Origin: Cenarchaeum symbiont of Oopsacas minuta
GTDB lineage: Archaea; Thermoproteota; Nitrososphaeria; Nitrososphaerales; Nitrosopumilaceae
DNA length: 64,000 bases
Assembly: GCA_029948415.1 (NCBI GenBank)
Contig: JAJIZT010000001.1
Coordinates: 459,429-523,428, forward strand
Direction: 5' to 3'
Shown here: positions 1 to 64,000 of the stretch, one piece after another
Layout: the number at the start of each line of letters is the position of its first letter
Position numbering within the stretch: position 1 is the first letter of the stretch
The notes under the pieces: model-generated
The model's input: only the letters and a program-made list of their open reading frames with translations
The model's database searches: none
What the model was told of the DNA's origin: nothing
Translations under genes and position numbers: made by a program

Positions 1-285
1 GAGCACCTGATCCCCTTTTGATACTCCATTTACGTCCATGCCAGTATCTTTTATGATTCCTGAAATCTCATGACCTGGTGTGATAGGGTACTTTACCCCA
101 CGATCTGTTACCTTCATGAATTCACCATCTCCCAAGTCATATCCACCTTCCCACAAATGCAGATCACTATGACATATGCCTACAGACTTTACACGTATCA
201 CAACCTCCGTACCAGTGGGTTTTTGATCATCTACCTCGGTAATCTCTAGAGGCTCTCCTGATTCGATTATACGTGCAGCCTTCAC
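1..285 (-). CDS. Zn-dependent alcohol dehydrogenase, N-terminal part (cut by window edge)
   Basis: The reading frame enters from the window edge and starts at a GTG at 285. The 95 visible residues form the GroES-like N-terminal domain of a medium-chain zinc alcohol dehydrogenase. The zinc/substrate segment GICHSDLHLWEGGYD is followed by a TPGHEISGII motif, whose His-Glu pair normally sits at the catalytic zinc. The Rossmann NAD(P) domain lies outside the window, so substrate and cofactor cannot be told. It is divergent from the gene at 378. The family call is firm; the specific reaction is not. Confidence 0.85.
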   Translation of the reverse strand, partial: MKAARIIESGEPLEITEVDDQKPTGTEVVIRVKSVGICHSDLHLWEGGYDLGDGEFMKVTDRGVKYPITPGHEISGIIKDTGMDVNGVSKGDQVL

Positions 286-377
286 GGGTAACAGCACCCA
301 CTTCAATAATATAAGTCAATTCTGACATTGATATCTTAACATTTCACTAAAATTATGCAAAATTGAATATACATAGT

Positions 378-1769
378 ATGAATGATTTTTTGACATCTAG
401 GTTCTCTCATTCATATGCCAAAATATACAATGGAATGCTTCAACACAACGGTGCGCAGTTTATATCAAAATACATCAAAGATGAATCAAAGACAACTCCC
501 GACAAATTCATAGAACTGTATGCAACTGAGCGTCCAACTGATCGTGTATATGATGCATTAAAAGAAGTATATGATGTACAACAGGCTGGATATGTGCAAC
601 TATTAGAACATTTGAAAAAAGAACCTGTATCGTTACAACTACGCGATGTTATGGCCGTAATTTTAAAAGTTGATGAAAACGAAAGATGGAAGGAAATGTT
701 TAATGCAAAAGGAACACAGTTTGATCTTTTACTTGCAATTCCATCGTTATCTAGAATTGTATCTGTTAGCACTTCAAAAATAAAATCAATGAAACAAAAT
801 ACATTGAAACCATTTGATATTTTGAACATCAAAATGTATGGATTTTATGAACATTTTAACAAACTACACGGTACTTCTCATAGAAGTGTTACAATGACAA
901 AACAAACCGCAATTGAAAGAATGAATACATTTGATTCATTAAAGTTTGCACTTCGAACTATTAAAGATGCAAAGAGACTTGCAAAATGTGCAAACATGCG
1001 ATTGCATTCATCGTTTAGTGGAAATGAATATGAACTCGGATTTTATTTTCTTTGTATCTGTAAGATCTCTAGCTTTGAATCATTTTCTGATTTGTATACC
1101 CCATCTAACTCTATGAAATTTTTGATAAATGATGAATCATCCAACATGCATGCAATAATGGATCCACAAGCATTATCTCTCTCCAACCAACTACTTGACG
1201 TTCCAGTTGGAATTGGTGCGTGTACAAGTGGAATAGCCGACAGAAGATTGAATAAATTTGGAGATTTTGTCGATATTGGTGGATATTTTCTACTCTCGTG
1301 TAGATGGCCTATGGGGCACACAATTCCAAAGATAATATGTGCGCTTCCACTTGGAGGGAAACTATCCCATGAAACACTTTATGTCGAAGCGTTGATGAAT
1401 ACAAGACGAAAATTAGAATACGAGAGACTGAATCTCTTGATAGGATCTGATACTATGGATATTCTCAAAAAGAGTGCAAATCTTACAATCGATCGCTCTA
1501 GTAAATGGGTTTACTACAAGGATTCAAAATGGGATGCAGATGCATTCTCTTTTCTAGTATCACGAGAATTTAAAAAACCAAAATTCTCAGAGATCTTAAA
1601 ATCAGGACTAGCTCAAACTACCATAAAAGAATGTCATAGACTCGTCCATCTGTATTTAAAGCACCATGAGCATGTCAAAAATCTATACATCACAGATGAT
1701 CCAAAGACAGAACTCTCTATTGCATATCCACCAATTATACACGATGCAAATGTAGGCGATCAAGGGTAA
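378..1769 (+). CDS. Conserved hypothetical protein, about 463 aa
   Basis: I do not recognise a family. The protein is soluble-looking, without signal peptide or membrane segment, and mixed alpha/beta in character. The middle has a glycine-rich stretch (VGIGACTSGIADRR) followed by an aromatic-rich segment, and the C-terminus is charged. I chose the ATG at 378; an in-frame TTG lies 15 bases upstream at 363. It precedes scpA by 67 bases on the same strand. In other archaea SMC often sits next to scpA, but this protein has no Walker A, hinge or coiled-coil arms, so it is not SMC. Function unknown. Confidence 0.7.
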   Translation: MNDFLTSRFSHSYAKIYNGMLQHNGAQFISKYIKDESKTTPDKFIELYATERPTDRVYDALKEVYDVQQAGYVQLLEHLKKEPVSLQLRDVMAVILKVDENERWKEMFNAKGTQFDLLLAIPSLSRIVSVSTSKIKSMKQNTLKPFDILNIKMYGFYEHFNKLHGTSHRSVTMTKQTAIERMNTFDSLKFALRTIKDAKRLAKCANMRLHSSFSGNEYELGFYFLCICKISSFESFSDLYTPSNSMKFLINDESSNMHAIMDPQALSLSNQLLDVPVGIGACTSGIADRRLNKFGDFVDIGGYFLLSCRWPMGHTIPKIICALPLGGKLSHETLYVEALMNTRRKLEYERLNLLIGSDTMDILKKSANLTIDRSSKWVYYKDSKWDADAFSFLVSREFKKPKFSEILKSGLAQTTIKECHRLVHLYLKHHEHVKNLYITDDPKTELSIAYPPIIHDANVGDQG

Positions 1770-1836
1770 TTCTGTTGACTATATGTGAAATAAAATTAAA
1801 TCCAACACACAATTAACACACGGTTTTGTATATTAT

Positions 1837-2505
1837 ATGATGAGTGAAGAAGAGAAAAAACAAGATCCACAGACGATATCTGAAGAGCCTGTAAATGTAC
1901 TCTTTAACACCTCGACGATTGCTAAAAAAGACGTTTGGGATATTGACATTGTGGGAATTTTAGAGTTACTGTTGCGAATATTGGGAAAATCTGGTAAAAA
2001 AGATCTACGTGTGGCTGGCATGGCTGCACTCTCGTCTTCGTTAATCTACCGAATGAAAGTAGAGAGCATATTTGCTCTACATAGAGCTGCAATGGAGAAA
2101 AAGACACCTCATATTAGAAATGATGTTGATATTCCAATTCTTGGAATACCATACAGGCATGAACCTACGTATCCAGTAACGCTTGATGAACTACTTGGAC
2201 TATTACAAAACCTGATTGGATCAATGGCAAACCCACGAGAACGTCGCATAAAATTCGATCCAGTTCAAGAACAACCTGATTTTCAAGAGTTTTTTATCAA
2301 TATAGAAAAATTGATGGAAAAATATGAAGATCTATTGATGGCAAAAATTCGTCCAATTGGAAGCATTTTGTTGAGTGAGATTACCGTAAACCTTGAACCA
2401 ATCGATGGCGTGCGATGTTTTTTTGCAGCACTCTTTATGGCGCGAGATCAAAAGGTGGTGATTACACAAGAAGCAGAAGACATACGAATTACACTTGAAA
2501 CATAG
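1837..2505 (+). CDS. scpA: Segregation and condensation protein A (kleisin)
   Basis: Archaeal ScpA-type kleisin, which bridges the SMC ATPase heads in chromosome organisation. After a charged N-terminus comes the conserved helix segment WDIDIVGILELLLRILGKSG, then KKDLRVAGMAALSSSLIYRMK, the usual SMC-neck-binding helices. The C-terminal region (about residues 170-222) has the winged-helix character of kleisin ends (SEITVNLEPIDGVRCFFAALF). Length of 222 aa fits the family. The ATG is doubled (MMSEEE), so the start could be three bases later. No smc or scpB is in the window, so the partners must lie elsewhere. Confidence 0.82.
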   Translation: MMSEEEKKQDPQTISEEPVNVLFNTSTIAKKDVWDIDIVGILELLLRILGKSGKKDLRVAGMAALSSSLIYRMKVESIFALHRAAMEKKTPHIRNDVDIPILGIPYRHEPTYPVTLDELLGLLQNLIGSMANPRERRIKFDPVQEQPDFQEFFINIEKLMEKYEDLLMAKIRPIGSILLSEITVNLEPIDGVRCFFAALFMARDQKVVITQEAEDIRITLET

Positions 2506-2517
2506 ACTTCATCTCAA

Positions 2518-3645
2518 TTATTCCATCGAGATCTCTTTGTATTCTAGTCTATCTTTTTTTAGAGATTCTTTTAGATCGTCGGGTATGGAAGGTGCAATAA
2601 GTATGAATCTTGATATCTTGGATCCTGTCTTGCGTTCATAATCAGATTTGTATCCTGCTAGCTGACGTTTGTCTTTTTTTGATGCTGATGGATACTTTAA
2701 CTCAATTCCAACTGGAGTTCCGTTTGCATCAGTACACAATAGATCTAGTCTCCCAGTATCTAATGAATACTCTGTAGTCTTTAACAATAGCCCATCCTCT
2801 ATGATGTGCACATTATTTTTTATGTAATTTTGATAATCTTTTTCTTTTATTACAGACCCGGAAAGTCTGTTTTGAAGCCAATCTGGATTATCTATATAGC
2901 TGTATATCCATTCCCATTCGGGATTGACATAGTATGCTGAGATCTCTTTTCTACTTGTAATTCCAGCATCGTGTAGTTTTTTTAGAAATTCTTTGGATGG
3001 TCCTATGGGTATGCCCGAAGATACAATAAGATCCGCCTCTGCATCAGGAGCTAGACCTCCTTTTAGCAGTTTTATAAGCTGACACTGCCAATTTATCACG
3101 CGAGTTTGAGTGCTATCAAATATGCCTGCTAGTGCACGCATTCTCTCTGCTGACTCATCAGATCCTATGATCTTTTCAAGTCTGCCTTTTAGAGAATCAA
3201 ATTCATCTCTAGTGACACCTTTACTCTTGATATGTTCGTCGGCAAATCTTTCAATCTCTTTTGATGCCATGTTGACCATCTCATCTCTTGCAGCGTTGAG
3301 CTCTTCTGTAGTAACACGTCTGATTGTAGATATACGATCTTCTACACTGTCTTTGAGAATCGTAAAGTCACCACATAGCTTTGTAACATCATCTCTTACA
3401 ATGCTTACTTCTGTACCACGAGGTATTGCGTCTCTGAATTTTTCAAGATCCGTTGAGACGTCTTCAAAGTCTTCTTGTAATCTTTCTACATCGAATTTTA
3501 TTTTTGGATCTTGCATAGCACTCTTTTTTACAGATCGAATCTGCACTGCGGCAATCATGGCAGATATGATGACTGCAATGACTACGGTTGAGCCTATTAT
3601 CGTTGTGCTATCCATAGATTGTAAAAAGATCAACCCAAACATCAT
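2518..3645 (-). CDS. Membrane-anchored coiled-coil protein with NucS/EndoMS-like nuclease domain
   Basis: Residues about 15-35 form a single hydrophobic helix. Residues 45-165 are charged and heptad-like (coiled coil), and a helical linker follows. From about 270 the sequence matches the C-terminal PD-(D/E)XK domain of NucS (DUF91): GRLDLL with D301, the ELK triplet at 315-317 after a short Asn-Gly turn, then a Gln at 328 (RQLAGY). These are the residues expected to bind metal and DNA. NucS/EndoMS is normally a soluble mismatch endonuclease with its own N-terminal DNA-binding domain. Here that domain is replaced by a transmembrane helix and coiled coil, which is unusual. It is convergent with scpA, 12 bases apart. 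Confidence 0.72.
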   Translation of the reverse strand: MMFGLIFLQSMDSTTIIGSTVVIAVIISAMIAAVQIRSVKKSAMQDPKIKFDVERLQEDFEDVSTDLEKFRDAIPRGTEVSIVRDDVTKLCGDFTILKDSVEDRISTIRRVTTEELNAARDEMVNMASKEIERFADEHIKSKGVTRDEFDSLKGRLEKIIGSDESAERMRALAGIFDSTQTRVINWQCQLIKLLKGGLAPDAEADLIVSSGIPIGPSKEFLKKLHDAGITSRKEISAYYVNPEWEWIYSYIDNPDWLQNRLSGSVIKEKDYQNYIKNNVHIIEDGLLLKTTEYSLDTGRLDLLCTDANGTPVGIELKYPSASKKDKRQLAGYKSDYERKTGSKISRFILIAPSIPDDLKESLKKDRLEYKEISME

Positions 3646-3664
3646 AATCTAAAGTATATTGTTC

Positions 3665-4429
3665 TCATGAATTTATAAAGGAATCGTCATCACCAAAGCG
3701 CGAATATTTTGATATAATATCTGACATGGGGGTACGTTTACCACCAACAATCTTGAGATCTACGCTTATCTTTTTGTCTACTATACTAATTATGTTGTAA
3801 GAGTTTACAAACAGTCCTCTAACGCGTTCAGATGTTGCAGTTCCAGCATTTACTATGGAGAGCCCTCCAAATTGCCATAGCCATGGTCTATGTTTGTGTC
3901 CACAGAGTACTGCATTTACATCTGTGTTTAGTATTGTCCGCAATGCGTCGCCTGCATCAGTTACAGTAGCTCTATCTGATCCAGTATTTGGTATTCCGAT
4001 TAGATGATGATGCATTGCGACAATCTTTACACGGTTTTTATATTTTTTCATAATTTTTTCAAGCCAAAGAGCTTGTCGATACCCAATCTCCCCATCATTC
4101 CTATCTGGTCTTGCAGTGCCAACAGTTACAACAACCACATCTCTACCAATCTCATTTACATGATCAAAGGGAAAATATTTTTTGAACAATAAATATCCAG
4201 TATTTCTGTAATCGTGATTACCACTCATTGTGATTAATTTTTTGGTTTTAAATCTTGAAATCAATCTTTTGCATTCTTCAAATTCTTTTATTAGACCTTC
4301 GTTTGTTAGATCCCCTGTTATGATGATGGCGTCAGGTTTTATTTTGTTCACTTCTTCTAACAAAACGTCAAATACATCTGGTTGAAACTGTGAACCAACA
4401 TGTATGTCTGAGAGATGAACTATGATCAT
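3665..4429 (-). CDS. Calcineurin-like metallophosphoesterase (Icc/CpdA type)
   Basis: All five metallophosphoesterase motifs are visible: LSDIHVG near the N-terminus (D8, H10), IITGDLT (about 40), SGNHDYR (about 70), the MHHH cluster (about 135) and the terminal GHKHRPW. These bind two metal ions in phosphodiesterases such as 3',5'-cyclic-nucleotide phosphodiesterases. I set the start at the ATG at 4429, giving MIIVHLSDIHVG, because the upstream in-frame extension has no family character. No signal peptide, so cytoplasmic. Substrate is unknown. It lies downstream of nothing in the same orientation and may be transcribed alone. Confidence 0.85.
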   Translation of the reverse strand: MIIVHLSDIHVGSQFQPDVFDVLLEEVNKIKPDAIIITGDLTNEGLIKEFEECKRLISRFKTKKLITMSGNHDYRNTGYLLFKKYFPFDHVNEIGRDVVVVTVGTARPDRNDGEIGYRQALWLEKIMKKYKNRVKIVAMHHHLIGIPNTGSDRATVTDAGDALRTILNTDVNAVLCGHKHRPWLWQFGGLSIVNAGTATSERVRGLFVNSYNIISIVDKKISVDLKIVGGKRTPMSDIISKYSRFGDDDSFINS

Positions 4430-4575
4430 ATCAATTAGTAGATGTTCTACACGAGTTAATAAATCCGCCCGCACTAGTATATGTAAACGGCCACGTACAT
4501 GATATTCATAAACACAAATCTTTTTTCAAAGAATGCATCTAACCGTTAAATATGCGCTATGAATTGTATACATGA

Positions 4576-5610
4576 ATGGGAAAAAAAGCCGTTGTAATAA
4601 AGGGAGATGGAATAGGCCCTGAAACTGTAAACTCTATGCTAAAGGTACTCTCTGACTGTGGTTTTTCTTCTGAGATAATAGAGCTCGAAGCTGGTTCTGA
4701 ACAGTGGGATAAAAATGGCAGAAAAGATCCAACGTACATACCTGATATTACGATGAATGCTTTGGAATCTTCTGATGCTTGCTTCAAGGGTCCAACTACC
4801 ACTATTCCATCTCAAAACGCTCCTCGTAGCGTGGCAGTAACTCTACGACAAAAGTTTGAGTTATACTCCAATATACGCCCATGCAAGACATTTGAACGTC
4901 TTACACCAAACCGTTCTCTTGATTGCGTATGTTTTCGTGAGGCAACTGAAGGGCTTTATTCTGGAGAAGAAGTGATGACTTCACCTGATTCTGCAATTGC
5001 CATACGAAAGATAACACGTAAAGGATGCAAAAGATTTGCACAGGCGTCGGCACATTGGGCTGAAGAGCATGATATGAAAAAAATGGTTGCAATAACAAAA
5101 CGTAACATACTAAAGATGACCGATGGAATATTTTTAGAAGAGATGCAAAAAGCCGCAGACACGGTACCTGGATTGAATCTCTCAGAAATTTACATAGATA
5201 ATATGGCACAGCAGATGATAGTGGCCACTGAACAATTTAACGGCGCAGTACTTGCAAGTACAAACCTCTTTATGGATATAATATCAGAGCTTGCATCTGG
5301 ATTGATAGGCTCTATAGGATTGATATATTCAGCAAACATGGGAGACAAGTTTGCAATGTTTGAAGCAGCACATGGAAGTGCTCCATCTTTAACAGGAAAA
5401 AATATCGCAAATCCCACCGCAACTATACTCTCTAGTGCATGGATGGCCGAATATCTTGGAGAAAAACATGTGCGTGATGCTATATTTGATGCTACATGGC
5501 AAATAATTAATGAAGGAAAATACGTTACATCGGATATTGGTGGAAATGCCACCACAACTCAGATGGCTAATGCAATATCAGATATTGCGTGCAAACATTT
5601 GAAAAAATAA
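4576..5610 (+). CDS. icd: Isocitrate dehydrogenase (isocitrate/isopropylmalate dehydrogenase family)
   Basis: A beta-decarboxylating dehydrogenase of 344 aa. It starts with KGDGIGPETV and carries the substrate segment SQNAPRSVAVTLRQKFELYSN (shortened here), the catalytic-tyrosine region TEGLYSGEE, and the nucleotide segment FEAAHGSAPSLTGKNIANP. Isopropylmalate dehydrogenase has a different substrate helix, so the TCA-cycle isocitrate enzyme is the better reading. Homoisocitrate or tartrate dehydrogenase cannot be fully excluded. A TATA-like GTTAAATAT lies near 4544, about 30 bases before the ATG, consistent with a leaderless transcript. It converges with the methyltransferase at 5613. Confidence 0.8.
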   Translation: MGKKAVVIKGDGIGPETVNSMLKVLSDCGFSSEIIELEAGSEQWDKNGRKDPTYIPDITMNALESSDACFKGPTTTIPSQNAPRSVAVTLRQKFELYSNIRPCKTFERLTPNRSLDCVCFREATEGLYSGEEVMTSPDSAIAIRKITRKGCKRFAQASAHWAEEHDMKKMVAITKRNILKMTDGIFLEEMQKAADTVPGLNLSEIYIDNMAQQMIVATEQFNGAVLASTNLFMDIISELASGLIGSIGLIYSANMGDKFAMFEAAHGSAPSLTGKNIANPTATILSSAWMAEYLGEKHVRDAIFDATWQIINEGKYVTSDIGGNATTTQMANAISDIACKHLKK

Positions 5611-5612
5611 AC

Positions 5613-6128
5613 CTAAACTGTACAGCATACGAGCAAGAGTTCTTCAAAAAAAAGTTTTTTTCTAAAAATAATCTCCGCCTTGGCACCACATTTTTGGACT
5701 TCTTTAAGTAATATTGTATAGTTTGAGAGCGATGATGTAACAAAATAAAATCTGCCTCCTTTTGCAAGGCGCGGTATGGCCGAATGTATTATCCTAGATG
5801 GAATCACCACGCCTTCTGGCCCACCGTCCGTTGCTATATCGTCTATTTCATCTGTTGCAAGATATGGCATATTACATACGATTACTTCAAAATTATTTCT
5901 TAGAGCCCCGGCTCCGTCACAACAGACAAGTTTTCCACTCCTACCACGCAAGACCTCCAAATTTATGTCAGTTCCAACTACTGTCTCAAATGTTCGTTCA
6001 AGAACTCGTGTTATGTATCCAGGACCTGTACCAATCTCTAGAGCTAGTAGACCCGATTCACCGCGTATTCCATCCTCTAGAAAATATGTATCCTCGGCAG
6101 GAAGATATGGTTTGTTTTTAGATGCCAT
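5613..6128 (-). CDS. HemK/PrmC-related class I methyltransferase
   Basis: Small (171 aa) SAM-dependent methyltransferase. Motif I is LEIGTGPGYITR, the acidic residue of motif II is in VVGTDINLEVL, and the catalytic motif is CNMPYLATDE. This is a variant of the NPPY motif typical of glutamine or adenine N-methyltransferases. The N-terminal PAEDTYFLED is typical of the Mtq2/HemK archaeal group, which methylates the Gln of the release-factor GGQ motif with Trm112. It is the last gene of the eL21 operon and overlaps rsmA by 11 bases. The target (aRF1) is inferred from family and context. Confidence 0.78.
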   Translation of the reverse strand: MASKNKPYLPAEDTYFLEDGIRGESGLLALEIGTGPGYITRVLERTFETVVGTDINLEVLRGRSGKLVCCDGAGALRNNFEVIVCNMPYLATDEIDDIATDGGPEGVVIPSRIIHSAIPRLAKGGRFYFVTSSLSNYTILLKEVQKCGAKAEIIFRKKLFFEELLLVCCTV

Positions 6129-6804
6129 CTAGAGCTCCAATGATCTCATCGCAACTCAAACTATCTAATCTTGCCTTGGACTTGAATCTATCAAATTTTG
6201 GTATATTGGAGAGTGTTTTTCGTCTATATGAGAATATTTTGTTCACCTCTTGTATAATTTTAAGCGATACGATGCGTTTTTGTTTTATACGTAGTATAAC
6301 CGATTCAACAGCTGGAATAGGATAAAAATTGTTTTTTGATACTGGTGCTATTCTCTCTATGTCAAATCCACAATAAGCTAGTACAGAGATTGCTTTTCTT
6401 TGTTTTCCAGTATATGAAAAAAGTTTTTGAGCAAATTCTTCTTGTACCATTATTACAGCTCTAGAAAATTTCCGTTGCATCAACCACTCTATGGCTCGTC
6501 TACTTTGTGAATAAGGTAAACTTGATACAAATACATCAAACTGTTCTTGTGATTTGAATCCATCTCCACATATGACTTTGATATTCGAGTATTTTTTAAG
6601 AATGACTATAGCATCCGCATACATCTGCCGGTCAGTCTCATATGTAATTACATTTTTGCCTCCAAGTAATGGTGTAAGTGCACAGTGACCAGTACCAATC
6701 TCCAAAATATTGTCTTTGGATCTAATCTCTGCAGCTTTTACCATTAGATTTGCAATCTCTGAAGATCTTAGAAAATGCCTTCCTGTATATTGTCTTTGAT
6801 TCAT
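6118..6804 (-). CDS. rsmA: 16S rRNA adenine dimethyltransferase (KsgA/Dim1)
   Basis: It dimethylates the two adjacent adenines near the 3' end of 16S rRNA. Visible marks are the N-terminal QYTGRHFLRS, motif I LEIGTGHCALTPLL, motif IV SSLPYSQSR (NLPY variant), the VQEEFAQKL segment and the C-terminal helical domain with FSYRRKTLSN. At 228 aa it is a little short for the family but both domains are there. It overlaps its upstream neighbour by four bases (stop/start) and its downstream neighbour by 11, so translational coupling is likely. Confidence 0.88.
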   Translation of the reverse strand: MNQRQYTGRHFLRSSEIANLMVKAAEIRSKDNILEIGTGHCALTPLLGGKNVITYETDRQMYADAIVILKKYSNIKVICGDGFKSQEQFDVFVSSLPYSQSRRAIEWLMQRKFSRAVIMVQEEFAQKLFSYTGKQRKAISVLAYCGFDIERIAPVSKNNFYPIPAVESVILRIKQKRIVSLKIIQEVNKIFSYRRKTLSNIPKFDRFKSKARLDSLSCDEIIGALDGI

Positions 6805-7367
6805 TTTTTTACAAACAAATTCATACTAGCATTCTCTTCAAGCTCATCTTGAATACGTCTGGCTATATTTTTCACAATATCGGAACACCCTGTTCTTTTT
6901 TCAATGTCATCAAAATTCTCAAATTTCTCAACCTCTCTCTCCTCTATAACGTTCTTGGTTAGTTTCTTTCCAATACCTGGTATCATCTCTAGCGCGTTTA
7001 TGCGATAGGTTATGGGACCTGCAGTATTGATGAAATGAACAAATTTTTCTTCAGTATCTACAACCAAAGATTCTAGTATACTAGATATCTCATTTGTCGC
7101 ATTTATGTTGATATTTTTATACGATATTCTTCCTAATACCGATTCTATTTTTGTACGGTCTTTTACATTAATTGATATCTTTGAACCAATTTCAAAGATT
7201 GCATCATCTTCAATTAAAATTTCGAGCACGTTTAAGAATCGTTGTCCTAACCCATAAAGAATATCTCCATACTTGTTTTTAATGGTGGTCGTTCGTGTAC
7301 GCCTTTTAATTCCAAGTACATATACAAATTCCTCATATTTTTTGTTTGATGCGTCCTGAGAAGACAA
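6801..7367 (-). CDS. DUF655 family protein with helix-hairpin-helix domain
   Basis: Archaeal DUF655 protein. It starts with a small beta-rich domain containing EEFVYVLGIKRRTRTTTI, followed by an OB-like middle and a C-terminal HhH motif (ALEMIPGIGKKLTKNVIEERE) that suggests RNA or DNA binding. I placed the start at a TTG at 7367 because AAAGGAG sits a few bases before it and the family usually begins just ahead of the YEE motif. An in-frame ATG at 7451 would overlap rpoF by 67 bases. It lies between rpoF and rsmA, an order conserved in archaea, which suggests a role near transcription or ribosome assembly. Confidence 0.78.
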   Translation of the reverse strand: MSSQDASNKKYEEFVYVLGIKRRTRTTTIKNKYGDILYGLGQRFLNVLEILIEDDAIFEIGSKISINVKDRTKIESVLGRISYKNININATNEISSILESLVVDTEEKFVHFINTAGPITYRINALEMIPGIGKKLTKNVIEEREVEKFENFDDIEKRTGCSDIVKNIARRIQDELEENASMNLFVKK

Positions 7368-7384
7368 GACGAACTCCTTTACTC

Positions 7385-7711
7385 CTATGATTTTCCCTTT
7401 ATAATGGCAAGCATTTTGTCTAGTGTCTCTGCTAGTATGAGCTTTTTCCATCCAAATGTAAATGCACGGAGTTCTGCCAAAGTGCTTGGTCCAATGTTTA
7501 CAATTTCTGCAGATTCTTCTTCAGTAAGTTTACATTCTTTTACGAGACGCTGTCTTATTTTTTTTGCATCAGCTGGTTCTAATACCGAAAACTTTGTGAC
7601 GTAATCAAATGTCCAACGTTGAAACTGATCCATGTCATCTATGTTACTCTTTGATAATATTCCCTTTACTTCGGATATTGATATGGGTTGTTTTTTCTTG
7701 ATCTCTTCCAT
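7385..7711 (-). CDS. rpo4: DNA-directed RNA polymerase subunit Rpo4 (Rpb4/RpoF)
   Basis: Rpb4-type subunit that forms the polymerase stalk with Rpo7 and helps open-complex formation and transcript binding. The 108 residues include the helical HRDC-like core: SEVKGILSKS, FDYVTKFSVL, LVKECKLTEEESAEIVNIGP and ELRAFTFGWKKL. The ATG at 7711 sits two bases inside the end of the upstream eL21 stop region, so the genes are tightly coupled. An in-frame TTG four codons upstream is less likely. Rpo7 is not nearby. Confidence 0.88.
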   Translation of the reverse strand: MEEIKKKQPISISEVKGILSKSNIDDMDQFQRWTFDYVTKFSVLEPADAKKIRQRLVKECKLTEEESAEIVNIGPSTLAELRAFTFGWKKLILAETLDKMLAIIKGKS

Positions 7712-7712
7712 A

Positions 7713-8012
7713 TTATACACCAAAGGGTTTTACATGATCAAACCTTGTAATGAGGGTTTTACTTTTGTTTCCAAGTTTTATGTCTAGCGTTAATGTTCTT
7801 CTATCGACATTTGTAATAATTCCAACTTTTCCATGATATCTTCTATGTGGTAAACCTTTGTGCTGTCTTGGATCTATTATCACGAGTGCACGATCTCCTT
7901 CAGCATACTTTCGTAGTAAAAATGAGACACCTCTTGGAGCCTTTTTTGTCATAATTGATCTTGATTTATGTCTGAATCCATGTGAACGACCTGATGGCTT
8001 TTTTGTTGTCAT
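7713..8012 (-). CDS. rpl21e: 50S ribosomal protein eL21
   Basis: At 99 aa it has the normal length for archaeal L21e. It is basic, with the family segments GRSHGFRHKSR, IDPRQHKGLPHRRYHGK and VGIITNVDRR. It is the first gene of the operon eL21-rpo4-DUF655-rsmA-HemK. A TATA-like TATTAAAAT on the minus strand (8046-8038) lies 26-34 bases before the ATG. A mobile element copy (8063-8143) ends just 16 bases upstream of that TATA box, so the promoter region of this ribosomal operon has been invaded. Confidence 0.93.
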   Translation of the reverse strand: MTTKKPSGRSHGFRHKSRSIMTKKAPRGVSFLLRKYAEGDRALVIIDPRQHKGLPHRRYHGKVGIITNVDRRTLTLDIKLGNKSKTLITRFDHVKPFGV

Positions 8013-8037
8013 AGCGATCGTTAGATCGTATGCCCTT

Positions 8038-8046
8038 ATTTTAATA
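8038..8046 (-). promoter_or_regulatory. TATA box of the eL21 operon
   Basis: TATTAAAAT read on the minus strand, 26-34 bases before the eL21 ATG. This is the spacing expected for a leaderless or near-leaderless archaeal transcript. Prediction from sequence only. Confidence 0.5.
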
Positions 8047-8062
8047 CTTGTTGAAAATTATA

Positions 8063-8143
8063 GTATGAGGTCACGTCCCTGCCTATAATTATCAAGAAAG
8101 TTCTAGATTTCCGCACAAAATTACAGAGTAGCTGACCTTGTAC
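8063..8143. mobile_element. MITE-like element, copy 1 (81 bp)
   Basis: Starts GTATGAGGTCA. Its right end TGACCTTGTAC is a slightly decayed inverted copy, with two mismatches in 11. The interior (CGTCCCTGCCTATAATTATC, then AAGAAAGTT) is shared with the copies at 9617 and 31459. It is flanked by an exact 8-bp direct repeat AAATTATA (8055-8062 and 8144-8151), the footprint of transposition. It has no coding capacity, so it is non-autonomous; the transposase is not in the window. It lies upstream of the eL21 promoter. Confidence 0.85.
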
Positions 8144-8280
8144 AAATTATACATATACTAACATGTTTATCACTATTTTTGACACAATTACGGAATTTCA
8201 AAGACGGAATTTGCTGTATGTAAAGCTGTACATATCATAAAGTTGGGATCTGAAAAAAAATAAAAAAATGAAAAATATGT

Positions 8281-9429
8281 CTATTCTTTTGTTTTAGTAT
8301 CGTCTGGTATGGTATCTTTTACAGTGCTAGTGTCTGAATCTTTGTCTTTTTGATTTGATGTGTCTGTTGACTCGGTCTCAGATTCTAAATCTGTCTTTTT
8401 TGTATCAGTTTTTTTGACTGTAGTTTTTTTTGGCGTAGCTGTCTTTTTCGTCTTTTTTACTCCTTCCGAATCTATATCTATTACACCAGCTTCACCTAGT
8501 GCAAAGATGACTTCTTCTTCAGGATGGTGTGGACTGTCTACCATGCGTGCAATTCGTTTCTTACCGGATTTTTTAAAATAAATCCGATATGTACTTGTAT
8601 GCGCAACAACGTTTCCTCCTATAGGTCTTGTAGGATCTCCAAAGAAAACGTCTGGAGATGCCATTACTTGGTTTGTTGCAACTGCTGCACAGTTGTATGT
8701 TTCAGCTATTCTTGAGAACATATGTACAAAGTGGTTTAATTTCTGTTGTCTAGCTGAGAGTGTTCCTCTTCCAAGATATTCTGCTCTAAAGAGCCCTACT
8801 GCAGAATCTGCAACTAGGAGTTTAACATTATTTTCTTTTATTACAGGACCTGCTTCTTCTAGAATGAGTGTTTGATGTGCACTGTTGTAAGCTCTTGCAA
8901 CAATAATGTTGTCTAAAACTTTTTCGGGATCCATTCCATTTGCATTTGCAATAGATACGATTCTTTCTGGTCTAAAAGTATTTTCTGTGTCGATGTATAA
9001 CACATTACCTTCCAAACCGCCTTCCTCTTTTGATCTTTGTACTTGGACACACAAACTATGGCAAAATTGCGTTTTACCACATCCATATTCACCATATACT
9101 TCTGTAAGTGCTTGCGTTTCAATTCCACCGTCAAGGAGTGAGTCGAGGCAATCAGTTCCAGTTGTAATTTTACCTATATCTTGTCTTCTTTTGTATATCT
9201 CTGTAGCACTTTCAAAGCTTTTTTTGAGAATGCCTTCAGCTTCAAGATGTTCGCGTGCCTTGTTTACAATTTTGTCGGCTGTGTCTTTTTCCATGCCTGT
9301 TATATCTGCAATTTCTACTGGACCACGAACAACTAGATCCATAACGCTGTGAACTCCTGCACCACTAAGCTTTTTGGTAGTTACAGGACCTACGCCTTCG
9401 AGACTGTCTATTCTTATGTCTTCTGTCAT
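8281..9429 (-). CDS. radA: DNA repair and recombination protein RadA
   Basis: Archaeal RecA/Rad51-family recombinase that forms filaments on single-stranded DNA. The N-terminal helix-hairpin-helix domain (residues 1-65) contains LEGVGPVTTKKL. Walker A is GEYGCGKTQ (113-121), Walker B is VKLLVADSAV, and loop segments include ATNQVMASPD. The core ends near 322. The remaining about 60 residues are a low-complexity tail of Lys, Thr, Ser and Asp, which makes the protein (382 aa) longer than typical RadA. A TATA box and a 9-bp direct repeat precede the start. It appears monocistronic. Confidence 0.93.
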   Translation of the reverse strand: MTEDIRIDSLEGVGPVTTKKLSGAGVHSVMDLVVRGPVEIADITGMEKDTADKIVNKAREHLEAEGILKKSFESATEIYKRRQDIGKITTGTDCLDSLLDGGIETQALTEVYGEYGCGKTQFCHSLCVQVQRSKEEGGLEGNVLYIDTENTFRPERIVSIANANGMDPEKVLDNIIVARAYNSAHQTLILEEAGPVIKENNVKLLVADSAVGLFRAEYLGRGTLSARQQKLNHFVHMFSRIAETYNCAAVATNQVMASPDVFFGDPTRPIGGNVVAHTSTYRIYFKKSGKKRIARMVDSPHHPEEEVIFALGEAGVIDIDSEGVKKTKKTATPKKTTVKKTDTKKTDLESETESTDTSNQKDKDSDTSTVKDTIPDDTKTKE

Positions 9430-9430
9430 T

Positions 9431-9459
9431 AGTACGGTATAGTACGGTACCTATAAAAG
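9431..9459 (-). promoter_or_regulatory. radA promoter with tandem 9-bp repeat
   Basis: A TATA-like CTTTTATA on the minus strand (about 9452-9459) sits 23-30 bases before the radA ATG. Between it and the ATG lie two copies of AGTACGGTA (plus-strand reading, 9431-9439 and 9441-9449), exactly 10 bases apart, one helical turn. This layout over the probable transcription start suggests an operator. No regulator is identified. Confidence 0.45.
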
Positions 9460-9616
9460 AGTTGTGATAATAAATTCAATTAGATGCAATACACAAAAAA
9501 ATTGAGTTATGCAACAGACTAGATGTATTTTTGATTTTATTCCTAGATGGCCTAGGGGCATGAGCGCATGTAATTGCAAAGTTTACAATATTTTTATGAT
9601 CTATAATGCATTCTTT

Positions 9617-9695
9617 GTATGAGGTCACGTTCCTGCCTATAATTATCAAGAAAGTTCCGCATTTACGCACAAATACAGAGTAGCTGACCTCATAC
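9617..9695. mobile_element. MITE-like element, copy 2 (79 bp)
   Basis: Perfect 11-bp terminal inverted repeats, GTATGAGGTCA at 9617-9627 and TGACCTCATAC at 9685-9695. The interior is close to copies 1 and 3, with two bases missing near the right end. The flanks are an exact 8-bp direct repeat CATTCTTT (9609-9616 and 9696-9703). It lies about 160 bases upstream of the radA TATA box in otherwise gene-free DNA. Confidence 0.9.
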
Positions 9696-10430
9696 CATTC
9701 TTTTACCTTCTCCAAAATAGCACATATCTTGTCAAACTTTTCTTCAAATAATCAATTTTCAACCAATTATCTTCCATCTTTAATTACTGTGCCATATGCT
9801 ATGACTTTTGTGCATACCTGGTCTATTTTACAACTAAACTACAATCTAGCATTTTTTTACCTATAATTGAATAATGTGTGATTCACCTTTTTGTATAACG
9901 ATAAAATCTCCAAATTCTATACATGAAAGATCATGTTTGAGATTATTCTACCAATACATCATTTATAACATTGATGTGAACGAGTTTTTGATGTCATACC
10001 ATATTCGTATGAATTTTCTAACGCATGTTAATTTTTGTTTTCTCAATATATCATTACATGACAGATCACGTATTATGTCAATGCCTTTATCAAAACGTTT
10101 TAGCTAGATTAACTATAGTAGATCGAAAGAAACCTGTTACCATTTTTCTTACGTACATATTGTTTACATAACTATTTGTATTTCTATGATTCTGTCACAT
10201 ACGTTTGGTTTTCTTTTTTCTAGAGTTGTTTATTCATGATTAATAATATGTCGATCAAAAAACTTTGGCAAATGTACATCCAAAAAATATTTTTCTTCAT
10301 TACATATGTCAGTAACATGTTTAGAATCACTGTTCTTTTTGTTTTACGATAATTTTTGGATCTTTTAGTGTAGAATAAAATCTAAAATTAAAAATGAAAA
10401 GAAAAATAGTGTATTATGTATGTGATTGAC

Positions 10431-10751
10431 TTATGGAAGAACTTGAATTTCTCCGAATTTGCCTTTACCGATTGAGATTTCGCCCTTAAAGGAAGACGTA
10501 TAACCGTTGGTGATTTTGATCTGTGCGCCTTGGGAAACTTTTTCAATGTCTTCTGCCCATAGAGTGATCTTGATCTCTTCGCCTGTGCTGTCTTTCAAAT
10601 ATGCGTCGCAAACGTCGATAGTACCGCCAGTTTTTTTACTGACTGTACGTGTTTCGCCTTTGCGGACGATTTCGCCTTCGAGGTTGATGCCATTTCTCAT
10701 GTTTTTGGCTTGGTCAATTGTGTGCATGCTCATATCGACACAATTTTGCAT
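10431..10751 (-). CDS. OB-fold single-stranded nucleic-acid-binding protein
   Basis: A single OB fold of the RPA/SSB type. The core runs from GINLEGEIVRKGETRTV through a KKTGG turn to VCDAYLKDSTGEEIKITLW and GAQIKITNGYTSSFKGE. This is the usual pattern of archaeal ssDNA-binding proteins, and 106 aa is one domain only. The start at ATG 10751 is supported by a TTTATTAA box beginning 26 bases upstream; in-frame ATGs at 10733 and 10727 are alternatives. The codon and base composition is visibly GC-richer than its surroundings, as in highly expressed genes. A role as the main SSB is inferred. Confidence 0.8.
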   Translation of the reverse strand: MQNCVDMSMHTIDQAKNMRNGINLEGEIVRKGETRTVSKKTGGTIDVCDAYLKDSTGEEIKITLWAEDIEKVSQGAQIKITNGYTSSFKGEISIGKGKFGEIQVLP

Positions 10752-10900
10752 GGCAATTATTAAGTTTTGTTAATAAATGAGTATGAGATCATCGAGTGAG
10801 TGGAATCGTCAAAATTTACATATAAAATGATGCCTATAGATGTGTACAAAGAATGAGAATAGCCGCAATTGAAAAATACGGTCTAATTTGACCATAGTAT

Positions 10901-10996
10901 GCAGGGATATCGAAGCTCGGTCAACCGAGAAGGACTCAAGATCTATAAGATATCCTTTCCTTTAGGGGTTCGTGGGTTCGAATCCCACTCCCTGCA
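10901..10996 (+). tRNA. tRNA-Leu (CAA) with 11-nt intron
   Basis: Acceptor arms GCAGGGA and TCCCTGC, T arm GTGGG-TTCGAAT-CCCAC, and a long variable arm identify a type II tRNA. The anticodon stem AAGGA/TCCTT encloses 18 nt instead of seven. Removing 10941-10951 leaves loop CTCAAGA with anticodon CAA. The intron is at the canonical 37/38 site. The bulge-helix-bulge is relaxed: CTCA pairs with TAAG with one C-A mismatch, and the bulges are AGA and ATA. No CCA is encoded. Confidence 0.9.
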
Positions 10997-11016
10997 CTCA
11001 TTTAATCTTGGAAATT

Positions 11017-11130
11017 CTATACGGCTAGTTCTTTTACTGAATGATGGGAGATCTCTTTGTGAAGCTCAGCATGATCTTGCTCTTTGAATATTAATTTACA
11101 TCTAAAACATTTCCATACTATATCTTCCAT
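11017..11130 (-). CDS. Small C2H2-type zinc finger protein (37 aa)
   Basis: A short frame starting ATG at 11130 and ending TAG at 11017. It encodes MEDIVWKCFRCKLIFK followed by a His-rich helix. C8 and C11, then H24 and H29/H30, fit a C2H2 finger (C-x2-C-x12-H-x4-H). The codon pattern and compact fold signature make a real gene likely despite the size. Proteins of this kind are common in thaumarchaea, but I cannot assign a target. It converges with the tRNA-Leu. Confidence 0.65.
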   Translation of the reverse strand: MEDIVWKCFRCKLIFKEQDHAELHKEISHHSVKELAV

Positions 11131-11284
11131 AACTATATTACATCATCAAAATATAAAAATATGATGAATTATCGATCTTGAAAAGATCTGGCATAATTAC
11201 CACAAAACAATTTTTCACTAGTTTGAATTAATTTGATATCATATAACCAAAAACTGTTTAGTAGAGTAACATAACTTCAATTAT

Positions 11285-11902
11285 ATGGATATTTTTGGAA
11301 TGTTTGCAGAACTATCTTATGCTGGAGTATTGGCAATACTAGTAGCAGTTAACACTGCTCCACTCTTGATGCCTCCTACGTGGATAATTCTCTCTTCATT
11401 TTATATCCTAGATCCAACATTCAATCCGATATATCTTGCATTGGTAGGAGCTACGGGTGCTACAGTAGGACGGTTTATGTTGAAAAGACTAAGTGGATTA
11501 TTTAGAAGATTTGTAAATGTAGAACAAAAATCCAACCTTGATTATATATCATGTTATTTAAAAAATAAAAAATTTGGTTATGCTATTGCATCATTTCTCT
11601 TTGCTGCAACACCACTTCCAAGTAATATGCTTTTTGTAGCATATGGATTAATGCGAGCCCGTAGTATTGGACTATATCTAGGATTTTGGATGGGCAGAGT
11701 GATTTCATATTATATAATGATATCAATAAGTCAGATAGTATTACATCCATTTTTAGAATTGTTTGAAGACAAATTGGTTGGAATACTGGTGGCAGATGTT
11801 GTAGGAGTCGCCGTGGTTGTATTGTTTGCGTCTATAAAATGGAGAATATTGGTAAAGGAAAGAAAGATTCAGTTTACAAGACCTCGCATATGGAAACTCT
11901 AA
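11285..11902 (+). CDS. Small multi-pass membrane protein (VTT/DedA-like)
   Basis: 205 aa with about five hydrophobic segments: 12-40, 48-62, 90-115, 125-150 and 165-185. The arrangement (PPTWIILSSFYI, then a GATGATVGRFMLKR loop, then FLFAATPLPSNMLFVAYGL) resembles the SNARE-associated/VTT fold of DedA proteins, including the charged-Arg loop and the proline/small-residue turn. DedA proteins are linked to lipid scrambling and membrane homeostasis. The family call is tentative. It stands alone, 155 bases after the small zinc finger gene. Confidence 0.6.
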   Translation: MDIFGMFAELSYAGVLAILVAVNTAPLLMPPTWIILSSFYILDPTFNPIYLALVGATGATVGRFMLKRLSGLFRRFVNVEQKSNLDYISCYLKNKKFGYAIASFLFAATPLPSNMLFVAYGLMRARSIGLYLGFWMGRVISYYIMISISQIVLHPFLELFEDKLVGILVADVVGVAVVVLFASIKWRILVKERKIQFTRPRIWKL

Positions 11903-11985
11903 AAATATAAAAACTTCGATACACCTAGAATTGCAATTATAAAATCTGCCAAAATAAAAAACAGCACACTAAGATAAATGTGAGA

Positions 11986-12297
11986 TTAACCATAGTCAAC
12001 ATACCGTTTATACCGTTTTTCAATCTCTCCATTTTCTCCAGCAAGAATCTTTTTGATCTCATCTACATGACGCTGCCGTATATACGAGATCATATCTTCA
12101 AACTCTTTTGAATCTGGATAGGATGAAAAAAGTGACTCTAATAGCCCAAAATACTCTGCAGTTTTCTTGCGAAACTCTTCTACTGACGGTTTTTTTTCAC
12201 CATTCATACGAAACCATACTGCAGTCCAGCTTGCTCCAACCACATGTGGTAGAATATCCAACGCTCGCTCTATCTCAAAGCGCCAGTCGTCTCTCAT
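11986..12297 (-). CDS. Hypothetical protein in hem operon (103 aa)
   Basis: Not recognised. A helical, charged, soluble protein with a Trp-rich N-terminal half (DDWRFEIERALDILP, ASWTAVWFRMNG) and an amphipathic C-terminal half. Its ATG overlaps the hemB stop by four bases, so it is co-transcribed and probably translationally coupled to hemB and hemA. That context is the only hint at function: a tetrapyrrole-related or regulatory accessory role is possible. Confidence 0.7.
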   Translation of the reverse strand: MRDDWRFEIERALDILPHVVGASWTAVWFRMNGEKKPSVEEFRKKTAEYFGLLESLFSSYPDSKEFEDMISYIRQRHVDEIKKILAGENGEIEKRYKRYVDYG

Positions 12298-13277
12298 CTA
12301 TATTCTGCCAACTTTTGGGCTACTTGTTTTGCAAAATATGTCATTATAATATCTGCACCTGCTCTTTTTATAGATGATAAAATTTCATGTGTTATCTCAT
12401 CTTCGTTTACCCATCCTTGCATGGATGCAGCCTTTACTAGTGCAAACTCGCCAGATACACTGTACGCTGCTATGGGTGTAGTAAATCGCCTTTTTGCCTC
12501 TGCTATAAGATCAAGATAAGCAAGGGCAGGTTTTATCATCAACATATCTACTCCTTCATCATAATCTGCCTGTAACTCACTAATCGCTTCGCGTCCGTTT
12601 GTATACGGGACTTGGTATGTTTTTCTATCACCAAACTTTGGAGCACATTCGGCAGCATTACGAAACGGCGAATAAAATGAAGAACGATGTTTTGCTGAAT
12701 GTGACATTATGGCCACATCCTCATGCCCTGCATCGTCTAGAGCGGATCTAATAGTTGCTACCTGTCCGTCCATCATTGCAGAAGGAGATACCACATTAAC
12801 GCCAGCATCTGCCTGACTCACTGCGATACGTGCAAGTGTGGTAAGACTTGAATCATTATCAATTTTACCATTTTTCTCAAGACCGCAGTGTCCTGACAGT
12901 GTGTATTGACAAAGACAGACATCTGCCATTACAACAATTTTTTCTCCCAAGACGGAACGTATGGAAGATATGGCTTGTTGTATGGCACCTTTATCTTCGT
13001 ATGCTGCAGAACCTATATCATCTTTTGTGGTTGGTATGCCAAACAGCATAATTGCAGGTATTCCAAGATCTGCTGCAGAACTTGCCTCAGCTGCTATATC
13101 TTTTATAGGAAGACGGCGCATCTCTGGCATTGATTTTATATCGACGGGTGAATCTATTCCATCTTGAACGAACATTGGAAGTACAAGGTCTGTTGGACTC
13201 AGAGAGCTCTCACGCACAAGATCCCGCATGCTTGAAGTACTGCGCAATCTTCGAAGGCGTCTTGAAGGAAAAGACAT
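12294..13277 (-). CDS. hemB: Delta-aminolevulinic acid dehydratase (porphobilinogen synthase)
   Basis: Condenses two 5-aminolevulinate molecules to porphobilinogen. The cysteine-rich metal site DVCLCQYTLSGHCG is present, so a zinc enzyme is likely. The two active-site lysines are in SAKHRSSFYSPFR and MLMIKPALAYLD. Length of 327 aa is normal. I took the ATG at 13277; a TTG codon directly before it is in frame. It sits between hemA (34 bases upstream) and a 103-aa gene in a minus-strand hem operon. Confidence 0.93.
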   Translation of the reverse strand: MSFPSRRLRRLRSTSSMRDLVRESSLSPTDLVLPMFVQDGIDSPVDIKSMPEMRRLPIKDIAAEASSAADLGIPAIMLFGIPTTKDDIGSAAYEDKGAIQQAISSIRSVLGEKIVVMADVCLCQYTLSGHCGLEKNGKIDNDSSLTTLARIAVSQADAGVNVVSPSAMMDGQVATIRSALDDAGHEDVAIMSHSAKHRSSFYSPFRNAAECAPKFGDRKTYQVPYTNGREAISELQADYDEGVDMLMIKPALAYLDLIAEAKRRFTTPIAAYSVSGEFALVKAASMQGWVNEDEITHEILSSIKRAGADIIMTYFAKQVAQKLAEYR

Positions 13278-13310
13278 CAAATGTTAAACCTATCTCTGCA
13301 AATATTAATC

Positions 13311-14573
13311 CTAGTTAGAATCATCATAGTCAAATAGCCTTGAGGCTGCATCAAGCACGTTTGTTTTACCTTCTTCTGAGGCTTTTCTGAGATTGTTCAT
13401 GGGTGTGGATATTGTGCTCTCTACTATGGCCTTTGTCAGATCGTCTATAACCTTTGTCTTTTCTACGTCCATCTCACCAAGTATACGTAGAGCCTTTTGA
13501 AGTTCTTTTTGTCTGCGCGATTCTATACTTTTGAATATGTTACTTACTATTGGTTCTGCGTCTAGACGGTTCATGGACATCTCGATAATGGGAATCTCCT
13601 CACTAATTATGTTTTTAATCTCACGTAGTTTTGCCTCTTTTTTACGAGCATTCTTGTCTACCATCTCGGCTATCTGATCTAGATTCATCAGTTTTATGCC
13701 ATTTAATGTGGCTACGCGCTCATCGACCGTACGAGGGTTTGAAAGATCTAATATCATGATGCCTTTAGAACCATTCTCTTTGGCTGTGGCGATCTTTTCA
13801 TGTGTGACTAAAAAGTATGGAGCAGAAGTTGCCACAAACATCACATCATATTCTCCAAATCTTTCAAAGGCATCCTCAAATTTTATTGCAGATCCTCCGC
13901 CCATTGTTTCACAAAATGATTTTGATCTTTCATGTGTACGACTTGCGACGGAGAATTCATACCCACGTCGTATTAGTGACTTTGCAACAAGGCTCGATAT
14001 CTCACCGGTTCCAATGAGCAAAATCCGTTTTGTTTTAATATCCTCAACGTTCTCTTCTGCAAGCTTTACTGCCATTGAACCCACCGAAGTACCACCGCGT
14101 CCAAGTCCAGTAGATTTTCTGATGCGTGCTCCTGCACGAACAGATCTATCAAAAAGCGCATCAAGTCTGCGCCCACTCGAACCGGCCTCTTTGGCAGCGG
14201 ATATGGAACCACGTATCTGCCCAAGAATCTGTTCCTCTCCGATTACCATTGATTCAAGTCCTGAAGTTAGATGCAAAAGATGACTTGTAACTTCGCAGCC
14301 AAGACTAAACTCGATATTTCTGGAGATTGTATTATCATCTATTCCAGCAAGCTCTGCCCATGTATTGCTTATTTTTTTATAATCTAGATCTGTAACCGTA
14401 CCATACACCTCGACTCTATTACATGTCTGAACTATGACACATTCTTCAAACCCAGAGCGTCTTTTAAACTCGACAAGTGCTATCTCTGTATTCTTGAACA
14501 TGAATTTTTCTAATACATGTATCGGTGATCTACGAAACGTCACGCGAGCGTTTACAAGCGCCACATTATTCAA
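13311..14573 (-). CDS. hemA: Glutamyl-tRNA reductase
   Basis: First enzyme of the C5 tetrapyrrole pathway, reducing Glu-tRNA to glutamate-1-semialdehyde with NADPH. The catalytic Cys is in VIVQTCNRVEVYG. The family segment GLESMVIGEEQILGQIR follows, then the NADPH Rossmann motif LLIGTGEISSLVAKSL and the C-terminal dimerisation helix. Length of 420 aa is typical. Its start overlaps the end of the Met8-like gene by eight bases. The operon order is met8-like, hemA, hemB, 103-aa protein. Confidence 0.93.
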   Translation of the reverse strand: MNNVALVNARVTFRRSPIHVLEKFMFKNTEIALVEFKRRSGFEECVIVQTCNRVEVYGTVTDLDYKKISNTWAELAGIDDNTISRNIEFSLGCEVTSHLLHLTSGLESMVIGEEQILGQIRGSISAAKEAGSSGRRLDALFDRSVRAGARIRKSTGLGRGGTSVGSMAVKLAEENVEDIKTKRILLIGTGEISSLVAKSLIRRGYEFSVASRTHERSKSFCETMGGGSAIKFEDAFERFGEYDVMFVATSAPYFLVTHEKIATAKENGSKGIMILDLSNPRTVDERVATLNGIKLMNLDQIAEMVDKNARKKEAKLREIKNIISEEIPIIEMSMNRLDAEPIVSNIFKSIESRRQKELQKALRILGEMDVEKTKVIDDLTKAIVESTISTPMNNLRKASEEGKTNVLDAASRLFDYDDSN

Positions 14574-15222
14574 ACTCCTTTAACATATCCATGGCTCGAT
14601 TACGTGCCATCTTTATCCTGTCCTGTTTTATAAGCCGTATTACCTCTGAATCACGCATAACTGCATAGAGGTATTTTTTACGCATGGTTTGGTTTGATAT
14701 AGATCTCTTTGCTGCCATTCTAGCAGTATGCTGTAGATTTATCTGCACAATATCTTCTTTTGTGACAAGCGCATTTAGGGGTTTTTCAGCTCGCATTCTA
14801 ATCTCTCTTGCCATAGCCGGACTCTTACCACTAGTAGATACAGTAACTTGTACCGTATTTCTGATGTTTATGACTGATGGGTGAGAAAAATCACTAAAAT
14901 CAGGATCGTCAGAGGCGTATACCATACAACCTGGAATTTTTCTTGCTTTTTTTACAATATCACAATTGAGTTTTCTATCATTGGTGGTAGCCATTACTAA
15001 AACAGGTTTGTATTTTAAAAGAAATTTTCCATCATCTAGATCCGCTTTTATGAATTCAATCTCTTTTGCTTTGATATGTTTCTCAATTATAGGATTTGAT
15101 GTTTTTCCAATTACCAAAATTTCACAGTCTTGTGTTAAAAGTGAGTTTATTTTTTTCAATCCTTCGGCTCCTGTCCCGACTATGATTACCAATCCTCCTT
15201 TAAGATAGAGATCAACGATCAA
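14566..15222 (-). CDS. Precorrin-2 dehydrogenase / siroheme synthase N-terminal type (Met8/SirC-like)
   Basis: Oxidises precorrin-2 to sirohydrochlorin with NAD, and in some homologues also inserts iron. Visible are the NAD-binding IIVGTGAEGLKKINSLL, the VMATTNDRKLNCDI segment, the VYASDDPDFSDFSHPS region and VTVSTSGKSPAMAREIR, all typical of CysG N-terminal/Met8 proteins. I chose a TTG at 15222 (reading IVDLYLKGGLV next) because homologues begin there and a TATA box lies 23-31 bases upstream. A TTG at 15282 is the longer alternative. It leads the hem operon. Confidence 0.85.
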   Translation of the reverse strand: MIVDLYLKGGLVIIVGTGAEGLKKINSLLTQDCEILVIGKTSNPIIEKHIKAKEIEFIKADLDDGKFLLKYKPVLVMATTNDRKLNCDIVKKARKIPGCMVYASDDPDFSDFSHPSVINIRNTVQVTVSTSGKSPAMAREIRMRAEKPLNALVTKEDIVQINLQHTARMAAKRSISNQTMRKKYLYAVMRDSEVIRLIKQDRIKMARNRAMDMLKEFE

Positions 15223-15244
15223 CTGATGATTATGACTTGCACGG

Positions 15245-15253
15245 TATTTTAAA
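15245..15253 (-). promoter_or_regulatory. TATA box of the hem operon
   Basis: TTTAAAATA on the minus strand, 23-31 bases before the TTG start at 15222. It supports the short start and a leaderless transcript. A second TATA-like ATTTTTAACC (15271-15280) on the plus strand serves the divergent ahbAB gene, so the two promoters lie back to back. Confidence 0.45.
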
Positions 15254-15314
15254 CCATGATGGCAGCCTACATTTTTAACCAAAGAAGATCACGCGCCAAA
15301 TATTGCAGCAAAAG

Positions 15315-16316
15315 ATGGACGAACTAGACAGAGTAATTCTCAACGAGATACAATGGACTTTTCCGCTAGTTCAAAGACCGTATGACTCACTTGCCAAGAA
15401 ATTCGATCAGACCCCAAATGAAGTAAAGATGCGTATACAACGACTCCGAGATAAAGGCATACTGCGTCAATTGAGTGCGATATTTGACACACGTCGTCTC
15501 GGATACAAAAGCTCACTTGTAGCTGCAAAGATTGAACCCGATAAATTGGATATCGTAGCTGAAAAGATAAATCGCCATCCTGGAGTAAGTCACAATTATG
15601 AACGAGATCATGAATTTAATCTGTGGTTTACACTTGCAGTACCTCCAGATTCTGATTTAAAGACAGAGCTAAACAAATTTTCAAAAACATTAGGGATAAT
15701 AAAAATGCGAATGCTTCCAACTATACAACTCTTCAAAATTGGTGTTAAACTTGATATGGTAAAAGAAGAGAAACATGATGTAAAACCAACCGAACAGAAA
15801 AAAAAGATAGACAATATAGAATTCAAACCAACCGAAGATGACAAAAAGTTTATCAGAGCACTACAAAAAGATCTACCTGTAACTGATAGGCCATTTTTAC
15901 AAGCTGCAAAATCATTGGGAATGACTGAAGAAAAAATATTTGAAAAACTTGTATACTATGAAAAGATCGGCGTAATGAGAAGATATGCTGCAATATTGCG
16001 CCACCGCGATGCTGGATTTATGGCAAACGGAATGATTGTATGGAATGTACCAAAGAATCGTATATCAAAAGTGGGTGAAACATTGGGTGCATTTCCACAG
16101 GTAAGTCATTGTTATGAACGTCCATCATATCCAGATTGGCCGTACAATGTTTTTTCAATGATACACTGCACCACAAAAGAAGAGGCTGAAGAGATGGCAA
16201 AAACAATACAAAAAGAGGTTAATGTTGAAGAATATCGAATACTATTTAGCTTGCGAGAGTTTAAAAAAACACGTGTGGAATATTTCATGGAAGAAAAAAC
16301 TAAATCTGTAACCTAG
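15315..16316 (+). CDS. ahbAB: Siroheme decarboxylase, fused AhbA-AhbB (Lrp/AsnC-fold)
   Basis: Two Lrp/AsnC-like modules in tandem, each a winged helix plus a ferredoxin-like domain. The first (residues about 1-145) contains GVSHNYERDHEFNLWFTL, the second (about 175-330) QVSHCYERPSYPDWPYNVF. These match the HxYxR signature of siroheme decarboxylase AhbA/AhbB and the related NirDLGH proteins, which remove two acetate carboxyls from siroheme to give didecarboxysiroheme. In most organisms A and B are separate; here a charged linker joins them. A TTG at 15303 is an alternative start at TATA-predicted spacing. It diverges from the siroheme-making hem operon. Confidence 0.82.
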   Translation: MDELDRVILNEIQWTFPLVQRPYDSLAKKFDQTPNEVKMRIQRLRDKGILRQLSAIFDTRRLGYKSSLVAAKIEPDKLDIVAEKINRHPGVSHNYERDHEFNLWFTLAVPPDSDLKTELNKFSKTLGIIKMRMLPTIQLFKIGVKLDMVKEEKHDVKPTEQKKKIDNIEFKPTEDDKKFIRALQKDLPVTDRPFLQAAKSLGMTEEKIFEKLVYYEKIGVMRRYAAILRHRDAGFMANGMIVWNVPKNRISKVGETLGAFPQVSHCYERPSYPDWPYNVFSMIHCTTKEEAEEMAKTIQKEVNVEEYRILFSLREFKKTRVEYFMEEKTKSVT

Positions 16317-16654
16317 ATCTCGTTGTCATCATGATTCATGACGTGTTTTTTGCAATAATATGCATCGTTCATACAGCAAAAATAGGCTGACTTTTGACCA
16401 CAGTTTGTACATGATGGAACCGAATCCATAGGATCTATTGGCCTATGATAGAATTTTGTACCACGTTTTACATTTCCATGCCTATATGTACTAGCCATGG
16501 TAGATACGTATGTTATCTCTTCACCGCTTAGCATATCTCCATGTTCTAATTTTGCAAGCATTCTTTCCCATTTTGTATATTCGCCGATACGTGCAAGTCT
16601 CATCTTTTCTATAATATCTACCGTACGTTTTGCATCAACATTGCTAGATAGCAT
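16313..16654 (-). CDS. Small zinc-binding hypothetical protein (113 aa)
   Basis: The N-terminal 70 residues are helical and charged. The C-terminus carries a Cys/His cluster: CTNCG, then CC, then CKKH and a final His (C-x2-C-x7-CC-x6-C-x2-H). This suggests one or two structural zinc ions, reminiscent of B-box or treble-clef fingers. It is the last of four minus-strand genes (HemQ-like, DUF1802, aldo/keto reductase, this one) and overlaps the ahbAB end by four bases, tail to tail. Function unknown. Confidence 0.7.
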   Translation of the reverse strand: MLSSNVDAKRTVDIIEKMRLARIGEYTKWERMLAKLEHGDMLSGEEITYVSTMASTYRHGNVKRGTKFYHRPIDPMDSVPSCTNCGQKSAYFCCMNDAYYCKKHVMNHDDNEI

Positions 16655-16658
16655 AAAA

Positions 16659-17654
16659 TCACGCTTGAACTGTGGCCTTTAGCTCGTATGGAGGCCAGTT
16701 TGAATACAATTGACTAATCTCTTCCATATCTGAATCGGATAGATATTTTTCATCAGACATTGTAGCAAAATCTTTAATCTCTTCTTCGCTTATCACAGTA
16801 GGAAAAATAGATGTAATTCCACGTTTTGAGAGGATAAATTTTATAGCAAGCTCTGTAATGTTTAGACCATTGCGTTCTGCAATTGGACGTAACTCTTTTA
16901 CTTTGTTCAGTGATGCGCGAATCCATTCACCTTTTCTGACAGAGCGGTGATCTTTTTCATCAATCTTTGTATCTGCATTTACTTTGCCAGTAAGTATTCC
17001 TGATGCATCAGGAACTCTAACAAAAACTCCAGTATCATTACATGATGCACTTTCCAAAAGCTCATTGCCTGGAGTCTGCTCTAGAATATTGTATACTGTC
17101 TGTACTGCGTCAACTTGTGTACGTGCAATAGCCTCTGTACCTTCTACAGTCCATCCTATGGCCGGACCTAGGGCAACTTGAACTGCAGAGATCTTTTTAT
17201 CACGTTTTAATCCTTTTAGAGTGGAAAAAATAGAATCATCTCGTATATGATTCATCTTTGGATTGTGTAGACCGTATATGTCTACATGATCAGTGCGTAG
17301 CCTCTTTAGACTTGCATCTAGTGCCGCATTTGTGAATTTTTCATCAAAAAATTGAGGTAACTCACTATGACCTATCTGTTCTGCATTTGCAAAATCATAT
17401 CCATATTTTGTAGATATGATCACATCATCGCGCACGCCATCTAATGCTTCTCCAATAAGCCTCTCGCTTTTGCCACGTCCGTACATATCCCCTGTCTCAA
17501 AAAAATTAATGCCTAGATCATATGCTTTTTTGATCATACGTTTTGCCTCATCTTCTTCTATGGCTTTACCCCACCAGTTCATAGCGATAGTCCATGCACC
17601 AAATCCAATCTCTGATACGCTTATGCCTGTTTTACCAATTTTTCTGTACTTCAT
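16659..17654 (-). CDS. Aldo/keto reductase
   Basis: NADPH-dependent oxidoreductase with a TIM-barrel fold, 331 aa. The N-terminal GKTGISVSEIGFGAW, the catalytic Asp/Tyr segment FFETGDMYGRGKSE, the Lys region ISTKYG, the catalytic-His segment VDIYGLHNP, and the cofactor-binding C-terminal half (AIKFILSKRGITSIFPTV) are all present. The substrate is unknown; such enzymes reduce aldehydes, ketones or sugars. It overlaps the upstream DUF1802 gene by four bases and is five bases from the zinc-binding gene downstream, so it belongs to the four-gene operon. Confidence 0.85.
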   Translation of the reverse strand: MKYRKIGKTGISVSEIGFGAWTIAMNWWGKAIEEDEAKRMIKKAYDLGINFFETGDMYGRGKSERLIGEALDGVRDDVIISTKYGYDFANAEQIGHSELPQFFDEKFTNAALDASLKRLRTDHVDIYGLHNPKMNHIRDDSIFSTLKGLKRDKKISAVQVALGPAIGWTVEGTEAIARTQVDAVQTVYNILEQTPGNELLESASCNDTGVFVRVPDASGILTGKVNADTKIDEKDHRSVRKGEWIRASLNKVKELRPIAERNGLNITELAIKFILSKRGITSIFPTVISEEEIKDFATMSDEKYLSDSDMEEISQLYSNWPPYELKATVQA

Positions 17655-18193
17655 GACACAATATCCTCAAATTTTTCAAGCTTTGTAGCCATTATCTCCG
17701 AGTCCAAAGCATGTGAGATAATCTCTGGATTGGAATTTATCTCCAACCATGACTTACAACCTGAATACTCTGACATGTTTGGAATCTCTATTGGTTTTAT
17801 GGTACTTACTTTGAGAAATATTGCACGCATTGGTCTCTGTGGCATCCATCTCTGTCGTTCATGAATAAATAAATCACTCCAAATGTGAAATTCTGAGAGT
17901 TTATCTATAATATTCAAATCAACATCAGCGCCACATAATACTTTTGCCACAGATGTGATACGTATTGTTTTATCAGGAGGTGCACGTGCAATCGACTTTG
18001 CATCATATTCTATACTAGCATCCTCTAAATGTTCCTTTCTTTGATGTTCATATGTGGGAAATAGGAGAAACGTACTGCACTCTTCACGGAATCCTGAAGG
18101 TGTATCATGAATACCTCCTTTTCGAAGTAACACCGTTTGAGTTCCTTCTTCCAAGGCACACACTATTGATGCCCATTCTTTTAGCGCCTTCAT
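17651..18193 (-). CDS. DUF1802 family protein
   Basis: Matches the DUF1802 family of bacteria and archaea: N-terminal KEWASIVCALEEGTQTVLLRKGGI followed by a glycine/acidic loop, then FLLFPTYEHQRKEHL, and further on FHIWSDLFIHERQRWMPQRPM (quoted in part). No enzymatic role is established for the family. It sits between the HemQ-like gene (two bases upstream) and the aldo/keto reductase (four-base overlap). The tight packing implies a shared transcript. Confidence 0.75.
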   Translation of the reverse strand: MKALKEWASIVCALEEGTQTVLLRKGGIHDTPSGFREECSTFLLFPTYEHQRKEHLEDASIEYDAKSIARAPPDKTIRITSVAKVLCGADVDLNIIDKLSEFHIWSDLFIHERQRWMPQRPMRAIFLKVSTIKPIEIPNMSEYSGCKSWLEINSNPEIISHALDSEIMATKLEKFEDIVS

Positions 18194-18194
18194 A

Positions 18195-18875
18195 TCAACC
18201 TAAACTCTGTATCACTGGAACAATATCTTTTTTGACGCATACTATCATGGGTGTATCTTCTGTAACATACTCTGAAACACGAGTTGTTCGTAGATCTATT
18301 ATGAGATCTTGAAATTTTATCAAATCATCAGTTTCAAACGCCAACATGAAATCCTCATCATGTATTCCAAAAGAGTATGTGGTATTTAGAATCACTTTAG
18401 GATATTTGTTGCCTATTGCAATATGTTCGTCCATCATGGCCTGCCTCTCTACTGTCGGCGTGCGATACCATTTACGACTCTTGATGAATGGATATACTAT
18501 GGTGTATTTTAGAGCCTCTTTGCCAGAGACAAATGCTGGTACTAGGCCAGTTTTGGCATACATTGATGGACGCGTAACTGAAAAAAAAGTGCGCGAAGGA
18601 ATGATATATTTTCCAAAGACTGTACGATACAACTTTGAGACGGCATTTTGTATCTCCTCTACGGTCTTTGCAGCAAACCACAGCATAAAGTCTGCATCAT
18701 CGCGTATGCCTAGGGTAGAATATGATCTATACATACAGTTAGTATTTTCAAGTATATTTTCAACCTCTTTTGCTGATTCTTGTTTTGCCAAGTCGGCCAT
18801 CCAGCGCCATTTTGGATCTACCTTGAAAAAAGAGAATGCAAAATAATACCTTTCTTGAGAATTCTCTCCCTGCAT
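18195..18875 (-). CDS. Chlorite dismutase/HemQ-family heme protein
   Basis: Two ferredoxin-like halves typical of the chlorite dismutase superfamily. The second half shows VYPFIKSRKWYRTPTVERQ, MMDEHIAIGNKYP and NTTYSFGIHDEDFMLAFE, close to HemQ-type segments. HemQ is the coproheme decarboxylase of the coproporphyrin pathway; other members reduce chlorite or have unknown roles. Which applies here is unclear, especially as a siroheme-route AhbAB lies nearby. I prefer the ATG at 18875, since an ATTTTAAA box lies 25-32 bases upstream; an ATG at 18899 is also in frame. First gene of a four-gene operon. Confidence 0.75.
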   Translation of the reverse strand: MQGENSQERYYFAFSFFKVDPKWRWMADLAKQESAKEVENILENTNCMYRSYSTLGIRDDADFMLWFAAKTVEEIQNAVSKLYRTVFGKYIIPSRTFFSVTRPSMYAKTGLVPAFVSGKEALKYTIVYPFIKSRKWYRTPTVERQAMMDEHIAIGNKYPKVILNTTYSFGIHDEDFMLAFETDDLIKFQDLIIDLRTTRVSEYVTEDTPMIVCVKKDIVPVIQSLG

Positions 18876-19007
18876 ACATAATGGCACCCCACGACCCATT
18901 TTAAAATATGCCTAATCTACGTATTTTAGCAAAAAAGAATAATAGAGCATTATTCATACCTAGAGAATTTATCAACGCTTAATTAAGTAAAATATCTCTA
19001 CATAATA

Positions 19008-21965
19008 ATGAAAAAGATATTTGCAATGTTTGTTGCAATAATACTCTTGGCTCCAGCGTATGTGGGAGCCCAAGAATCAAGTGGCATAGTTTTGCTTGAT
19101 AACTTTGGAACATTTTCCAAAGGTGATACTGTCTTCATATATGGTAGTGTAGGTTTACCGATTCCAAATTCATTTCTGATATTAAAAATTACAAACCCTC
19201 TAGGTGACATATGTCAAATACAACAAATTCTTCCGTTACAGGATGGAACCTTTGTTATGGATCGTATACCATTACGTGGAAACATATGCGGTTTAGAGGG
19301 AACATATGACGTTGAAGTCTTTTACGGTGAGGCCAAAAATTCGGCAGTATTTTCAATATCTTCTAATGTAAAACCGATTATAACATCTGCCCAATATTCG
19401 ACGGCAGCAGATGAATATGTTGGCAGAATAATTGATGAAATGGCATCGACCAATTCGGCACCTGCGTTAGAGTCGCGTCTTGCTACAGCCTCTGGAGAGT
19501 TGAGAGTTGCATTGTCTGTGTTCAAAGATGTACTAGATTATGATCTATCAGAGGATGTTCTATATGATGTGGATACGACGTTTAGACCTGCAATCTATTC
19601 GTTCTTGAATGCCGTAGATGATCTTGAACGATCTGGCAAGATCACAAGCGCTACAAAGATGACGCTTGTTGATGATGTAATAACATCTGTATTCTATTAT
19701 CAGATTGGAGATAAAGACACTGCATTTGACATTATGTTTAGGACGTATACTGTTTTGACAAATGCGGATCCGACTACCGATTTAGTGGCGAATATTCCAT
19801 ACGAGGAACTTGAAGATACCTTGTTGAATCTGATGACCAAGACTGGTTCAGTAATGAGCCGAGATGTGCAAAAAGAGATTGCGTTAATATTTTCAAGAGG
19901 TCAGGGACCAATATATGTAGATGAATTAACAAGTATGCTTGACCTGTTAACAAAAACGAGGTTTCTTGACGTTGTACTTTTAAAAAATGATCCATTATAT
20001 TCACTATTAAACTCAAAATGGGAGACAGAACGTCTCTCACTTGTAGGAAAAGATACTGTGACAAAGCTTTTGGCAGAGTCCAAAGATGTGACTGATCTAC
20101 ATAGTGCAGCTATACTACTTCGTGGGCTTGATAGCGTGGAACGATTTATCGACACACCAGCTGGAACTGCAGAGACAAACCTAGCAAACCTCTTAAAACC
20201 AGAATGGGATACATTAAAGAATCGTCTAAACTCTATTACATCCGTCGAAGACATTCTTGACAAAAATGTTGAGATAACATCCATGAAAAACGTCGCCGAA
20301 ATATCTGAGCGTATATCTAAAGCAATGGATATCTCGCAGAATACTGGTTTGGGCGTTGAACTAGTAGATGAATGGAATATGCTACTAACAGATGTGGAAG
20401 ATGCTAGATCACTACAAGATATTTTGTCAATTGTGTCTCAATTTAATACCACTTTGACTGAACTGCGTGAAAAACGTAATCCAGTAGCAATTTTAACGTT
20501 TGAGTATAAACGCATGGAAGAGCAGGCAAAGAGACAAGCAGATTATGCCAACTTGGCCATGATAAACGAAGCCATAAAGATACTCGAAGCTACGACGAGA
20601 CTTTCCGATAGCGGAACATCTGCTAGTAGAATTGACCGTGCAGAGCTTCTTCTTACGTGGGCCAGTGAACAGGCTTCGATCATACAAGCAGATCTTGATG
20701 CGTATACAGACCTGCAGTTCAAAGAGAGAGCTGGGGGTATACTACATCGAGCAAATTCGTTAGAGGTACTAGTGGATATGAGTCTCAATAATCATAGATT
20801 TGATGTTGGATTTGTAGACTTTACAGACTCGATAAAGACAAAGATCAGCAGAGTACAAAACTTGGTGGTTGCAGAGAGACTCTATGAAGCAGATAACATG
20901 TTGGATGATTTATACGATGAATGGCAGATCGTACTAAAGGCATACTCTGATGATCCAACTACTACAGTGGGATATAGTTTGACAGAGTTGAAGCGCATAG
21001 AGTATAATGAACTTGTCAACCTAGTTGAGGATGTAGTTAATAGATATGCCGATACGGACTTTAACGAACATGTGAATGACTATGAAAACATACGTACTTC
21101 ACTTGAACTTTCATTGTCTCTTGGAAATTTTGAAACGGCTGATGGAAAACTCCGTGATCTGTTGGAATTTGTAAGCGAAAATCTAGACTCTTCACACAAG
21201 TCTATAATATATGATGTTGAATATAATCCACAGACGAATTTGTGGTCTGTATCTGGATACCTTGATAAAGATAATGATCGACGTGTACAGATAAATCTAT
21301 ACGTATACAATTCAAATGGTGAACAGATAAACTCACTGGAATTTGGTGATACCAAGAACGGTGAATTTGGAACATTTTGGATTGAAAGAATGGATCCAGG
21401 ATTATATGTTACTACATTACATTGGCAGGATGCCACTAGTACCAAAGTTACACACGTACTAGATCCTACCGCATATGATTCTACAAAAGATGATCCTATA
21501 CTAGTAGAGGTCACAGAAAAGTATGAAACGATAAAGGTGTTTATACAAACATTTGGCGGTTCTCAATATGTAGCAAATGCAGGTGCATTTGCAGAAGTAC
21601 AAAATGACATCGAAGAAGCAATTGGCGATGGAGATTCGGGAACTATATCAGCTGGAACAGTACAGCTACAGCTACTTGCAGAGAGATACTTGCCACAAAG
21701 GGAACGAGCAGTAGTTATAGATGCATCATATCAGAACGACAAAATACATATTACTGGCGCAGTGGATAAACTAGTTGAATTTAGTGAAGATCTATACGTA
21801 GACATTTATGATGAAAACGGTAATATTTTAATCTCTGTGGCTGTCAAGGATACTCCGACTGGATATATAGATGAGAGTGTAAATAAAAGACTTGATTCTG
21901 GACTGTACGTGGCTAGAATACACTATCATGATTTTATGGCCAGCGACTTTTTCTCGGTAAACTAG
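19008..21965 (+). CDS. Large secreted surface-type protein (985 aa)
   Basis: Begins with a clear signal peptide (MKKIFAMFVAIILLAPAYVG, cleavage near AQE). A beta-rich N-terminal domain (about 25-130) resembles an Ig-like or macroglobulin-type fold. A long acidic helical region (about 140-720) follows. Near the C-terminus are two related beta domains, about 730-825 and 905-985, sharing the pattern GxL/VDK...VxIYxYxxNG...GLYVxxxHxxD. There is no terminal membrane anchor. It is probably exported and associated with the cell surface or S-layer. Function is unknown. It ends four bases into the convergent reductase gene. Confidence 0.8.
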   Translation: MKKIFAMFVAIILLAPAYVGAQESSGIVLLDNFGTFSKGDTVFIYGSVGLPIPNSFLILKITNPLGDICQIQQILPLQDGTFVMDRIPLRGNICGLEGTYDVEVFYGEAKNSAVFSISSNVKPIITSAQYSTAADEYVGRIIDEMASTNSAPALESRLATASGELRVALSVFKDVLDYDLSEDVLYDVDTTFRPAIYSFLNAVDDLERSGKITSATKMTLVDDVITSVFYYQIGDKDTAFDIMFRTYTVLTNADPTTDLVANIPYEELEDTLLNLMTKTGSVMSRDVQKEIALIFSRGQGPIYVDELTSMLDLLTKTRFLDVVLLKNDPLYSLLNSKWETERLSLVGKDTVTKLLAESKDVTDLHSAAILLRGLDSVERFIDTPAGTAETNLANLLKPEWDTLKNRLNSITSVEDILDKNVEITSMKNVAEISERISKAMDISQNTGLGVELVDEWNMLLTDVEDARSLQDILSIVSQFNTTLTELREKRNPVAILTFEYKRMEEQAKRQADYANLAMINEAIKILEATTRLSDSGTSASRIDRAELLLTWASEQASIIQADLDAYTDLQFKERAGGILHRANSLEVLVDMSLNNHRFDVGFVDFTDSIKTKISRVQNLVVAERLYEADNMLDDLYDEWQIVLKAYSDDPTTTVGYSLTELKRIEYNELVNLVEDVVNRYADTDFNEHVNDYENIRTSLELSLSLGNFETADGKLRDLLEFVSENLDSSHKSIIYDVEYNPQTNLWSVSGYLDKDNDRRVQINLYVYNSNGEQINSLEFGDTKNGEFGTFWIERMDPGLYVTTLHWQDATSTKVTHVLDPTAYDSTKDDPILVEVTEKYETIKVFIQTFGGSQYVANAGAFAEVQNDIEEAIGDGDSGTISAGTVQLQLLAERYLPQRERAVVIDASYQNDKIHITGAVDKLVEFSEDLYVDIYDENGNILISVAVKDTPTGYIDESVNKRLDSGLYVARIHYHDFMASDFFSVN

Positions 21966-23167
21966 TATCGCTTCATCATACGGTACATTTGCCGTAGCGT
22001 AAAAAGTGGATGCCGTAACGTCATCTTTGTTGCATATCTTGATCCAAAATCTGCTTTCATAAATTGTACAAGCTCTGTATCATTTAGAGTCCGTATAGAC
22101 TCCAACTCTGCATCCCATTCCTTATCGGAGAATTTGAGCCATCTACGTTGAATGCGAAATGCTGAACGTATCTTTGAATCAGTCTCAGCACGCCATTTAC
22201 TCTCATATGAGTAGAGTGCACTAGCTGATACATCTCCAGAGATGGCCGCATCTGCTGCTATAGTTCCTGCTATCTGACCATATCGTATGGCATATCTGAT
22301 GCCTTCCAAAACAAGTGGGTTTGCTTGTCCTGCCGAATCTCCAACCATGAGGAGCCCATCATATGCAGTACGGCGTACAGTTCCATCGTTTGGTATAACG
22401 CCACTATGATATTCAATAGGTGTTATCTTTCCAAGAGATGCCACAGGACCTGTCTTATCTTTGATTATTTTATCCAATAATCTTTTTGGATCTTCTGGCC
22501 AATCTGGTTTGCCGACACCGACACCTATTCGTATCGTATCTGAACTAACTGGAAATATCCATGCATATCCAGATGGTGTATATTCGGAGCCAACCATGAG
22601 CCACCATGTATCTATATCTACATGTTCAGCATGTGCCTCATACTCTGCACCAGAACCAAACTTTGTCCATCGTTTGACACCTCCAAGACGCGAGGCAAGC
22701 ACCGATGCAAATCCACTTGCATCTACTGCGACACCACACGTATATGATGCTGAACCAACAGAATCTGTTACTCTCATACATATGGTACCATCTGCAAGGC
22801 GGCTTGCACCACTCACCACAGTACCTGTCATAATCTTGGCACCTGCATCGCGGGCACGTTCTGCAAGCCATCTATATGTTCCACGTACATCCAATACGGC
22901 AGCACCAGGTTTTTCACCCTCTATGATGACCTCATTGTTTTTAGAGCAAAAAGCATAACGTCGAATCGGATTGTATAGGTGAGATGGAATTCCCATGGAT
23001 ATGGCGTCCTTTATCCACGTAACACCGCTGGTTCTGACCGTGGTGGCAACCTTTGGTTCTTTTTCAAATACTGCTACTTTTGCACCAGCACTCGCTGCAG
23101 CGTACGCTGCCGAAGAACCGGCTGGACCGCAACCTGCCACCAAAACGTCATATTTTTGCACCTCCAA
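21962..23167 (-). CDS. Geranylgeranyl reductase family FAD protein
   Basis: FAD-dependent reductase of the digeranylgeranylglycerophospholipid reductase group, which saturates archaeal lipid isoprenoid chains. Residues 7-20 form the dinucleotide motif VLVAGCGPAGSSAA. The conserved YAWIFPVSSDTIRIGVGVG and the GD motif VGDSAGQANPLVLEGIRYAI are in place. Length of 401 aa is normal. Several paralogues are usual in thaumarchaea and may act on menaquinone or chlorophyll-like side chains in other organisms, so the exact substrate is inferred. Soluble or membrane-peripheral. Confidence 0.83.
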   Translation of the reverse strand: MEVQKYDVLVAGCGPAGSSAAYAAASAGAKVAVFEKEPKVATTVRTSGVTWIKDAISMGIPSHLYNPIRRYAFCSKNNEVIIEGEKPGAAVLDVRGTYRWLAERARDAGAKIMTGTVVSGASRLADGTICMRVTDSVGSASYTCGVAVDASGFASVLASRLGGVKRWTKFGSGAEYEAHAEHVDIDTWWLMVGSEYTPSGYAWIFPVSSDTIRIGVGVGKPDWPEDPKRLLDKIIKDKTGPVASLGKITPIEYHSGVIPNDGTVRRTAYDGLLMVGDSAGQANPLVLEGIRYAIRYGQIAGTIAADAAISGDVSASALYSYESKWRAETDSKIRSAFRIQRRWLKFSDKEWDAELESIRTLNDTELVQFMKADFGSRYATKMTLRHPLFTLRQMYRMMKRY

Positions 23168-23352
23168 TTCGAACCTGAATGTGCAAAGACTTTGATTTAA
23201 TCCTTGGCGAATGGATTCGCAGTCAGATACCCCAGGCGTCTTTCATCATCTAGTCAAAAAGCCTGCTCATCACTCTGCAGATCTCATTTAGGAGTACTAA
23301 AATAAAGACTTGTTGACCAGTCCGATCTTTTTTATGACGTATAACGCTGCCT

Positions 23353-24675
23353 ATGGGCATGTTAGATACGGTATTGCAGGCTCACGAAATCCAAGATTCA
23401 CTTGCTACTGGCGTAGGAAATGTTATAGATCAGATAACACCAGAACTGCCTCATACGACGTTTGTTACAGACCTTGCAATAATTATGATCATAGGTTCTG
23501 TTATAACATTAGCGTTTTTCAAGATACGTCAACCACTCATCATAGGATATCTTTTTGCCGGTATGTTGATTGGACCACTCTCACCGTTGTGGTCTAATAT
23601 ACTTCCAGAAAGTGGAAAAAACTCTGCAACTGGAATTGGAATTCTCTCAGATGTGGGGGCACTAAATCTTTTTGCTGAGATTGGAGTGATATTGCTTTTA
23701 TTTGTAATAGGGATAGAGTTTCCATATTCTCGAATACGGTCTATAGGCAAAGTTGTAGTTGGTACTGGAACTGCAGGACTCTTTGCGACTTTGGGCGCAG
23801 TATTTTTTGCTACAAGTGCATTTGGTATGGAGTTTATGGATGCATTATTTATCGCAGCAGCACTGTCAATCAGTAGTACTGCTGTTATAGTAAAAATACT
23901 CACCGATCTTGGAAGAATTAAAAAACAGTCTTCCATACTTGTACTTGGCATACTTATTGTAGAAGATGTCATAGCGGTAATTCTGATATCAACACTACAG
24001 TCAGTGGCTCTTGTAGGATCTGTCTCCCCAGAGTCCATAATTGCAGTCATACTTGTAGCAGCTGGTCTCATCATAGGAACATTTACCGTTGGCACTCGCG
24101 TAGTGCCTCCACTCATAGACAAGATGGCTGCTACCGAACATCGTGAGATACTCTTACTAGGAGTTCTAGGAGTCTGCTTTGGATATGCACTGTTGGCAAA
24201 TATTGTGGGACTATCAGTTGCAATAGGGGCATTTCTTGCAGGCGTACTTGTGGCAGAATCTAAATCCTCAGAGGTCTCAAAGATGCTCTCAAGTCCCATA
24301 AAGGATATGTTTGTGGCCATCTTCTTCATCTCAGTTGGAGCATTGATGGACATTGGTGAGATTCAAAACTATATTCTGTTAGCGTTGGCCGTTATTGTTA
24401 TAGCTACTGTAACAAAATTTGCTGGAAGCTTTTTGAGTAGCATGGTAATGAGAGTATCGACAAAAAACTCCGCACGCTCTGCGTTTTCACTTGCAGCACC
24501 TAGAGGTGAATTTTCAATCGTCATAGTAAAGGTTGGAGTAGATTTGGGTGTTGTTAGTAGCTATCTCTTCCCTCTAATTGGAGTTATAACAATTATCACA
24601 ACGTTTGCTACACCGCTTTTGATCCGACTTGGAGATGTGGCAGTTGGACGATTGGAGTCAAAGAATGCCAATTAA
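23353..24675 (+). CDS. CPA2-type cation/proton antiporter (KefB/NapA-like)
   Basis: A membrane protein with about 12-13 hydrophobic helices. The family marks of monovalent cation:proton antiporters 2 are visible: GYLFAGMLIGPLSP, LFAEIGVILLLFVIGIEF, SISSTAVIVKIL, the ion-binding ILIVEDVIAVILIS (Glu-Asp in the unwound helix) and SVAIGAFLAGVLVAES. There is no C-terminal RCK/TrkA-N domain in this chain; the next gene may be an accessory. It likely exchanges Na+ or K+ for H+. Its 3' end overlaps the following gene by 11 bases. Confidence 0.88.
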   Translation: MGMLDTVLQAHEIQDSLATGVGNVIDQITPELPHTTFVTDLAIIMIIGSVITLAFFKIRQPLIIGYLFAGMLIGPLSPLWSNILPESGKNSATGIGILSDVGALNLFAEIGVILLLFVIGIEFPYSRIRSIGKVVVGTGTAGLFATLGAVFFATSAFGMEFMDALFIAAALSISSTAVIVKILTDLGRIKKQSSILVLGILIVEDVIAVILISTLQSVALVGSVSPESIIAVILVAAGLIIGTFTVGTRVVPPLIDKMAATEHREILLLGVLGVCFGYALLANIVGLSVAIGAFLAGVLVAESKSSEVSKMLSSPIKDMFVAIFFISVGALMDIGEIQNYILLALAVIVIATVTKFAGSFLSSMVMRVSTKNSARSAFSLAAPRGEFSIVIVKVGVDLGVVSSYLFPLIGVITIITTFATPLLIRLGDVAVGRLESKNAN

Positions 24676-25099
24676 CGATAGCATTCCATGCGAAGAGGAT
24701 CTTGAATCTCTGCGAGCACGGATGCATGATGATCTTGAGTTAATATCTGAAAAAGTAGGATATCCGTGTATTATAACTGAAAATGATCTCTTTGGACGAT
24801 TTGTTTCAGAGTATGAATCAGGATCACTTGTAGTAAACGTGGATCTTGATATACTGCGTGATGGATTAGGAAATGTTTTTGTCAATGTAAAATTTTCCAC
24901 AAACGATGTGAATGAATCATTTTTGATCGACGCAGTAAAACACATGTGGTTTTTTGAAACACTTGCAGACTCTACCATAGTGGGAATTAGAGCAAAGAAC
25001 GTAGATGGTAAGATCTTTGCTGTACAGCTTCCAAAACCAGATGCTGCAAAAGAAGCACTTGAAAAGATTCGTGATGGAATCAAGATGAATAAAAATTGA
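24665..25099 (+). CDS. Hypothetical protein coupled to antiporter (144 aa)
   Basis: Not recognised. A soluble alpha/beta protein with an acidic N-terminal helix (EEDLESLRARMHDDLELI), a beta-rich middle (SLVVNVDLDILRDGLGNVFV) and an amphipathic C-terminal helix. I chose the ATG at 24665, which overlaps the antiporter end by 11 bases; an upstream in-frame start would lie deep inside the antiporter gene. The coupling suggests a regulatory or cytoplasmic partner of the antiporter, but this is inference. It is followed directly by tRNA-Gly on the other strand. Confidence 0.72.
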   Translation: MPINDSIPCEEDLESLRARMHDDLELISEKVGYPCIITENDLFGRFVSEYESGSLVVNVDLDILRDGLGNVFVNVKFSTNDVNESFLIDAVKHMWFFETLADSTIVGIRAKNVDGKIFAVQLPKPDAAKEALEKIRDGIKMNKN

Positions 25100-25100
25100 A

Positions 25101-25177
25101 TGGTGCAGTTGCCGGGATTCGAACCCGGGTCACCAACTTGGCAAGCTGGAATAATAACCAAACTATACTACAACTGC
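25101..25177 (-). tRNA. tRNA-Gly (GCC)
   Basis: Acceptor GCAGTTG/CAACTGC, anticodon arm CCAGC-TTGCCAA-GTTGG with anticodon GCC, T arm CCGGG-TTCGAAT-CCCGG. The 3' CCA is encoded (25101-25103). No intron. Confidence 0.95.
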
Positions 25178-25218
25178 ACGGCATAAAATATCGGTAGAGT
25201 CTATAAAAGCCTAGTGTA

Positions 25219-25713
25219 CTATTTTAGAGGAATTACTTTTACAGTTGGTGTACAAGGCAATTTTACACAAGCTCCTTTTAGAGCTTTTTTTGTATGTTCT
25301 AGGTGCTCTTTTTTGACGTTTACCTCGTATATGCATTGACCTCGTTTTATCCGTGCCCCCAAGCTCACAGCTTTACCAAACGCACGTCTCATTCCTTCCT
25401 GAAGCCTATCTGCACCAGCAGTTGCAATCATCTTGTTCTCACGTAGCAGTACGTGTGGATAAATTCTAAGCCTTGATTGATATCCATTCTCACCTGCTAC
25501 CTTTTCTATGGTTTTGTTTGCAGCTAGACGGGTGGATTCTATGGCCATGTGGCGAATTTGTACCTCTTCATTTGTAAGTAGCTGTACACAATAATCATAG
25601 TCACCTGGTTTACCGCTCTGAAATTTGGCGATCTTTATCTGCGGCTTGCCTTTGATGTATTTTTTTCTCGCGTACGGTTGCCCATTTCCTCTCCGATAGT
25701 TTGCTCCATGCAT
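25219..25713 (-). CDS. rpl10e: 50S ribosomal protein uL16 (L10e)
   Basis: Archaeal L10e, the counterpart of bacterial L16, next to the A-site/peptidyl-transferase side of the large subunit. The family start MHGANYRRGNGQPYARKKYI, the middle YPHVLLRENKMIATAGADR, and the loop QEGMRRAFGK are clear. Length of 164 aa is normal. It is alone on its strand between tRNA-Gly and the divergent endonuclease gene. Confidence 0.94.
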   Translation of the reverse strand: MHGANYRRGNGQPYARKKYIKGKPQIKIAKFQSGKPGDYDYCVQLLTNEEVQIRHMAIESTRLAANKTIEKVAGENGYQSRLRIYPHVLLRENKMIATAGADRLQEGMRRAFGKAVSLGARIKRGQCIYEVNVKKEHLEHTKKALKGACVKLPCTPTVKVIPLK

Positions 25714-25800
25714 ACAGCATATCCACTCTGACCCATATTTTAATGGTCAAAAGACGGATATCGTTTGTATACATAATTCCATGCGTAACACATTCGATGT

Positions 25801-26439
25801 ATGCTTACAACTATCGAAATTATACAAACTAGTAGATTATCTCGGCGTTGGCTTATATTGAAAAAATCGCCAAATATGTTGATGGATGATGAACATGATG
25901 AGCCAGTAGTAGCAGCAGTTCTGAGAGGTACTGTGCCAGTAGTGCATGAAAAGTCGATGCAGGATCTTTTGCGCTCTAGAGGTTACGGTGAAGAAGACGG
26001 AGATCGGTACATTCTTAGACCGTTTGAGGCACTCTACCTGCTTTACAAAGGAAGCCTCTCTCTAAAAAAAGCTGGAAAGATAATTGGATTTGATTCGTTG
26101 ATGCGAATATACAAGTCAGAAGATGGAGGTGCGTTTACAGATTATTTAATATACCGTGATCTTCGCTCACGTGGATACATGGTACGAAAAGGATTCGGAT
26201 TTGGTTCTGACTTTTTAGTATATGAGCGGGGCGACTTTGGACAAAAAGGAGCAAAGTATTCTGTATTTGGATTCCGTGAAGGCAGTCGTGAAAAAATCAG
26301 AAACTTGCAAAAAAAAATTCATACAATGTCCAAGATGGGGAAAGAACCAATAATAGCTGTCATAGAACGTCGTGGGGAGATCATATACTATAAAGTTTCA
26401 ACATCTATTTTTACACAAAACATCAAAAAAATGGAATAA
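25801..26439 (+). CDS. endA: tRNA-splicing endonuclease subunit (EndA family)
   Basis: An archaeal tRNA-intron endonuclease subunit of 212 aa with an N-terminal domain (about 35-110) and the C-terminal nuclease-fold domain (115-205). The family segments YLIYRDLRSRGYMVRKGFGFG, the tyrosine in FLVYERG (Y141) and the terminal YYKVS (K198) match the catalytic Tyr and Lys of the Tyr-His-Lys triad. The expected His, 11 residues after the Tyr in A. fulgidus EndA, is Lys152 here. It may therefore be a structural subunit of a heteromeric enzyme. tRNA-Leu and tRNA-Met in this window carry introns it would help remove. Confidence 0.85.
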   Translation: MLTTIEIIQTSRLSRRWLILKKSPNMLMDDEHDEPVVAAVLRGTVPVVHEKSMQDLLRSRGYGEEDGDRYILRPFEALYLLYKGSLSLKKAGKIIGFDSLMRIYKSEDGGAFTDYLIYRDLRSRGYMVRKGFGFGSDFLVYERGDFGQKGAKYSVFGFREGSREKIRNLQKKIHTMSKMGKEPIIAVIERRGEIIYYKVSTSIFTQNIKKME

Positions 26440-26440
26440 T

Positions 26441-27088
26441 TCATTCAAGATCTGTGGCCCACTCGGATGAATATTTTAAGACGTTCTCACGTTCGGCTTT
26501 TGCATAGTCGTACAATTCTAAATATTTTGTTTTATTTTCCCAAAGGTTTTCAAAGTCTTGCATCTTTGTCATTGTTCTACTTGCGTCGTTCCATGAAGTA
26601 AAAACATCAACTGATTCAAAATCTCGATCCTGCATGTCAAATGTATGTGGTGACGTACCAGTAAAAGCCACCATGTCTCCAGATTTATCTGTAAATATTC
26701 CAACGCGCTCAGTGAACATTCCTGAAACTTCTTCATCATTTGAAACGGCAACTTTTACAGCTAGACGATTTTGGCGAACGGCCTCTTGAAGTTTATTGAG
26801 CTTTGTATCTCGTATGAAATCTCCAACAATTGACGTATTATTTGAAAATATCTTATTCATTAGAGCAATGTCTGCAGCTCCAAATCTGTGCCCAGAGACT
26901 ATGCGAACCTTTGTAGCAGGTTCATTACCTATTGCCAAAATTATTGTGGTAAGACTCTTTGCTGAAATACGTTCGACACATCTATCATACTCTATACAAT
27001 TGGCAAGACAAGGAACAAAAAATTCAGCTATAATATCGTCACGATCTGATCTATAGAGTTCTTTTAATGGTATGTCGTGCAGACTCAT
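26441..27088 (-). CDS. Stand-alone PLD-like domain protein with degenerate HKD motif
   Basis: Resembles the phospholipase-D-like N-terminal domain found ahead of superfamily II helicases: LKELYRSDRDDIIAEFFVPCL at the start and VAFTGTSPHTFD, then ESVDVFTSWNDA toward the end. In active relatives the motif reads roughly YHEKIGIF; here it is FTERVGIF, so His and Lys are replaced by Thr and Arg. No helicase follows in this chain. I start at ATG 27088 because a TATA-like ATTTTATTAT lies 23-32 bases upstream. It is divergent from the cytosine methyltransferase. A catalytic role is doubtful; nucleic-acid binding is plausible. Confidence 0.62.
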   Translation of the reverse strand: MSLHDIPLKELYRSDRDDIIAEFFVPCLANCIEYDRCVERISAKSLTTIILAIGNEPATKVRIVSGHRFGAADIALMNKIFSNNTSIVGDFIRDTKLNKLQEAVRQNRLAVKVAVSNDEEVSGMFTERVGIFTDKSGDMVAFTGTSPHTFDMQDRDFESVDVFTSWNDASRTMTKMQDFENLWENKTKYLELYDYAKAERENVLKYSSEWATDLE

Positions 27089-27468
27089 TGTGCCGTATGT
27101 TACATATCGGATAATAAAATGTTGCAGATTGATGATCAAACACTCAAATCTATCAAAATATGAAACATTGACAAATAACAATCATAGTAACTATCTAGAG
27201 TTTTAAAGTAACCTGACCATCTAATCCAATATTTTTCATCATTACATTTTTGGATCAGGTGCATAATACAAAAAGTCTACCTTTACCAAGTTTGTGTATT
27301 GTGTGTATTCGCCGTCTAATAATGTGCCTCCACACATTGTCATTTCGTATCAATCTAGAGAACATACCAACTCTGCATTTACACGGTCATACGTGAAAAG
27401 TATACTGCATTTCGGATAATAGACAGTAATACCCAATCTTTAAAATAAATAAGAAATAGTCTTGTCAC
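27089..27468. other. Intergenic region between divergent genes
   Basis: Holds two outward-facing promoters: ATTTTATTAT on the minus strand (27120-27111) for the PLD-like gene and TTTAAAAT (27439-27446) for the methyltransferase, each about 23-32 bases from its start. The roughly 300 bases between them show no gene or clear repeat. Confidence 0.45.
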
Positions 27469-28464
27469 ATGGCGCGCCGTACACGTAATATGACTCAAAC
27501 TTCGATCACAGTGGGCAGTATGTTTGCAGGAATAGGTGGAATTGATCTGGGATTTACCAATGCTGGATTTACCATAAAATGGGCCAACGAGATCGACAAT
27601 AAATCTTGCAAGACATATTCTGAAAATTTTGACCATAAAATGATGTGTGGGGATGTCGCCGATCTAAAGACCGTACCAAAGGTGGATGTCATCACTGCTG
27701 GCTTTCCATGCCAACCGTTTTCCATTGCTGGTAGAAAAATGGGCTTTAATGATAATAGAGGAGTTCTATTTTGGGAGATCTCTAGAATAATTAAAGCCGT
27801 AAGACCAAAGGCGTTTCTTTTAGAAAATGTAAAAAACTTAAAAACACATGATCATGGTAAAACGTTTGATACAATATGTAATATATTAGAAAACGAACTT
27901 GGATACAGAATATTTTCAAAGATTCTCAACGCTAAAAATTTTGGCGTGCCTCAAAATAGAGAAAGACTAGTTATTGTAGGATTTAGAAAAAACATAAAAA
28001 TCGATCATTTTGAATTTCCAGATTCAAAAAATAATAATGTTAAATTAAAAGATGTCTTAGAAAAAAACGTATTGCTTAATTTTTTCATATCAAAAAAACG
28101 ATACATTGGAATGAAACGACATAAAAAAAGACACGAAGATAAAGGACATGGATTTGGATATCGCATATTAGATAATAATGGTATATCAGGCACTATTGTT
28201 CTTGGAGGTATGGGTAAGGAGAGAAATTTGGTAATAGATAAAACATCATTTAGAAAATTAAAAAATACACCTGGAATTGAATCCAAAACTGAGGATGCTG
28301 TACGATATTTAACGCCGAGAGAATATGCAAGATTGCAAGGATTTTCAGATAATTATAAAATACCTGTTGCTAATATTTGGGGATATAGACAATTTGCTAA
28401 TTCAGTGCCAGTTCCAATGATTAAAGCTGTAGCACGTGAAATGAAAAATTTACTTTGTGTTTAA
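27469..28464 (+). CDS. DNA (cytosine-5) methyltransferase, orphan
   Basis: Complete m5C methyltransferase of the HhaI/Dcm type, 331 aa. Motif I is SMFAGIGGIDLGF, motif IV with the catalytic Cys is AGFPCQPFS, motif VI is LLENVKN, motif VIII is PQNRERL, and motif X reads FANSVPVPM. The variable target-recognition region lies between about 200 and 285. The ATG at 27469 follows a TATA box by 23-30 bases; a second ATG is at 27490. No restriction endonuclease gene is recognisable next to it. It may be a solitary methylase, or its partner may be the divergent PLD-like gene, though that protein lacks catalytic residues. Confidence 0.9.
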   Translation: MARRTRNMTQTSITVGSMFAGIGGIDLGFTNAGFTIKWANEIDNKSCKTYSENFDHKMMCGDVADLKTVPKVDVITAGFPCQPFSIAGRKMGFNDNRGVLFWEISRIIKAVRPKAFLLENVKNLKTHDHGKTFDTICNILENELGYRIFSKILNAKNFGVPQNRERLVIVGFRKNIKIDHFEFPDSKNNNVKLKDVLEKNVLLNFFISKKRYIGMKRHKKRHEDKGHGFGYRILDNNGISGTIVLGGMGKERNLVIDKTSFRKLKNTPGIESKTEDAVRYLTPREYARLQGFSDNYKIPVANIWGYRQFANSVPVPMIKAVAREMKNLLCV

Positions 28465-28611
28465 ACTCTATACGAATATAATGTCTACTATATTTAGGAC
28501 AATAGGACATCTCACTCGTTATGTAAGATTTTTTATTCAAATTGACACTCTACGTTTTGAAGAGTTGCCATTTTATATCTATATATATTATGAAATGTAC
28601 TGTATACATAC

Positions 28612-29406
28612 ATGTCTACTACACTACAAGCAATCATCATAGTGGTGGCAGTTGCAGCATTATCCATCGTAGCGATAGACTCGTTGGATATTTGGAAACA
28701 AGAATCGTTACAACAAAATGATGTTACTGTTATGACCAAAGAACATGCCGTCTATGCTACATATGAGGATAAACTCAGAACTATATCAGTTACTGGAACG
28801 GCTTCAGCGTCAGTGGATCCAGATATTTTCACAGTGCGACTTGGTGTGAAAACGCAAGATGAAAATGCAGGCAAGGCGTTCTCATCAAACTCAGAATCCA
28901 TGGAAAAGATAATCTCTGCTCTGATGGATACTGGAATTGAACGCGACGAGCTCTCAACGTCTTCGATCCGTATCTATCCTGTATATGGTGATTATGACTA
29001 TGAAAGAAACACATCTCCTCTAGTAGGCTTTAAGGCAGAAAACATTGTATTAATAGAAACTAGAAAACTTGATTTGGCCTCATCTATAATTGATAGCGCA
29101 TCAGATGCAGGAGCAAATAGTATAGATGGAATGTCCTTTACCTTGTCTTCAGAATTGCGTACAATGACGCAAAATTCACTCTTACAGGATGCAGTAAAAG
29201 ATGCTAAAAAATTAGCAAATGAGGCACTGCAACCTTTGGGTAAATCTGTATCTGACGTACAAACTGTAAACCTTTCACCTATATCATACGGTGGACATAA
29301 TGTGCAATATTCGATGGCAAAAGCAGAATCATTTTCATCAACACCAATATTTTCTTCATCAGAGGATGTAACTACTAACGTCTATATTGTATTTTTAATA
29401 CAATAA
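28612..29406 (+). CDS. SIMPL domain (DUF541) protein, membrane-anchored
   Basis: One N-terminal hydrophobic helix (residues about 6-25) followed by an extracytoplasmic SIMPL domain from about 55: ISVTGTASASVDPDIFTVRLGVKTQ, shortened here, then SSIRIYPVYGDYDYER and GFKAENIVLIETRKLDL. The C-terminal SPISYGG segment is typical of the family. SIMPL proteins (BP26/OMP28 type) are exported and oligomerise, with no established reaction. Stands alone between the methyltransferase and tRNA-Glu. Confidence 0.83.
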   Translation: MSTTLQAIIIVVAVAALSIVAIDSLDIWKQESLQQNDVTVMTKEHAVYATYEDKLRTISVTGTASASVDPDIFTVRLGVKTQDENAGKAFSSNSESMEKIISALMDTGIERDELSTSSIRIYPVYGDYDYERNTSPLVGFKAENIVLIETRKLDLASSIIDSASDAGANSIDGMSFTLSSELRTMTQNSLLQDAVKDAKKLANEALQPLGKSVSDVQTVNLSPISYGGHNVQYSMAKAESFSSTPIFSSSEDVTTNVYIVFLIQ

Positions 29407-29420
29407 TATAAAACTAGAGG

Positions 29421-29496
29421 TGCTCCCGTCGGGATTTGAACCCGAGATCACTGCCTTGAGAGGGCAGTATGCTTAACCGGACTACACCACAGGAGC
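29421..29496 (-). tRNA. tRNA-Glu (CTC)
   Basis: Acceptor GCTCCTG/CGGGAGC, anticodon arm CTGCC-CTCTCAA-GGCAG with anticodon CTC, T arm TCGGG-TTCAAAT-CCCGA. No intron. The bases after the discriminator read CC, then T, so a full CCA is not encoded. Confidence 0.93.
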
Positions 29497-29530
29497 CTCG
29501 AGCATAAGAAACGAATATCGCAATTTAAAG

Positions 29531-30091
29531 TTAGTTTGAGAATTTTCGAAGACCCTGTTTGCGCATTTTTTTGGACTCTTCTAATACAGCATCGCGACGG
29601 TTAACCTTGAATTTCACAAGCTTTGTAGCAATATCTGAGAATTCATTCGCAAGTATTTTTACTGCATACAATCCCGCGTTTGTAGCTTTGTTTATTCCAA
29701 CGCATGCAACAGGAGAACCTGTAGGCATCTCTGATATAGATACAAGAGAGTCGATGCCACCAAAAGCAGAAAATTTGTGGTCTTTACCTTGTTTGTCGTT
29801 GTATACAAGTATTGGAACACCAATTACTGGCATATCTGCATACGATGCGATCATTCCTGGAAGATGTGCTGCACCACCCGCTCCAGCTATTATGACACGA
29901 AATTTAGATTGTTTTGCATGCTTTGCATACTCTTCAAGTTTTGTAGGAGTTCTGTGAGCAGAAACTATTTGATCTTCATGCTTTATGCTAAATTCATCCA
30001 AAATTTCTGCAACTTTGACCATTATACGTGCATCTGAGCTAGAGCCCATGACAATTCCTACAAGGGGACTTTTTTTATAGCTCATTTTCAT
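29531..30091 (-). CDS. purE: N5-carboxyaminoimidazole ribonucleotide mutase (PurE)
   Basis: Purine biosynthesis enzyme converting N5-CAIR to CAIR. The family motifs VGIVMGSSSDARIM at the start, EDQIVSAHRTPTKLEEYA and IAGAGGAAHLPGMIAS are complete. The 186 aa include a short basic C-terminal extension after the core. A second in-frame ATG lies at 30085. purK is not adjacent. Cytoplasmic, monocistronic as far as the window shows. Confidence 0.94.
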   Translation of the reverse strand: MKMSYKKSPLVGIVMGSSSDARIMVKVAEILDEFSIKHEDQIVSAHRTPTKLEEYAKHAKQSKFRVIIAGAGGAAHLPGMIASYADMPVIGVPILVYNDKQGKDHKFSAFGGIDSLVSISEMPTGSPVACVGINKATNAGLYAVKILANEFSDIATKLVKFKVNRRDAVLEESKKMRKQGLRKFSN

Positions 30092-30162
30092 TCAGAATAT
30101 CAAAGTGGGCATTTTTATCTATTACCAACAGTCTACATTATACCTAAATATCTGGTCATGAC

Positions 30163-30405
30163 ATGACGCATATGCCAGAATGGACAGGAAAGCCAGTCAT
30201 AATGACTCCAAAATCTGGTGAAATTATTGCATATTGTATGTGTGGATTATCAAAGAATGGACCAGTGTGTGATGGCTCACACAAGGATACGGGGACAACT
30301 CCACACGTGATAAAATATGATGCCAATGAACGTATATCTGCATGTGGATGCAAAAGTTCAAACACATTACCAATATGTGATGGTACCCATAAGAATCAGA
30401 AATAA
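30163..30405 (+). CDS. CDGSH-type iron-sulfur protein
   Basis: An 80-residue protein with two CDGSH modules: YCMCGLSKNGPVCDGSHK and SACGCKSSNTLPICDGTHK. Each offers three Cys and one His to a [2Fe-2S] cluster, so two clusters are expected in one chain. Tandem small CDGSH proteins occur widely in archaea and bacteria and are linked to redox or iron handling. No membrane segment. Starts 72 bases after the divergent purE. Confidence 0.9.
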   Translation: MTHMPEWTGKPVIMTPKSGEIIAYCMCGLSKNGPVCDGSHKDTGTTPHVIKYDANERISACGCKSSNTLPICDGTHKNQK

Positions 30406-30468
30406 ATCAATGGTACGCAATTTGTTAAATTATATGATTATTGCATATTTAAGACAAGTGGAAACAAG

Positions 30469-31356
30469 ATGACTACAATGGATTTTCAAATGATACTTGA
30501 TGAATATTCCTTGGGGGATTTTCCTTTCGGTCTAATTGGTTGTAGAAATAGTGATATGACATACGAATGTTGTGAATATGATCTTGCCGTCTTTGACGAA
30601 CGTGACGAACTAGATACCATGGTAGAATACAAAGGCACAACCATCTGCATAAAACATTGTTCACTCTCGGCTCTACGTTCTCCTGACATGGTAATGTATG
30701 ATGATATGAAGATAATATCTGATACATCATGGGATCTACATATGATGCTCTCACGCATACGTGAGAATCGAAAACATCTGTACTCTGATTACATGAGGAA
30801 TTCGTTAATAGATTCTATGTTTTGTATCACAAAGTTTCAGGAAGGAGTAAAAATATCAGATCCTTTTGCAGTATGTTGGATAAAATGTTCTACGCTTTAC
30901 ATGGTCGATGCTATGCTCTTGTCATGTATGGAAAAACCATCTCCAACACATGCATTACAAAAACTTCGAATTGTACAAAAAAAAATATCTAATGATGCAT
31001 TTTCATTGATAACAGATTGCATTGGAGTGGAGCGTACTACACCTTTGCTGCTTGAACGTATGGCAAAATCCACAGCTGGATTTTCAGATATTGTGTATGG
31101 AAATGACCAATCTAAAACAATACTTGAAAAGGTTAGATATCTTTCATCAGAATCATTCTTGGCAGACTGTTATTTTTATCTGCAATATGCAAACCGAGAT
31201 ATGCTAATAAAAATAAAAAATGAGATTAGAAAGAAGCCCGATCTGATCTACATATTAAAAGTCTCGATGGATATGGAAAACGACATAACGATACTAGATA
31301 ATTATGCACACAGGCTGTACGATGAAGCAAACCGTATGCTTGCAGAACATTCATGA
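30469..31356 (+). CDS. Conserved hypothetical protein (295 aa)
   Basis: Not recognised. The N-terminal third is beta-rich and acidic, with Cys-rich spots (TYECCEYDLAVFDERDELD, CIKHCSLSALRSPD). The rest is helical, ending in DNYAHRLYDEANRMLAEHS. No signal peptide or membrane helix. The N-terminal segment of alternating charged and hydrophobic strands could form a nucleotidyltransferase-like sheet (DLAVFDERDE), but the catalytic GS motif is missing, so I do not assign it. A TATA-like CATATTTAAG lies about 25 bases upstream. Confidence 0.7.
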   Translation: MTTMDFQMILDEYSLGDFPFGLIGCRNSDMTYECCEYDLAVFDERDELDTMVEYKGTTICIKHCSLSALRSPDMVMYDDMKIISDTSWDLHMMLSRIRENRKHLYSDYMRNSLIDSMFCITKFQEGVKISDPFAVCWIKCSTLYMVDAMLLSCMEKPSPTHALQKLRIVQKKISNDAFSLITDCIGVERTTPLLLERMAKSTAGFSDIVYGNDQSKTILEKVRYLSSESFLADCYFYLQYANRDMLIKIKNEIRKKPDLIYILKVSMDMENDITILDNYAHRLYDEANRMLAEHS

Positions 31357-31458
31357 ACAACATGAGTGGCTTGAACAAAAAAATACCCTCACAATTCATG
31401 ATTGGAGCTCATTTGAGATTATGGTAAAGATGATGTGGCTGATTCCATATTGATATTC

Positions 31459-31539
31459 GTATGAGGTCACGTCCCTACCGATAATTATCAAGAAAGTTAT
31501 GTATTTACGCACAAAAATACAGAGTAGCTGACCTCATAC
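31459..31539. mobile_element. MITE-like element, copy 3 (81 bp)
   Basis: Perfect 11-bp terminal inverted repeats, GTATGAGGTCA (31459-31469) and TGACCTCATAC (31529-31539). The interior is shared with copies 1 and 2. It is flanked by an exact 8-bp direct repeat TGATATTC (31451-31458 and 31540-31547). It lies 18 bases upstream of the TATA box of the metallothionein-like gene. Confidence 0.92.
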
Positions 31540-31557
31540 TGATATTCTGTCTAAACC

Positions 31558-31563
31558 TTTAAA
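31558..31563 (+). promoter_or_regulatory. TATA box of the Cys-rich peptide gene
   Basis: TTTAAA, 24-29 bases before the ATG at 31587, the spacing of a leaderless archaeal transcript. The mobile element ends 18 bases upstream, so it could alter activator or BRE contacts. Confidence 0.45.
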
Positions 31564-31586
31564 CTAAACTCTTTGAAAATATAACC

Positions 31587-31727
31587 ATGTCTGATGCAGC
31601 ATGCGGTTGCGCCGCTTCAGTTGATGCTGGTAGCATATGTGATTGTGACATGCAAGGGCAATGTTTTTGCGACGGAACTTGTGAATGCAGATCCAACCTT
31701 TGTAAAGAAGCAACAAAAGCCATGTAA
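31587..31727 (+). CDS. Cysteine-rich metallothionein-like peptide (46 aa)
   Basis: A short frame from ATG 31587 to TAA 31727. It holds nine cysteines in 46 residues, at 6, 8, 18, 20, 26, 28, 32, 34 and 39, giving four CxC pairs and one single Cys. There are no aromatic residues except one Phe. This is the composition of metallothioneins, which bind Zn, Cu or Cd through thiolate clusters. The start is supported by the TATA box at 31558. I cannot match it to a named family, so the metal-binding role is inferred from cysteine spacing alone. Confidence 0.7.
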   Translation: MSDAACGCAASVDAGSICDCDMQGQCFCDGTCECRSNLCKEATKAM

Positions 31728-31823
31728 AATGTCTAATATACTATATTTTTTAAACTTCGATATATGTACATATTCAAATTCTTACAACATAATATATTAA
31801 AATGGGTTCAATTAGCGTATTGT

Positions 31824-33281
31824 ATGAAATGTATTGTTGTAATGTTCATGTTTATGCTCATGTTTGGCGCTGTACAATATGCTGCGGCACAAGATGTGGG
31901 AGGAGGCGTGGACAAAGACGGAGAATGGCACGTGGGTGAAGGTCTCAAAATTGGAGACAGATTCAAGTATACCATGTGCCATGTAGAATACAAAGATTGC
32001 AAGGTACTAACAATGGATTTTTGGTTTAAAGATGAAATCACAATTAATTCTGAAAACAAATGGCTAGTTGAAGCAGTCGTATATGATGGCCGCGACATAA
32101 TAAAAGGTCAAATACATCTTGGTAAAATAGCTCCAGAACCCACTGGTGGATCTGAAGAGTTGCGCCTATATCGTAGTGCATTCAAATCATCTATTGTGTG
32201 GCTCTCTTCATTTGCTACATCGTATGAAGGTACAGGTGATGCAGGTCCGAAAAAATTCAAAGACATCTCTTGGGGAAAGATTGCAAATATTGGAGGACAA
32301 CAGGTAAAACCGACATCGATAGAAGACGTAAATACGCGTGCTGGAGTATTTGAAGATGCAGTATTGGTAACATGGCGTACTGGGGGACTTACAAGTCAAA
32401 TATGGGTCATCGATGAATTTCCTTTTCCAGTAAAAGCTAGTACGTGGACCCATGTGTCAGAAGGTATTGCACCACAGGAATACAAATTTGAACTATTAGA
32501 TTATCAAGAAGGAGTGACAGTCGATCCATATGTGGATATTTTGTCAACAGCGACAAATGATGAAAATCTAAATTGTCCCAAAAACTCTGATTATGTTAAA
32601 GTCAAAAAAACTTCCTCATTATCTTCATATATCATAGATCTTAAATATCGTCCATCAGAGATTAAACTTGGCTGTGAGATTGATTGGATTATAAACTTCC
32701 GCAGTCCGTACGATGAGTCTGACTTTTTATATCAAGTACATTATGATATCCTAGTGATAAAACCCTCAAAAGATGGAGGAGATAATACTGCAGTAAAATC
32801 ACTTGCATATGATGAGGACAGATTATTCATGTTTTCACAATCTGGACAAGTTCAAGCATCCATGGATGTAATGCATTCTTTCAACCCGACTCAATATGAT
32901 ATCATAGTGTATGGATTGGGTCCAATCGATGAAAAACCCTCTGGACTCATAGAATCTCTGACGGTAAAAGTGCCATTTGATGGCCCAACAGAAACACTGC
33001 CTGTCTCTAATACTACCATTCCAAGTTGGATAAAAACTTCCGCATCGTTTTGGGTTCAAGGAGATACAAGCGATGCTGAGTTTGTCTCAGCAATACAGTA
33101 TCTAGTAGAAAATGACGTGATAGTGTTACCTCCTACTGAACAAGGCTCAAATTCTAGTAATGATGTCCCAAGCTGGATAAAAACAACCACTGGACTTTGG
33201 ATTGATGGAATCACCACCGATGATGAATTCATAAACGCCATACAATATCTTGTAAAACAAGGCATCATAATCGTCTCATAG
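31824..33281 (+). CDS. Secreted protein with two C-terminal PSWIK repeats
   Basis: I start at the ATG at 31824, which gives a clean signal peptide (MKCIVVMFMFMLMFGAVQYA, cleavage near AAAQ) and lies 24-33 bases after an ATATATTAAA box. An in-frame start at 31764 would precede that box. The mature protein is beta-rich. The end has two copies of a module of about 37 residues: PSWIKTSASFWVQGDTSDAE (first) and PSWIKTTTGLWIDGITTDDE (second), each followed by FxxAIQYLV. This module recurs at the ends of many thaumarchaeal exported proteins. Function unknown. Confidence 0.78.
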   Translation: MKCIVVMFMFMLMFGAVQYAAAQDVGGGVDKDGEWHVGEGLKIGDRFKYTMCHVEYKDCKVLTMDFWFKDEITINSENKWLVEAVVYDGRDIIKGQIHLGKIAPEPTGGSEELRLYRSAFKSSIVWLSSFATSYEGTGDAGPKKFKDISWGKIANIGGQQVKPTSIEDVNTRAGVFEDAVLVTWRTGGLTSQIWVIDEFPFPVKASTWTHVSEGIAPQEYKFELLDYQEGVTVDPYVDILSTATNDENLNCPKNSDYVKVKKTSSLSSYIIDLKYRPSEIKLGCEIDWIINFRSPYDESDFLYQVHYDILVIKPSKDGGDNTAVKSLAYDEDRLFMFSQSGQVQASMDVMHSFNPTQYDIIVYGLGPIDEKPSGLIESLTVKVPFDGPTETLPVSNTTIPSWIKTSASFWVQGDTSDAEFVSAIQYLVENDVIVLPPTEQGSNSSNDVPSWIKTTTGLWIDGITTDDEFINAIQYLVKQGIIIVS

Positions 33282-33325
33282 ACGTTTAGGGTAGATTTAA
33301 ACCGCACATACAATTGTAATCTCTT

Positions 33326-33679
33326 ATGGTGGGATTTTTTTCAAAACCAAAGCGTACGTTGCGCAAGATGGTAAAAAATGGTGACTACAAGGAGGCATTA
33401 GAGTTTGGACATAGTATTGCAGCAAAGTACAACAAAGATCATGATTATCTGTTCATAATGGGTGGCATACATTATATTTTGGATGATTCAAAAAATGTCT
33501 TTTATTACATGGATCAGGCACTCGAGATAAATCCATTCGACGTAGATGCATTGCATCTAAAGGCTAGTGTGTATGCAGCATCAGGAGAAAAAGAAAAGAT
33601 GATGGAATATTGTAAAAAGATACATGAGATAGATCCTGAACATCAGGGTGCAAGGGAACTACTTGACAGTTCGAGATAA
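33326..33679 (+). CDS. TPR-repeat protein (117 aa)
   Basis: Helical repeat protein with about three tetratricopeptide units: YKEALEFGHSIAAKYNKD, then NVFYYMDQALEINPFDVDAL, then KEKMMEYCKKIHEIDPEHQG. The Ala/Gly/Tyr/Pro pattern of TPR is clear. A basic N-terminus precedes the repeats. TPRs mediate protein contacts; the partner is unknown. A TATA-like ATTTAAACC lies 24-32 bases before the ATG. The end overlaps the convergent gene by 21 bases. Confidence 0.8.
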   Translation: MVGFFSKPKRTLRKMVKNGDYKEALEFGHSIAAKYNKDHDYLFIMGGIHYILDDSKNVFYYMDQALEINPFDVDALHLKASVYAASGEKEKMMEYCKKIHEIDPEHQGARELLDSSR

Positions 33680-34141
33680 AAGATATACATTTTTCATCAA
33701 CCAGTCGCAATATTTGGTAACTTTTAGTGTAAACTCACACCATACATGTAGCGAATGTGGTAAAATATCTATGCGCCCGCCTCTGTGAAACACCTTTACA
33801 CCTTCTTTTCCTTCGTACATGTATGCATCTTCGGTTTTGGCATCGGATATGATCTCTTGTGCGGTACGTTTTATCTGTTCACGTTCGATGGGAAATCTAG
33901 TCTTACTCTGATCTATAATGATGCTCAAGTCGCGCTTACCATACATATCAAACTCTTCTATGCGACCCTCACCAGGAAAATTTACCACAATCTTTACTCC
34001 ATATATTTTCCCAACATTGCTTCCAATCTCCGTGATTAACGAATATGCCATAGCTGGGTTTTTCTTTAAAACAATTCTAATCTGTGGCATATTGGATCGA
34101 AGGTGTGCCTGTAGCGTATTGGTAATTTCAGAAAAAAACAT
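33659..34141 (-). CDS. Conserved hypothetical protein (160 aa)
   Basis: Not recognised. Alpha/beta with repeated charged strands, including VGKIYGVKIVVNFPGEGRIEEF and RDLSIIIDQSKTRFPIEREQ (in part). A Trp/Cys-bearing C-terminal strand and helix follow. I chose the ATG at 34141 because an AAATATA box lies 24-31 bases upstream. In-frame ATGs at 34204 and 34297 would run into the divergent promoter region. It ends 21 bases inside the TPR gene, tail to tail. Confidence 0.62.
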   Translation of the reverse strand: MFFSEITNTLQAHLRSNMPQIRIVLKKNPAMAYSLITEIGSNVGKIYGVKIVVNFPGEGRIEEFDMYGKRDLSIIIDQSKTRFPIEREQIKRTAQEIISDAKTEDAYMYEGKEGVKVFHRGGRIDILPHSLHVWCEFTLKVTKYCDWLMKNVYLLSRTVK

Positions 34142-34218
34142 TACAACAACAGGTACAAATGGTGTGGTATATTTGTAATGGAGTTGGGTTTTTAATATGA
34201 GCATGTTGTACAATTTCA

Positions 34219-34857
34219 ATGGCGTTGCCCATGGAAAGTTCGGATGGATACGATGAATCTGAACACACTGATAACGTGGACAACTATCGTATAACATGCA
34301 TCTCTTTCATAGAGGATCTCTCTTTGGATTATCTTGCATGGGTGGATAGATATGATCTTCCAAATGACGAAGATGCTAGACGCCGCTCCGAGATTGCCGC
34401 CACCATTGAAAAGACAAATCATTGGATTGCTAAAATTGCCCAGTCGATAAAGGCAGTAGATGTAGTCATGAACGACGGAATACAAAAGATGGCTGAAGCC
34501 ACAGCTGGTAGACCATTTGATATTGGCGTCTTTGTAAACGGTGTGGCCGGATACACAACTGCAAATCCTGGCAACATAAAAGTAATGGTAAAGGCTTCTA
34601 GCAAAAAAGATCGAAAAACAAAGCTCGGATTTCATTTCCAAGATACAAGATTTCGGATAGAATCTACAGCATCGGCAACACTTACTGCACCAAAAGAATG
34701 CGAGTCAGAGTACGAACTGTTAGATCTTATGTTAAATCTTGATGCGAGTTTATGTGTACAACGTGATCTAGTCTCGTTTACAATAACTGTTTCAGAGACA
34801 AAAGATGGACAAGAGTTTGACAAGCGTGGACTCTCTACTATTGTGCATCTAATCTAA
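34219..34857 (+). CDS. Conserved hypothetical protein (212 aa)
   Basis: Not recognised. A soluble acidic protein. The N-terminal helical half contains DYLAWVDRYDLPNDEDARRR and a region of Ala-rich helices (IEKTNHWIAKIAQSI). The C-terminal half is beta-rich (GFHFQDTRFRIESTASATL). The ATG at 34219 has a TTTTAATAT box 21-29 bases upstream; another ATG lies 12 bases downstream. It ends 20 bases inside the convergent flavin-type gene. Confidence 0.68.
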   Translation: MALPMESSDGYDESEHTDNVDNYRITCISFIEDLSLDYLAWVDRYDLPNDEDARRRSEIAATIEKTNHWIAKIAQSIKAVDVVMNDGIQKMAEATAGRPFDIGVFVNGVAGYTTANPGNIKVMVKASSKKDRKTKLGFHFQDTRFRIESTASATLTAPKECESEYELLDLMLNLDASLCVQRDLVSFTITVSETKDGQEFDKRGLSTIVHLI

Positions 34858-35155
34858 CACGTATTGCCACTCTATGCTCTGTAGCACGTACTTGATTGGG
34901 ATATTTTAGCTCTGATATGCAACGCACGATATTTTCATCTTTTACAGGTTCTGCCATCCCAAATATTATATCTTTATCTATGGTTATAGATACACGTCCG
35001 TTGGCAATACAGTTTTTGTACCAGTCACTGTCAGGTTTATGTCTTGTAAGATATACATCTCCATCAAACATAACTGCATAGAGCTCGCTTTTGTGTACTA
35101 TGCCTGTTACCCGACCTCGCGTTGCAAGTACGGTGCGAAAACGACCGTCTTTCAT
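34838..35155 (-). CDS. Split-barrel flavin/F420-type protein
   Basis: A small single-domain split beta-barrel of the pyridoxamine-phosphate-oxidase-like or deazaflavin-dependent nitroreductase superfamily. Typical marks are VLATRGRVTGIVHKSELYAV and VYLTRHKPDSDWYKNC followed by GRVSITID, where the SDWYKN segment normally lines the cofactor site. The 105 aa are on the short side of the family. Cofactor (FMN or F420) and substrate are undetermined. It stands alone in the minus direction. Confidence 0.68.
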   Translation of the reverse strand: MKDGRFRTVLATRGRVTGIVHKSELYAVMFDGDVYLTRHKPDSDWYKNCIANGRVSITIDKDIIFGMAEPVKDENIVRCISELKYPNQVRATEHRVAIRVRLDAQ

Positions 35156-35241
35156 GTGATTTTTATGACGTCAAGTAATTTAACTCTGTAGTTGGATTTA
35201 TCTGATTTTTGTACTAATAAATCTAAATTCAGATAGTGAGC

Positions 35242-35694
35242 ATGTCTAACATTACAGAAGGGATGCATGAGATGGCAACAATTGCTGATGCATTTACTGG
35301 CAAAAAGGTAGTAGACAAGGAAGGCGTTCAATACGGCACTGTAAAACATATCTTTGTGGGTCAAGAGAGTCTTTCTGTAATAGGCGTTGGAATTAGATAT
35401 GGTTTCCGTAAAGAATACTATCTTCCAAGAGAGTTTATAGCTAGATTTACAGAAAAAACACTCCAACTCTCAAAATCACCAGTACGCAAAGGCGTGAATG
35501 TAATGGATATTGATGGCAAAAAAATAGGTAAAGTGGCAAATATAAATCGCAATGTGGATACGGGTAATCTCGAGTCGATTACGGTCTCATCTAGACCATT
35601 CTCTTCAAAAGTGATAGCAAAAACCTTGATATGGGGAGTCGGAAAAAATGTCTCACTAAATCTCACACATAAAGAATTTCAACAACTAGATTAA
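35242..35694 (+). CDS. PRC-barrel domain protein
   Basis: Two PRC-barrel-like halves: ADAFTGKKVVDKEGVQYGTVKHIFV, shortened here, at about 15-90, and KGVNVMDIDGKKIGKVANINR at about 90-150. PRC-barrels occur in RimM and photosynthetic reaction-centre H subunits and bind proteins or RNA. Stand-alone archaeal versions are common and functionally open. ATG at 35242; a GTG codon six bases upstream is in frame. No membrane segment. Confidence 0.8.
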   Translation: MSNITEGMHEMATIADAFTGKKVVDKEGVQYGTVKHIFVGQESLSVIGVGIRYGFRKEYYLPREFIARFTEKTLQLSKSPVRKGVNVMDIDGKKIGKVANINRNVDTGNLESITVSSRPFSSKVIAKTLIWGVGKNVSLNLTHKEFQQLD

Positions 35695-35703
35695 ACAAGA
35701 ATC

Positions 35704-35805
35704 TTATCTATTCTTCTTTGTGTAACATTCTTTGCATGTGGGTAGCCCATCACTTATGATGATATCCATGTTGGATCTACAACAGATATGGCATAGGCCT
35801 TTCAT
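35704..35805 (-). CDS. Small zinc-ribbon protein (33 aa)
   Basis: A short frame from ATG 35805 to TAA 35704. It encodes two Cys pairs, GLCHICCRSN and PTCKECYTKK, spaced like a zinc ribbon (C-x2-C...C-x2-C), with little else. Tiny zinc ribbons of this kind are frequent in thaumarchaea. The codons are normal for this genome. The promoter is not clear. Role unknown; it is easy to miss because of its size. Confidence 0.55.
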   Translation of the reverse strand: MKGLCHICCRSNMDIIISDGLPTCKECYTKKNR

Positions 35806-35876
35806 AACACGTTTTGAAACATGGTTATGTTTATCCTTTCCTGTGGTTTATAATCGGAATATAATCTAATGTGCAT

Positions 35877-36869
35877 ATGTACGCTGTAGAGACAAATTCG
35901 CTTACAAAAATTTATGGAAATTCGGCCGCACTTGATTCAGTATCCCTTAATGTTCAAGAAGGAGAGATCTATGGATTTTTGGGCCCAAATGGAGCTGGCA
36001 AGAGTACCACTATGATGATATTAACAACTCTGCTAAAACCAACGTCTGGTACCGCTCTAGTCTGTGGTAGTGATGTAGTATCAGATGCTAGTAAAGTGCG
36101 CCGTAGTATAGGGTGTGTGCAGCAAGATACTGTGGCAGATGAGTTTCTTACTGGCAGAGAAAACTTGTACTTGCAAGCTCGACTTTGCCATATCCCGTCG
36201 GGGGAGGCACGACGGCGCATAGATGAGATACTGTCTATGATAGAGCTTGAAGATCGGCAAAACGATGCAGTTCTAACATATTCTGGAGGAATGCGCAAGC
36301 GATTAGATATTGCTAGTGGTCTGTTACATATGCCTCGTGTACTGTTTCTTGATGAACCAACTGTGGGGCTTGACACACAGACACGTAGAAGAATCTGGGA
36401 GTACATACGCAGAATACACGGTGAATATGGAATGAGCGTATTTCTTACCACACATTATATGGATGAGGCAGATCAACTCTGTGGTCGTGTAGCCATAATA
36501 GACAAAGGAACGATACAAGCAGTTGATTCTCCATCTAGCATGAAAAAAGCACTTGGGGGTGAAGTCATACGGATATCTGTGGGATCGGGAGCAGATGATT
36601 TGGCAAAGAAACTAGTTGGTTCTGATTATGTATCAGAGATTGCATCTATTACTGGTGGAGAGATAAAGCTGTATGTTAGCGACGGAGTAAATGCAGCTCG
36701 TGACGTGATACGGATATGTGGCGAATCAAGTGTGGAGATGCTCTCACTCTCGGTCGGACAGCAGACACTCGATGATGTCTTTGTCTCGTATACGGGTCGT
36801 GATCTGCGGGATAGTGGAGGCTTTGATCGAAAAAAAGAGAAACGCAAAATGAGGAAGATGCGTCTATGA
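35877..36869 (+). CDS. ABC transporter ATP-binding protein (DrrA-like)
   Basis: ATPase of an ABC-2 exporter. Walker A is GPNGAGKST, the signature is TYSGGMRKRLD, Walker B is VLFLDEPTVGLD, and the switch His is in FLTTHYMDEADQLC. A C-terminal extension of about 100 residues is typical of the daunorubicin-resistance DrrA subfamily. I prefer the ATG at 35877 over a GTG six bases upstream; a TTTATAA box lies about 30 bases before it. The stop overlaps the permease start by four bases (ATGA), so the two are coupled. Confidence 0.92.
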   Translation: MYAVETNSLTKIYGNSAALDSVSLNVQEGEIYGFLGPNGAGKSTTMMILTTLLKPTSGTALVCGSDVVSDASKVRRSIGCVQQDTVADEFLTGRENLYLQARLCHIPSGEARRRIDEILSMIELEDRQNDAVLTYSGGMRKRLDIASGLLHMPRVLFLDEPTVGLDTQTRRRIWEYIRRIHGEYGMSVFLTTHYMDEADQLCGRVAIIDKGTIQAVDSPSSMKKALGGEVIRISVGSGADDLAKKLVGSDYVSEIASITGGEIKLYVSDGVNAARDVIRICGESSVEMLSLSVGQQTLDDVFVSYTGRDLRDSGGFDRKKEKRKMRKMRL

Positions 36870-37642
36870 TTATCTCTGATGTATATACTGTATTTTGGAG
36901 GGAGATGAAACGCTACAAAAAATCCCGCAGTGGAGTGTTGATCCGACTCATACAACCAGCAGTCTGGATTGTAGTAATTGGTAATACGTTCTCTGGAACA
37001 CAACCGCTAATAGAGACGGTAGGATTTGACGGAGAATATATTGAGTTTATGACTCCTGGAGTCATAGTACTTACAGCGATATTTACTAGTATATTTGGAG
37101 GAGTGAATACACTTTGGGATAGACGGTATGGGTTTATGAATAAAGTTCTCATGTCTCCAATCTCACGAGTCTCAATTGCTTTGGGTAAGATGCTGGCAAT
37201 ATCTATGATTGCAGCAATGCAAGTTGCACTCATAATAGGAATATCGTTGATCATCGGTGTACGCTATCCTGGAGCTGATGCAATTGCGTTGGTAATGGGA
37301 ATAGTATTATTATTCTCTTTGGGGTTTTCTGGTATATCCGTTGCAATTGCAGCTACTGCGAAATCCCAGGAAACTTTTTGGGGAATGATAAATTTTCTAG
37401 GAATGCCGCTCTTTATGCTAAGTCCTGCACTCTTTCCACTAGAACTTTTACCAGAATGGCTCTCTTTTGTAGCAAAACTCAATCCTGTAACATACACAGT
37501 ATTGTTGATACGTAGCCTGATGACCGGAGTGGGTGAGGGGGTCTCTACTGCCACGAGTCTAGGAGTGATCTCTGTCTTTGTAGTGGTTATGGTATTTGTT
37601 GCTGGATATGTCTTTACGCGTGAGGCTACAAAGCCATTTTAA
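36866..37642 (+). CDS. ABC-2 type transporter permease (DrrB-like)
   Basis: Integral membrane partner of the preceding ATPase, with about six hydrophobic helices. The N-terminal amphipathic stretch (FWREMKRYKKSRSGVLIRLI), the LTAIFTSIFGGVNTLWDRRYGF segment (quoted in part) and the later FSGISVAIAATAKSQETFWG loop are typical of ABC2_membrane proteins. Together they form a two-component exporter of lipids, glycoconjugates or small hydrophobic molecules. The substrate is unknown. It is followed 72 bases later by the giant surface protein gene. Confidence 0.9.
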   Translation: MIISDVYTVFWREMKRYKKSRSGVLIRLIQPAVWIVVIGNTFSGTQPLIETVGFDGEYIEFMTPGVIVLTAIFTSIFGGVNTLWDRRYGFMNKVLMSPISRVSIALGKMLAISMIAAMQVALIIGISLIIGVRYPGADAIALVMGIVLLFSLGFSGISVAIAATAKSQETFWGMINFLGMPLFMLSPALFPLELLPEWLSFVAKLNPVTYTVLLIRSLMTGVGEGVSTATSLGVISVFVVVMVFVAGYVFTREATKPF

Positions 37643-37714
37643 TCGTCAAATTTGACTAAATCAGCAAGAAATTATCACACCAATGATCTTTTTAACCCTA
37701 TTTGATCTATACTC

Positions 37715-40700
37715 GTGAAACTTTGGTATTTGATGCCAGTATTGGTAATGTGTGTGGTTCTTATCGCATTAGTCCCTATATCTAATGCAAGCTATGATCA
37801 TTCGTTTATCCTAAAATGGGGAGAATCAGGATTGGATAGTCCAGGAGAATTTTTATATCCACAGTATATCGCAATTGATTCAAATGGTTCTGTATATGTT
37901 ACAGATCTTGGAAATAAACGCATTCAAAAATTTGATGCTAATGGGGAATTCTTAACCACATGGGGTAGTTCTGGTAGTTTGCCAGGACAGTTTCGTGCTC
38001 CAGCTGGAATTACAGTGCATAAAGATAACGTCTATGTTGTAGATCGAGATCTAAATCGCGTACAAAAATTTGATCTCGATGGTGGTTTTGTAAACGAATG
38101 GGGAGTACGAGGATCTGATGATGGAAACTTTTTACTTCCAAACGGAATTGACACAGACTCTGATGGATATGTATACGTGGTTGACACTGGAAATCAACGT
38201 GTACAGATATTCTCTTCTGATGGAGAATATGTTGCAAAGTTTGGATCAAGTGGAACGCAGAATGATAAATTACTAAATCCTACAGGAATATCCATTGATG
38301 ATACAGGTATATACATAGCAGATGCAGGAAATAATGCCATAAAAAAATTCCAAATTGATGGAACCTTTGTAAAAAATTACAACTCGCGCACTGCTGGACT
38401 CTTGATGAATCCACACGGAATGCAGGCAGATGGAGCAGGAAACATATACATCGCAGACTATCGTAACAACCGCATACTATACCTTGATGATACTGGACTA
38501 GCTATAACCACATGGGGAATAGGAGGTACAAGAGATGGGGATTTTATGTCTCCAACTGATGTAACTATGAACGATGATGGATATCTTTATGTAACAGATA
38601 CCAACGGAAACAGAATTCAAAAATTCAATTCACCTCATGTAATATCAGTACCCATATCAGATATAGTGCAAGAGGATATAGTGAAAGAGAACAGTACGAT
38701 AAAAGCACAGGCGCAAGGATATGTGGATGCTACCCCGTCTGTACTACAATCCCCAAATCCAATACTAGGTGATGTCATAAAACCAACAATACTGCCACCT
38801 GAGGATCTAATTATAGAGGCCACTGGACATCTTACCACAGTCATAGTTGGTTATGCCACAGCTTATGATGAGAGTGGCATTCAGTCTTTGACAAATAATG
38901 CTCCACAAAAATTTACGCTTGGATCTAGTACCATAATTTGGACTGCCATAGATGGCTCTGGAAATCTAGCAGTGGCATCTCAACAGATAACCGTACGAGA
39001 TACTACGCCACCAACGATAATTCCAATCAACAATATTACAATGTTAGCATCGCACCCATCACTTAATATTTTGACGTTAGATGAGCCAGACGTTGTTGAC
39101 GCACTAGGTGTAATTTCACTTACAAACAATGCTCCAAAGCATTTTCCAATCGGAACGACAGCTATAACTTGGACTGCAGTTGATGTGGTTGAAAATATTG
39201 AAACATTTGTCCAGTATGTTCATATGATAGATAAGGAGCCTCCAATATTGCAAGCACCTGAAACAATTATGTTTGAGGCAGTATCATATTTGGAAAATTT
39301 TGTGAAACTTGGAGATGCAAACGTAACTGATAACAGTCTTGCTGTATATGTGACAAACGATGCTCCAGAATATTTTGGACTTGGAAACACAACTGTGACA
39401 TGGACTGCAACCGATGATTCAGGGAATTTAGCATCAGATATACAAAACGTTTTGATACTAGATACAACTGCACCAAAATTTGAACTAGTGGAAACTATCG
39501 TATTAGAAGCAGTATCAGCTACAACCAATACAATAAATCTAACTGCGCCAAAAGTCAGTGATATTCAGAATTTTACACTTTCAAACAATGCTCCAAACAC
39601 ATTTCCACTAGGTACAACTTTGGTGACATGGACTGCTATTGATGCATACGAAAACATGGCAAAAGTAATACAAAACATTACCATAATTGACACTACTCCA
39701 CCGATAATAAATTCTACAGAGTCAGTAATCGCAGAAGCTACAAGTCCAAACGGTACAACGGTAAACCTTTTACCACCAGAAACACATGATATGACATCTA
39801 CTGTAACCATACTAAACGATGCTCCAGAACTTTATCCACTTGGAGTGACAAACGTAACATGGACCGCATTGGACGAGTACGGCAATAATGCAACTGTTGT
39901 ACAAAAAATTACTATCATAGATACAATTCCTCCAGAACTGACAATATTGACAGATATTGTTGCAGAGGCGATCAGCTATACTGACAACATGGTGGATATT
40001 GGTTCTCCAAACGTGAACGATATCGTGGGAGTAGTCGATCTAACAAACAACGCATCAGACACGTATGGACTTGGAACATCGATCATAGAGTGGACTGCCT
40101 CTGATGAATCAGGAAATATCGCAACTGCGATACAGACTGTTACAATAGTGGATACCCAGTCTCCTCTAGTAACGGCTCCGGCTAACGTAATCGTAGAAGC
40201 ACACGGTTTGACAGAAGAACAGGTTACAATCGGAGTGGCGCTAGCAACTGATGCTGTAGGTATACTAGAGATAACAAATAATGCACCAGAGACATTCGAG
40301 TTTGGAAATACAACTGTGATATGGACTGCCATGGACATATCTGGCAATTTAGGTTCTGCAATGCAAAACATAACTGTACAAGACACGATACCGCCTAGCA
40401 TAACTGCACCTCAAAATGTGACATTTGAAGCACAGAATCTAGATGCAAATTTGGTAGAATTGGGTACACCACAGGTAAATGATGCAGTCAGTATAGATAT
40501 GATAACAAATAACGCACCAACATATTTTCCGATGGGTACTACATTGATAACGTGGATGGCAATTGATCATTCTGATAATTCTGAAACTGCGATACAGACG
40601 GTAATAGTACAAGATACGACAGCTCCAATATTGACGACTCCACCAAACATCACAACAGAGGCTACATCTGCTACTGGCTCTGTTGTACAGATTGGTAATG

Positions 40701-42568
40701 CTACTGCAGTCGATATTGACACAGTTGTAATAACAAATAATGCTCCTTCTCTCTTTCCAATTGGAACAACACAAGTAACATGGACTGCAATAGATGATTC
40801 AGGTAATTTTGTAGATGCAGTACAGACAGTAACCATACAGGACACAATTCCACCTATAGTTACAGCACCAAATAACATTACAGCAGAGGCTGTTGCTAAA
40901 AACAACTCAGTCGAGATTGGTCTAGCTAGTGTATATGATACAGTAAATGTGATATCCACAACAAATAATGCTCCTACATTCTTTCCAATTGGAACAACAC
41001 AAGTAACATGGACAGCAATCGACGGTGCAGGTAACCAAGCTTTTGCAGCGCAACAAATTATCATAATAGATAGTATATCTCCTATAGTCATGGCGCCTGC
41101 CAATATTACCGCCGAAGCTCAATCTGCAGATGGTGCAAAAGTACAGATTGGTAACGCAACTGCAATTGATATTGATACCTTTACGATAACAAATAATGCT
41201 ACACAGATATTTCCAATTGGAACCACGCAGATAACATGGACTGCAACTGATGCTTCTGGTAATGTTGGAACTGCAGTACAGACGGTAACTATAGTGGATA
41301 CGGTCAAACCAACAATAACAGCTCCGGCCAATGTAACAGTAGAATCAATCGCGCGCAACACTCCAGTAGCAATTGGTTTTGCAAAAGCCTTTGACACAGT
41401 AAGTGAGGTTTCTATTTCAAATAATGCACCAGAATCATTTCTGATAGGTAATGTACAGATAACGTGGACTGCAGTAGATAACTTTGGCAATTCTGCAACG
41501 GCTATACAGACTGTAACTGTACAAGATACAACTGCACCAATAGTGACAACTCCGCCAAATATTACCGCCGAAGCTCAATCTGCAGATGGTGCAAAAGTAC
41601 AGATTGGTAACGCAACTGCAATTGATATTGATACCTTTACGATAACAAATAATGCCCCACAATTCTTTCCAATTGGAATCACACAAGTAACATGGACTGC
41701 AACAGATGTTTCTGGTAATGTTGGAACTGCAGTACAGACTATAACTATAGTTGATACAGTTAAACCAACAATAGTTGCACCTCTTAATATTACCGCCGAA
41801 GCTACATCTATGAATGGCACCATCGTACATCTACAGGATCCACAAGTCTCAGATGAGACAGGAATATTATCCATAACGAATGATGCACCAGAAAAATTTC
41901 TACTTGGGAATACTCTAGTAACGTGGACCATAACTGATAATCATGGAAACAGCGTCAATGCAATACAGATTGTCAATATTGTGGACACGACTCCACCCGT
42001 ACTATATATTCCAAACATCACAACATTTGAGATAACTGGCATGGAAACTTTGGTACATCTTGATACGATAAATGGAACAGATATTGTGGATGGTGTATTG
42101 ACTGCAACAAATGATGCTTCCGAATCATTTGGACTAGTTCCTGTAAACGTAACATGGACCGTTACAGACATGTCTGGAAACACTGCCACGGCAGTACAGA
42201 TTTTGGATCCAAATGCATGTGGTAGATCTCTCTCATACTATGTTATGACTATAGGAACTGATTTGGATGATTCGATTCGTGGAACCGCTCAACCTGATCT
42301 GATGTTCTTATTGCGTGGTGATGATGTTGTATTTGGAGAACGTGGCAATGACTGTATATTCGGTGGGCAGGGTTCTGATGTGATATTTGGAGGAGAAGGA
42401 GACGATCTGATACATGGAGATGAAGATGGTGATGTTTTACGCGGTGATTCTGGTTCTGATGAAATATTTGGTGATGAAGGATATGATATAATCGATGGAG
42501 GAGATGGCCACGATTCATGTAATACAGTTTTTGATCTAGCATCGGATCTGACCATACATTGTGAATAG
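37715..42568 (+). CDS. Giant secreted protein: NHL propeller, about 15 HYR modules, RTX-like tail
   Basis: The 1617-aa chain starts at a GTG at 37715 with a signal peptide (cleavage near SNAS). Residues about 30-310 are NHL repeats (VYVTDLGNKRIQKF-type blades). From about 365 to 1500 run about 15 HYR/Ig-like modules of about 75 residues, each with a TNNAP...FPIGTT...VTWTAID core and ending in DTTAP. The tail (about 1525-1600) has GGxGxD RTX-type calcium-binding nonapeptides such as GGEGDDLIHG. It is probably a rigid, Ca-dependent adhesin or cell-surface fibre. Two module pairs share an exact 98-nt stretch (41102 and 41558), showing recent duplication or conversion. No membrane anchor. Confidence 0.9.
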   Translation: MKLWYLMPVLVMCVVLIALVPISNASYDHSFILKWGESGLDSPGEFLYPQYIAIDSNGSVYVTDLGNKRIQKFDANGEFLTTWGSSGSLPGQFRAPAGITVHKDNVYVVDRDLNRVQKFDLDGGFVNEWGVRGSDDGNFLLPNGIDTDSDGYVYVVDTGNQRVQIFSSDGEYVAKFGSSGTQNDKLLNPTGISIDDTGIYIADAGNNAIKKFQIDGTFVKNYNSRTAGLLMNPHGMQADGAGNIYIADYRNNRILYLDDTGLAITTWGIGGTRDGDFMSPTDVTMNDDGYLYVTDTNGNRIQKFNSPHVISVPISDIVQEDIVKENSTIKAQAQGYVDATPSVLQSPNPILGDVIKPTILPPEDLIIEATGHLTTVIVGYATAYDESGIQSLTNNAPQKFTLGSSTIIWTAIDGSGNLAVASQQITVRDTTPPTIIPINNITMLASHPSLNILTLDEPDVVDALGVISLTNNAPKHFPIGTTAITWTAVDVVENIETFVQYVHMIDKEPPILQAPETIMFEAVSYLENFVKLGDANVTDNSLAVYVTNDAPEYFGLGNTTVTWTATDDSGNLASDIQNVLILDTTAPKFELVETIVLEAVSATTNTINLTAPKVSDIQNFTLSNNAPNTFPLGTTLVTWTAIDAYENMAKVIQNITIIDTTPPIINSTESVIAEATSPNGTTVNLLPPETHDMTSTVTILNDAPELYPLGVTNVTWTALDEYGNNATVVQKITIIDTIPPELTILTDIVAEAISYTDNMVDIGSPNVNDIVGVVDLTNNASDTYGLGTSIIEWTASDESGNIATAIQTVTIVDTQSPLVTAPANVIVEAHGLTEEQVTIGVALATDAVGILEITNNAPETFEFGNTTVIWTAMDISGNLGSAMQNITVQDTIPPSITAPQNVTFEAQNLDANLVELGTPQVNDAVSIDMITNNAPTYFPMGTTLITWMAIDHSDNSETAIQTVIVQDTTAPILTTPPNITTEATSATGSVVQIGNATAVDIDTVVITNNAPSLFPIGTTQVTWTAIDDSGNFVDAVQTVTIQDTIPPIVTAPNNITAEAVAKNNSVEIGLASVYDTVNVISTTNNAPTFFPIGTTQVTWTAIDGAGNQAFAAQQIIIIDSISPIVMAPANITAEAQSADGAKVQIGNATAIDIDTFTITNNATQIFPIGTTQITWTATDASGNVGTAVQTVTIVDTVKPTITAPANVTVESIARNTPVAIGFAKAFDTVSEVSISNNAPESFLIGNVQITWTAVDNFGNSATAIQTVTVQDTTAPIVTTPPNITAEAQSADGAKVQIGNATAIDIDTFTITNNAPQFFPIGITQVTWTATDVSGNVGTAVQTITIVDTVKPTIVAPLNITAEATSMNGTIVHLQDPQVSDETGILSITNDAPEKFLLGNTLVTWTITDNHGNSVNAIQIVNIVDTTPPVLYIPNITTFEITGMETLVHLDTINGTDIVDGVLTATNDASESFGLVPVNVTWTVTDMSGNTATAVQILDPNACGRSLSYYVMTIGTDLDDSIRGTAQPDLMFLLRGDDVVFGERGNDCIFGGQGSDVIFGGEGDDLIHGDEDGDVLRGDSGSDEIFGDEGYDIIDGGDGHDSCNTVFDLASDLTIHCE
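41102..41199 (+). repeat. Exact 98-nt repeat, copy A (within HYR modules)
   Basis: Identical at the DNA level to 41558-41655, at a distance of 456 bases or 152 codons, which is two HYR modules. Other modules in the gene are diverged in DNA, so this pair reflects a recent event. Confidence 0.85.
41558..41655 (+). repeat. Exact 98-nt repeat, copy B
   Basis: Second copy of the 98-nt block at 41102. Both are in the same reading frame and encode the same part of an HYR module (from NITAEAQSADGAK to FTITNNA), so recombination between them would remove or add exactly two modules. Confidence 0.85.
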
Positions 42569-42613
42569 TTTTGAGACTTGACTTTTATTTGCGAGACAGA
42601 TGACTCATACCGA

Positions 42614-42700
42614 GCGGAGATCGCCTAGCCTGGTAGGGCGTGGGATTGCTAATCCCATGTCTGAAAGGACACGGGGGTTCAAATCCCCCTCTCCGCGCCA
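42614..42700 (+). tRNA. tRNA-Ser (GCT)
   Basis: Acceptor GCGGAGA/TCTCCGC, anticodon arm TGGGA-TTGCTAA-TCCCA with anticodon GCT, a long variable arm (TGTC...GACA) and T arm GGGGG-TTCAAAT-CCCCC. The discriminator G and CCA (42698-42700) are encoded. No intron. Confidence 0.95.
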
Positions 42701-42759
42701 TATTGTACAAAATATGCTTAAAAATTACAGTTAAAATAGGTGATAGCTATAGATTTGGT

Positions 42760-42921
42760 ATGGGTCGTAGAAAATCACAAAAGATCATCCGCTCATCTCC
42801 AAGAAACGTTACTACTGGCATGTGTCCAGAATGCCAAACCATAGGTCGTATCTACATTATAGGAAAGCCAGGCAAAGAACACGGCAAGTGTCCTGCATGC
42901 AACCAAGATTTCGATCTCTAG
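42760..42921 (+). CDS. Small zinc-ribbon protein (53 aa)
   Basis: ATG at 42760, 60 bases after tRNA-Ser. A basic N-terminus (GRRKSQKIIRSSPRN) precedes a zinc ribbon, MCPECQTIGR...KCPACNQDFDL, with two CxxC pairs. The open frame extends upstream through the tRNA, which cannot be coding, so the short start is right. Basic tail plus ribbon suggests RNA or DNA binding, but no partner is known. Confidence 0.75.
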   Translation: MGRRKSQKIIRSSPRNVTTGMCPECQTIGRIYIIGKPGKEHGKCPACNQDFDL

Positions 42922-42974
42922 TCTAAACAAAAACAATAGCTTTTTAAGTAAATTTTGAAAGAGTATAATAGATT

Positions 42975-43148
42975 ATGGTAAAGAAAGATTCAGAGACAGT
43001 ATATGATCGCGTAGCAAAACTTGAAAATGAGGTTGTAAAGCTACGCAAAGAGATGAACGTGGTATTGGGTGCTGTGAGAAACAAAATTGCTCGCCATGAA
43101 ATATCAAAGATACGTGATGGCGATGATATCTCTTCGGTGTTGGATTAG
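42975..43148 (+). CDS. Small coiled-coil protein (57 aa)
   Basis: ATG at 42975 to TAG at 43148. A charged N-terminus leads into a heptad helix, YDRVAKLENEVVKLRKEMN, followed by a basic segment and an acidic tail. The heptads suggest a dimeric coiled coil. It lies on the same strand 53 bases after the zinc-ribbon gene, and its end overlaps the convergent SirB1-like gene by four bases. Function unknown. Confidence 0.6.
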   Translation: MVKKDSETVYDRVAKLENEVVKLRKEMNVVLGAVRNKIARHEISKIRDGDDISSVLD

Positions 43149-43966
43149 ATCTTTTCACGTATACTTTTTATCATCTCTAAAACATGATCAACATCATACC
43201 CGCTTGGATTTATTTCAAGATATCTGTTTAGATGTGTAAGTGAATCTTTATAGTGCAAAAGTCTTCCTTCTATGATTCCTTTATCTCTAACATCTTCAGG
43301 AGACTCGGGATCAAATGCAAGTACCATGTCGGCACATCTCTTAGCTCTTTCATAATCGTACGAATACATGTATGAATTTTTTAAATTACGTGCCATACGA
43401 ATCATTATATTTTCAGGTCTAGCCTCATCAAGATATTCGGGTCTAAACAAAACTTCTCCATCAAATGTATTGTCCAAAATTATCTGTAGATCTCTATGTT
43501 TTACAATCATTCCTCCATTATATGGATCAAGTATGATAGTCTCTCCAATCTTTGCTAAAACATGTCCTGGAAAGTCTACTACTCTAACATCTAGACCAGT
43601 ATGTTTTGCCACTTCTGCATACATGATGGATATGGTAATCGGAATACCTGTCTTTTTATCTACAACTTCATTGAGAAAATTATTGCGTGGATCATAATAA
43701 TCGGCTTCGTTGGGACCATATCCAAGTGAACCAAAAAACTCTCCATTAAATCTACTTACTCTATCTATAATTTCTCCTTCATCTGGACACACCGACCAGC
43801 AATGTTTTCCTAGAATGTTTATCTTTTCAACGTATGCGCCTATGTCCAAGTCAGGATATTCTAGCAGTTGAGCCATTTTGAGGTATTTTTCAATAGGTCC
43901 AAGATTTGGATTGTTTACATAGGATGCCCATTCTGCCACAAACGGATCAAATTTAGAGTCTATCAT
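43145..43966 (-). CDS. SirB1-like transglutaminase-fold/TPR protein
   Basis: 273 aa matching the SirB1/transglutaminase-like family with C-terminal helical repeats. The marks are NFLNEVVDKKTGIPITISIMY, VRVVDFPGHVLAKI and ILDPYNGG. The His in FPGHVL and the Asp in ILDPYNGG correspond to the second and third residues of the transglutaminase-like triad. The usual Cys position is occupied by Ser/Thr-rich GIPITIS in this family, so catalysis is doubtful. Residues 190-265 resemble TPR units. No signal peptide. It is four bases from the gene at 43970. Confidence 0.78.
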   Translation of the reverse strand: MIDSKFDPFVAEWASYVNNPNLGPIEKYLKMAQLLEYPDLDIGAYVEKINILGKHCWSVCPDEGEIIDRVSRFNGEFFGSLGYGPNEADYYDPRNNFLNEVVDKKTGIPITISIMYAEVAKHTGLDVRVVDFPGHVLAKIGETIILDPYNGGMIVKHRDLQIILDNTFDGEVLFRPEYLDEARPENIMIRMARNLKNSYMYSYDYERAKRCADMVLAFDPESPEDVRDKGIIEGRLLHYKDSLTHLNRYLEINPSGYDVDHVLEMIKSIREKI

Positions 43967-43969
43967 ATA

Positions 43970-45157
43970 TTACACCCTTGATAGATATATTTTGGGTTCT
44001 TTTAACTCACGCGTTGTAGGAGGATTGTCTAAAATTAATTCAAATGCTTTTCTTCCTAATTCTTTGTATACGATACGTGTAAAATCTCTACCCATACTCT
44101 TTCGTACTCTATAAGATGAAATATCGGTACCTGCAAACGTGGATAGGTATGACACAAAGTCTAAATCATCTTCAAGCACATTCTCCACCACAAATTCAGC
44201 CATTCCTTCCATTGCTGTAAACACTGCATGATGTGATTGTATAGGTTCTAGCCAGCGCTGATAAATATCCAACAGTTCTGGAACCATCTTGGATATCTTT
44301 GGGTCTATCTCAACTCTGTTGAATGTCATGACATCTGGACCTAGAACGTTGACGATAAAATTATCTGGGTTTAACATGAAAAATAAATTTGCCCTCTTTG
44401 CTATGGGAAAATCATTTGGAACTGTCTGTAACTGTAGATACTCATAAAGCGATGATGCAGTATCGTCATCTAGTAAATTTATTATTCCTGCAAGCTCTTC
44501 ATTTATCAAATTGACATCTAGTGAAGCTTTTTTGTTTATACTGTGTAATTTTTCTTGTCCTGAATGGATCAATTCTTCAAGTATGGTCATCTTTAATGCT
44601 CCCATGTATCCTGAATTTACAGTTGTAAATCTTTGATCAAATGGTTCTCCTTGTCTGTATAATATTATCTGTGGATAGTTTGAGAGCACAAATTTGTTTA
44701 GATAAATGGTTCCATCCATATAATCGCCATATGTGGTGGATATCTTTGATAGGTATGCTTTTGCATATGTTGAATAAACAAAAAACTTTGATCTATCCTC
44801 TTTGATTAGATTTGATATGCCTTTAACATCAGCTGCAGCTACTGCAGCAAAGAGATTGTCCACATATCTACGCGAGTCGTCATTTACAGCCACTTTTTTC
44901 CCTTTTAGAGCCTTGAATTCGTCTAGATTTGTAAACTCTAATTTTGTATTCTTGCAGTCAAGTCCAGTAAATGAAATCATCTTTTCTCTCATGGGATCAA
45001 GGAATTTTTTTGCGGCATCTTCAAGCGGTTCAAATTTTACATCAAATGGAGTATCGCATGCTATCTTTTCAGCAAGATCTGCAATTACCTTCTCCTCGTC
45101 AGTCTCTACTGCAATTTGATCTAGCAGTGCATCTGCAAATTCTTCAAGCTCTGACAT
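43970..45157 (-). CDS. Conserved hypothetical protein (395 aa)
   Basis: Not recognised. A soluble, acidic protein with mostly helical N-terminal part (SELEEFADALLDQIAVETDE), a middle domain with YGDYMDGTIYLNKFVLSNYP and a helix MTILEELIHSGQEK. The latter looks like a metallopeptidase helix, but without HExxH I do not claim activity. I use the ATG at 45157, since the longer frame runs into tRNA-Met. The gene is followed four bases later by the SirB1-like gene, so the two are probably one transcript. Confidence 0.72.
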   Translation of the reverse strand: MSELEEFADALLDQIAVETDEEKVIADLAEKIACDTPFDVKFEPLEDAAKKFLDPMREKMISFTGLDCKNTKLEFTNLDEFKALKGKKVAVNDDSRRYVDNLFAAVAAADVKGISNLIKEDRSKFFVYSTYAKAYLSKISTTYGDYMDGTIYLNKFVLSNYPQIILYRQGEPFDQRFTTVNSGYMGALKMTILEELIHSGQEKLHSINKKASLDVNLINEELAGIINLLDDDTASSLYEYLQLQTVPNDFPIAKRANLFFMLNPDNFIVNVLGPDVMTFNRVEIDPKISKMVPELLDIYQRWLEPIQSHHAVFTAMEGMAEFVVENVLEDDLDFVSYLSTFAGTDISSYRVRKSMGRDFTRIVYKELGRKAFELILDNPPTTRELKEPKIYLSRV

Positions 45158-45243
45158 AAATGGTAAGATTAATGCGTTAAATTTAACACTAGTGATGGAA
45201 TATCGTACAGGCGTCAGAATAAATCTATGATAATATCTTGTAG

Positions 45244-45335
45244 TGCCGGAGGTGGGTTTCGAACCCACGACCTCCAGATTATGAGTATTGCCCTGTGAGG
45301 AGCTGGCACTCTAGGCCAGGCTGAGCTACTCCGGC
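45244..45335 (-). tRNA. tRNA-Met (CAT) with 16-nt non-canonical intron
   Basis: Acceptor GCCGGAG/CTCCGGC, T arm GTGGG-TTCGAAA-CCCAC, D stem GCTC/GAGT. The anticodon stem is interrupted: removing 45287-45302 gives CCAGA-CTCATAA-TCTGG with anticodon CAT. The intron lies between positions 30 and 31 rather than 37/38. A bulge-helix-bulge fits exactly: outer GAG/CTC, central TGCC/GGCA, bulges AGC and ATA, each cut after its second base. Probably the elongator form. CCA is not encoded. Confidence 0.9.
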
Positions 45336-45385
45336 ACAAAACAAAATCTATCTCTTGTCAAATTAAATGATTCGTATGTATGTGG

Positions 45386-46978
45386 TCAATATTTTTTGGA
45401 AACTAGAGACCATTTACTGTGTTCGTCCTTTACCCACAAAAATTTTCTTTGCAATGCAGAAGTGTATAGTTTTTCCCATGGAGCATCTACATGATCCGTC
45501 CATGATTTTAGAACACGAGGGTCTATATAATTGCGTAAGGAAGTGCCCAAATTATAATCTCGTGTTTTTTGGGCAAGCTCAAGTTGCATTTCGAGCTTGT
45601 TTATTCTTTCTTTTTTGCGAATTTTTTGCTTTTTCGTCTTTGTCTTTGCATTCTTTGCCTTTTCGAGTGTCTCACGTTTCTTTTCAAGTGATTTTTCAAA
45701 AGTCTTTGGTATTGTTCGTTTATGATTACACATTTTTGCAGCTTCCAAGTTTGCAAGCTTTGCATAATAAATTTTTTCGATTGGTGTCTTTTTTGATATG
45801 TCATCTATTTTTTTTAGATATTTTGTGACCACAGTAGATGCAAGGTATGTTCTGAATACTTTTGCCGATAGGCCATCTACTATACTAGAAAAATATGCAT
45901 TGACATGTCTAGATGTAATATCGCCGAATATCTCATCTTTGAGGGATATCTTATCTGTAAGTTCTTTGAGATTTGTGTGAAACTGTTTGTCACGACCTTC
46001 TACTTTTATGGTCTCACGCCATCTAACACTGTCTTTTCCAAGAAAGTCAAACTTTATTGCATCGGGCATAATTTTTACATGTTCTTTGCGTAATGTGGTC
46101 GCGCCAACTGTATCTGCCTCGTCGGGATCTTTTTCGTCTCCTACCCGCATGGCAGTTCTATATATGAGATAACACGCAGTGGATATGATCTTCTTTTTTA
46201 CATCCCCGCCTTTCATATCGTGCCTAATCTTTTCGCTTATACGCTCGATACTTTTTGCAAGATTTTCTGCCTTTACGTATTTTGCCTTGTCGTTTTTCTG
46301 TTTTATTCCAACAGTATCAGCAAACCAAACATACTTTGTATTCTGTGTTAGTTCATCAACCCAGCATGCAAGCCACGTAGCCTTTTGATTATGAACAATT
46401 TTTCCCCATTTACCAAAAGGAACATTTGCATCTTTACCTAGATTCAAAGTTATATCTTCATATGTGATGCGTTTCTTCCACCTGCCTCTGAGTGGATGCG
46501 CTCCTCTTCCTATGAATATGCCTGGAGGTTCTGCCATATAATTTGCAACTTCTACCTCTTCTCCATCGAGTATAGCTATGCCATACTGTTTCTTTAACTT
46601 CTCTCGTAACTCTTTTCGTTCTTTTGCAAGCGCTTTTCTACCCTCCTTTGTCATCCTTTCTTTTGCATCTTTTTCTTCATCAACAAGTTTGTTTAACTCT
46701 GAAAAATCAATATCGTGATACTTTATACTAGAAAAGCTCTTTCCAAGTTGCCGTGAAAAATCTTTTGTAAAATTTTTCTGAAATACTTTGTCTTGTACAT
46801 ATGGTGTATCTTTTTTCTTTGCCCACAGATATGCCATCTCTTCTTGGAATGGGGTAAGATTTACTTTTTTACTATTTACGTATATGGATAGACCCTTTGC
46901 CTCATATACTGGTGGAAATAATATGCCATTGTGTTGTAGCGTGCGCCACTTTTTCTCTCTCGTACTCTTTTTCTTCAT
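45386..46978 (-). CDS. top1B: DNA topoisomerase IB (eukaryote type)
   Basis: Relaxes supercoils through a 3'-phosphotyrosyl intermediate. Topoisomerase IB of this eukaryote-like form is a hallmark of thaumarchaea. The N-terminal KKWRTLQHNGILFPPVYE, the core TYLASTVVTKYL and RVGDEKDPDEADTVGATTLR (in part), and the C-terminal LGTSLRNYIDPR with catalytic Tyr484 are clear. A Lys/Arg-rich coiled linker precedes the Tyr. The ATG at 46978 gives 530 aa; a longer in-frame start at 47023 is unlikely. Monocistronic. Confidence 0.95.
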   Translation of the reverse strand: MKKKSTREKKWRTLQHNGILFPPVYEAKGLSIYVNSKKVNLTPFQEEMAYLWAKKKDTPYVQDKVFQKNFTKDFSRQLGKSFSSIKYHDIDFSELNKLVDEEKDAKERMTKEGRKALAKERKELREKLKKQYGIAILDGEEVEVANYMAEPPGIFIGRGAHPLRGRWKKRITYEDITLNLGKDANVPFGKWGKIVHNQKATWLACWVDELTQNTKYVWFADTVGIKQKNDKAKYVKAENLAKSIERISEKIRHDMKGGDVKKKIISTACYLIYRTAMRVGDEKDPDEADTVGATTLRKEHVKIMPDAIKFDFLGKDSVRWRETIKVEGRDKQFHTNLKELTDKISLKDEIFGDITSRHVNAYFSSIVDGLSAKVFRTYLASTVVTKYLKKIDDISKKTPIEKIYYAKLANLEAAKMCNHKRTIPKTFEKSLEKKRETLEKAKNAKTKTKKQKIRKKERINKLEMQLELAQKTRDYNLGTSLRNYIDPRVLKSWTDHVDAPWEKLYTSALQRKFLWVKDEHSKWSLVSKKY

Positions 46979-47074
46979 ATGATACTCACCATAACTGCAA
47001 ACTTTGACAAAAATATTGTACATTGGTATATCAATTTACCTACAAAATCGAAATTTCTATTGGTATCCAAGTAA

Positions 47075-47821
47075 CTACGCTCCGTCCATCTTTGCTTGGC
47101 ACATACTACGGTATTTACAAACTATGCATTTTCCTACAGTGTTATGATGTATAGGTTTTATTGCGCCTAAAAGAAGTGAAGCAAATCTCTCTACCGTGCG
47201 GTTTAGATGTGCAGTTTCATGCGTGTCACATTTCCCAGAAAATCGTTTTACAAGCATATTGTTGTTATGTTTGTCGCGTATATTTATTACCCATTCTTTT
47301 GACACATGTTCTATTTCAAACCAATCATCATTATCTTTTACATGATGGGAATAATCTGAATTCAAATATACGAGAATCTGAAGTAGTTGGTTATCATATG
47401 GTGTATCTTTTTTCAAGTAGGGAAACACTTTTTCAGGAAACTTGTCATCTTCAACACTTAATACACTATTGGTTCTTTTCATCTTGTCAGTTCTTCCATA
47501 CAGCGTTACTATCGTATCTTTATTATCAATTTTGATATTGGATTGCATTCGTGTATGTATATACTCTCGAGGAAATTCTATATTTTGAATAGGATCGGCG
47601 ATCTGTTCTAAAGTAACTTCTTCCAACACAACATGTTCTTTTTCATATTCTTCTTCTTCAATGTGAGCTTCTAGACCTGCTAAAACAGCTTTTGATGGCT
47701 TTGTTTTTATTTTCTGCAACACCATTGGTGCTTCATATTCACAGTATCCCATGACGCCAGTAAACTCACTCACAGATGCGGCCACATGGTTGGTATTACT
47801 GTTGAACCAAGTACTTGCCAT
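47075..47821 (-). CDS. Cas4/Dna2-like PD-(D/E)XK nuclease with Fe-S cysteines
   Basis: The nuclease core shows a conserved His (GLEAHIEEE, H53), GRTDKM (D112), an SVEDDK segment that fits the (D/E)XK motif (125-127) and a following Gln-Tyr helix (QLLQILVYLN). One N-terminal Cys (C27) and three C-terminal ones (C232, C235, C241 in KCIVCKYRSMC) match the four ligands of the 4Fe-4S cluster in Cas4, AddB and Dna2. I use the ATG at 47821; a longer frame would overlap the next gene. No cas1 or cas2 is near, so a repair role is as likely as an adaptation role. Confidence 0.75.
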   Translation of the reverse strand: MASTWFNSNTNHVAASVSEFTGVMGYCEYEAPMVLQKIKTKPSKAVLAGLEAHIEEEEYEKEHVVLEEVTLEQIADPIQNIEFPREYIHTRMQSNIKIDNKDTIVTLYGRTDKMKRTNSVLSVEDDKFPEKVFPYLKKDTPYDNQLLQILVYLNSDYSHHVKDNDDWFEIEHVSKEWVINIRDKHNNNMLVKRFSGKCDTHETAHLNRTVERFASLLLGAIKPIHHNTVGKCIVCKYRSMCQAKMDGA

Positions 47822-47858
47822 GATACAAGATGGATCTTTGACTTTAAAAATATGTACT

Positions 47859-48092
47859 TTAGATGTCAGAAATATCGTTTGGTGGACCAAAAACATCATG
47901 TTTTACAACTCTTGTCCAGCATCCAAAATGATAAAATATGTGACGTTTATGATCTGTAACACTACTTTCTGCTCCAATGATTTTGTTACAAACATAACAT
48001 CTCTCTTTGACCGGATAGATCGTTTTCTTTTTTCCACTCCAGTACACACCAGCAAAAAATGCCAACAGCACCATACCAATCTCTGCAATCAT
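47859..48092 (-). CDS. Small membrane protein with zinc-finger-like tail (77 aa)
   Basis: An N-terminal hydrophobic helix (IGMVLLAFFAGVYWSG) is followed by a cytoplasmic or external Cys/His module: RCYVCNKIIG, then HKRHIFYHFGCW. The spacing C-x2-C...H-x3-H...C suggests one zinc ion. It lies 37 bases upstream of the Cas4-like nuclease on the same strand and could be co-transcribed. Function unknown. Confidence 0.62.
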   Translation of the reverse strand: MIAEIGMVLLAFFAGVYWSGKKKTIYPVKERCYVCNKIIGAESSVTDHKRHIFYHFGCWTRVVKHDVFGPPNDISDI

Positions 48093-48258
48093 GATAACAT
48101 CTAATCTCTAGTGTAAATCATTGGATCATTGTCGCCATCATCAAACTCGCGTATTATCCTTGGATACATCATGGAGTTTATTGGAGTTGTTTGTACATTC
48201 TCTATTTTTATCATGAGTATCTTTAGGTATAGAAATTATTATATTATACAACCATAGT

Positions 48259-49020
48259 ATGCGTATTGAACATAATATGAATAATATGACAGATTTGCGT
48301 GTACATGTAGCTCCAGTAGGATATGAGGAGGATAGGATAGTAATTCCGGCATTGCAAAAAAAGGCTGACCGTGTATGGCTTTTAGTACATTCTAATCCAA
48401 GTGTGGATAGGGCACTGCAATTTACAGATAGAATATCAAAAAAACTAAAAGATGCAAAGATTGAGGTTGTTATAGAACCGCACGATCGGACAGATTTTTT
48501 TAACATAATAAAATGTGTGAAATCCGTAATAGAAAAAGAAAAGAAAAACACAGTGTACATCAATTTAGCATCTGGTTCAAAGATACAATCTATAGCTTTG
48601 ATGATGGGATGTATGACATTTAGCAATAGACAAAACATACGCCCATTTTATGCTGAAGCAGAAAGATATCCGGGTAGAGCAAAAAAACAGATATCATATG
48701 GTATAAAAAATATAATGGATGTTCCAGCATACAGAATACAAACACCAAAACCTGCACTTATTACAGCGTTACACATAATACGAAAAAAAGGTGGACGTAT
48801 CACAAAAAAACATCTTGCTAAACTTGCTATTGAAAATGATATAATACGCGTTGGCGCAAAAGAAGAGAATAAAAATCCAGCCTCTCTGACAAGCTTGGCA
48901 CAGAATGTGATACGTCCACTAGAAGATGAATGGGGTTACATCAAAGTAGAAAAAATAGGTCGAAACCGATGGGTCGAGCTTACCGAAGAAGGCCACAACG
49001 TTACAGAATTTCTCTCTTAG
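48259..49020 (+). CDS. CARF-type/HFX_2341-like regulator (DUF6293) with winged helix
   Basis: The N-terminal domain (about 10-145) is Rossmann-like: LRVHVAPVGYEEDRIVIPAL, KADRVWLLVHSNPS and YINLASGSKIQSIALMMG. The last is the ligand-loop pattern of CARF domains that sense nucleotide messengers. Residues about 165-250 form a winged helix (ITALHIIRKKGGRITKKHLA, then RWVELTEEGHNV). Such proteins (HFX_2341/DUF6293) occur with and without CRISPR systems. An ATG at 48286 is an alternative start. It is divergent from the Cas4-like nuclease pair. Ligand and targets unknown. Confidence 0.75.
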   Translation: MRIEHNMNNMTDLRVHVAPVGYEEDRIVIPALQKKADRVWLLVHSNPSVDRALQFTDRISKKLKDAKIEVVIEPHDRTDFFNIIKCVKSVIEKEKKNTVYINLASGSKIQSIALMMGCMTFSNRQNIRPFYAEAERYPGRAKKQISYGIKNIMDVPAYRIQTPKPALITALHIIRKKGGRITKKHLAKLAIENDIIRVGAKEENKNPASLTSLAQNVIRPLEDEWGYIKVEKIGRNRWVELTEEGHNVTEFLS

Positions 49021-49844
49021 GAAAAGAGCTGAGATTTTACATAATTTTCAAATTCAATATCTGATTTTGACCGTTTTGCATCATCAAACATGGCAGCATC
49101 TGTACCTACAGTATATCTTGGATGTGGATTTTCTATCTCTAAAACATCTGCTATTTTTTTAGCAACTTCTGTCGGTTCAGTTCCAAACTGCGCCATCATC
49201 TTTATACCTGAAATGACTTTGTTTGTCAGCTCGCCATAAGGGGAATTTTCTCCAAGTTTTGCCACTCTCATTGAATCAAAAAATTTTGTTTTTGTCACTC
49301 CAGGCTCAATCATTATAGTATGTATTCCAAATTGATCAAGCTCATATCTGAGACATTCACCAAGTCCCTCTAGGGCAAATTTGGAGCTGACATAAGCTGA
49401 TGAACCAGGAAATCCTATCTTTCCGGCTATGGAGCTAACGTTTACAATATGTCCTGAACCTTTTGTTCTCATATATGGAACAACCTGTTGTATTATTCTC
49501 ACAATGCTGAAGAAATTTGTCTCAAACTGGGATTTTAACTCACTGATCGATATGTCCTCTATACTTCCAAATAGTCCATAACCGGCATTGTTTACCAAAA
49601 CGTCAATTCCACCCCTCTCTGAGATCACAGAATCAATTGCCGCATGTGTTGCAGCCTCGTCATCAACATCCATGGGGATTATCTTTATATCGAGATTAGA
49701 TTTGGAGATGATCTCTGATAATTCTCTCTCTTTTGACGTATTGCGTACTCCAGCATACGTGTGATATCCACGTCTTGCAATCTCAAGCACAGTTTCATAT
49801 CCGATGCCACTAGAACCTCCTGTAACAAATGCAGTATTTGTCAT
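49017..49844 (-). CDS. Short-chain dehydrogenase/reductase
   Basis: Classical SDR of 275 aa. The cofactor motif is VTGGSSGIGYE, then NNAGYG, the catalytic Ser in NVSSIAGKIG and the YVSSKFALEG YxxxK motif. After the Rossmann fold there is the usual substrate helix and PGVTKTKFF segment. The ATG at 49844 starts directly before the cofactor motif; the longer frame overlaps the helicase gene. Substrate unknown. It follows the helicase gene with 64 bases between, and the two could share a transcript. Confidence 0.87.
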   Translation of the reverse strand: MTNTAFVTGGSSGIGYETVLEIARRGYHTYAGVRNTSKERELSEIISKSNLDIKIIPMDVDDEAATHAAIDSVISERGGIDVLVNNAGYGLFGSIEDISISELKSQFETNFFSIVRIIQQVVPYMRTKGSGHIVNVSSIAGKIGFPGSSAYVSSKFALEGLGECLRYELDQFGIHTIMIEPGVTKTKFFDSMRVAKLGENSPYGELTNKVISGIKMMAQFGTEPTEVAKKIADVLEIENPHPRYTVGTDAAMFDDAKRSKSDIEFENYVKSQLFS

Positions 49845-49908
49845 GTATTTTGTAGCATGTCTTGGTTTATCATTCTTTAGGATTAGTGGGAATTTACTAT
49901 CTGTGCAC

Positions 49909-52431
49909 TCATACAAGAGATCTATCTCCATCTTTTGCCTGCACCATCTTGGTCTCTTCACCCTTGCACATTCTCTCTAGTATCTCAAGGGCTGAGATTT
50001 TGTGCAGATACTCGTTGTTGTTGCCACACCTGTACGAAAATGTACACCTTGGGCATCCTGCTTCATTCGTACATGGACATTCTTTAACAATGTTTTTGGC
50101 CCTAGTGATGACATCTTTAAATCTTTCATAGAGTGCACGGCTCGCACCACTACCTCCTATTGCTCCATCGTATACAAATACAAGTCCTGATCTGCCTAGT
50201 GATATACCGCCAAGATCCTGTGATGCACCACCCGTTATTATATTACTTCCCTCTATGATCACATGTTCAGTTGCATGATATCCACTAATTTTGGTATACT
50301 CTGTATCTGTAGAATCTGCAGCACATTCAATTGGTTCAGGAGCATGAAATACAATTCCTTTTGTAACAAAATCATATTGTAATGGTACTTTGAGATCCAC
50401 TCTAGTCCCTTGCATGGTGCCTTCTCCGATCTTTATATTTGCATAACCATGTATGATCTTTTCTATATGCAATCTACAAAATACAATCTCTGTTCCAAAC
50501 ACTATCTTCCTCTCATAAATTTTCTCAATTATGGGCCATTCATCAGTTAACGCCTTTGTATAATATGAATAATTTTTTGGGGCTCTTTCAATTATGGCAT
50601 GCATTTTCTTTGGATATGAAAAATGTTTCACAATATATTTTGTACCGGCTAAAAAATAAACTGCATTCTCGTGTAGCTCCTCTAATGCCATAGGAAGAGC
50701 TCTTTTCCCTACCACATATCCGTTTGAAATAATATCAATATGTCTACCAATTCCTCTAATGTTGTACTCTGAGATAAGATGTTTTCCTTTAACTCCTAGC
50801 GCGTACATATTATCATATAATATCAGAGAACGAGACTTGCAGTGATTCTCTATGGTTTTCTTATATTCGGGCATCTCATCTAGTTTGATTGCTCTATCAT
50901 AAGCCATAGCCAAAACCTGTGATTCTTCAATAAACGGATTTTTTGGATCAATATATGCTTCTTCAGAATCTTCAAAATAGTCATCTGGATGGTTTTTGTA
51001 ATATTGAGATATGGGATCAGAGCCTAGAACCAAAAAAGCAAAACCCATCTGGCCATTACGGGCAGCCCTACCGATTCTTTGCATTAGCCTGTTTACTGGC
51101 ACCGTGGATGAGACAACACCGTCAACGTCACCTACGTCTATACCAAGTTCTAACGTGGGTGTACATGATATGGCTTTTAACAAACCATTCCGAAATTCAT
51201 CCTCTACGATTTTTCTATATCGTGTAGTTAGACCTGCTCTATGAACTTTTATTGAAACTCCAAGTTTTTTGGCTTGCATAGCCAACAATTCTGCATTCTG
51301 ATGCGAGCCACTAAACACTATAGTTTTATGTTCTGCATCGGTTAATTTTTTTGTTAAATCTATCATTAGAGATCTTTGAGTTCGTAGAGATGGAAACATT
51401 ATGACAAAATCAATTTTGGATTTTGCACCTTCTCCTACAATACGTTCCATATCGACTCCAAAGAGCTGCTTGCAAAAATTCTCAGAATTGTGCAATGTTG
51501 CAGACGATGCAATAAACTGTATTCTACTAGAAGCAAGTCTTTTGAGACGTTTTATTATATAGTGAACATTTGATCCAAATATGCCAGTATAGACATGAGT
51601 CTCATCTACTATTGTAAATCGTATGCTAGAGAGAAGTGATGCAAAACGTGTACGGCGCATCATATGATAATGCAACACATCAAAATTTGTAATAATAATG
51701 TCTGGTTTACGTGACAATACATCAGATCTATGTGCTGCCCCAACATCTCCGTCAAAGACTGCAACATCAAGACCCATGGTAACTGCAAGTAGTTTTACTT
51801 TTGAATATTGATCATGTGCTAATGCTTTTGTTGGGTATATGATTAGAATCGAAGGACTAGAGGTACGTTTTGTACCAACCATATGTAGTATGGGAATCAA
51901 AAATGCCTCTGTTTTACCAGATGCAGTTGGAGCTTCTATCACAATGTCTTTACCTGCCAAAATATGGTCTATTGCCTTACGCTGAAATTTATACAGCTTT
52001 GATATGCCTGATTTGACAAGCGCATCTGCCAATCTTTGATCTATTCCAGATTCGGATACGTTGCCACCAGATACAGGTTTTGGCCGACTCAATCTTTTAT
52101 AGCATACAATGTAATCTTTTTTTGAATATAAAATGGACTTTGTTAAAGGATTTGGTGTGTAACCTTTTGTCAAAAGAACAATCTCTGATTTTTTTCTAAC
52201 CATCTTTGAATCTGTAATGCTATCAGACTTGGAAAGTTTTCCCTCATCATACCTACACGCAAATTCCATGATTGCTATGTCAGTACCACCGTTGCCATCA
52301 AAGAGTCCACCTAGCTCACACGATGGGCATAATATGTGAATTCTCTTATCAAACGTGATATCTATAGTCAGATTTGTTTTGCAGTTTGGACATGGATATT
52401 TTGACACGGTATGATTAAAATCTGACTTCAT
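49909..52431 (-). CDS. DEAD/DEAH helicase with DUF1998 zinc domain (Hrq1/MrfA-like)
   Basis: An 840-aa superfamily II helicase. N-terminal zinc pairs C14/C17 and C35/C38 precede the helicase core: Walker A APTASGKTEA (about 167-176), the DETH box, IASSATLHN motif III and motif VI RIGRAARNG. The C-terminal DUF1998 part carries CPCTNEAGCPRC and YRCGNN, the four-cysteine site of MrfA/Hrq1 helicases, which act in DNA-crosslink and mitomycin damage repair. The extra N-terminal finger is not usual in bacterial MrfA. Repair role inferred from family. Confidence 0.85.
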   Translation of the reverse strand: MKSDFNHTVSKYPCPNCKTNLTIDITFDKRIHILCPSCELGGLFDGNGGTDIAIMEFACRYDEGKLSKSDSITDSKMVRKKSEIVLLTKGYTPNPLTKSILYSKKDYIVCYKRLSRPKPVSGGNVSESGIDQRLADALVKSGISKLYKFQRKAIDHILAGKDIVIEAPTASGKTEAFLIPILHMVGTKRTSSPSILIIYPTKALAHDQYSKVKLLAVTMGLDVAVFDGDVGAAHRSDVLSRKPDIIITNFDVLHYHMMRRTRFASLLSSIRFTIVDETHVYTGIFGSNVHYIIKRLKRLASSRIQFIASSATLHNSENFCKQLFGVDMERIVGEGAKSKIDFVIMFPSLRTQRSLMIDLTKKLTDAEHKTIVFSGSHQNAELLAMQAKKLGVSIKVHRAGLTTRYRKIVEDEFRNGLLKAISCTPTLELGIDVGDVDGVVSSTVPVNRLMQRIGRAARNGQMGFAFLVLGSDPISQYYKNHPDDYFEDSEEAYIDPKNPFIEESQVLAMAYDRAIKLDEMPEYKKTIENHCKSRSLILYDNMYALGVKGKHLISEYNIRGIGRHIDIISNGYVVGKRALPMALEELHENAVYFLAGTKYIVKHFSYPKKMHAIIERAPKNYSYYTKALTDEWPIIEKIYERKIVFGTEIVFCRLHIEKIIHGYANIKIGEGTMQGTRVDLKVPLQYDFVTKGIVFHAPEPIECAADSTDTEYTKISGYHATEHVIIEGSNIITGGASQDLGGISLGRSGLVFVYDGAIGGSGASRALYERFKDVITRAKNIVKECPCTNEAGCPRCTFSYRCGNNNEYLHKISALEILERMCKGEETKMVQAKDGDRSLV

Positions 52432-52528
52432 TTATTGTTTTGAGATTAAATCCAGTCAAAGTAGAATAACCAAATGACAAACTTTACTCAATCGTACATG
52501 ATATGTATGATGTAATATTCAACAAAAC

Positions 52529-52714
52529 ATGGTTGGATACACGGTAAAAATTGCCCAAATGCACAAGCGTTACAATGCGCAATTGAAAAAGGCAAAATCA
52601 TCTAAAACGGTCTTGGCCGCATTTGCAGCACATAAAAAAGCACATATACGTCTGCTAAAAAGCCATCTAAAACAGGAAAAAATTCAAGTAGAAAAGATCC
52701 GTAAACAACTCTAG
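52529..52714 (+). CDS. Small basic helical protein (61 aa)
   Basis: Lys/Arg/His-rich, nearly all helical: KIAQMHKRYNAQLKKAKSSK, then LAAFAAHKKAHIRLLKSHLK (both quoted in part). No Cys, no membrane segment. The composition resembles small nucleic-acid-binding or ribosome-associated proteins, but there is no family match. ATG at 52529, divergent from the helicase. Confidence 0.6.
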   Translation: MVGYTVKIAQMHKRYNAQLKKAKSSKTVLAAFAAHKKAHIRLLKSHLKQEKIQVEKIRKQL

Positions 52715-52802
52715 ACTGACAAATAATATGTGATTTTTTTAACATAACGTTAGATTGTTATGTGCATACTTTTATTGAGTGCAAAAAAACAAGATAGATT
52801 AA

Positions 52803-53579
52803 TTGAAAGAAAAAATTGCCAACCAAATCTACAATGAAGATTGTATAGTTGGAATGCAAAAAATAAAAGCAAAAAGCGTGGATCTCATCATAACCGATCC
52901 ACCGTTTGCGATAAAATTCGGTAAAAAAAAGGCCAACTATAACCGAAAAGACTCTCGTGTGTTGAAAGGATATGGAGAAGTCTTGCAGTCTGAATATAGT
53001 AAATTTACGCACAACTGGATGGAACAGGCGTATCGTACACTTCGAGAATCTGGAAGCATGTATGTTTTTTCTGGATGGAATCACCTTGGGGACATACTTG
53101 CAGGACTCGACTCTGCAGGATTTACGGTTGTAAATCATCTTGTATGGAAATATCAGTTTGGTGTGGTTACTAGTCGCAAGTTTGTCACGTCACATTACCA
53201 TTGTTTGTATGTGTGCGTCAATGATAAAAAACGCACATTTTATCCGTTTTCGCGTTTTGGAAAAAACGACAAGGATGAAAACAACAAAAGCCTTCATTAT
53301 GCAGACAAGGAAGATGTTTGGTACATAAAACGTGAATACTGGTCTGGAATGACAAAGACGCCAACAAAACTTCCGCGCAAAATAGTGGAAAAAATACTTG
53401 AATACTCTAGTAAAAAAGGCGATCTTGTAATGGATCCATTTCTTGGTTCAGGACAAGTTGCCGTGGTAAGTAAACTAATGGGTCGTAAATATGCTGGATT
53501 TGAAGTCGTAAAACAATATTATGAATTTATACAACATCGACTCGAAAGTGGTGGATATGGACTAAAGCACGCAGACTAG
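52803..53579 (+). CDS. DNA methyltransferase, beta-class N4-cytosine/N6-adenine type, orphan
   Basis: Catalytic motif IV DLIITDPPFAI comes first (about residue 30) and motif I DPFLGSGQVAVVS last (about 215), which is the beta-class order of amino-methyltransferases such as the M.MboII group. The LRESGSMYVFSGW segment between belongs to the same fold. The start is a TTG at 52803, as no earlier ATG exists in frame. No restriction gene is adjacent. It may be a solitary epigenetic methylase. Its end overlaps tatA by four bases, tail to tail. Confidence 0.85.
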   Translation: MKEKIANQIYNEDCIVGMQKIKAKSVDLIITDPPFAIKFGKKKANYNRKDSRVLKGYGEVLQSEYSKFTHNWMEQAYRTLRESGSMYVFSGWNHLGDILAGLDSAGFTVVNHLVWKYQFGVVTSRKFVTSHYHCLYVCVNDKKRTFYPFSRFGKNDKDENNKSLHYADKEDVWYIKREYWSGMTKTPTKLPRKIVEKILEYSSKKGDLVMDPFLGSGQVAVVSKLMGRKYAGFEVVKQYYEFIQHRLESGGYGLKHAD

Positions 53580-53905
53580 GAATCTTTTTTACCCATTTTA
53601 GATTCAATGGCAGTACGTAGTTCATCATTTGATTTATCATTAAAATCTATTCCGAGTGTTTTGCATATGATCTCGAGTTTTTGTCGTTCGGTATTTACTG
53701 GACCTCTCACACCAGTTTCATGAATCCCTACATCGTTTAGACTCTCTCTTACATCTGTTTTTGCACGGTTGTATTCATTTACGGCCTTGCCCATCTTTTT
53801 TGCCGCTTCGGGAAGCTTGTTTGTACCTAAAATCAACACAAGTGCGACAAATATGATAATTACCCATTCGCCACCTATGATGTTTAATGCAATCTCGTAG
53901 GTCAT
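53576..53905 (-). CDS. tatA: Twin-arginine translocase subunit TatA/B
   Basis: TatA/Hcf106-family protein. One N-terminal transmembrane helix (WVIIIFVALVLILG) is followed by the hinge and the amphipathic helix KLPEAAKKMGKAVNEYNRAK. The 109-aa length includes a charged C-terminal tail. TatA forms the channel of the Tat system for folded proteins. tatC is not nearby; in thaumarchaea tatA copies are often scattered. Downstream of a divergent or unrelated MFS gene. Confidence 0.85.
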   Translation of the reverse strand: MTYEIALNIIGGEWVIIIFVALVLILGTNKLPEAAKKMGKAVNEYNRAKTDVRESLNDVGIHETGVRGPVNTERQKLEIICKTLGIDFNDKSNDELRTAIESKMGKKDS

Positions 53906-53936
53906 GCCGTATAGATGAGTGGTGCCTACATTAAAG

Positions 53937-55091
53937 TCAATCCTGTCTATATATCGGCTGTAGTACTGAACGTCTAGCTATGGCTATAAACGCCACACCA
54001 AATCCAAAGATGGCAAACACAATGTATGGTGCAGATCCCCCGTATTCTTGTGATACTATACCTGCGATGATGGGGCCTATTACCCACCCGATGCCAAAGA
54101 TTGACTCGTATGCACCTATGACCGATCCAGACATTTTGGCTTTGGCACGGGAGAGGGCAATCTCTAATGTAAGAGGAACAATGGCACTAAAACCAAATCC
54201 CATTGTAAGTAATGCGATTGCATACCAAAATAATCCGTTACCAAAATATGCTGCACTCATGCCAATACCGATAGAAAGTATGGATGCAACTAGAATGATT
54301 GTAACATGTCCGACAAATTTTTTGGCGCATATCAATGTGATTATACGTGAGATGCCAAACACAAAATAAAGAATTTCAACATGCATTGCACTTGTGCCTT
54401 TTTCCGTAAGAAATGCTGGATATATTGCGAGTATCACACCAAAAGAGGCGGTACAATAGATGAGCATCAAAACCATTTCCGGTAACGATATCAAACTACG
54501 AAATCCAGATAGTGATATTTTTACACTAGATGCCACTGTACGAATTCTTGAAGTAGATACTGAGGATATCAGTGCGGCAGCCATTACGAATGCAGCAAAC
54601 TGGAACAATAATCTATATCCTGAATCACTATCATTCAAAAATAGTGAACCAAGTAGCGGACCGATGGTAAATCCTGCAACAAAAAATCCTACAAATTTTG
54701 CAATATTTTTTACTCTATCTGCACCAGAGCTTACACTTGAGATTATTGCCTCACATGGAGGCCAAAAGAACGCGTGTGCTATACCCGTTCCAATTCTACA
54801 TATTATGATCTCAGGTACTGTATGCACTATGGACAATGCATATGTGGATACAACATTTATTGCAACGCCAACGGTAAGAATCCACCCACGGTTGAATTTA
54901 TCTAGCAACATTCCTACAAATAACGGGACAAAAACATATGGCATAAAATTTGCAACGCCGATAGCGCCAAGATCCGAATATGATGCACCTATAGAATCAA
55001 CTGCAAATATGGGAAGAATTGGATTGTGTATTCCATACGATATACCAATTAAAAGGCTGACAGAGTTGACCAAAAAAAGATGGTATCTCAT
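53937..55091 (-). CDS. MFS transporter
   Basis: About 12 transmembrane helices, 384 aa. The first loop GMLLDKFNRGW is the motif A-like segment of major facilitator proteins, and the second half begins with the FISLPEMVLMLIYCTASFG-like region. The substrate is not determined; a drug/H+ exporter or sugar carrier are possible. The start overlaps the UbiE-type gene stop by four bases, so it is the last of the psmA, methyltransferase, MFS transcript. Confidence 0.85.
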   Translation of the reverse strand: MRYHLFLVNSVSLLIGISYGIHNPILPIFAVDSIGASYSDLGAIGVANFMPYVFVPLFVGMLLDKFNRGWILTVGVAINVVSTYALSIVHTVPEIIICRIGTGIAHAFFWPPCEAIISSVSSGADRVKNIAKFVGFFVAGFTIGPLLGSLFLNDSDSGYRLLFQFAAFVMAAALISSVSTSRIRTVASSVKISLSGFRSLISLPEMVLMLIYCTASFGVILAIYPAFLTEKGTSAMHVEILYFVFGISRIITLICAKKFVGHVTIILVASILSIGIGMSAAYFGNGLFWYAIALLTMGFGFSAIVPLTLEIALSRAKAKMSGSVIGAYESIFGIGWVIGPIIAGIVSQEYGGSAPYIVFAIFGFGVAFIAIARRSVLQPIYRQD

Positions 55092-55777
55092 TTGTATGCG
55101 GCCACCATCACGGCGCCGCCCATAAGATCTTTTCCAAATTCTACCCTAGAAAATTTCTCGAGTAGAATCGATTCTAGTTCCTTATTTTTTGGCCATTTTT
55201 TAAACGTGTCATATAGTGCAGAAAATTTGAGACCAAGTCGACCAGCTGCACAGTATGCAACTATCGGTAATACGAATTTGAGATAAAATGCTACACCTGT
55301 TCTCACAAATCTTGAATCTGGTTTACCAAGATCCACAATGACAAACTTTCCATCTTTATGTAAAACTCTATGTATCTCTGATATGGCAGTTCGCAATTCT
55401 ATGGCATCGCGTAACGAATATCCGCACATAACTGCGTCAAAACCCCCAGAACGAAACGGCATGTGTTCAAAGACGCCACATGAGAGATCTGGTGACTCTT
55501 CAAATAACCTACTAGTATTTTTGAGCATAGGCAAGAGCGGATCATACATTACAATTTTTAAATCCTCATTGCATATACTCATGGCCGCTTTTGACATATT
55601 ACCAAATCCTGAACCTGCATCTAAAACTCGGTAGCCGGGATTTATGTGCCCACGTATGCATGTATCACGATGTCTAGCGTCACGGCCTAGAGAAATATAC
55701 GAGTTTACCTTGTTGTATACAGGAATAACATCGCGCAAAACTTCCATCACTTTTCCCCAGCTTTCGCCAAGACCCAT
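55088..55777 (-). CDS. UbiE/COQ5-like methyltransferase
   Basis: Class I methyltransferase. The N-terminal NKVNSYISLGRDARHRD is the UbiE-type segment. Motif I is YRVLDAGSGFGNMSKA, then FRSGGFDAVMCGYSLRDAIE and DLGKPDSRF, typical of demethylmenaquinone methyltransferase. Thaumarchaea make menaquinone-type quinones, so a quinone role is plausible. I use the ATG at 55777; an ATG at 55801 overlaps the psmA stop by eight bases and is also possible. Positioned between psmA and the MFS transporter. Confidence 0.83.
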   Translation of the reverse strand: MGLGESWGKVMEVLRDVIPVYNKVNSYISLGRDARHRDTCIRGHINPGYRVLDAGSGFGNMSKAAMSICNEDLKIVMYDPLLPMLKNTSRLFEESPDLSCGVFEHMPFRSGGFDAVMCGYSLRDAIELRTAISEIHRVLHKDGKFVIVDLGKPDSRFVRTGVAFYLKFVLPIVAYCAAGRLGLKFSALYDTFKKWPKNKELESILLEKFSRVEFGKDLMGGAVMVAAYK

Positions 55778-55793
55778 AATGTGTATCCCGCCG

Positions 55794-56522
55794 TTATGCA
55801 TTACCGAATTTATCGGTAGCGATTGATGAATATTTTTCAATATCTTCTTTATTGATTTTTTGCATAATGCTGTCTGTAGAAGTTATCATTGCCATCTTTA
55901 TGTGAGCCGTCTCTGTTTTTTCATCTTTTTTTCTATTTGTGGCCGCGATTGCTAATGCAGCAGCATCACTCATGCTCATCTGAGAATCGTATTTTGTTTC
56001 CAAAAAGGCGTTAGCTTCTTGTGAACCTGCACCTATTGCGATTGCCGCATATGGAACATATGTTCCACTAGGATCAGTAACGTATACAGAGTTACCTTTT
56101 TGATCAACACCAGCTATAATGAGCGCTACACCGTACGGTCTTACACCAGAATATTGGGTAAACTGGTGGCACTGATCTGCAAGATATTTTGCAACAGTCT
56201 CTACCTCTACTGACTCGTCATAAGTAATCCTTGTTCCTTGAGAAAAGTATCTTGCATTATTTACTTGGATACGTGCATCTGGAATGTATCCTGCCGCAGC
56301 GATGCCTATGTGCTTGTCTACCTGGAATATTTTCTGTGTTACACCACTAGTTTGAAGCGCCTGTGGTGCCTCTTCAACTGCAACTAGAACTCCATCCTTA
56401 CATCTCAAGCCAATCGCAAGCGTTCCACGATTTACAGTCTCTATTGCATACTCTACTTGGTATATGCGCCCATCAGGGGAATACATTGTAGGTGTCATAT
56501 CATAGCCACGTGATGCCATCAT
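55794..56522 (-). CDS. psmA: Proteasome alpha subunit
   Basis: The 20S proteasome alpha subunit, forming the outer heptameric rings. The N-terminal YDMTPTMYSPDGRIYQVEYA is the classical alpha signature that gates the pore. Further marks are KIFQVDKHIGIAAAGYIPDA and GVALIIAGVDQKG. Length of about 242 aa is normal. The ATG at 56522 or 56519 is the start; a TATA-like TTAAATTT lies about 30 bases upstream. The downstream methyltransferase and MFS genes follow with overlaps. Confidence 0.94.
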   Translation of the reverse strand: MMASRGYDMTPTMYSPDGRIYQVEYAIETVNRGTLAIGLRCKDGVLVAVEEAPQALQTSGVTQKIFQVDKHIGIAAAGYIPDARIQVNNARYFSQGTRITYDESVEVETVAKYLADQCHQFTQYSGVRPYGVALIIAGVDQKGNSVYVTDPSGTYVPYAAIAIGAGSQEANAFLETKYDSQMSMSDAAALAIAATNRKKDEKTETAHIKMAMITSTDSIMQKINKEDIEKYSSIATDKFGNA

Positions 56523-56757
56523 ATGCAAAATACTCTAAAGTGCAAATTTAAGGGTATAGTAATCCTATCTAGTACAGGCTAGGCACAACATTTTCGTCAA
56601 AATTACGAACAATTTTTGTCTATTGCATCAACCTTGGAATATTTTTATTTCGCATCCGCCTACCACATGTTTGACTGTAATTTTTAGTATAATCGTGAAT
56701 GATTTTCATACGCCTCAAATTTACCTGATGTGTTTTGCTCATCTTTACGATAATACA

Positions 56758-57639
56758 TTATGTGATGATCTCATTTATTGCAGCTGGAATCCCAACTTTG
56801 TATGAAGGATATTTTACATCGATCATCTTTGCCATTGCCGAACCATCACATACGGTGGACGTGGTAAGCATTTCCACAACCTCACGCCCCATTACTATTT
56901 TTGCGATCACAGACGGAATGTTTCCAGAATAATCCTTGCCCAAAAGCTTACAGATCAGTCGTATAAAATCTGAAAACTTTATCGGTTCTGAATCTGCCAA
57001 AATATGTACCCCCCCTGTAGATTGTTTACCAATTGCGGTAAGCGCAGTAATTACGTCATCTATGTGTACAAAACTCTTTACATATTCACCGTTACCTGGA
57101 ACCTTGAATCTATTTTTTTTGATTCTTGGTACGATCTGTGATGATAACCATCCACCAGAACCGTATACATCACCCATACATGCAACTAGAAATGTATTTT
57201 TATTTTTATCACATATTCGTTGCGCATATCTTTGTGCTTCTAGACGTACTTTGGAGTATTTTGTATGAGGATTACAAGGTGTATTGGCAGTTATCATGGA
57301 ATCAATTTTACCGTATATCCCAGTACCTGTAACATATACAAACGATTCGGTGCGTCCATTTATTGCTTTTAAGATATTTTTTGTACCATCATAGTTTATT
57401 GCTCTAGATCCATCAAAGCTTTTCACTAGAGGTGTTGCCGCCGCTAAATGATATACAATATCATACCTACCTTTTGGAATATCGGGGACTTTGGTAGCAA
57501 GATTAACCTTGACTCCTATACATCCTTGTGGAGTTACATTTTTGTTGCAAAGCGCCACCACTTCATCTCCCATATCTACAAAATTGGATGCAAGTTTGTA
57601 TCCGATAAATCCAGATGCACCAGTTATCAATACTCTCAT
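56758..57639 (-). CDS. NAD-dependent epimerase/dehydratase family protein
   Basis: Extended SDR with LITGASGFIGYKLA at the N-terminus, a DIVYHLAAATPL strand and the YVTGTGIYG Ser/Thr-type active-site strand. The expected YxxxK reads Y-S-K-V-R (KYSKVRLEAQ), so the catalytic Lys is Arg, or a shifted Lys takes over. Length of 293 aa fits the family. Members modify nucleotide sugars or reduce diverse carbonyls. The substrate is unknown. Monocistronic, with the AT-rich 56523-56757 gap before psmA. Confidence 0.82.
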   Translation of the reverse strand: MRVLITGASGFIGYKLASNFVDMGDEVVALCNKNVTPQGCIGVKVNLATKVPDIPKGRYDIVYHLAAATPLVKSFDGSRAINYDGTKNILKAINGRTESFVYVTGTGIYGKIDSMITANTPCNPHTKYSKVRLEAQRYAQRICDKNKNTFLVACMGDVYGSGGWLSSQIVPRIKKNRFKVPGNGEYVKSFVHIDDVITALTAIGKQSTGGVHILADSEPIKFSDFIRLICKLLGKDYSGNIPSVIAKIVMGREVVEMLTTSTVCDGSAMAKMIDVKYPSYKVGIPAAINEIIT

Positions 57640-57823
57640 AAAACTAGATTATGTGTGTAGGTTTTGAGTTTTACTTGTATGTTTACCCATAGAATAAAAA
57701 TACCTCGACAAATTCAAGATGAGTAAAAATTAATAGCGATTATGCCAAAAATGATACTATTACTAGTTACATGCAAGATAGTTGGCATAGACTTAATATA
57801 CAATCCTCTTGTATGTATTATAG

Positions 57824-59098
57824 ATGATGGGTGTAGATCCGTTTGAAAATGCAACAAAACAGGTCTATGACGCATGTGATATTTTGAAAATAAATGATAA
57901 AGGAATACGAGATTATCTTGCAATGCCAAACAGAGTGGTACGGGTAAAAATTCCAGTAAAAATGGACAATGGTAAAATTCGAGTATTCACAGGATTTCGA
58001 AGCCAACACAACAACGATAGAGGTCCATACAAAGGTGGAATACGATATTTTGATCCACAAGGTGGTGTAGAGTACATGGAACGTGAAGTAATGGCACTAT
58101 CTTCATGGATGACATGGAAATGTGCTGTCGTGGATGTACCACTAGGCGGTGGCAAGGGAGGTATTTTTGTAAATCCAAAAAAAGAAAATATTAGTGCTGG
58201 AGAGATGGAGCGTATCACTAGAAGATTTGCATATGGAATATCTGAAATAATTGGACCTGAAAAAGATATTCCTGCACCAGATGTGTATACTACTGGACAA
58301 GAGATGACGCATATCATGGATACGTTTGGTAAACTAAATGGAAACAAGTACACACCTGGCGTGATCACTGGTAAACCGATACCAATGGGTGGATCACTTG
58401 CAAGAAATGTCGCCACTGGTTTGGGTACGGCGTATTGTGTGCGCGAAGCAGCATCAAAACTCAAAATCAATATCAAAGGATCAAAGGTAATATTACAAGG
58501 ATTTGGAAATGCTGCAACGTTTGCAGGTGAATATCTTGAAAAAATGGGTGCTATCATAGTTGGCGCCAGTGATTCTAAAGGTTCAGTAATATTCGTAAAT
58601 GGAGTAAAGATGGCAAAGCTAATGTCTCACAAAAAACGTAAAGGAACTGTGTTGGGATTTCCAGGCGGCAAAAAAGTCAGTACTGAAAAATTACTAACTT
58701 CCAAATGCGATATACTCATACCAGCAGCTCTTGAAAATCAGATCACAGCAAAAATTGCAAAAAAACTCCAATGTAAAATCATCGGCGAATCTGCAAATGG
58801 TCCTACATTACCAGAAGCCGATCCGATTTTATACAAGAAAAAAATCATGGTAATACCTGATATACTTGCAAACTCTGGAGGAGTGTGTATATCTTATTTG
58901 GAATGGGTACAAAATAACATGGGATATTATTGGACTTTTGACGAAGTTGCAGAAAAGATGGAAAAAAACATAGTGCGTGGTCTTGAAGATTCACTAGTAA
59001 TATCAAAAAAACACAAAATTGACATGAGACAAGCTGCAATGGTACTTGCGGTAAAACGTGTTATGGAAGCCTTTGAACTAAAAGGTTTATGGCCATAG
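57824..59098 (+). CDS. gdhA: Glutamate dehydrogenase
   Basis: Glu/Leu/Phe/Val dehydrogenase family, 424 aa. The substrate side shows GPYKGGIRYFDP, the catalytic Lys/Asp segments are MTWKCAVVDVPLGGGKGGI (in part) and PAPDVYTTGQEM. The NAD(P) domain has VILQGFGNAATFAGEYL. It interconverts glutamate and 2-oxoglutarate with ammonium, linking to the isocitrate dehydrogenase at 4576. NAD versus NADP preference cannot be read with confidence. The ATG is doubled (MMGVD). Confidence 0.93.
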   Translation: MMGVDPFENATKQVYDACDILKINDKGIRDYLAMPNRVVRVKIPVKMDNGKIRVFTGFRSQHNNDRGPYKGGIRYFDPQGGVEYMEREVMALSSWMTWKCAVVDVPLGGGKGGIFVNPKKENISAGEMERITRRFAYGISEIIGPEKDIPAPDVYTTGQEMTHIMDTFGKLNGNKYTPGVITGKPIPMGGSLARNVATGLGTAYCVREAASKLKINIKGSKVILQGFGNAATFAGEYLEKMGAIIVGASDSKGSVIFVNGVKMAKLMSHKKRKGTVLGFPGGKKVSTEKLLTSKCDILIPAALENQITAKIAKKLQCKIIGESANGPTLPEADPILYKKKIMVIPDILANSGGVCISYLEWVQNNMGYYWTFDEVAEKMEKNIVRGLEDSLVISKKHKIDMRQAAMVLAVKRVMEAFELKGLWP

Positions 59099-59134
59099 AC
59101 ATTTTCATGACTTTTTGAAATATCTTTTGATAAA

Positions 59135-59812
59135 ATGCCTCGTATTCTCGTATTGCAAAACTCACAAGCAGAAGGAATAGGCGAACTTGGCCATATGATG
59201 GAAAATGATGGATTTGAACTAGACATAGTTGATGCAAGAAAAACCATTCCAGTAAACATGTATGACGCTCTAATCATACTTGGTGGCAGTAATAGTGCAA
59301 ACGATAAAAAATCATACCTTTTGGCAGAAGAGAGTGCCATACTCAAACACGCTGACGCTAGTAAACCTGTACTTGGAATATGTCTTGGAGCACAACTAGC
59401 AGCAAAGGCTCTCGGAAGTAGAGTGTATCGTGGTGCAAAAAAAGAAGTTGGATTTTATGACGATTTGGTTGCAGTAAGCAAAGATCATCTATTTTCAGGT
59501 TTGGAAAATTTTTGTGCGTTTCATTGGCACAATGATACATTCGATCTACCAAACAAGGCAATCTGTCTTGTCAAATCAAATGATTATGATAACCAAGCAT
59601 TCCGATACAAAACAATAGTTGGATTACAATTTCATTTGGAAGTAGATAAGAATATGATAAAAAAATGGCTGACAGAATCTGCAGATTATGTGAACAATTT
59701 GGATCATCTTAATGCAGATGATATTATGCAACAAATTGATACACGTATTATGGATGTACATTCCAATCTCAAAAAATTTTATGCCAACTTTAAATCCGAA
59801 TTTTCAATATGA
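59135..59812 (+). CDS. Class I glutamine amidotransferase
   Basis: The nucleophile Cys is in VLGICLGAQLAAKALG, and the His/Glu pair is in VGLQFHLEVDKN. The fold is that of the GuaA-N or YfeJ-type stand-alone GATases. It lies 36 bases after gdhA and could be co-transcribed. Without a fused synthetase its acceptor is unknown; it may act as a glutaminase-type domain for a partner enzyme. The C-terminus continues as a helical extension after residue about 175. Confidence 0.85.
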   Translation: MPRILVLQNSQAEGIGELGHMMENDGFELDIVDARKTIPVNMYDALIILGGSNSANDKKSYLLAEESAILKHADASKPVLGICLGAQLAAKALGSRVYRGAKKEVGFYDDLVAVSKDHLFSGLENFCAFHWHNDTFDLPNKAICLVKSNDYDNQAFRYKTIVGLQFHLEVDKNMIKKWLTESADYVNNLDHLNADDIMQQIDTRIMDVHSNLKKFYANFKSEFSI

Positions 59813-60083
59813 TATCTTGATTAAAATCGATCTATTGTTTGAACAAATATGTCTATACGGAACAAAATTTTTTCGCGTTGGATCTATTTTATATTGGAAT
59901 GAACAAAATATAAATCAAAAAATTTTTCCTCTTTATTATAATATTTAGTTTCATATGGCAAAAACATATGCGATCAAATTTATTGTCAAGTGAAAATAAT
60001 TCATAATTATACTAAATAATATTACAACTAATCGTATTCATAAATGATGGGATTAATATAAGCCGAAATTATGTTGAATTGTA
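59813..60083. other. AT-rich intergenic region
   Basis: No gene found. It contains the promoter region of the acyl-CoA synthetase, but no single TATA box stands out. Confidence 0.4.
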
Positions 60084-62198
60084 ATGACGCAAGTTGGAAA
60101 AATATTTGATGATACAATAAAAACTGATCATAAAGTAATTACTGAAGAACTCTCAAAATCAATTCTAAAATCATATGGACTCACAGTTCCACCGTATGCT
60201 CTTGCAACTTCGTCTGCGGAAGCGGTAAATGCCGCAAAAAGGATAGGGTTTCCACTTGTAATGAAGGTTGTATCTCCACAGATACTGCACAAAACTGATG
60301 TGGGAGGTGTTAAAGTAGGAATTAACAACGTTATAGATGTTAAAAAAACTTTTGACGATATGCATACTCGCATCTCAAAGAAAAAAGGTGTATCGATAAA
60401 AGGAATTTTACTTGAGAAAATGGTTCCAAAAGGTGTAGAGCTTATTGTTGGTCTACAAAATGATCCACAATTCGGACCAGTTATGATGGTGGGAATGGGC
60501 GGAATTATGACCGAGATCATGCGTGATGTTGCATTTAGAATGCTTCCAATTAGCTCATCTGATGCTAAATCTATGATTGATGAACTACAGGGATCAAAAT
60601 TGCTAAAAGGTTTTCGTGGCTCAAAACCCATTGACATGAAAATGCTCACTTTGGCTCTTGTCAAGATTGGAAAAATGGGCATGGATCATGCAACGCACTT
60701 TGAGAGCATTGATTTTAATCCGATTGTCGTATATCCAAAATCATATAGTATTGTGGATGCAAAAATTATACTTCGTAAATCTCCAAAACTAGATGCAGTT
60801 TCAAAAGCAAAACCTGATGCATCATTTATAGAAAAATTCTTTACGCCAAAATCCGTCGCACTAGTTGGAGCTTCTGCAACAAAAGGCAAAATCGGCAATT
60901 CTATTTTAGATAGCCTTGTAAAACATGATTACAAGGGTATTGTATATCCAATAAACCCAAAACAAAAGAGTATATCTGGAATAAAATGCTATCCGTCAAT
61001 ATCCAAAGTTCCAAAAAAGGTGGATCTTGTCGTAATATGTGTAGATCTTTCTATAACGCCTCCTGTAATGGAAGAGTGTGCAAAACTTGGTATTCATAAC
61101 GTAGTTATTGTATCTGGTGGTGGTAAGGAACTTGGTGGCAAACGTGCCGAATATGAGATGCAGATAAAACAACTCTCAGAAGAGCATAAAATACGCATTA
61201 TTGGTCCAAATTGTATTGGAATGTTCAATGCAGCAAATCGATTAGATTGTGCATTTCAAGGACGCGAACGCATGATTCGTGCTAAACTTGGATCCGTAGC
61301 ATTACTCTCACAGAGTGGCACTATGGGAATAAGCTTTTTGGAGACTGCTGACTCGTTCGGACTCTCGAAAATGGTAAGCTATGGAAATCGTTCAGATGTA
61401 GACGAGGCTGACATGATATGGTATCTTGCAAATGATCCACAAACAAAAGTAATAGTGTTATACGTAGAAGGATTTGGCGACGGACGTAAATTCATCAAAA
61501 CCGCAAAACAGGTTATGAAAGAAAAGAAAAAACCCATAGTGATATGGAAGAGTGGACGAACGGCAGCAGGTGCAAAACAAGCTGCCTCGCATACGGGTTC
61601 CTTGGGTGGCTCCAACGCGATAATCATGGGAGCGTTCAAACAAGCCAAAATTATATCTGTAGACAGCTATCAGGAACTAGCGGCGGTAACAAAAGCTCTT
61701 GCATGGCAACCTCCAGCACACGGTGAAAAATGTGGATTGTGTAGCAACGGTGCAGGACCGATGATAGGAGCTATTGATCATTTTGATAGACTTGGGCTTT
61801 CATTGGCAAAGGTCTCATCTTCAACACTCAAAAAAATGACAGATCATTTTCCAAAGACGTATGTTATCGGAAAAGGAAATCCTGCAGACGTTACTGGAGG
61901 AGCGAGTGCAGAAGATTATCAGTTTACAATGAAGGCATTCCTAGACGATGATGGGGTGGATATAATTATGCCATGGTTTGTATTCCAAGACGACCCATTA
62001 AGCGAAGTAATTGTGGATTATCTTGAATGCATCTCAAAACTCCGTCGTAAACCGATCATAGTAGGTGGCAACGGTGGCCCATACACCAAAAAGATGTCAA
62101 AGATCATCGAAACACACAAAATACCCGTATACGATGATATTCGGGATTGGGTTGCGGCCGCATCAGCTCTTGCAAAATGGGGACGTATGCAAAAATAA
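60084..62198 (+). CDS. ADP-forming acyl-CoA synthetase (acetyl-/hydroxyacyl-CoA synthetase type)
   Basis: A 704-aa fused enzyme. The ATP-grasp part comes first (about 1-235, [40 protein letters not shown]), then the CoA-binding domain (about 250-380, [26 protein letters not shown]) and the ligase part with the phospho-His region (about 440-690, including [12 protein letters not shown]). This subunit order and length match the thaumarchaeal 3-hydroxypropionyl-CoA and 4-hydroxybutyryl-CoA synthetases (ADP-forming) of the 3-hydroxypropionate/4-hydroxybutyrate cycle, which give energy-efficient CO2 fixation. An acetyl-CoA role is possible. Which of the two substrates is used cannot be told from sequence alone. 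Confidence 0.85.
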
Positions 62199-62201
62199 TC
62201 G

Positions 62202-63065
62202 TTATTGTTTTTTTAAATATTCTATAATACTAGTATAATCAAAGTTACCGTACCCGTTTTTTGTCGCATTTTTATAGATTTTATGTGCACTAGTGCCCAT
62301 GGGAAGATCTAGTCCAATCTTGTTGGCAGTATTAGAGAGTGCATCCAAATCTTTTTTGAGATTACGTAAAAGAAATGTGGGATTTACTTTTCCATCGATC
62401 ATTCCATACGCCTTTTTTTTACTCATGCCGGTGCCAAAATACGTGGAGTTTAAAACTTTGAGAAATTTTTTTGGATTACCACAAGTTTTATCTACAAACA
62501 TGATCCCCTCGGATATGGATAATGCCAACATGGCAATCTGAAGGTTCATGGCAAGCTTTATGGCGTATGCATTACCTGCAGATCCGATATAAAATATTTC
62601 GCAGGCTATGATTGATAAAATTTGACGACATTTGGAGAGTGCATGTTCTGAACCTGATGCCATCATGACAAGCTCACCAGCAGCTGCAGCATCTGGGCCT
62701 CCCATTACTGGCGTGCCAAGCATCACAATAGATGATGATGCAAGCTTTTCAGTAATAGTTTTTGATTCATCTGGACTAATCGTGCTCATATCACATACAA
62801 TGGGACAGTTATCTGTAATTTCAGCAATACCGTTAGAGCCAAAGCAGATCTCATCAAGTGCTGATGCATCTGTCACACATGTTATGACTATATCGCATCC
62901 ACTTGCAGCACTAGCTGGATTGTCTGCAATAATGGCTCCAGCATCTGAGAGATTTCTAGTTTTTGAGGTGGTGCGATTGTATACTGTAAGTTTTGCGCCT
63001 TTTGCAATCAAGCGCATACCTACTGCGGATCCAAGCATACCTGTACCAATAATGCCAACCTTCAT
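62202..63065 (-). CDS. 3-hydroxyisobutyrate dehydrogenase family protein
   Basis: Beta-hydroxyacid dehydrogenase with VGIIGTGMLGSAVGMRL (NAD(P) motif), the TPVMGGPDAAAAGEL substrate loop and the catalytic Lys in AIKLAMNLQIAM. The 287 aa are the normal length, with the C-terminal helical domain. The family includes tartronate-semialdehyde, glyoxylate/succinic-semialdehyde and 6-phosphogluconate-like reductases. In the 3HP/4HB cycle semialdehyde reduction is needed, so a place near the convergent acyl-CoA synthetase is suggestive but not proof. Confidence 0.85.
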   Translation of the reverse strand: MKVGIIGTGMLGSAVGMRLIAKGAKLTVYNRTTSKTRNLSDAGAIIADNPASAASGCDIVITCVTDASALDEICFGSNGIAEITDNCPIVCDMSTISPDESKTITEKLASSSIVMLGTPVMGGPDAAAAGELVMMASGSEHALSKCRQILSIIACEIFYIGSAGNAYAIKLAMNLQIAMLALSISEGIMFVDKTCGNPKKFLKVLNSTYFGTGMSKKKAYGMIDGKVNPTFLLRNLKKDLDALSNTANKIGLDLPMGTSAHKIYKNATKNGYGNFDYTSIIEYLKKQ

Positions 63066-63142
63066 GGCATAAAATCAACACCAACGCGTATTTTAGTTTG
63101 TGGTATCATCTATAGTGAGTAAGTTTGTCTACATCATATTGA

Positions 63143-63532
63143 TTATTTACGTTCTTCTGCCCGTATCTTCCATTTGGAATTTCCAAAACGGGGTGCCACT
63201 AGTTCAAGTTGACCTATCACTGTATCCCCACGTCTGACCATCGCATAGTCGGATCTTCTCCATAGGTACGTTCTTTCGGCGGGTTTGTATCCTCCTTCTA
63301 TAGCTTTAATCTTGAATCTTTTACTAGCTCTTGTAATGAGTTTTCTTGCATATTGCACGTCGCCCATCCAAGAGATCATCTCAAAAGATCCAAAATTTTC
63401 GGTTATGATTTCATATCCATATAATCTAAATTCAATTTTGTATTTCTTTGATAACGCTTCGGTGTTGAGCCATTCTACAACCTTTGTACCAAAATTTTTC
63501 TCAATCCCAAATGTCTCAGAGAGTCCCACCAC
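63143..63532 (-). CDS. Conserved hypothetical protein (129 aa)
   Basis: Not recognised. Basic, alpha/beta, with a N-terminal segment SETFGIEKNFGTKVVEWLN and a C-terminal beta-rich half containing ERTYLWRRSDYAMVRRGD. No Cys, no signal peptide. Divergent from the C2H2 gene by about 55 bases. Basic character hints at RNA or ribosome contact, but that is guesswork. Confidence 0.65.
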   Translation of the reverse strand: MVGLSETFGIEKNFGTKVVEWLNTEALSKKYKIEFRLYGYEIITENFGSFEMISWMGDVQYARKLITRASKRFKIKAIEGGYKPAERTYLWRRSDYAMVRRGDTVIGQLELVAPRFGNSKWKIRAEERK

Positions 63533-63586
63533 ACCTATTATTTTTTGAGTTTTTATAACCTTACGCTTATGTTCAAATATGGCTAT

Positions 63587-63976
63587 ATGAAAATCATAAA
63601 AGTGATAGACATAGATTGCAGGGACATAAAGCCAATTATGCGTGATTTACTTGTGTACGTTTCAGATCAAGCAGAAGCAATCCCAACAATAAAATCACAT
63701 GGATTTGCACTAGAACCATTTGGAGAAAAAAAAATAAATTCTGTACTTGTTGTAGATTATATTAAAGAATATCTAAATTCTGTGGGTGAGGGAAAAAAAT
63801 ATGCAGTGATTGCACAAAATGAATCTATAACGATCAGCTCTGTTTCTGGAGAACCAATGAAAGGCACAGATGTAAAAGAGAAACCATCTGAGGATCTTTT
63901 TTCGTGTACTCACTGTGGATATGTTACAAGATTTGAGACTGATCTTAACTCACATAGAGTAATACATTATCTGTAA
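63587..63976 (+). CDS. C2H2 zinc-finger protein (129 aa)
   Basis: The N-terminal about 90 residues form an alpha/beta domain (KIIKVIDIDCRDIKPIMRDL and GKKYAVIAQNESITISS, each in part). The C-terminal end is a C2H2 finger, FSCTHCGYVTRFETDLNSHR then VIHYL, with C-x2-C-x12-H-x3-H spacing. I chose the ATG at 63587, as a TTTTATAA box at 63551-63558 suggests transcription starts near 63581; the ATG at 63569 would lie upstream of it. Probably nucleic-acid-binding. Confidence 0.7.
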   Translation: MKIIKVIDIDCRDIKPIMRDLLVYVSDQAEAIPTIKSHGFALEPFGEKKINSVLVVDYIKEYLNSVGEGKKYAVIAQNESITISSVSGEPMKGTDVKEKPSEDLFSCTHCGYVTRFETDLNSHRVIHYL

Positions 63977-64000
63977 ACCAAATAGTGGTTCTGATATGTA

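Follow-up and report, generated by a model that had tools for sequence, protein, structure and literature searches.

The window, by which the whole analysed stretch of 64,000 nucleotides is meant, contains three short intergenic units with 11-bp inverted ends, all on the forward strand: copy 1 (81 bp, positions 8063..8143), copy 2 (79 bp, 9617..9695) and copy 3 (81 bp, 31459..31539). Each is flanked by its own perfect 8-bp direct repeat, AAATTATA at copy 1 (8055..8062 and 8144..8151), CATTCTTT at copy 2 (9609..9616 and 9696..9703) and TGATATTC at copy 3 (31451..31458 and 31540..31547), and the coordinates and repeats reported in an earlier sequence-only reading were both confirmed in the window sequence. 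The exact terminal word GTATGAGGTCA occurs five times in the window, every time at one of the three units, while matches with up to two mismatches (19) are no commoner than expected by chance (shuffle mean 17.3). Copies 2 and 3 have two intact ends. The right end of copy 1, which belongs to the CTAGATTT/TTGTAC subfamily, had been described as decayed, a description that has to be abandoned: the TTGTAC end is found in four copies (L027, L032, L037 and copy 1 itself, L033), three of which have 8/8 target site duplications (TSDs), and it is therefore the mark of a subfamily that moved.

Genome-wide, the exact word GTATGAGGTCA occurs 123 times, compared to two occurrences of the reversed control. 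A search of the genome with the unit, as proposed earlier, yielded at least 41 near-full-length copies and one partial copy, a lower bound since 40 of the 115 first-look candidates were scored. The units are dispersed, about 77-85 bp long, lack coding capacity and share the 11-bp terminal inverted repeats (TIRs). For the TSD count, three partial or half units were excluded from 46 aligned rows, and the 43 copies kept include one with a masked left flank that may be an assembly duplicate (L015, of L018). Perfect 8/8 TSDs flank 18 of these copies, three have 7/8 and one 6/8, and a further one reaches 8/8 if a shift of 2 is allowed at the right end, while 20 copies (about half) lack a recognisable TSD. 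Among 1,798 mismatched flank pairs used as a control, none matched at 8/8 and one at 7/8 or more. Paralogous empty sites were identified for two copies, whereas the sequence-only reading had named a lack of such sites as the outcome that would speak against mobility. The site of L032 (TSD CTTCAAGA) is uninterrupted in L090 (98%) and L088 (96%) and, by a looser match, in L065; that of L005 (TSD CAAAAAAG) is uninterrupted in three copies of an IS110 element, IS110-A (L058, L057 and L066), and in a fourth with one base changed (L060). Judged by their ends, TSDs, copy number and empty sites, the 79-81 bp units are a family of miniature inverted-repeat transposable elements (MITEs), mobile, non-autonomous and spread by transposition, as had been suggested. 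Fixed structural or regulatory repeats of the REP type would likewise be short and intergenic, and the restriction of the unit to this genome among the 250 genomes of the family searched would fit them as well. However, the excess of 8-bp duplications over the control and the sharing of ends with a full transposon (see below) argue against immobile repeats, and the empty sites, one of them within an IS110 element, rule them out, so that next to no credence is left for this reading. A scan for promoters and terminators gave no signal above shuffles. Among the open-licence papers listed in the literature searches, none reports this MITE or an IS110 element targeting a MITE, and those listed on IS66 elements with 8-bp repeats and on mobile elements of Nitrosopumilaceae and sponges hold no account of such a MITE or such targeting either.

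The earlier expectation of a transposase encoded elsewhere, recognising GTATGAGGTCA and generating 8-bp duplications, now has a candidate, as the search for an insertion sequence with the same ends and duplications led to a resident IS66 element (L085) of 1,418 bp with an intact 443-aa frame. Its ends are GTATGAGGTCAGCT... and ...TAGCTGACCTCATAC, the first 11 bp at each being those of the MITE, and its TSD (TACTTTTT) is 8/8; 8 bp is the length expected for IS66. The encoded transposase matches PF03050 (119.9 bits, cut-off 23.1; 1.7e-34) and NF033517 (211.3 bits, cut-off 180; 2.3e-62). These scores, the 8-bp duplications and ends starting with GTA all agree with the IS66 family (TnpC, a DDE enzyme). 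In contrast to that family, the resident element consists of a single frame with no room for tnpA and tnpB, accessory genes that are likewise not known from the ISBst12-like subgroup of IS66. A full-length open frame was found in one of the 30 IS66 loci examined, and no 8-bp target duplication was found at locus L086. Matching ends and TSD length make an enzyme of the IS66 family the most likely mover of the MITE, on which it would act in trans.

The same ends are found in a genome of another genus (G005), where an IS66 relative (44% at the amino acid level) has a perfect 20-bp TIR (GTATGAGGTCAGCACCCCCC); its two copies that were inspected, L131 and L151, each have an 8/8 TSD. This genome also has its own MITE of about 92 bp with these IS66 ends, 10 of the 18 copies examined having an 8/8 TSD. 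By sequence comparison, these IS66 ends are thus common to elements in two genera. Homology between the interiors of the two MITEs is weak (94 of 2,000 shuffles as good) and is not claimed. No IS110 insertion was seen among the 18 MITE loci examined in G005. At L162 in this genome a further small inverted-repeat unit lies beside a TA.

The MITE and the resident IS66 element agree over only 11 bp at the left end and some 15 bp at the right, which means that a direct parent has not been found. Beyond the common end, the left end of the MITE continues with CACGT and that of the IS66 element with CAGCT. This difference and the unrelated interiors would fit a different transposase that makes 8-bp duplications and belongs either to an IS66 subgroup not yet seen or to some other family, as would a candidate IS66 relative in G128 whose left end (GTATGAATTCACGT) is nearer to the asymmetry of the MITE. 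Such an enzyme is nevertheless an unlikely mover of the MITE, as the resident element has the same TSD length and the same terminal 11 bp on either side, and as this IS66 end is paired with a MITE a second time in the other genus.

Some MITE copies are interrupted by IS110-A. Its recombinase combines a DEDD N-terminal domain with a C-terminal Transposase_20 domain, and scores above cut-off against PF01548 (96.9 bits), PF02371 (77.3 bits) and NF033542 (207.1 bits). The gene stop is separated from the right end by about 200 nt of non-coding DNA. The subterminal inverted repeats, TATGTGC and GCACATA, are 6-7 bp long (7-17 bp are expected for the IS1111 group), and in place of the IS1111 C-terminal motif GL-P----S(t)G the recombinase reads GLAPSVRNSA in L060 and GLVPSVRNSA in L077; the element is therefore filed only as a member of the IS110 family with an IS1111-like layout. 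In all six two-sided composites IS110-A lies in the MITE centre at one nucleotide and in one orientation, flanked by GTTC and by TGYATTTAC or a closely similar word, without duplication, and its excision in silico restores an 81-bp MITE in five of them and one of 79 bp in the sixth. The aligned junctions place the insertion point exactly, and the composites indicate that the homologous junction in copy 1, which is uninterrupted, would be at 8103..8104 (GTTC followed by T).

Among the loci examined, 9 of the 15 distinct right junctions of IS110-A fall in a MITE, a count that excludes L011 (no IS110-A end by realignment), two internal duplications lying within L055 and L056, and also L067, which is probably L066 assembled twice. 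It might be argued that IS110-A is found in MITEs merely because these are abundant neutral DNA, no guide being involved; MITEs are dispensable, and insertions into genes would be lost. However, MITEs make up only about 0.25% of the genome (50 copies assumed), against which the share of right junctions that they hold is extreme (binomial 2e-20). This, the single nucleotide and orientation, and the covariation of the right guide with the flank described below make a neutral accumulation highly improbable.

Another explanation is that the MITE and IS110-A together form an autonomous transposon or have been amplified as a unit. Perfect 8-bp TSDs on two composites (L055 and L056) are in line with this, as is the small difference between L055 and L057 in either part (1.2% and 1.1%). 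In a Mantel test on the six composites, the distances of the MITE parts correlate with those of the IS110 parts (r 0.58, a value reached in 52 of 720 permutations), a correlation which is driven by L066. Co-amplification would also give such a correlation. On the other hand, the remaining four of the six composites have no TSD, and target duplication is uncharacteristic of IS110/IS1111 elements according to one account (PMC11187229). Also, IS110-A occupies some sites that lie in no MITE but fit its guide (L060 and L062). Finally, the IS110 bodies among L055-L059 are separated by 0.6-1.6%, against 4.9-8.6% between the MITE halves in nine of the ten pairs and 1.2% in the tenth. This divergence makes a single composite transposon very unlikely, although the Mantel correlation leans the other way. 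Gene conversion between IS110 copies could make those copies look young.

The downstream non-coding region of IS110-A contains a stretch complementary in sequence to the flank on the right; IS110-A copies at other sites carry different segments, mostly matching their own flanks. With a guide window picked after inspection of the data, own-target matches of the right guide amount to 73/91 over 13 loci in this family (A; permutation mean 58.9, none of 20,000 as high) and to 99/108 over 12 loci in a sister family (B; 256 of 20,000 as high). With one entry per class, the misfit L073 included, 48/63 matches are obtained (mean 37.2, 58 of 20,000 as high), and 45/56 with L073 left out (24 of 20,000 as high). 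The fit is poor in three of the 13 family A pairs, namely L061 (3/7), L070 (4/7) and L073 (3/7), the last of which sits in a MITE that its guide misfits. As measured by these permutations, guide and target covary on the right side. No covariation was detected between left guide and left flanks (2,437 of 20,000 permutations as good in family A and 5,963 in family B), and the stability of the RNA folds does not exceed that of shuffled sequences (z -1.0 and -1.2). The predicted family A fold has the two guide segments partly paired to each other, while family B folds otherwise. An Rfam search with one composite (L045) gave no relevant match, and one match under its gathering score. Among 12 loci of IS110 relatives from other genomes that were scanned for the RNA layout, the pattern is present in L181 and L195, the former alone having fitting ends; in L181, from another genus, the word order is the same and the right guide has 7/9 matches at the junction. 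A guide RNA would be made from this region, and its left segment may pair as well.

The best explanation, and one that we consider very probable, is that the MITE is moved in trans by an IS66 TnpC and that IS110-A is guided by RNA into its centre. A DDE transposase of the IS66 family (TnpC), whose gene lies in another part of the genome, would bind the GTATGAGGTCA ends and insert the MITE into staggered cuts, giving rise to the 8-bp duplications. The separate IS110-A element would have a landing site in the MITE, to which its recombinase would be directed by an RNA arising from the non-coding DNA that follows the recombinase gene. This RNA would contain a segment that pairs with the MITE centre in its right half, and the element would enter at the GTTC junction in one orientation and without duplication. 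In this view IS110-A is probably an RNA-guided element that parasitises a MITE, and both the IS66/MITE and the IS110 systems may be active today. A more far-reaching reading, which we regard as rather doubtful, is that an RNA-guided IS110 lineage has adopted the MITE as a safe harbour, with guide changes tracking the MITE centre, and that the centre would owe its variability to recurrent guided insertions, to the scars of excision or to escape. Variation within the unit is greatest in the columns of its centre, at the IS110 insertion point, and the 85-bp copies carry an extra TAGA, identical to the outermost T plus AGA of the IS110 element; such copies would be scars.

These findings name the likely transposase class of a new archaeal MITE family and show that two genera have MITEs sharing these IS66-type ends. 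They also bring together, in a single archaeal genome, two related IS110 families with differing guide segments beside differing targets, the MITE being the main one. Such a set offers natural data on how these recombinases switch target, and allows the evolution of guides to be tested by sequence and with simple plasmid assays.

Compared to known systems, the MITE resembles MITECca01 of Cardinium, which is described (PMC9769881) as short, non-coding, lineage-specific, present in many copies and presumably maintained by a resident parental insertion sequence. MITECca01 is about 240 bp long, unlike the 81 bp found here, and has an IS982-type parent, in contrast to the IS66-type ends and 8-bp TSD of the archaeal unit. 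The interior of the latter, moreover, is not a remnant of the resident insertion sequence, and the unit is itself targeted by an IS110-family element. With the IS1111/IS110 elements that use a seekRNA or bridge RNA (PMC11187229, PMC11208160), IS110-A shares a recombinase of the DEDD type together with its C-terminal domain, a non-coding region after the gene, the single insertion site and orientation, and the order of two segments, the 5' one being the complement of the top strand and the other resembling the left flank. A further point in common is that the known targets of those elements include repeated sequences (REP, attC). IS110-A differs from them in having the centre of a MITE in an archaeon as its target, in its subterminal repeats of only 6-7 bp, in its C-terminal motif (GLxPSVRNSA, not S/T-G) and in a left guide that lacks statistical support.

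The three 79-81 bp units that the sequence-only reading had described as a miniature inverted-repeat transposable element (MITE) family lie where claimed in the window (8063-8143, 9617-9695 and 31459-31539), each with its own, different, perfect 8-bp direct repeat, and all five occurrences of the exact 11-mer GTATGAGGTCA in the window fall within them. The genome as a whole spans 1.63 Mb in 11 contigs with some stretches masked, the window being C1:459429-523428; RadA and archaeal proteasome-alpha models, matched above cut-off, support its archaeal origin. The 11-mer occurs 123 times in this genome versus twice for a reversed control, and, with 40 of 115 first-look candidates scored, the unit is present in one partial and at least 41 near-full-length copies. 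The consensus is 81 bp and mean divergence of the copies from it is 6.5%. Among the 43 full-length rows of an alignment of 46 matches (three partial or half copies left out), the target duplication is 8/8 in 18, 7/8 in three, 6/8 in one, and 8/8 in a further row once the end is shifted by two bases, versus 0 of 1,798 mismatched flank pairs at 8/8. Paralogous empty sites exist for two copies. One MITE (locus L032) splits a repeat that is unbroken, with a single CTTCAAGA, in L090, L088 and L065, the word being changed in the counterpart L080. The other (L005) sits in the right end of an IS110-family element, IS110-A; this end is uninterrupted, and has one CAAAAAAG, in L058, L057 and L066; L060 is an empty-site counterpart with one base of CAAAAAAG changed. 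Together with the 18 perfect duplications, these two sites bear out the proposed mobility. The right end of copy 1, previously read as decayed, is common to four copies, three of them with 8/8 duplications, and thus marks a subfamily. The MITE, found in one of 250 family genomes (its own), is a new family belonging to an already known kind. Upstream of a minus-strand gene (7713-8012) that matches an L21e model under its cut-off, copy 1 is separated from the start codon by about 50 bp (8013-8062) and may contribute to, or have displaced, the promoter of this gene. The window also encodes a C5-cytosine (27469-28464) and an N6/N4 (52803-53579) DNA methyltransferase, and a 1,617-aa protein (37715-42568) with NHL repeats, HYR domains and RTX-type calcium-binding repeats.

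Pairs of 11-mers that face each other across about 1.4 kb pointed to larger elements, among which is a candidate for the predicted transposase, in an element with matching ends and an 8-bp duplication. Of 12 such stretches, most contain IS66-type sequence, usually broken, and one copy (C1:959857-961274) retains an intact frame of 443 aa, with ends GTATGAGGTCAGCT and TAGCTGACCTCATAC and the duplication TACTTTTT. The protein matches PF03050 and NF033517 above cut-off and has relatives in 20 of 250 family genomes, its own counted. A second non-autonomous unit of about 290-303 bp (C1:962935-963237, C2:73057-73346 and C7:7298-7587) carries both IS66 ends and lacks the transposase gene. In G005, a genome of another genus of the family, an IS66 relative (44% amino acid identity) carries 8/8 duplications and, as a perfect inverted repeat, GTATGAGGTCAGCACCCCCC in both full copies examined. 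A MITE of about 92 bp in G005 has the same ends; with 40 of 111 candidates scored it has at least 46 full or partial matches. Eighteen of 20 fetched 11-mer loci in G005 are MITEs, with duplications of 8/8 in 10 and 7/8 in four. This MITE was likewise found in one of 250 family genomes (G005), so that one IS66 end type has a private MITE in each of two genera. Between the interiors of these MITEs no relationship is demonstrable (94 of 2,000 shuffles equally good). These shared ends and duplications suggest that the MITE is most likely mobilised in trans by the IS66 transposase TnpC. Other small inverted-repeat units are nested within MITEs of G005 at L162 and L174, the former at the MITE centre and adjoining a TA.

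Two larger elements with MITE ends proved to be MITE halves around IS110-A, and a search recovered many copies of this family A and of a sister family B (40 of 106 candidates scored). Intact frames are found in L060 (family A, 362 codons) and in L077 and L078 (family B, 371 codons), L060 and L077 matching PF01548, PF02371 and NF033542 above cut-off. Among the loci examined, nine of 15 distinct family A right ends (L055-L059, L063, L066, L073, L076) and seven of 15 distinct left junctions (L084 counted as a duplicate of L071) lie within a MITE, a sequence making up about 0.25% of the genome if 50 copies are assumed. The right ends exclude two internal duplications and L067, a probable assembly duplicate. 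The six right ends outside MITEs are L005, L060, L061, L062, L070 and L100, the flank of the last sharing its first nine bases, TGCATTTAC, with the MITE target. Insertion point and orientation are identical in all six two-sided composites, removal of TAACC...AGA leaves a MITE of 81 bp in five and 79 in one, and two keep an 8/8 duplication. The MITE is the principal target of IS110-A. Family B right junctions (L077, L078, L079, L115-L120, L123, L124, L127) adjoin a conserved word close to ATGCAYAAGGTCTAAT.

Within composites L055-L059, divergence is 0.6-1.6% for the IS110 bodies (gaps ignored), whereas for the MITE halves it is 4.9-8.6% in nine of ten pairs and 1.2% in the remaining one. This greater divergence of the halves suggests that IS110-A most likely entered already diverged MITE copies, several times. 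Against repeated entry, MITE and IS110 distances correlate over six composites (r 0.58, 52 of 720 permutations as high), a correlation driven by the divergent composite L066. The most variable MITE alignment columns coincide with the IS110 insertion point, where two 85-bp copies 35 bp apart (C1:595096-595180 and 595216-595300) carry an extra TAGA; scars or escape are possible explanations. On C3, some 0.4 kb away from a complete copy, a right half MITE starting TAGATGCATTT (L002) is joined to other sequence and is perhaps what remains of another central insertion.

According to PMC11187229, the guide RNA of the IS1111 group derives from the region downstream of the gene, its top-strand complement being positioned 5' of the other match. 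The corresponding region of family A spans about 200 nt; in it, a segment immediately adjoining a GGAG hairpin on the 5' side is complementary to the right flank. The segment can be read in eight MITE-resident copies, of which seven have TAAAT(A/G)TAT, with targets AT(G/A)(C/T)ATTTA; the eighth (L073, right end C1:434359-434691) has CAAGTATAT, which does not fit its MITE, possibly through recombination between copies. Outside MITEs, CCACTATAT stands beside the flank ATATAGTGG in L060 (9/9) and TTAAAATAT beside ATATTTTGA in L062 (8/9). With the rule noticed and tested on one and the same data set, right matches in family A reach 73 of 91 over 13 loci (the segment is absent in L076 and L100; permutation mean 58.9, 0 of 20,000 as high), or 48 of 63 when each class is entered once and L073 retained (mean 37.2, 58 of 20,000); those in family B reach 99 of 108 over 12 loci (256 of 20,000). 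The family A misfits are L061, L070 and L073. The left segment of MITE copies, GTTCTA, agrees with the target GTTCT in most of them, and a permutation test found no covariation between left segment and left flank. Family B words, for example CGTATGCAT (L078) and TTTATGCAT (L124), match single-base flank changes, though not in all copies. For family A, the predicted structure places a GGAG/CUCC hairpin inside a CCGC/GCGG stem, and the two segments face and partly pair with one another; family B has the same words and order and a different minimum-energy fold, and the folds of both families are no more stable than shuffles. A locus from another genus (L181) shows this word order and 7/9 right matches at the junction. 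The flank complementarity argues that IS110-A is most likely RNA-guided.

The joint explanation, a MITE moved by IS66 TnpC in which an RNA-guided IS110-A lands, appears highly probable from these sequence comparisons, the L073 misfit and the distance correlation over six composites being counted against it. Among the papers listed by our literature searches, none was found to report a MITE as an IS1111/IS110 target; the targeting of repeats by these elements is already known for REP and attC, as described in PMC11187229.
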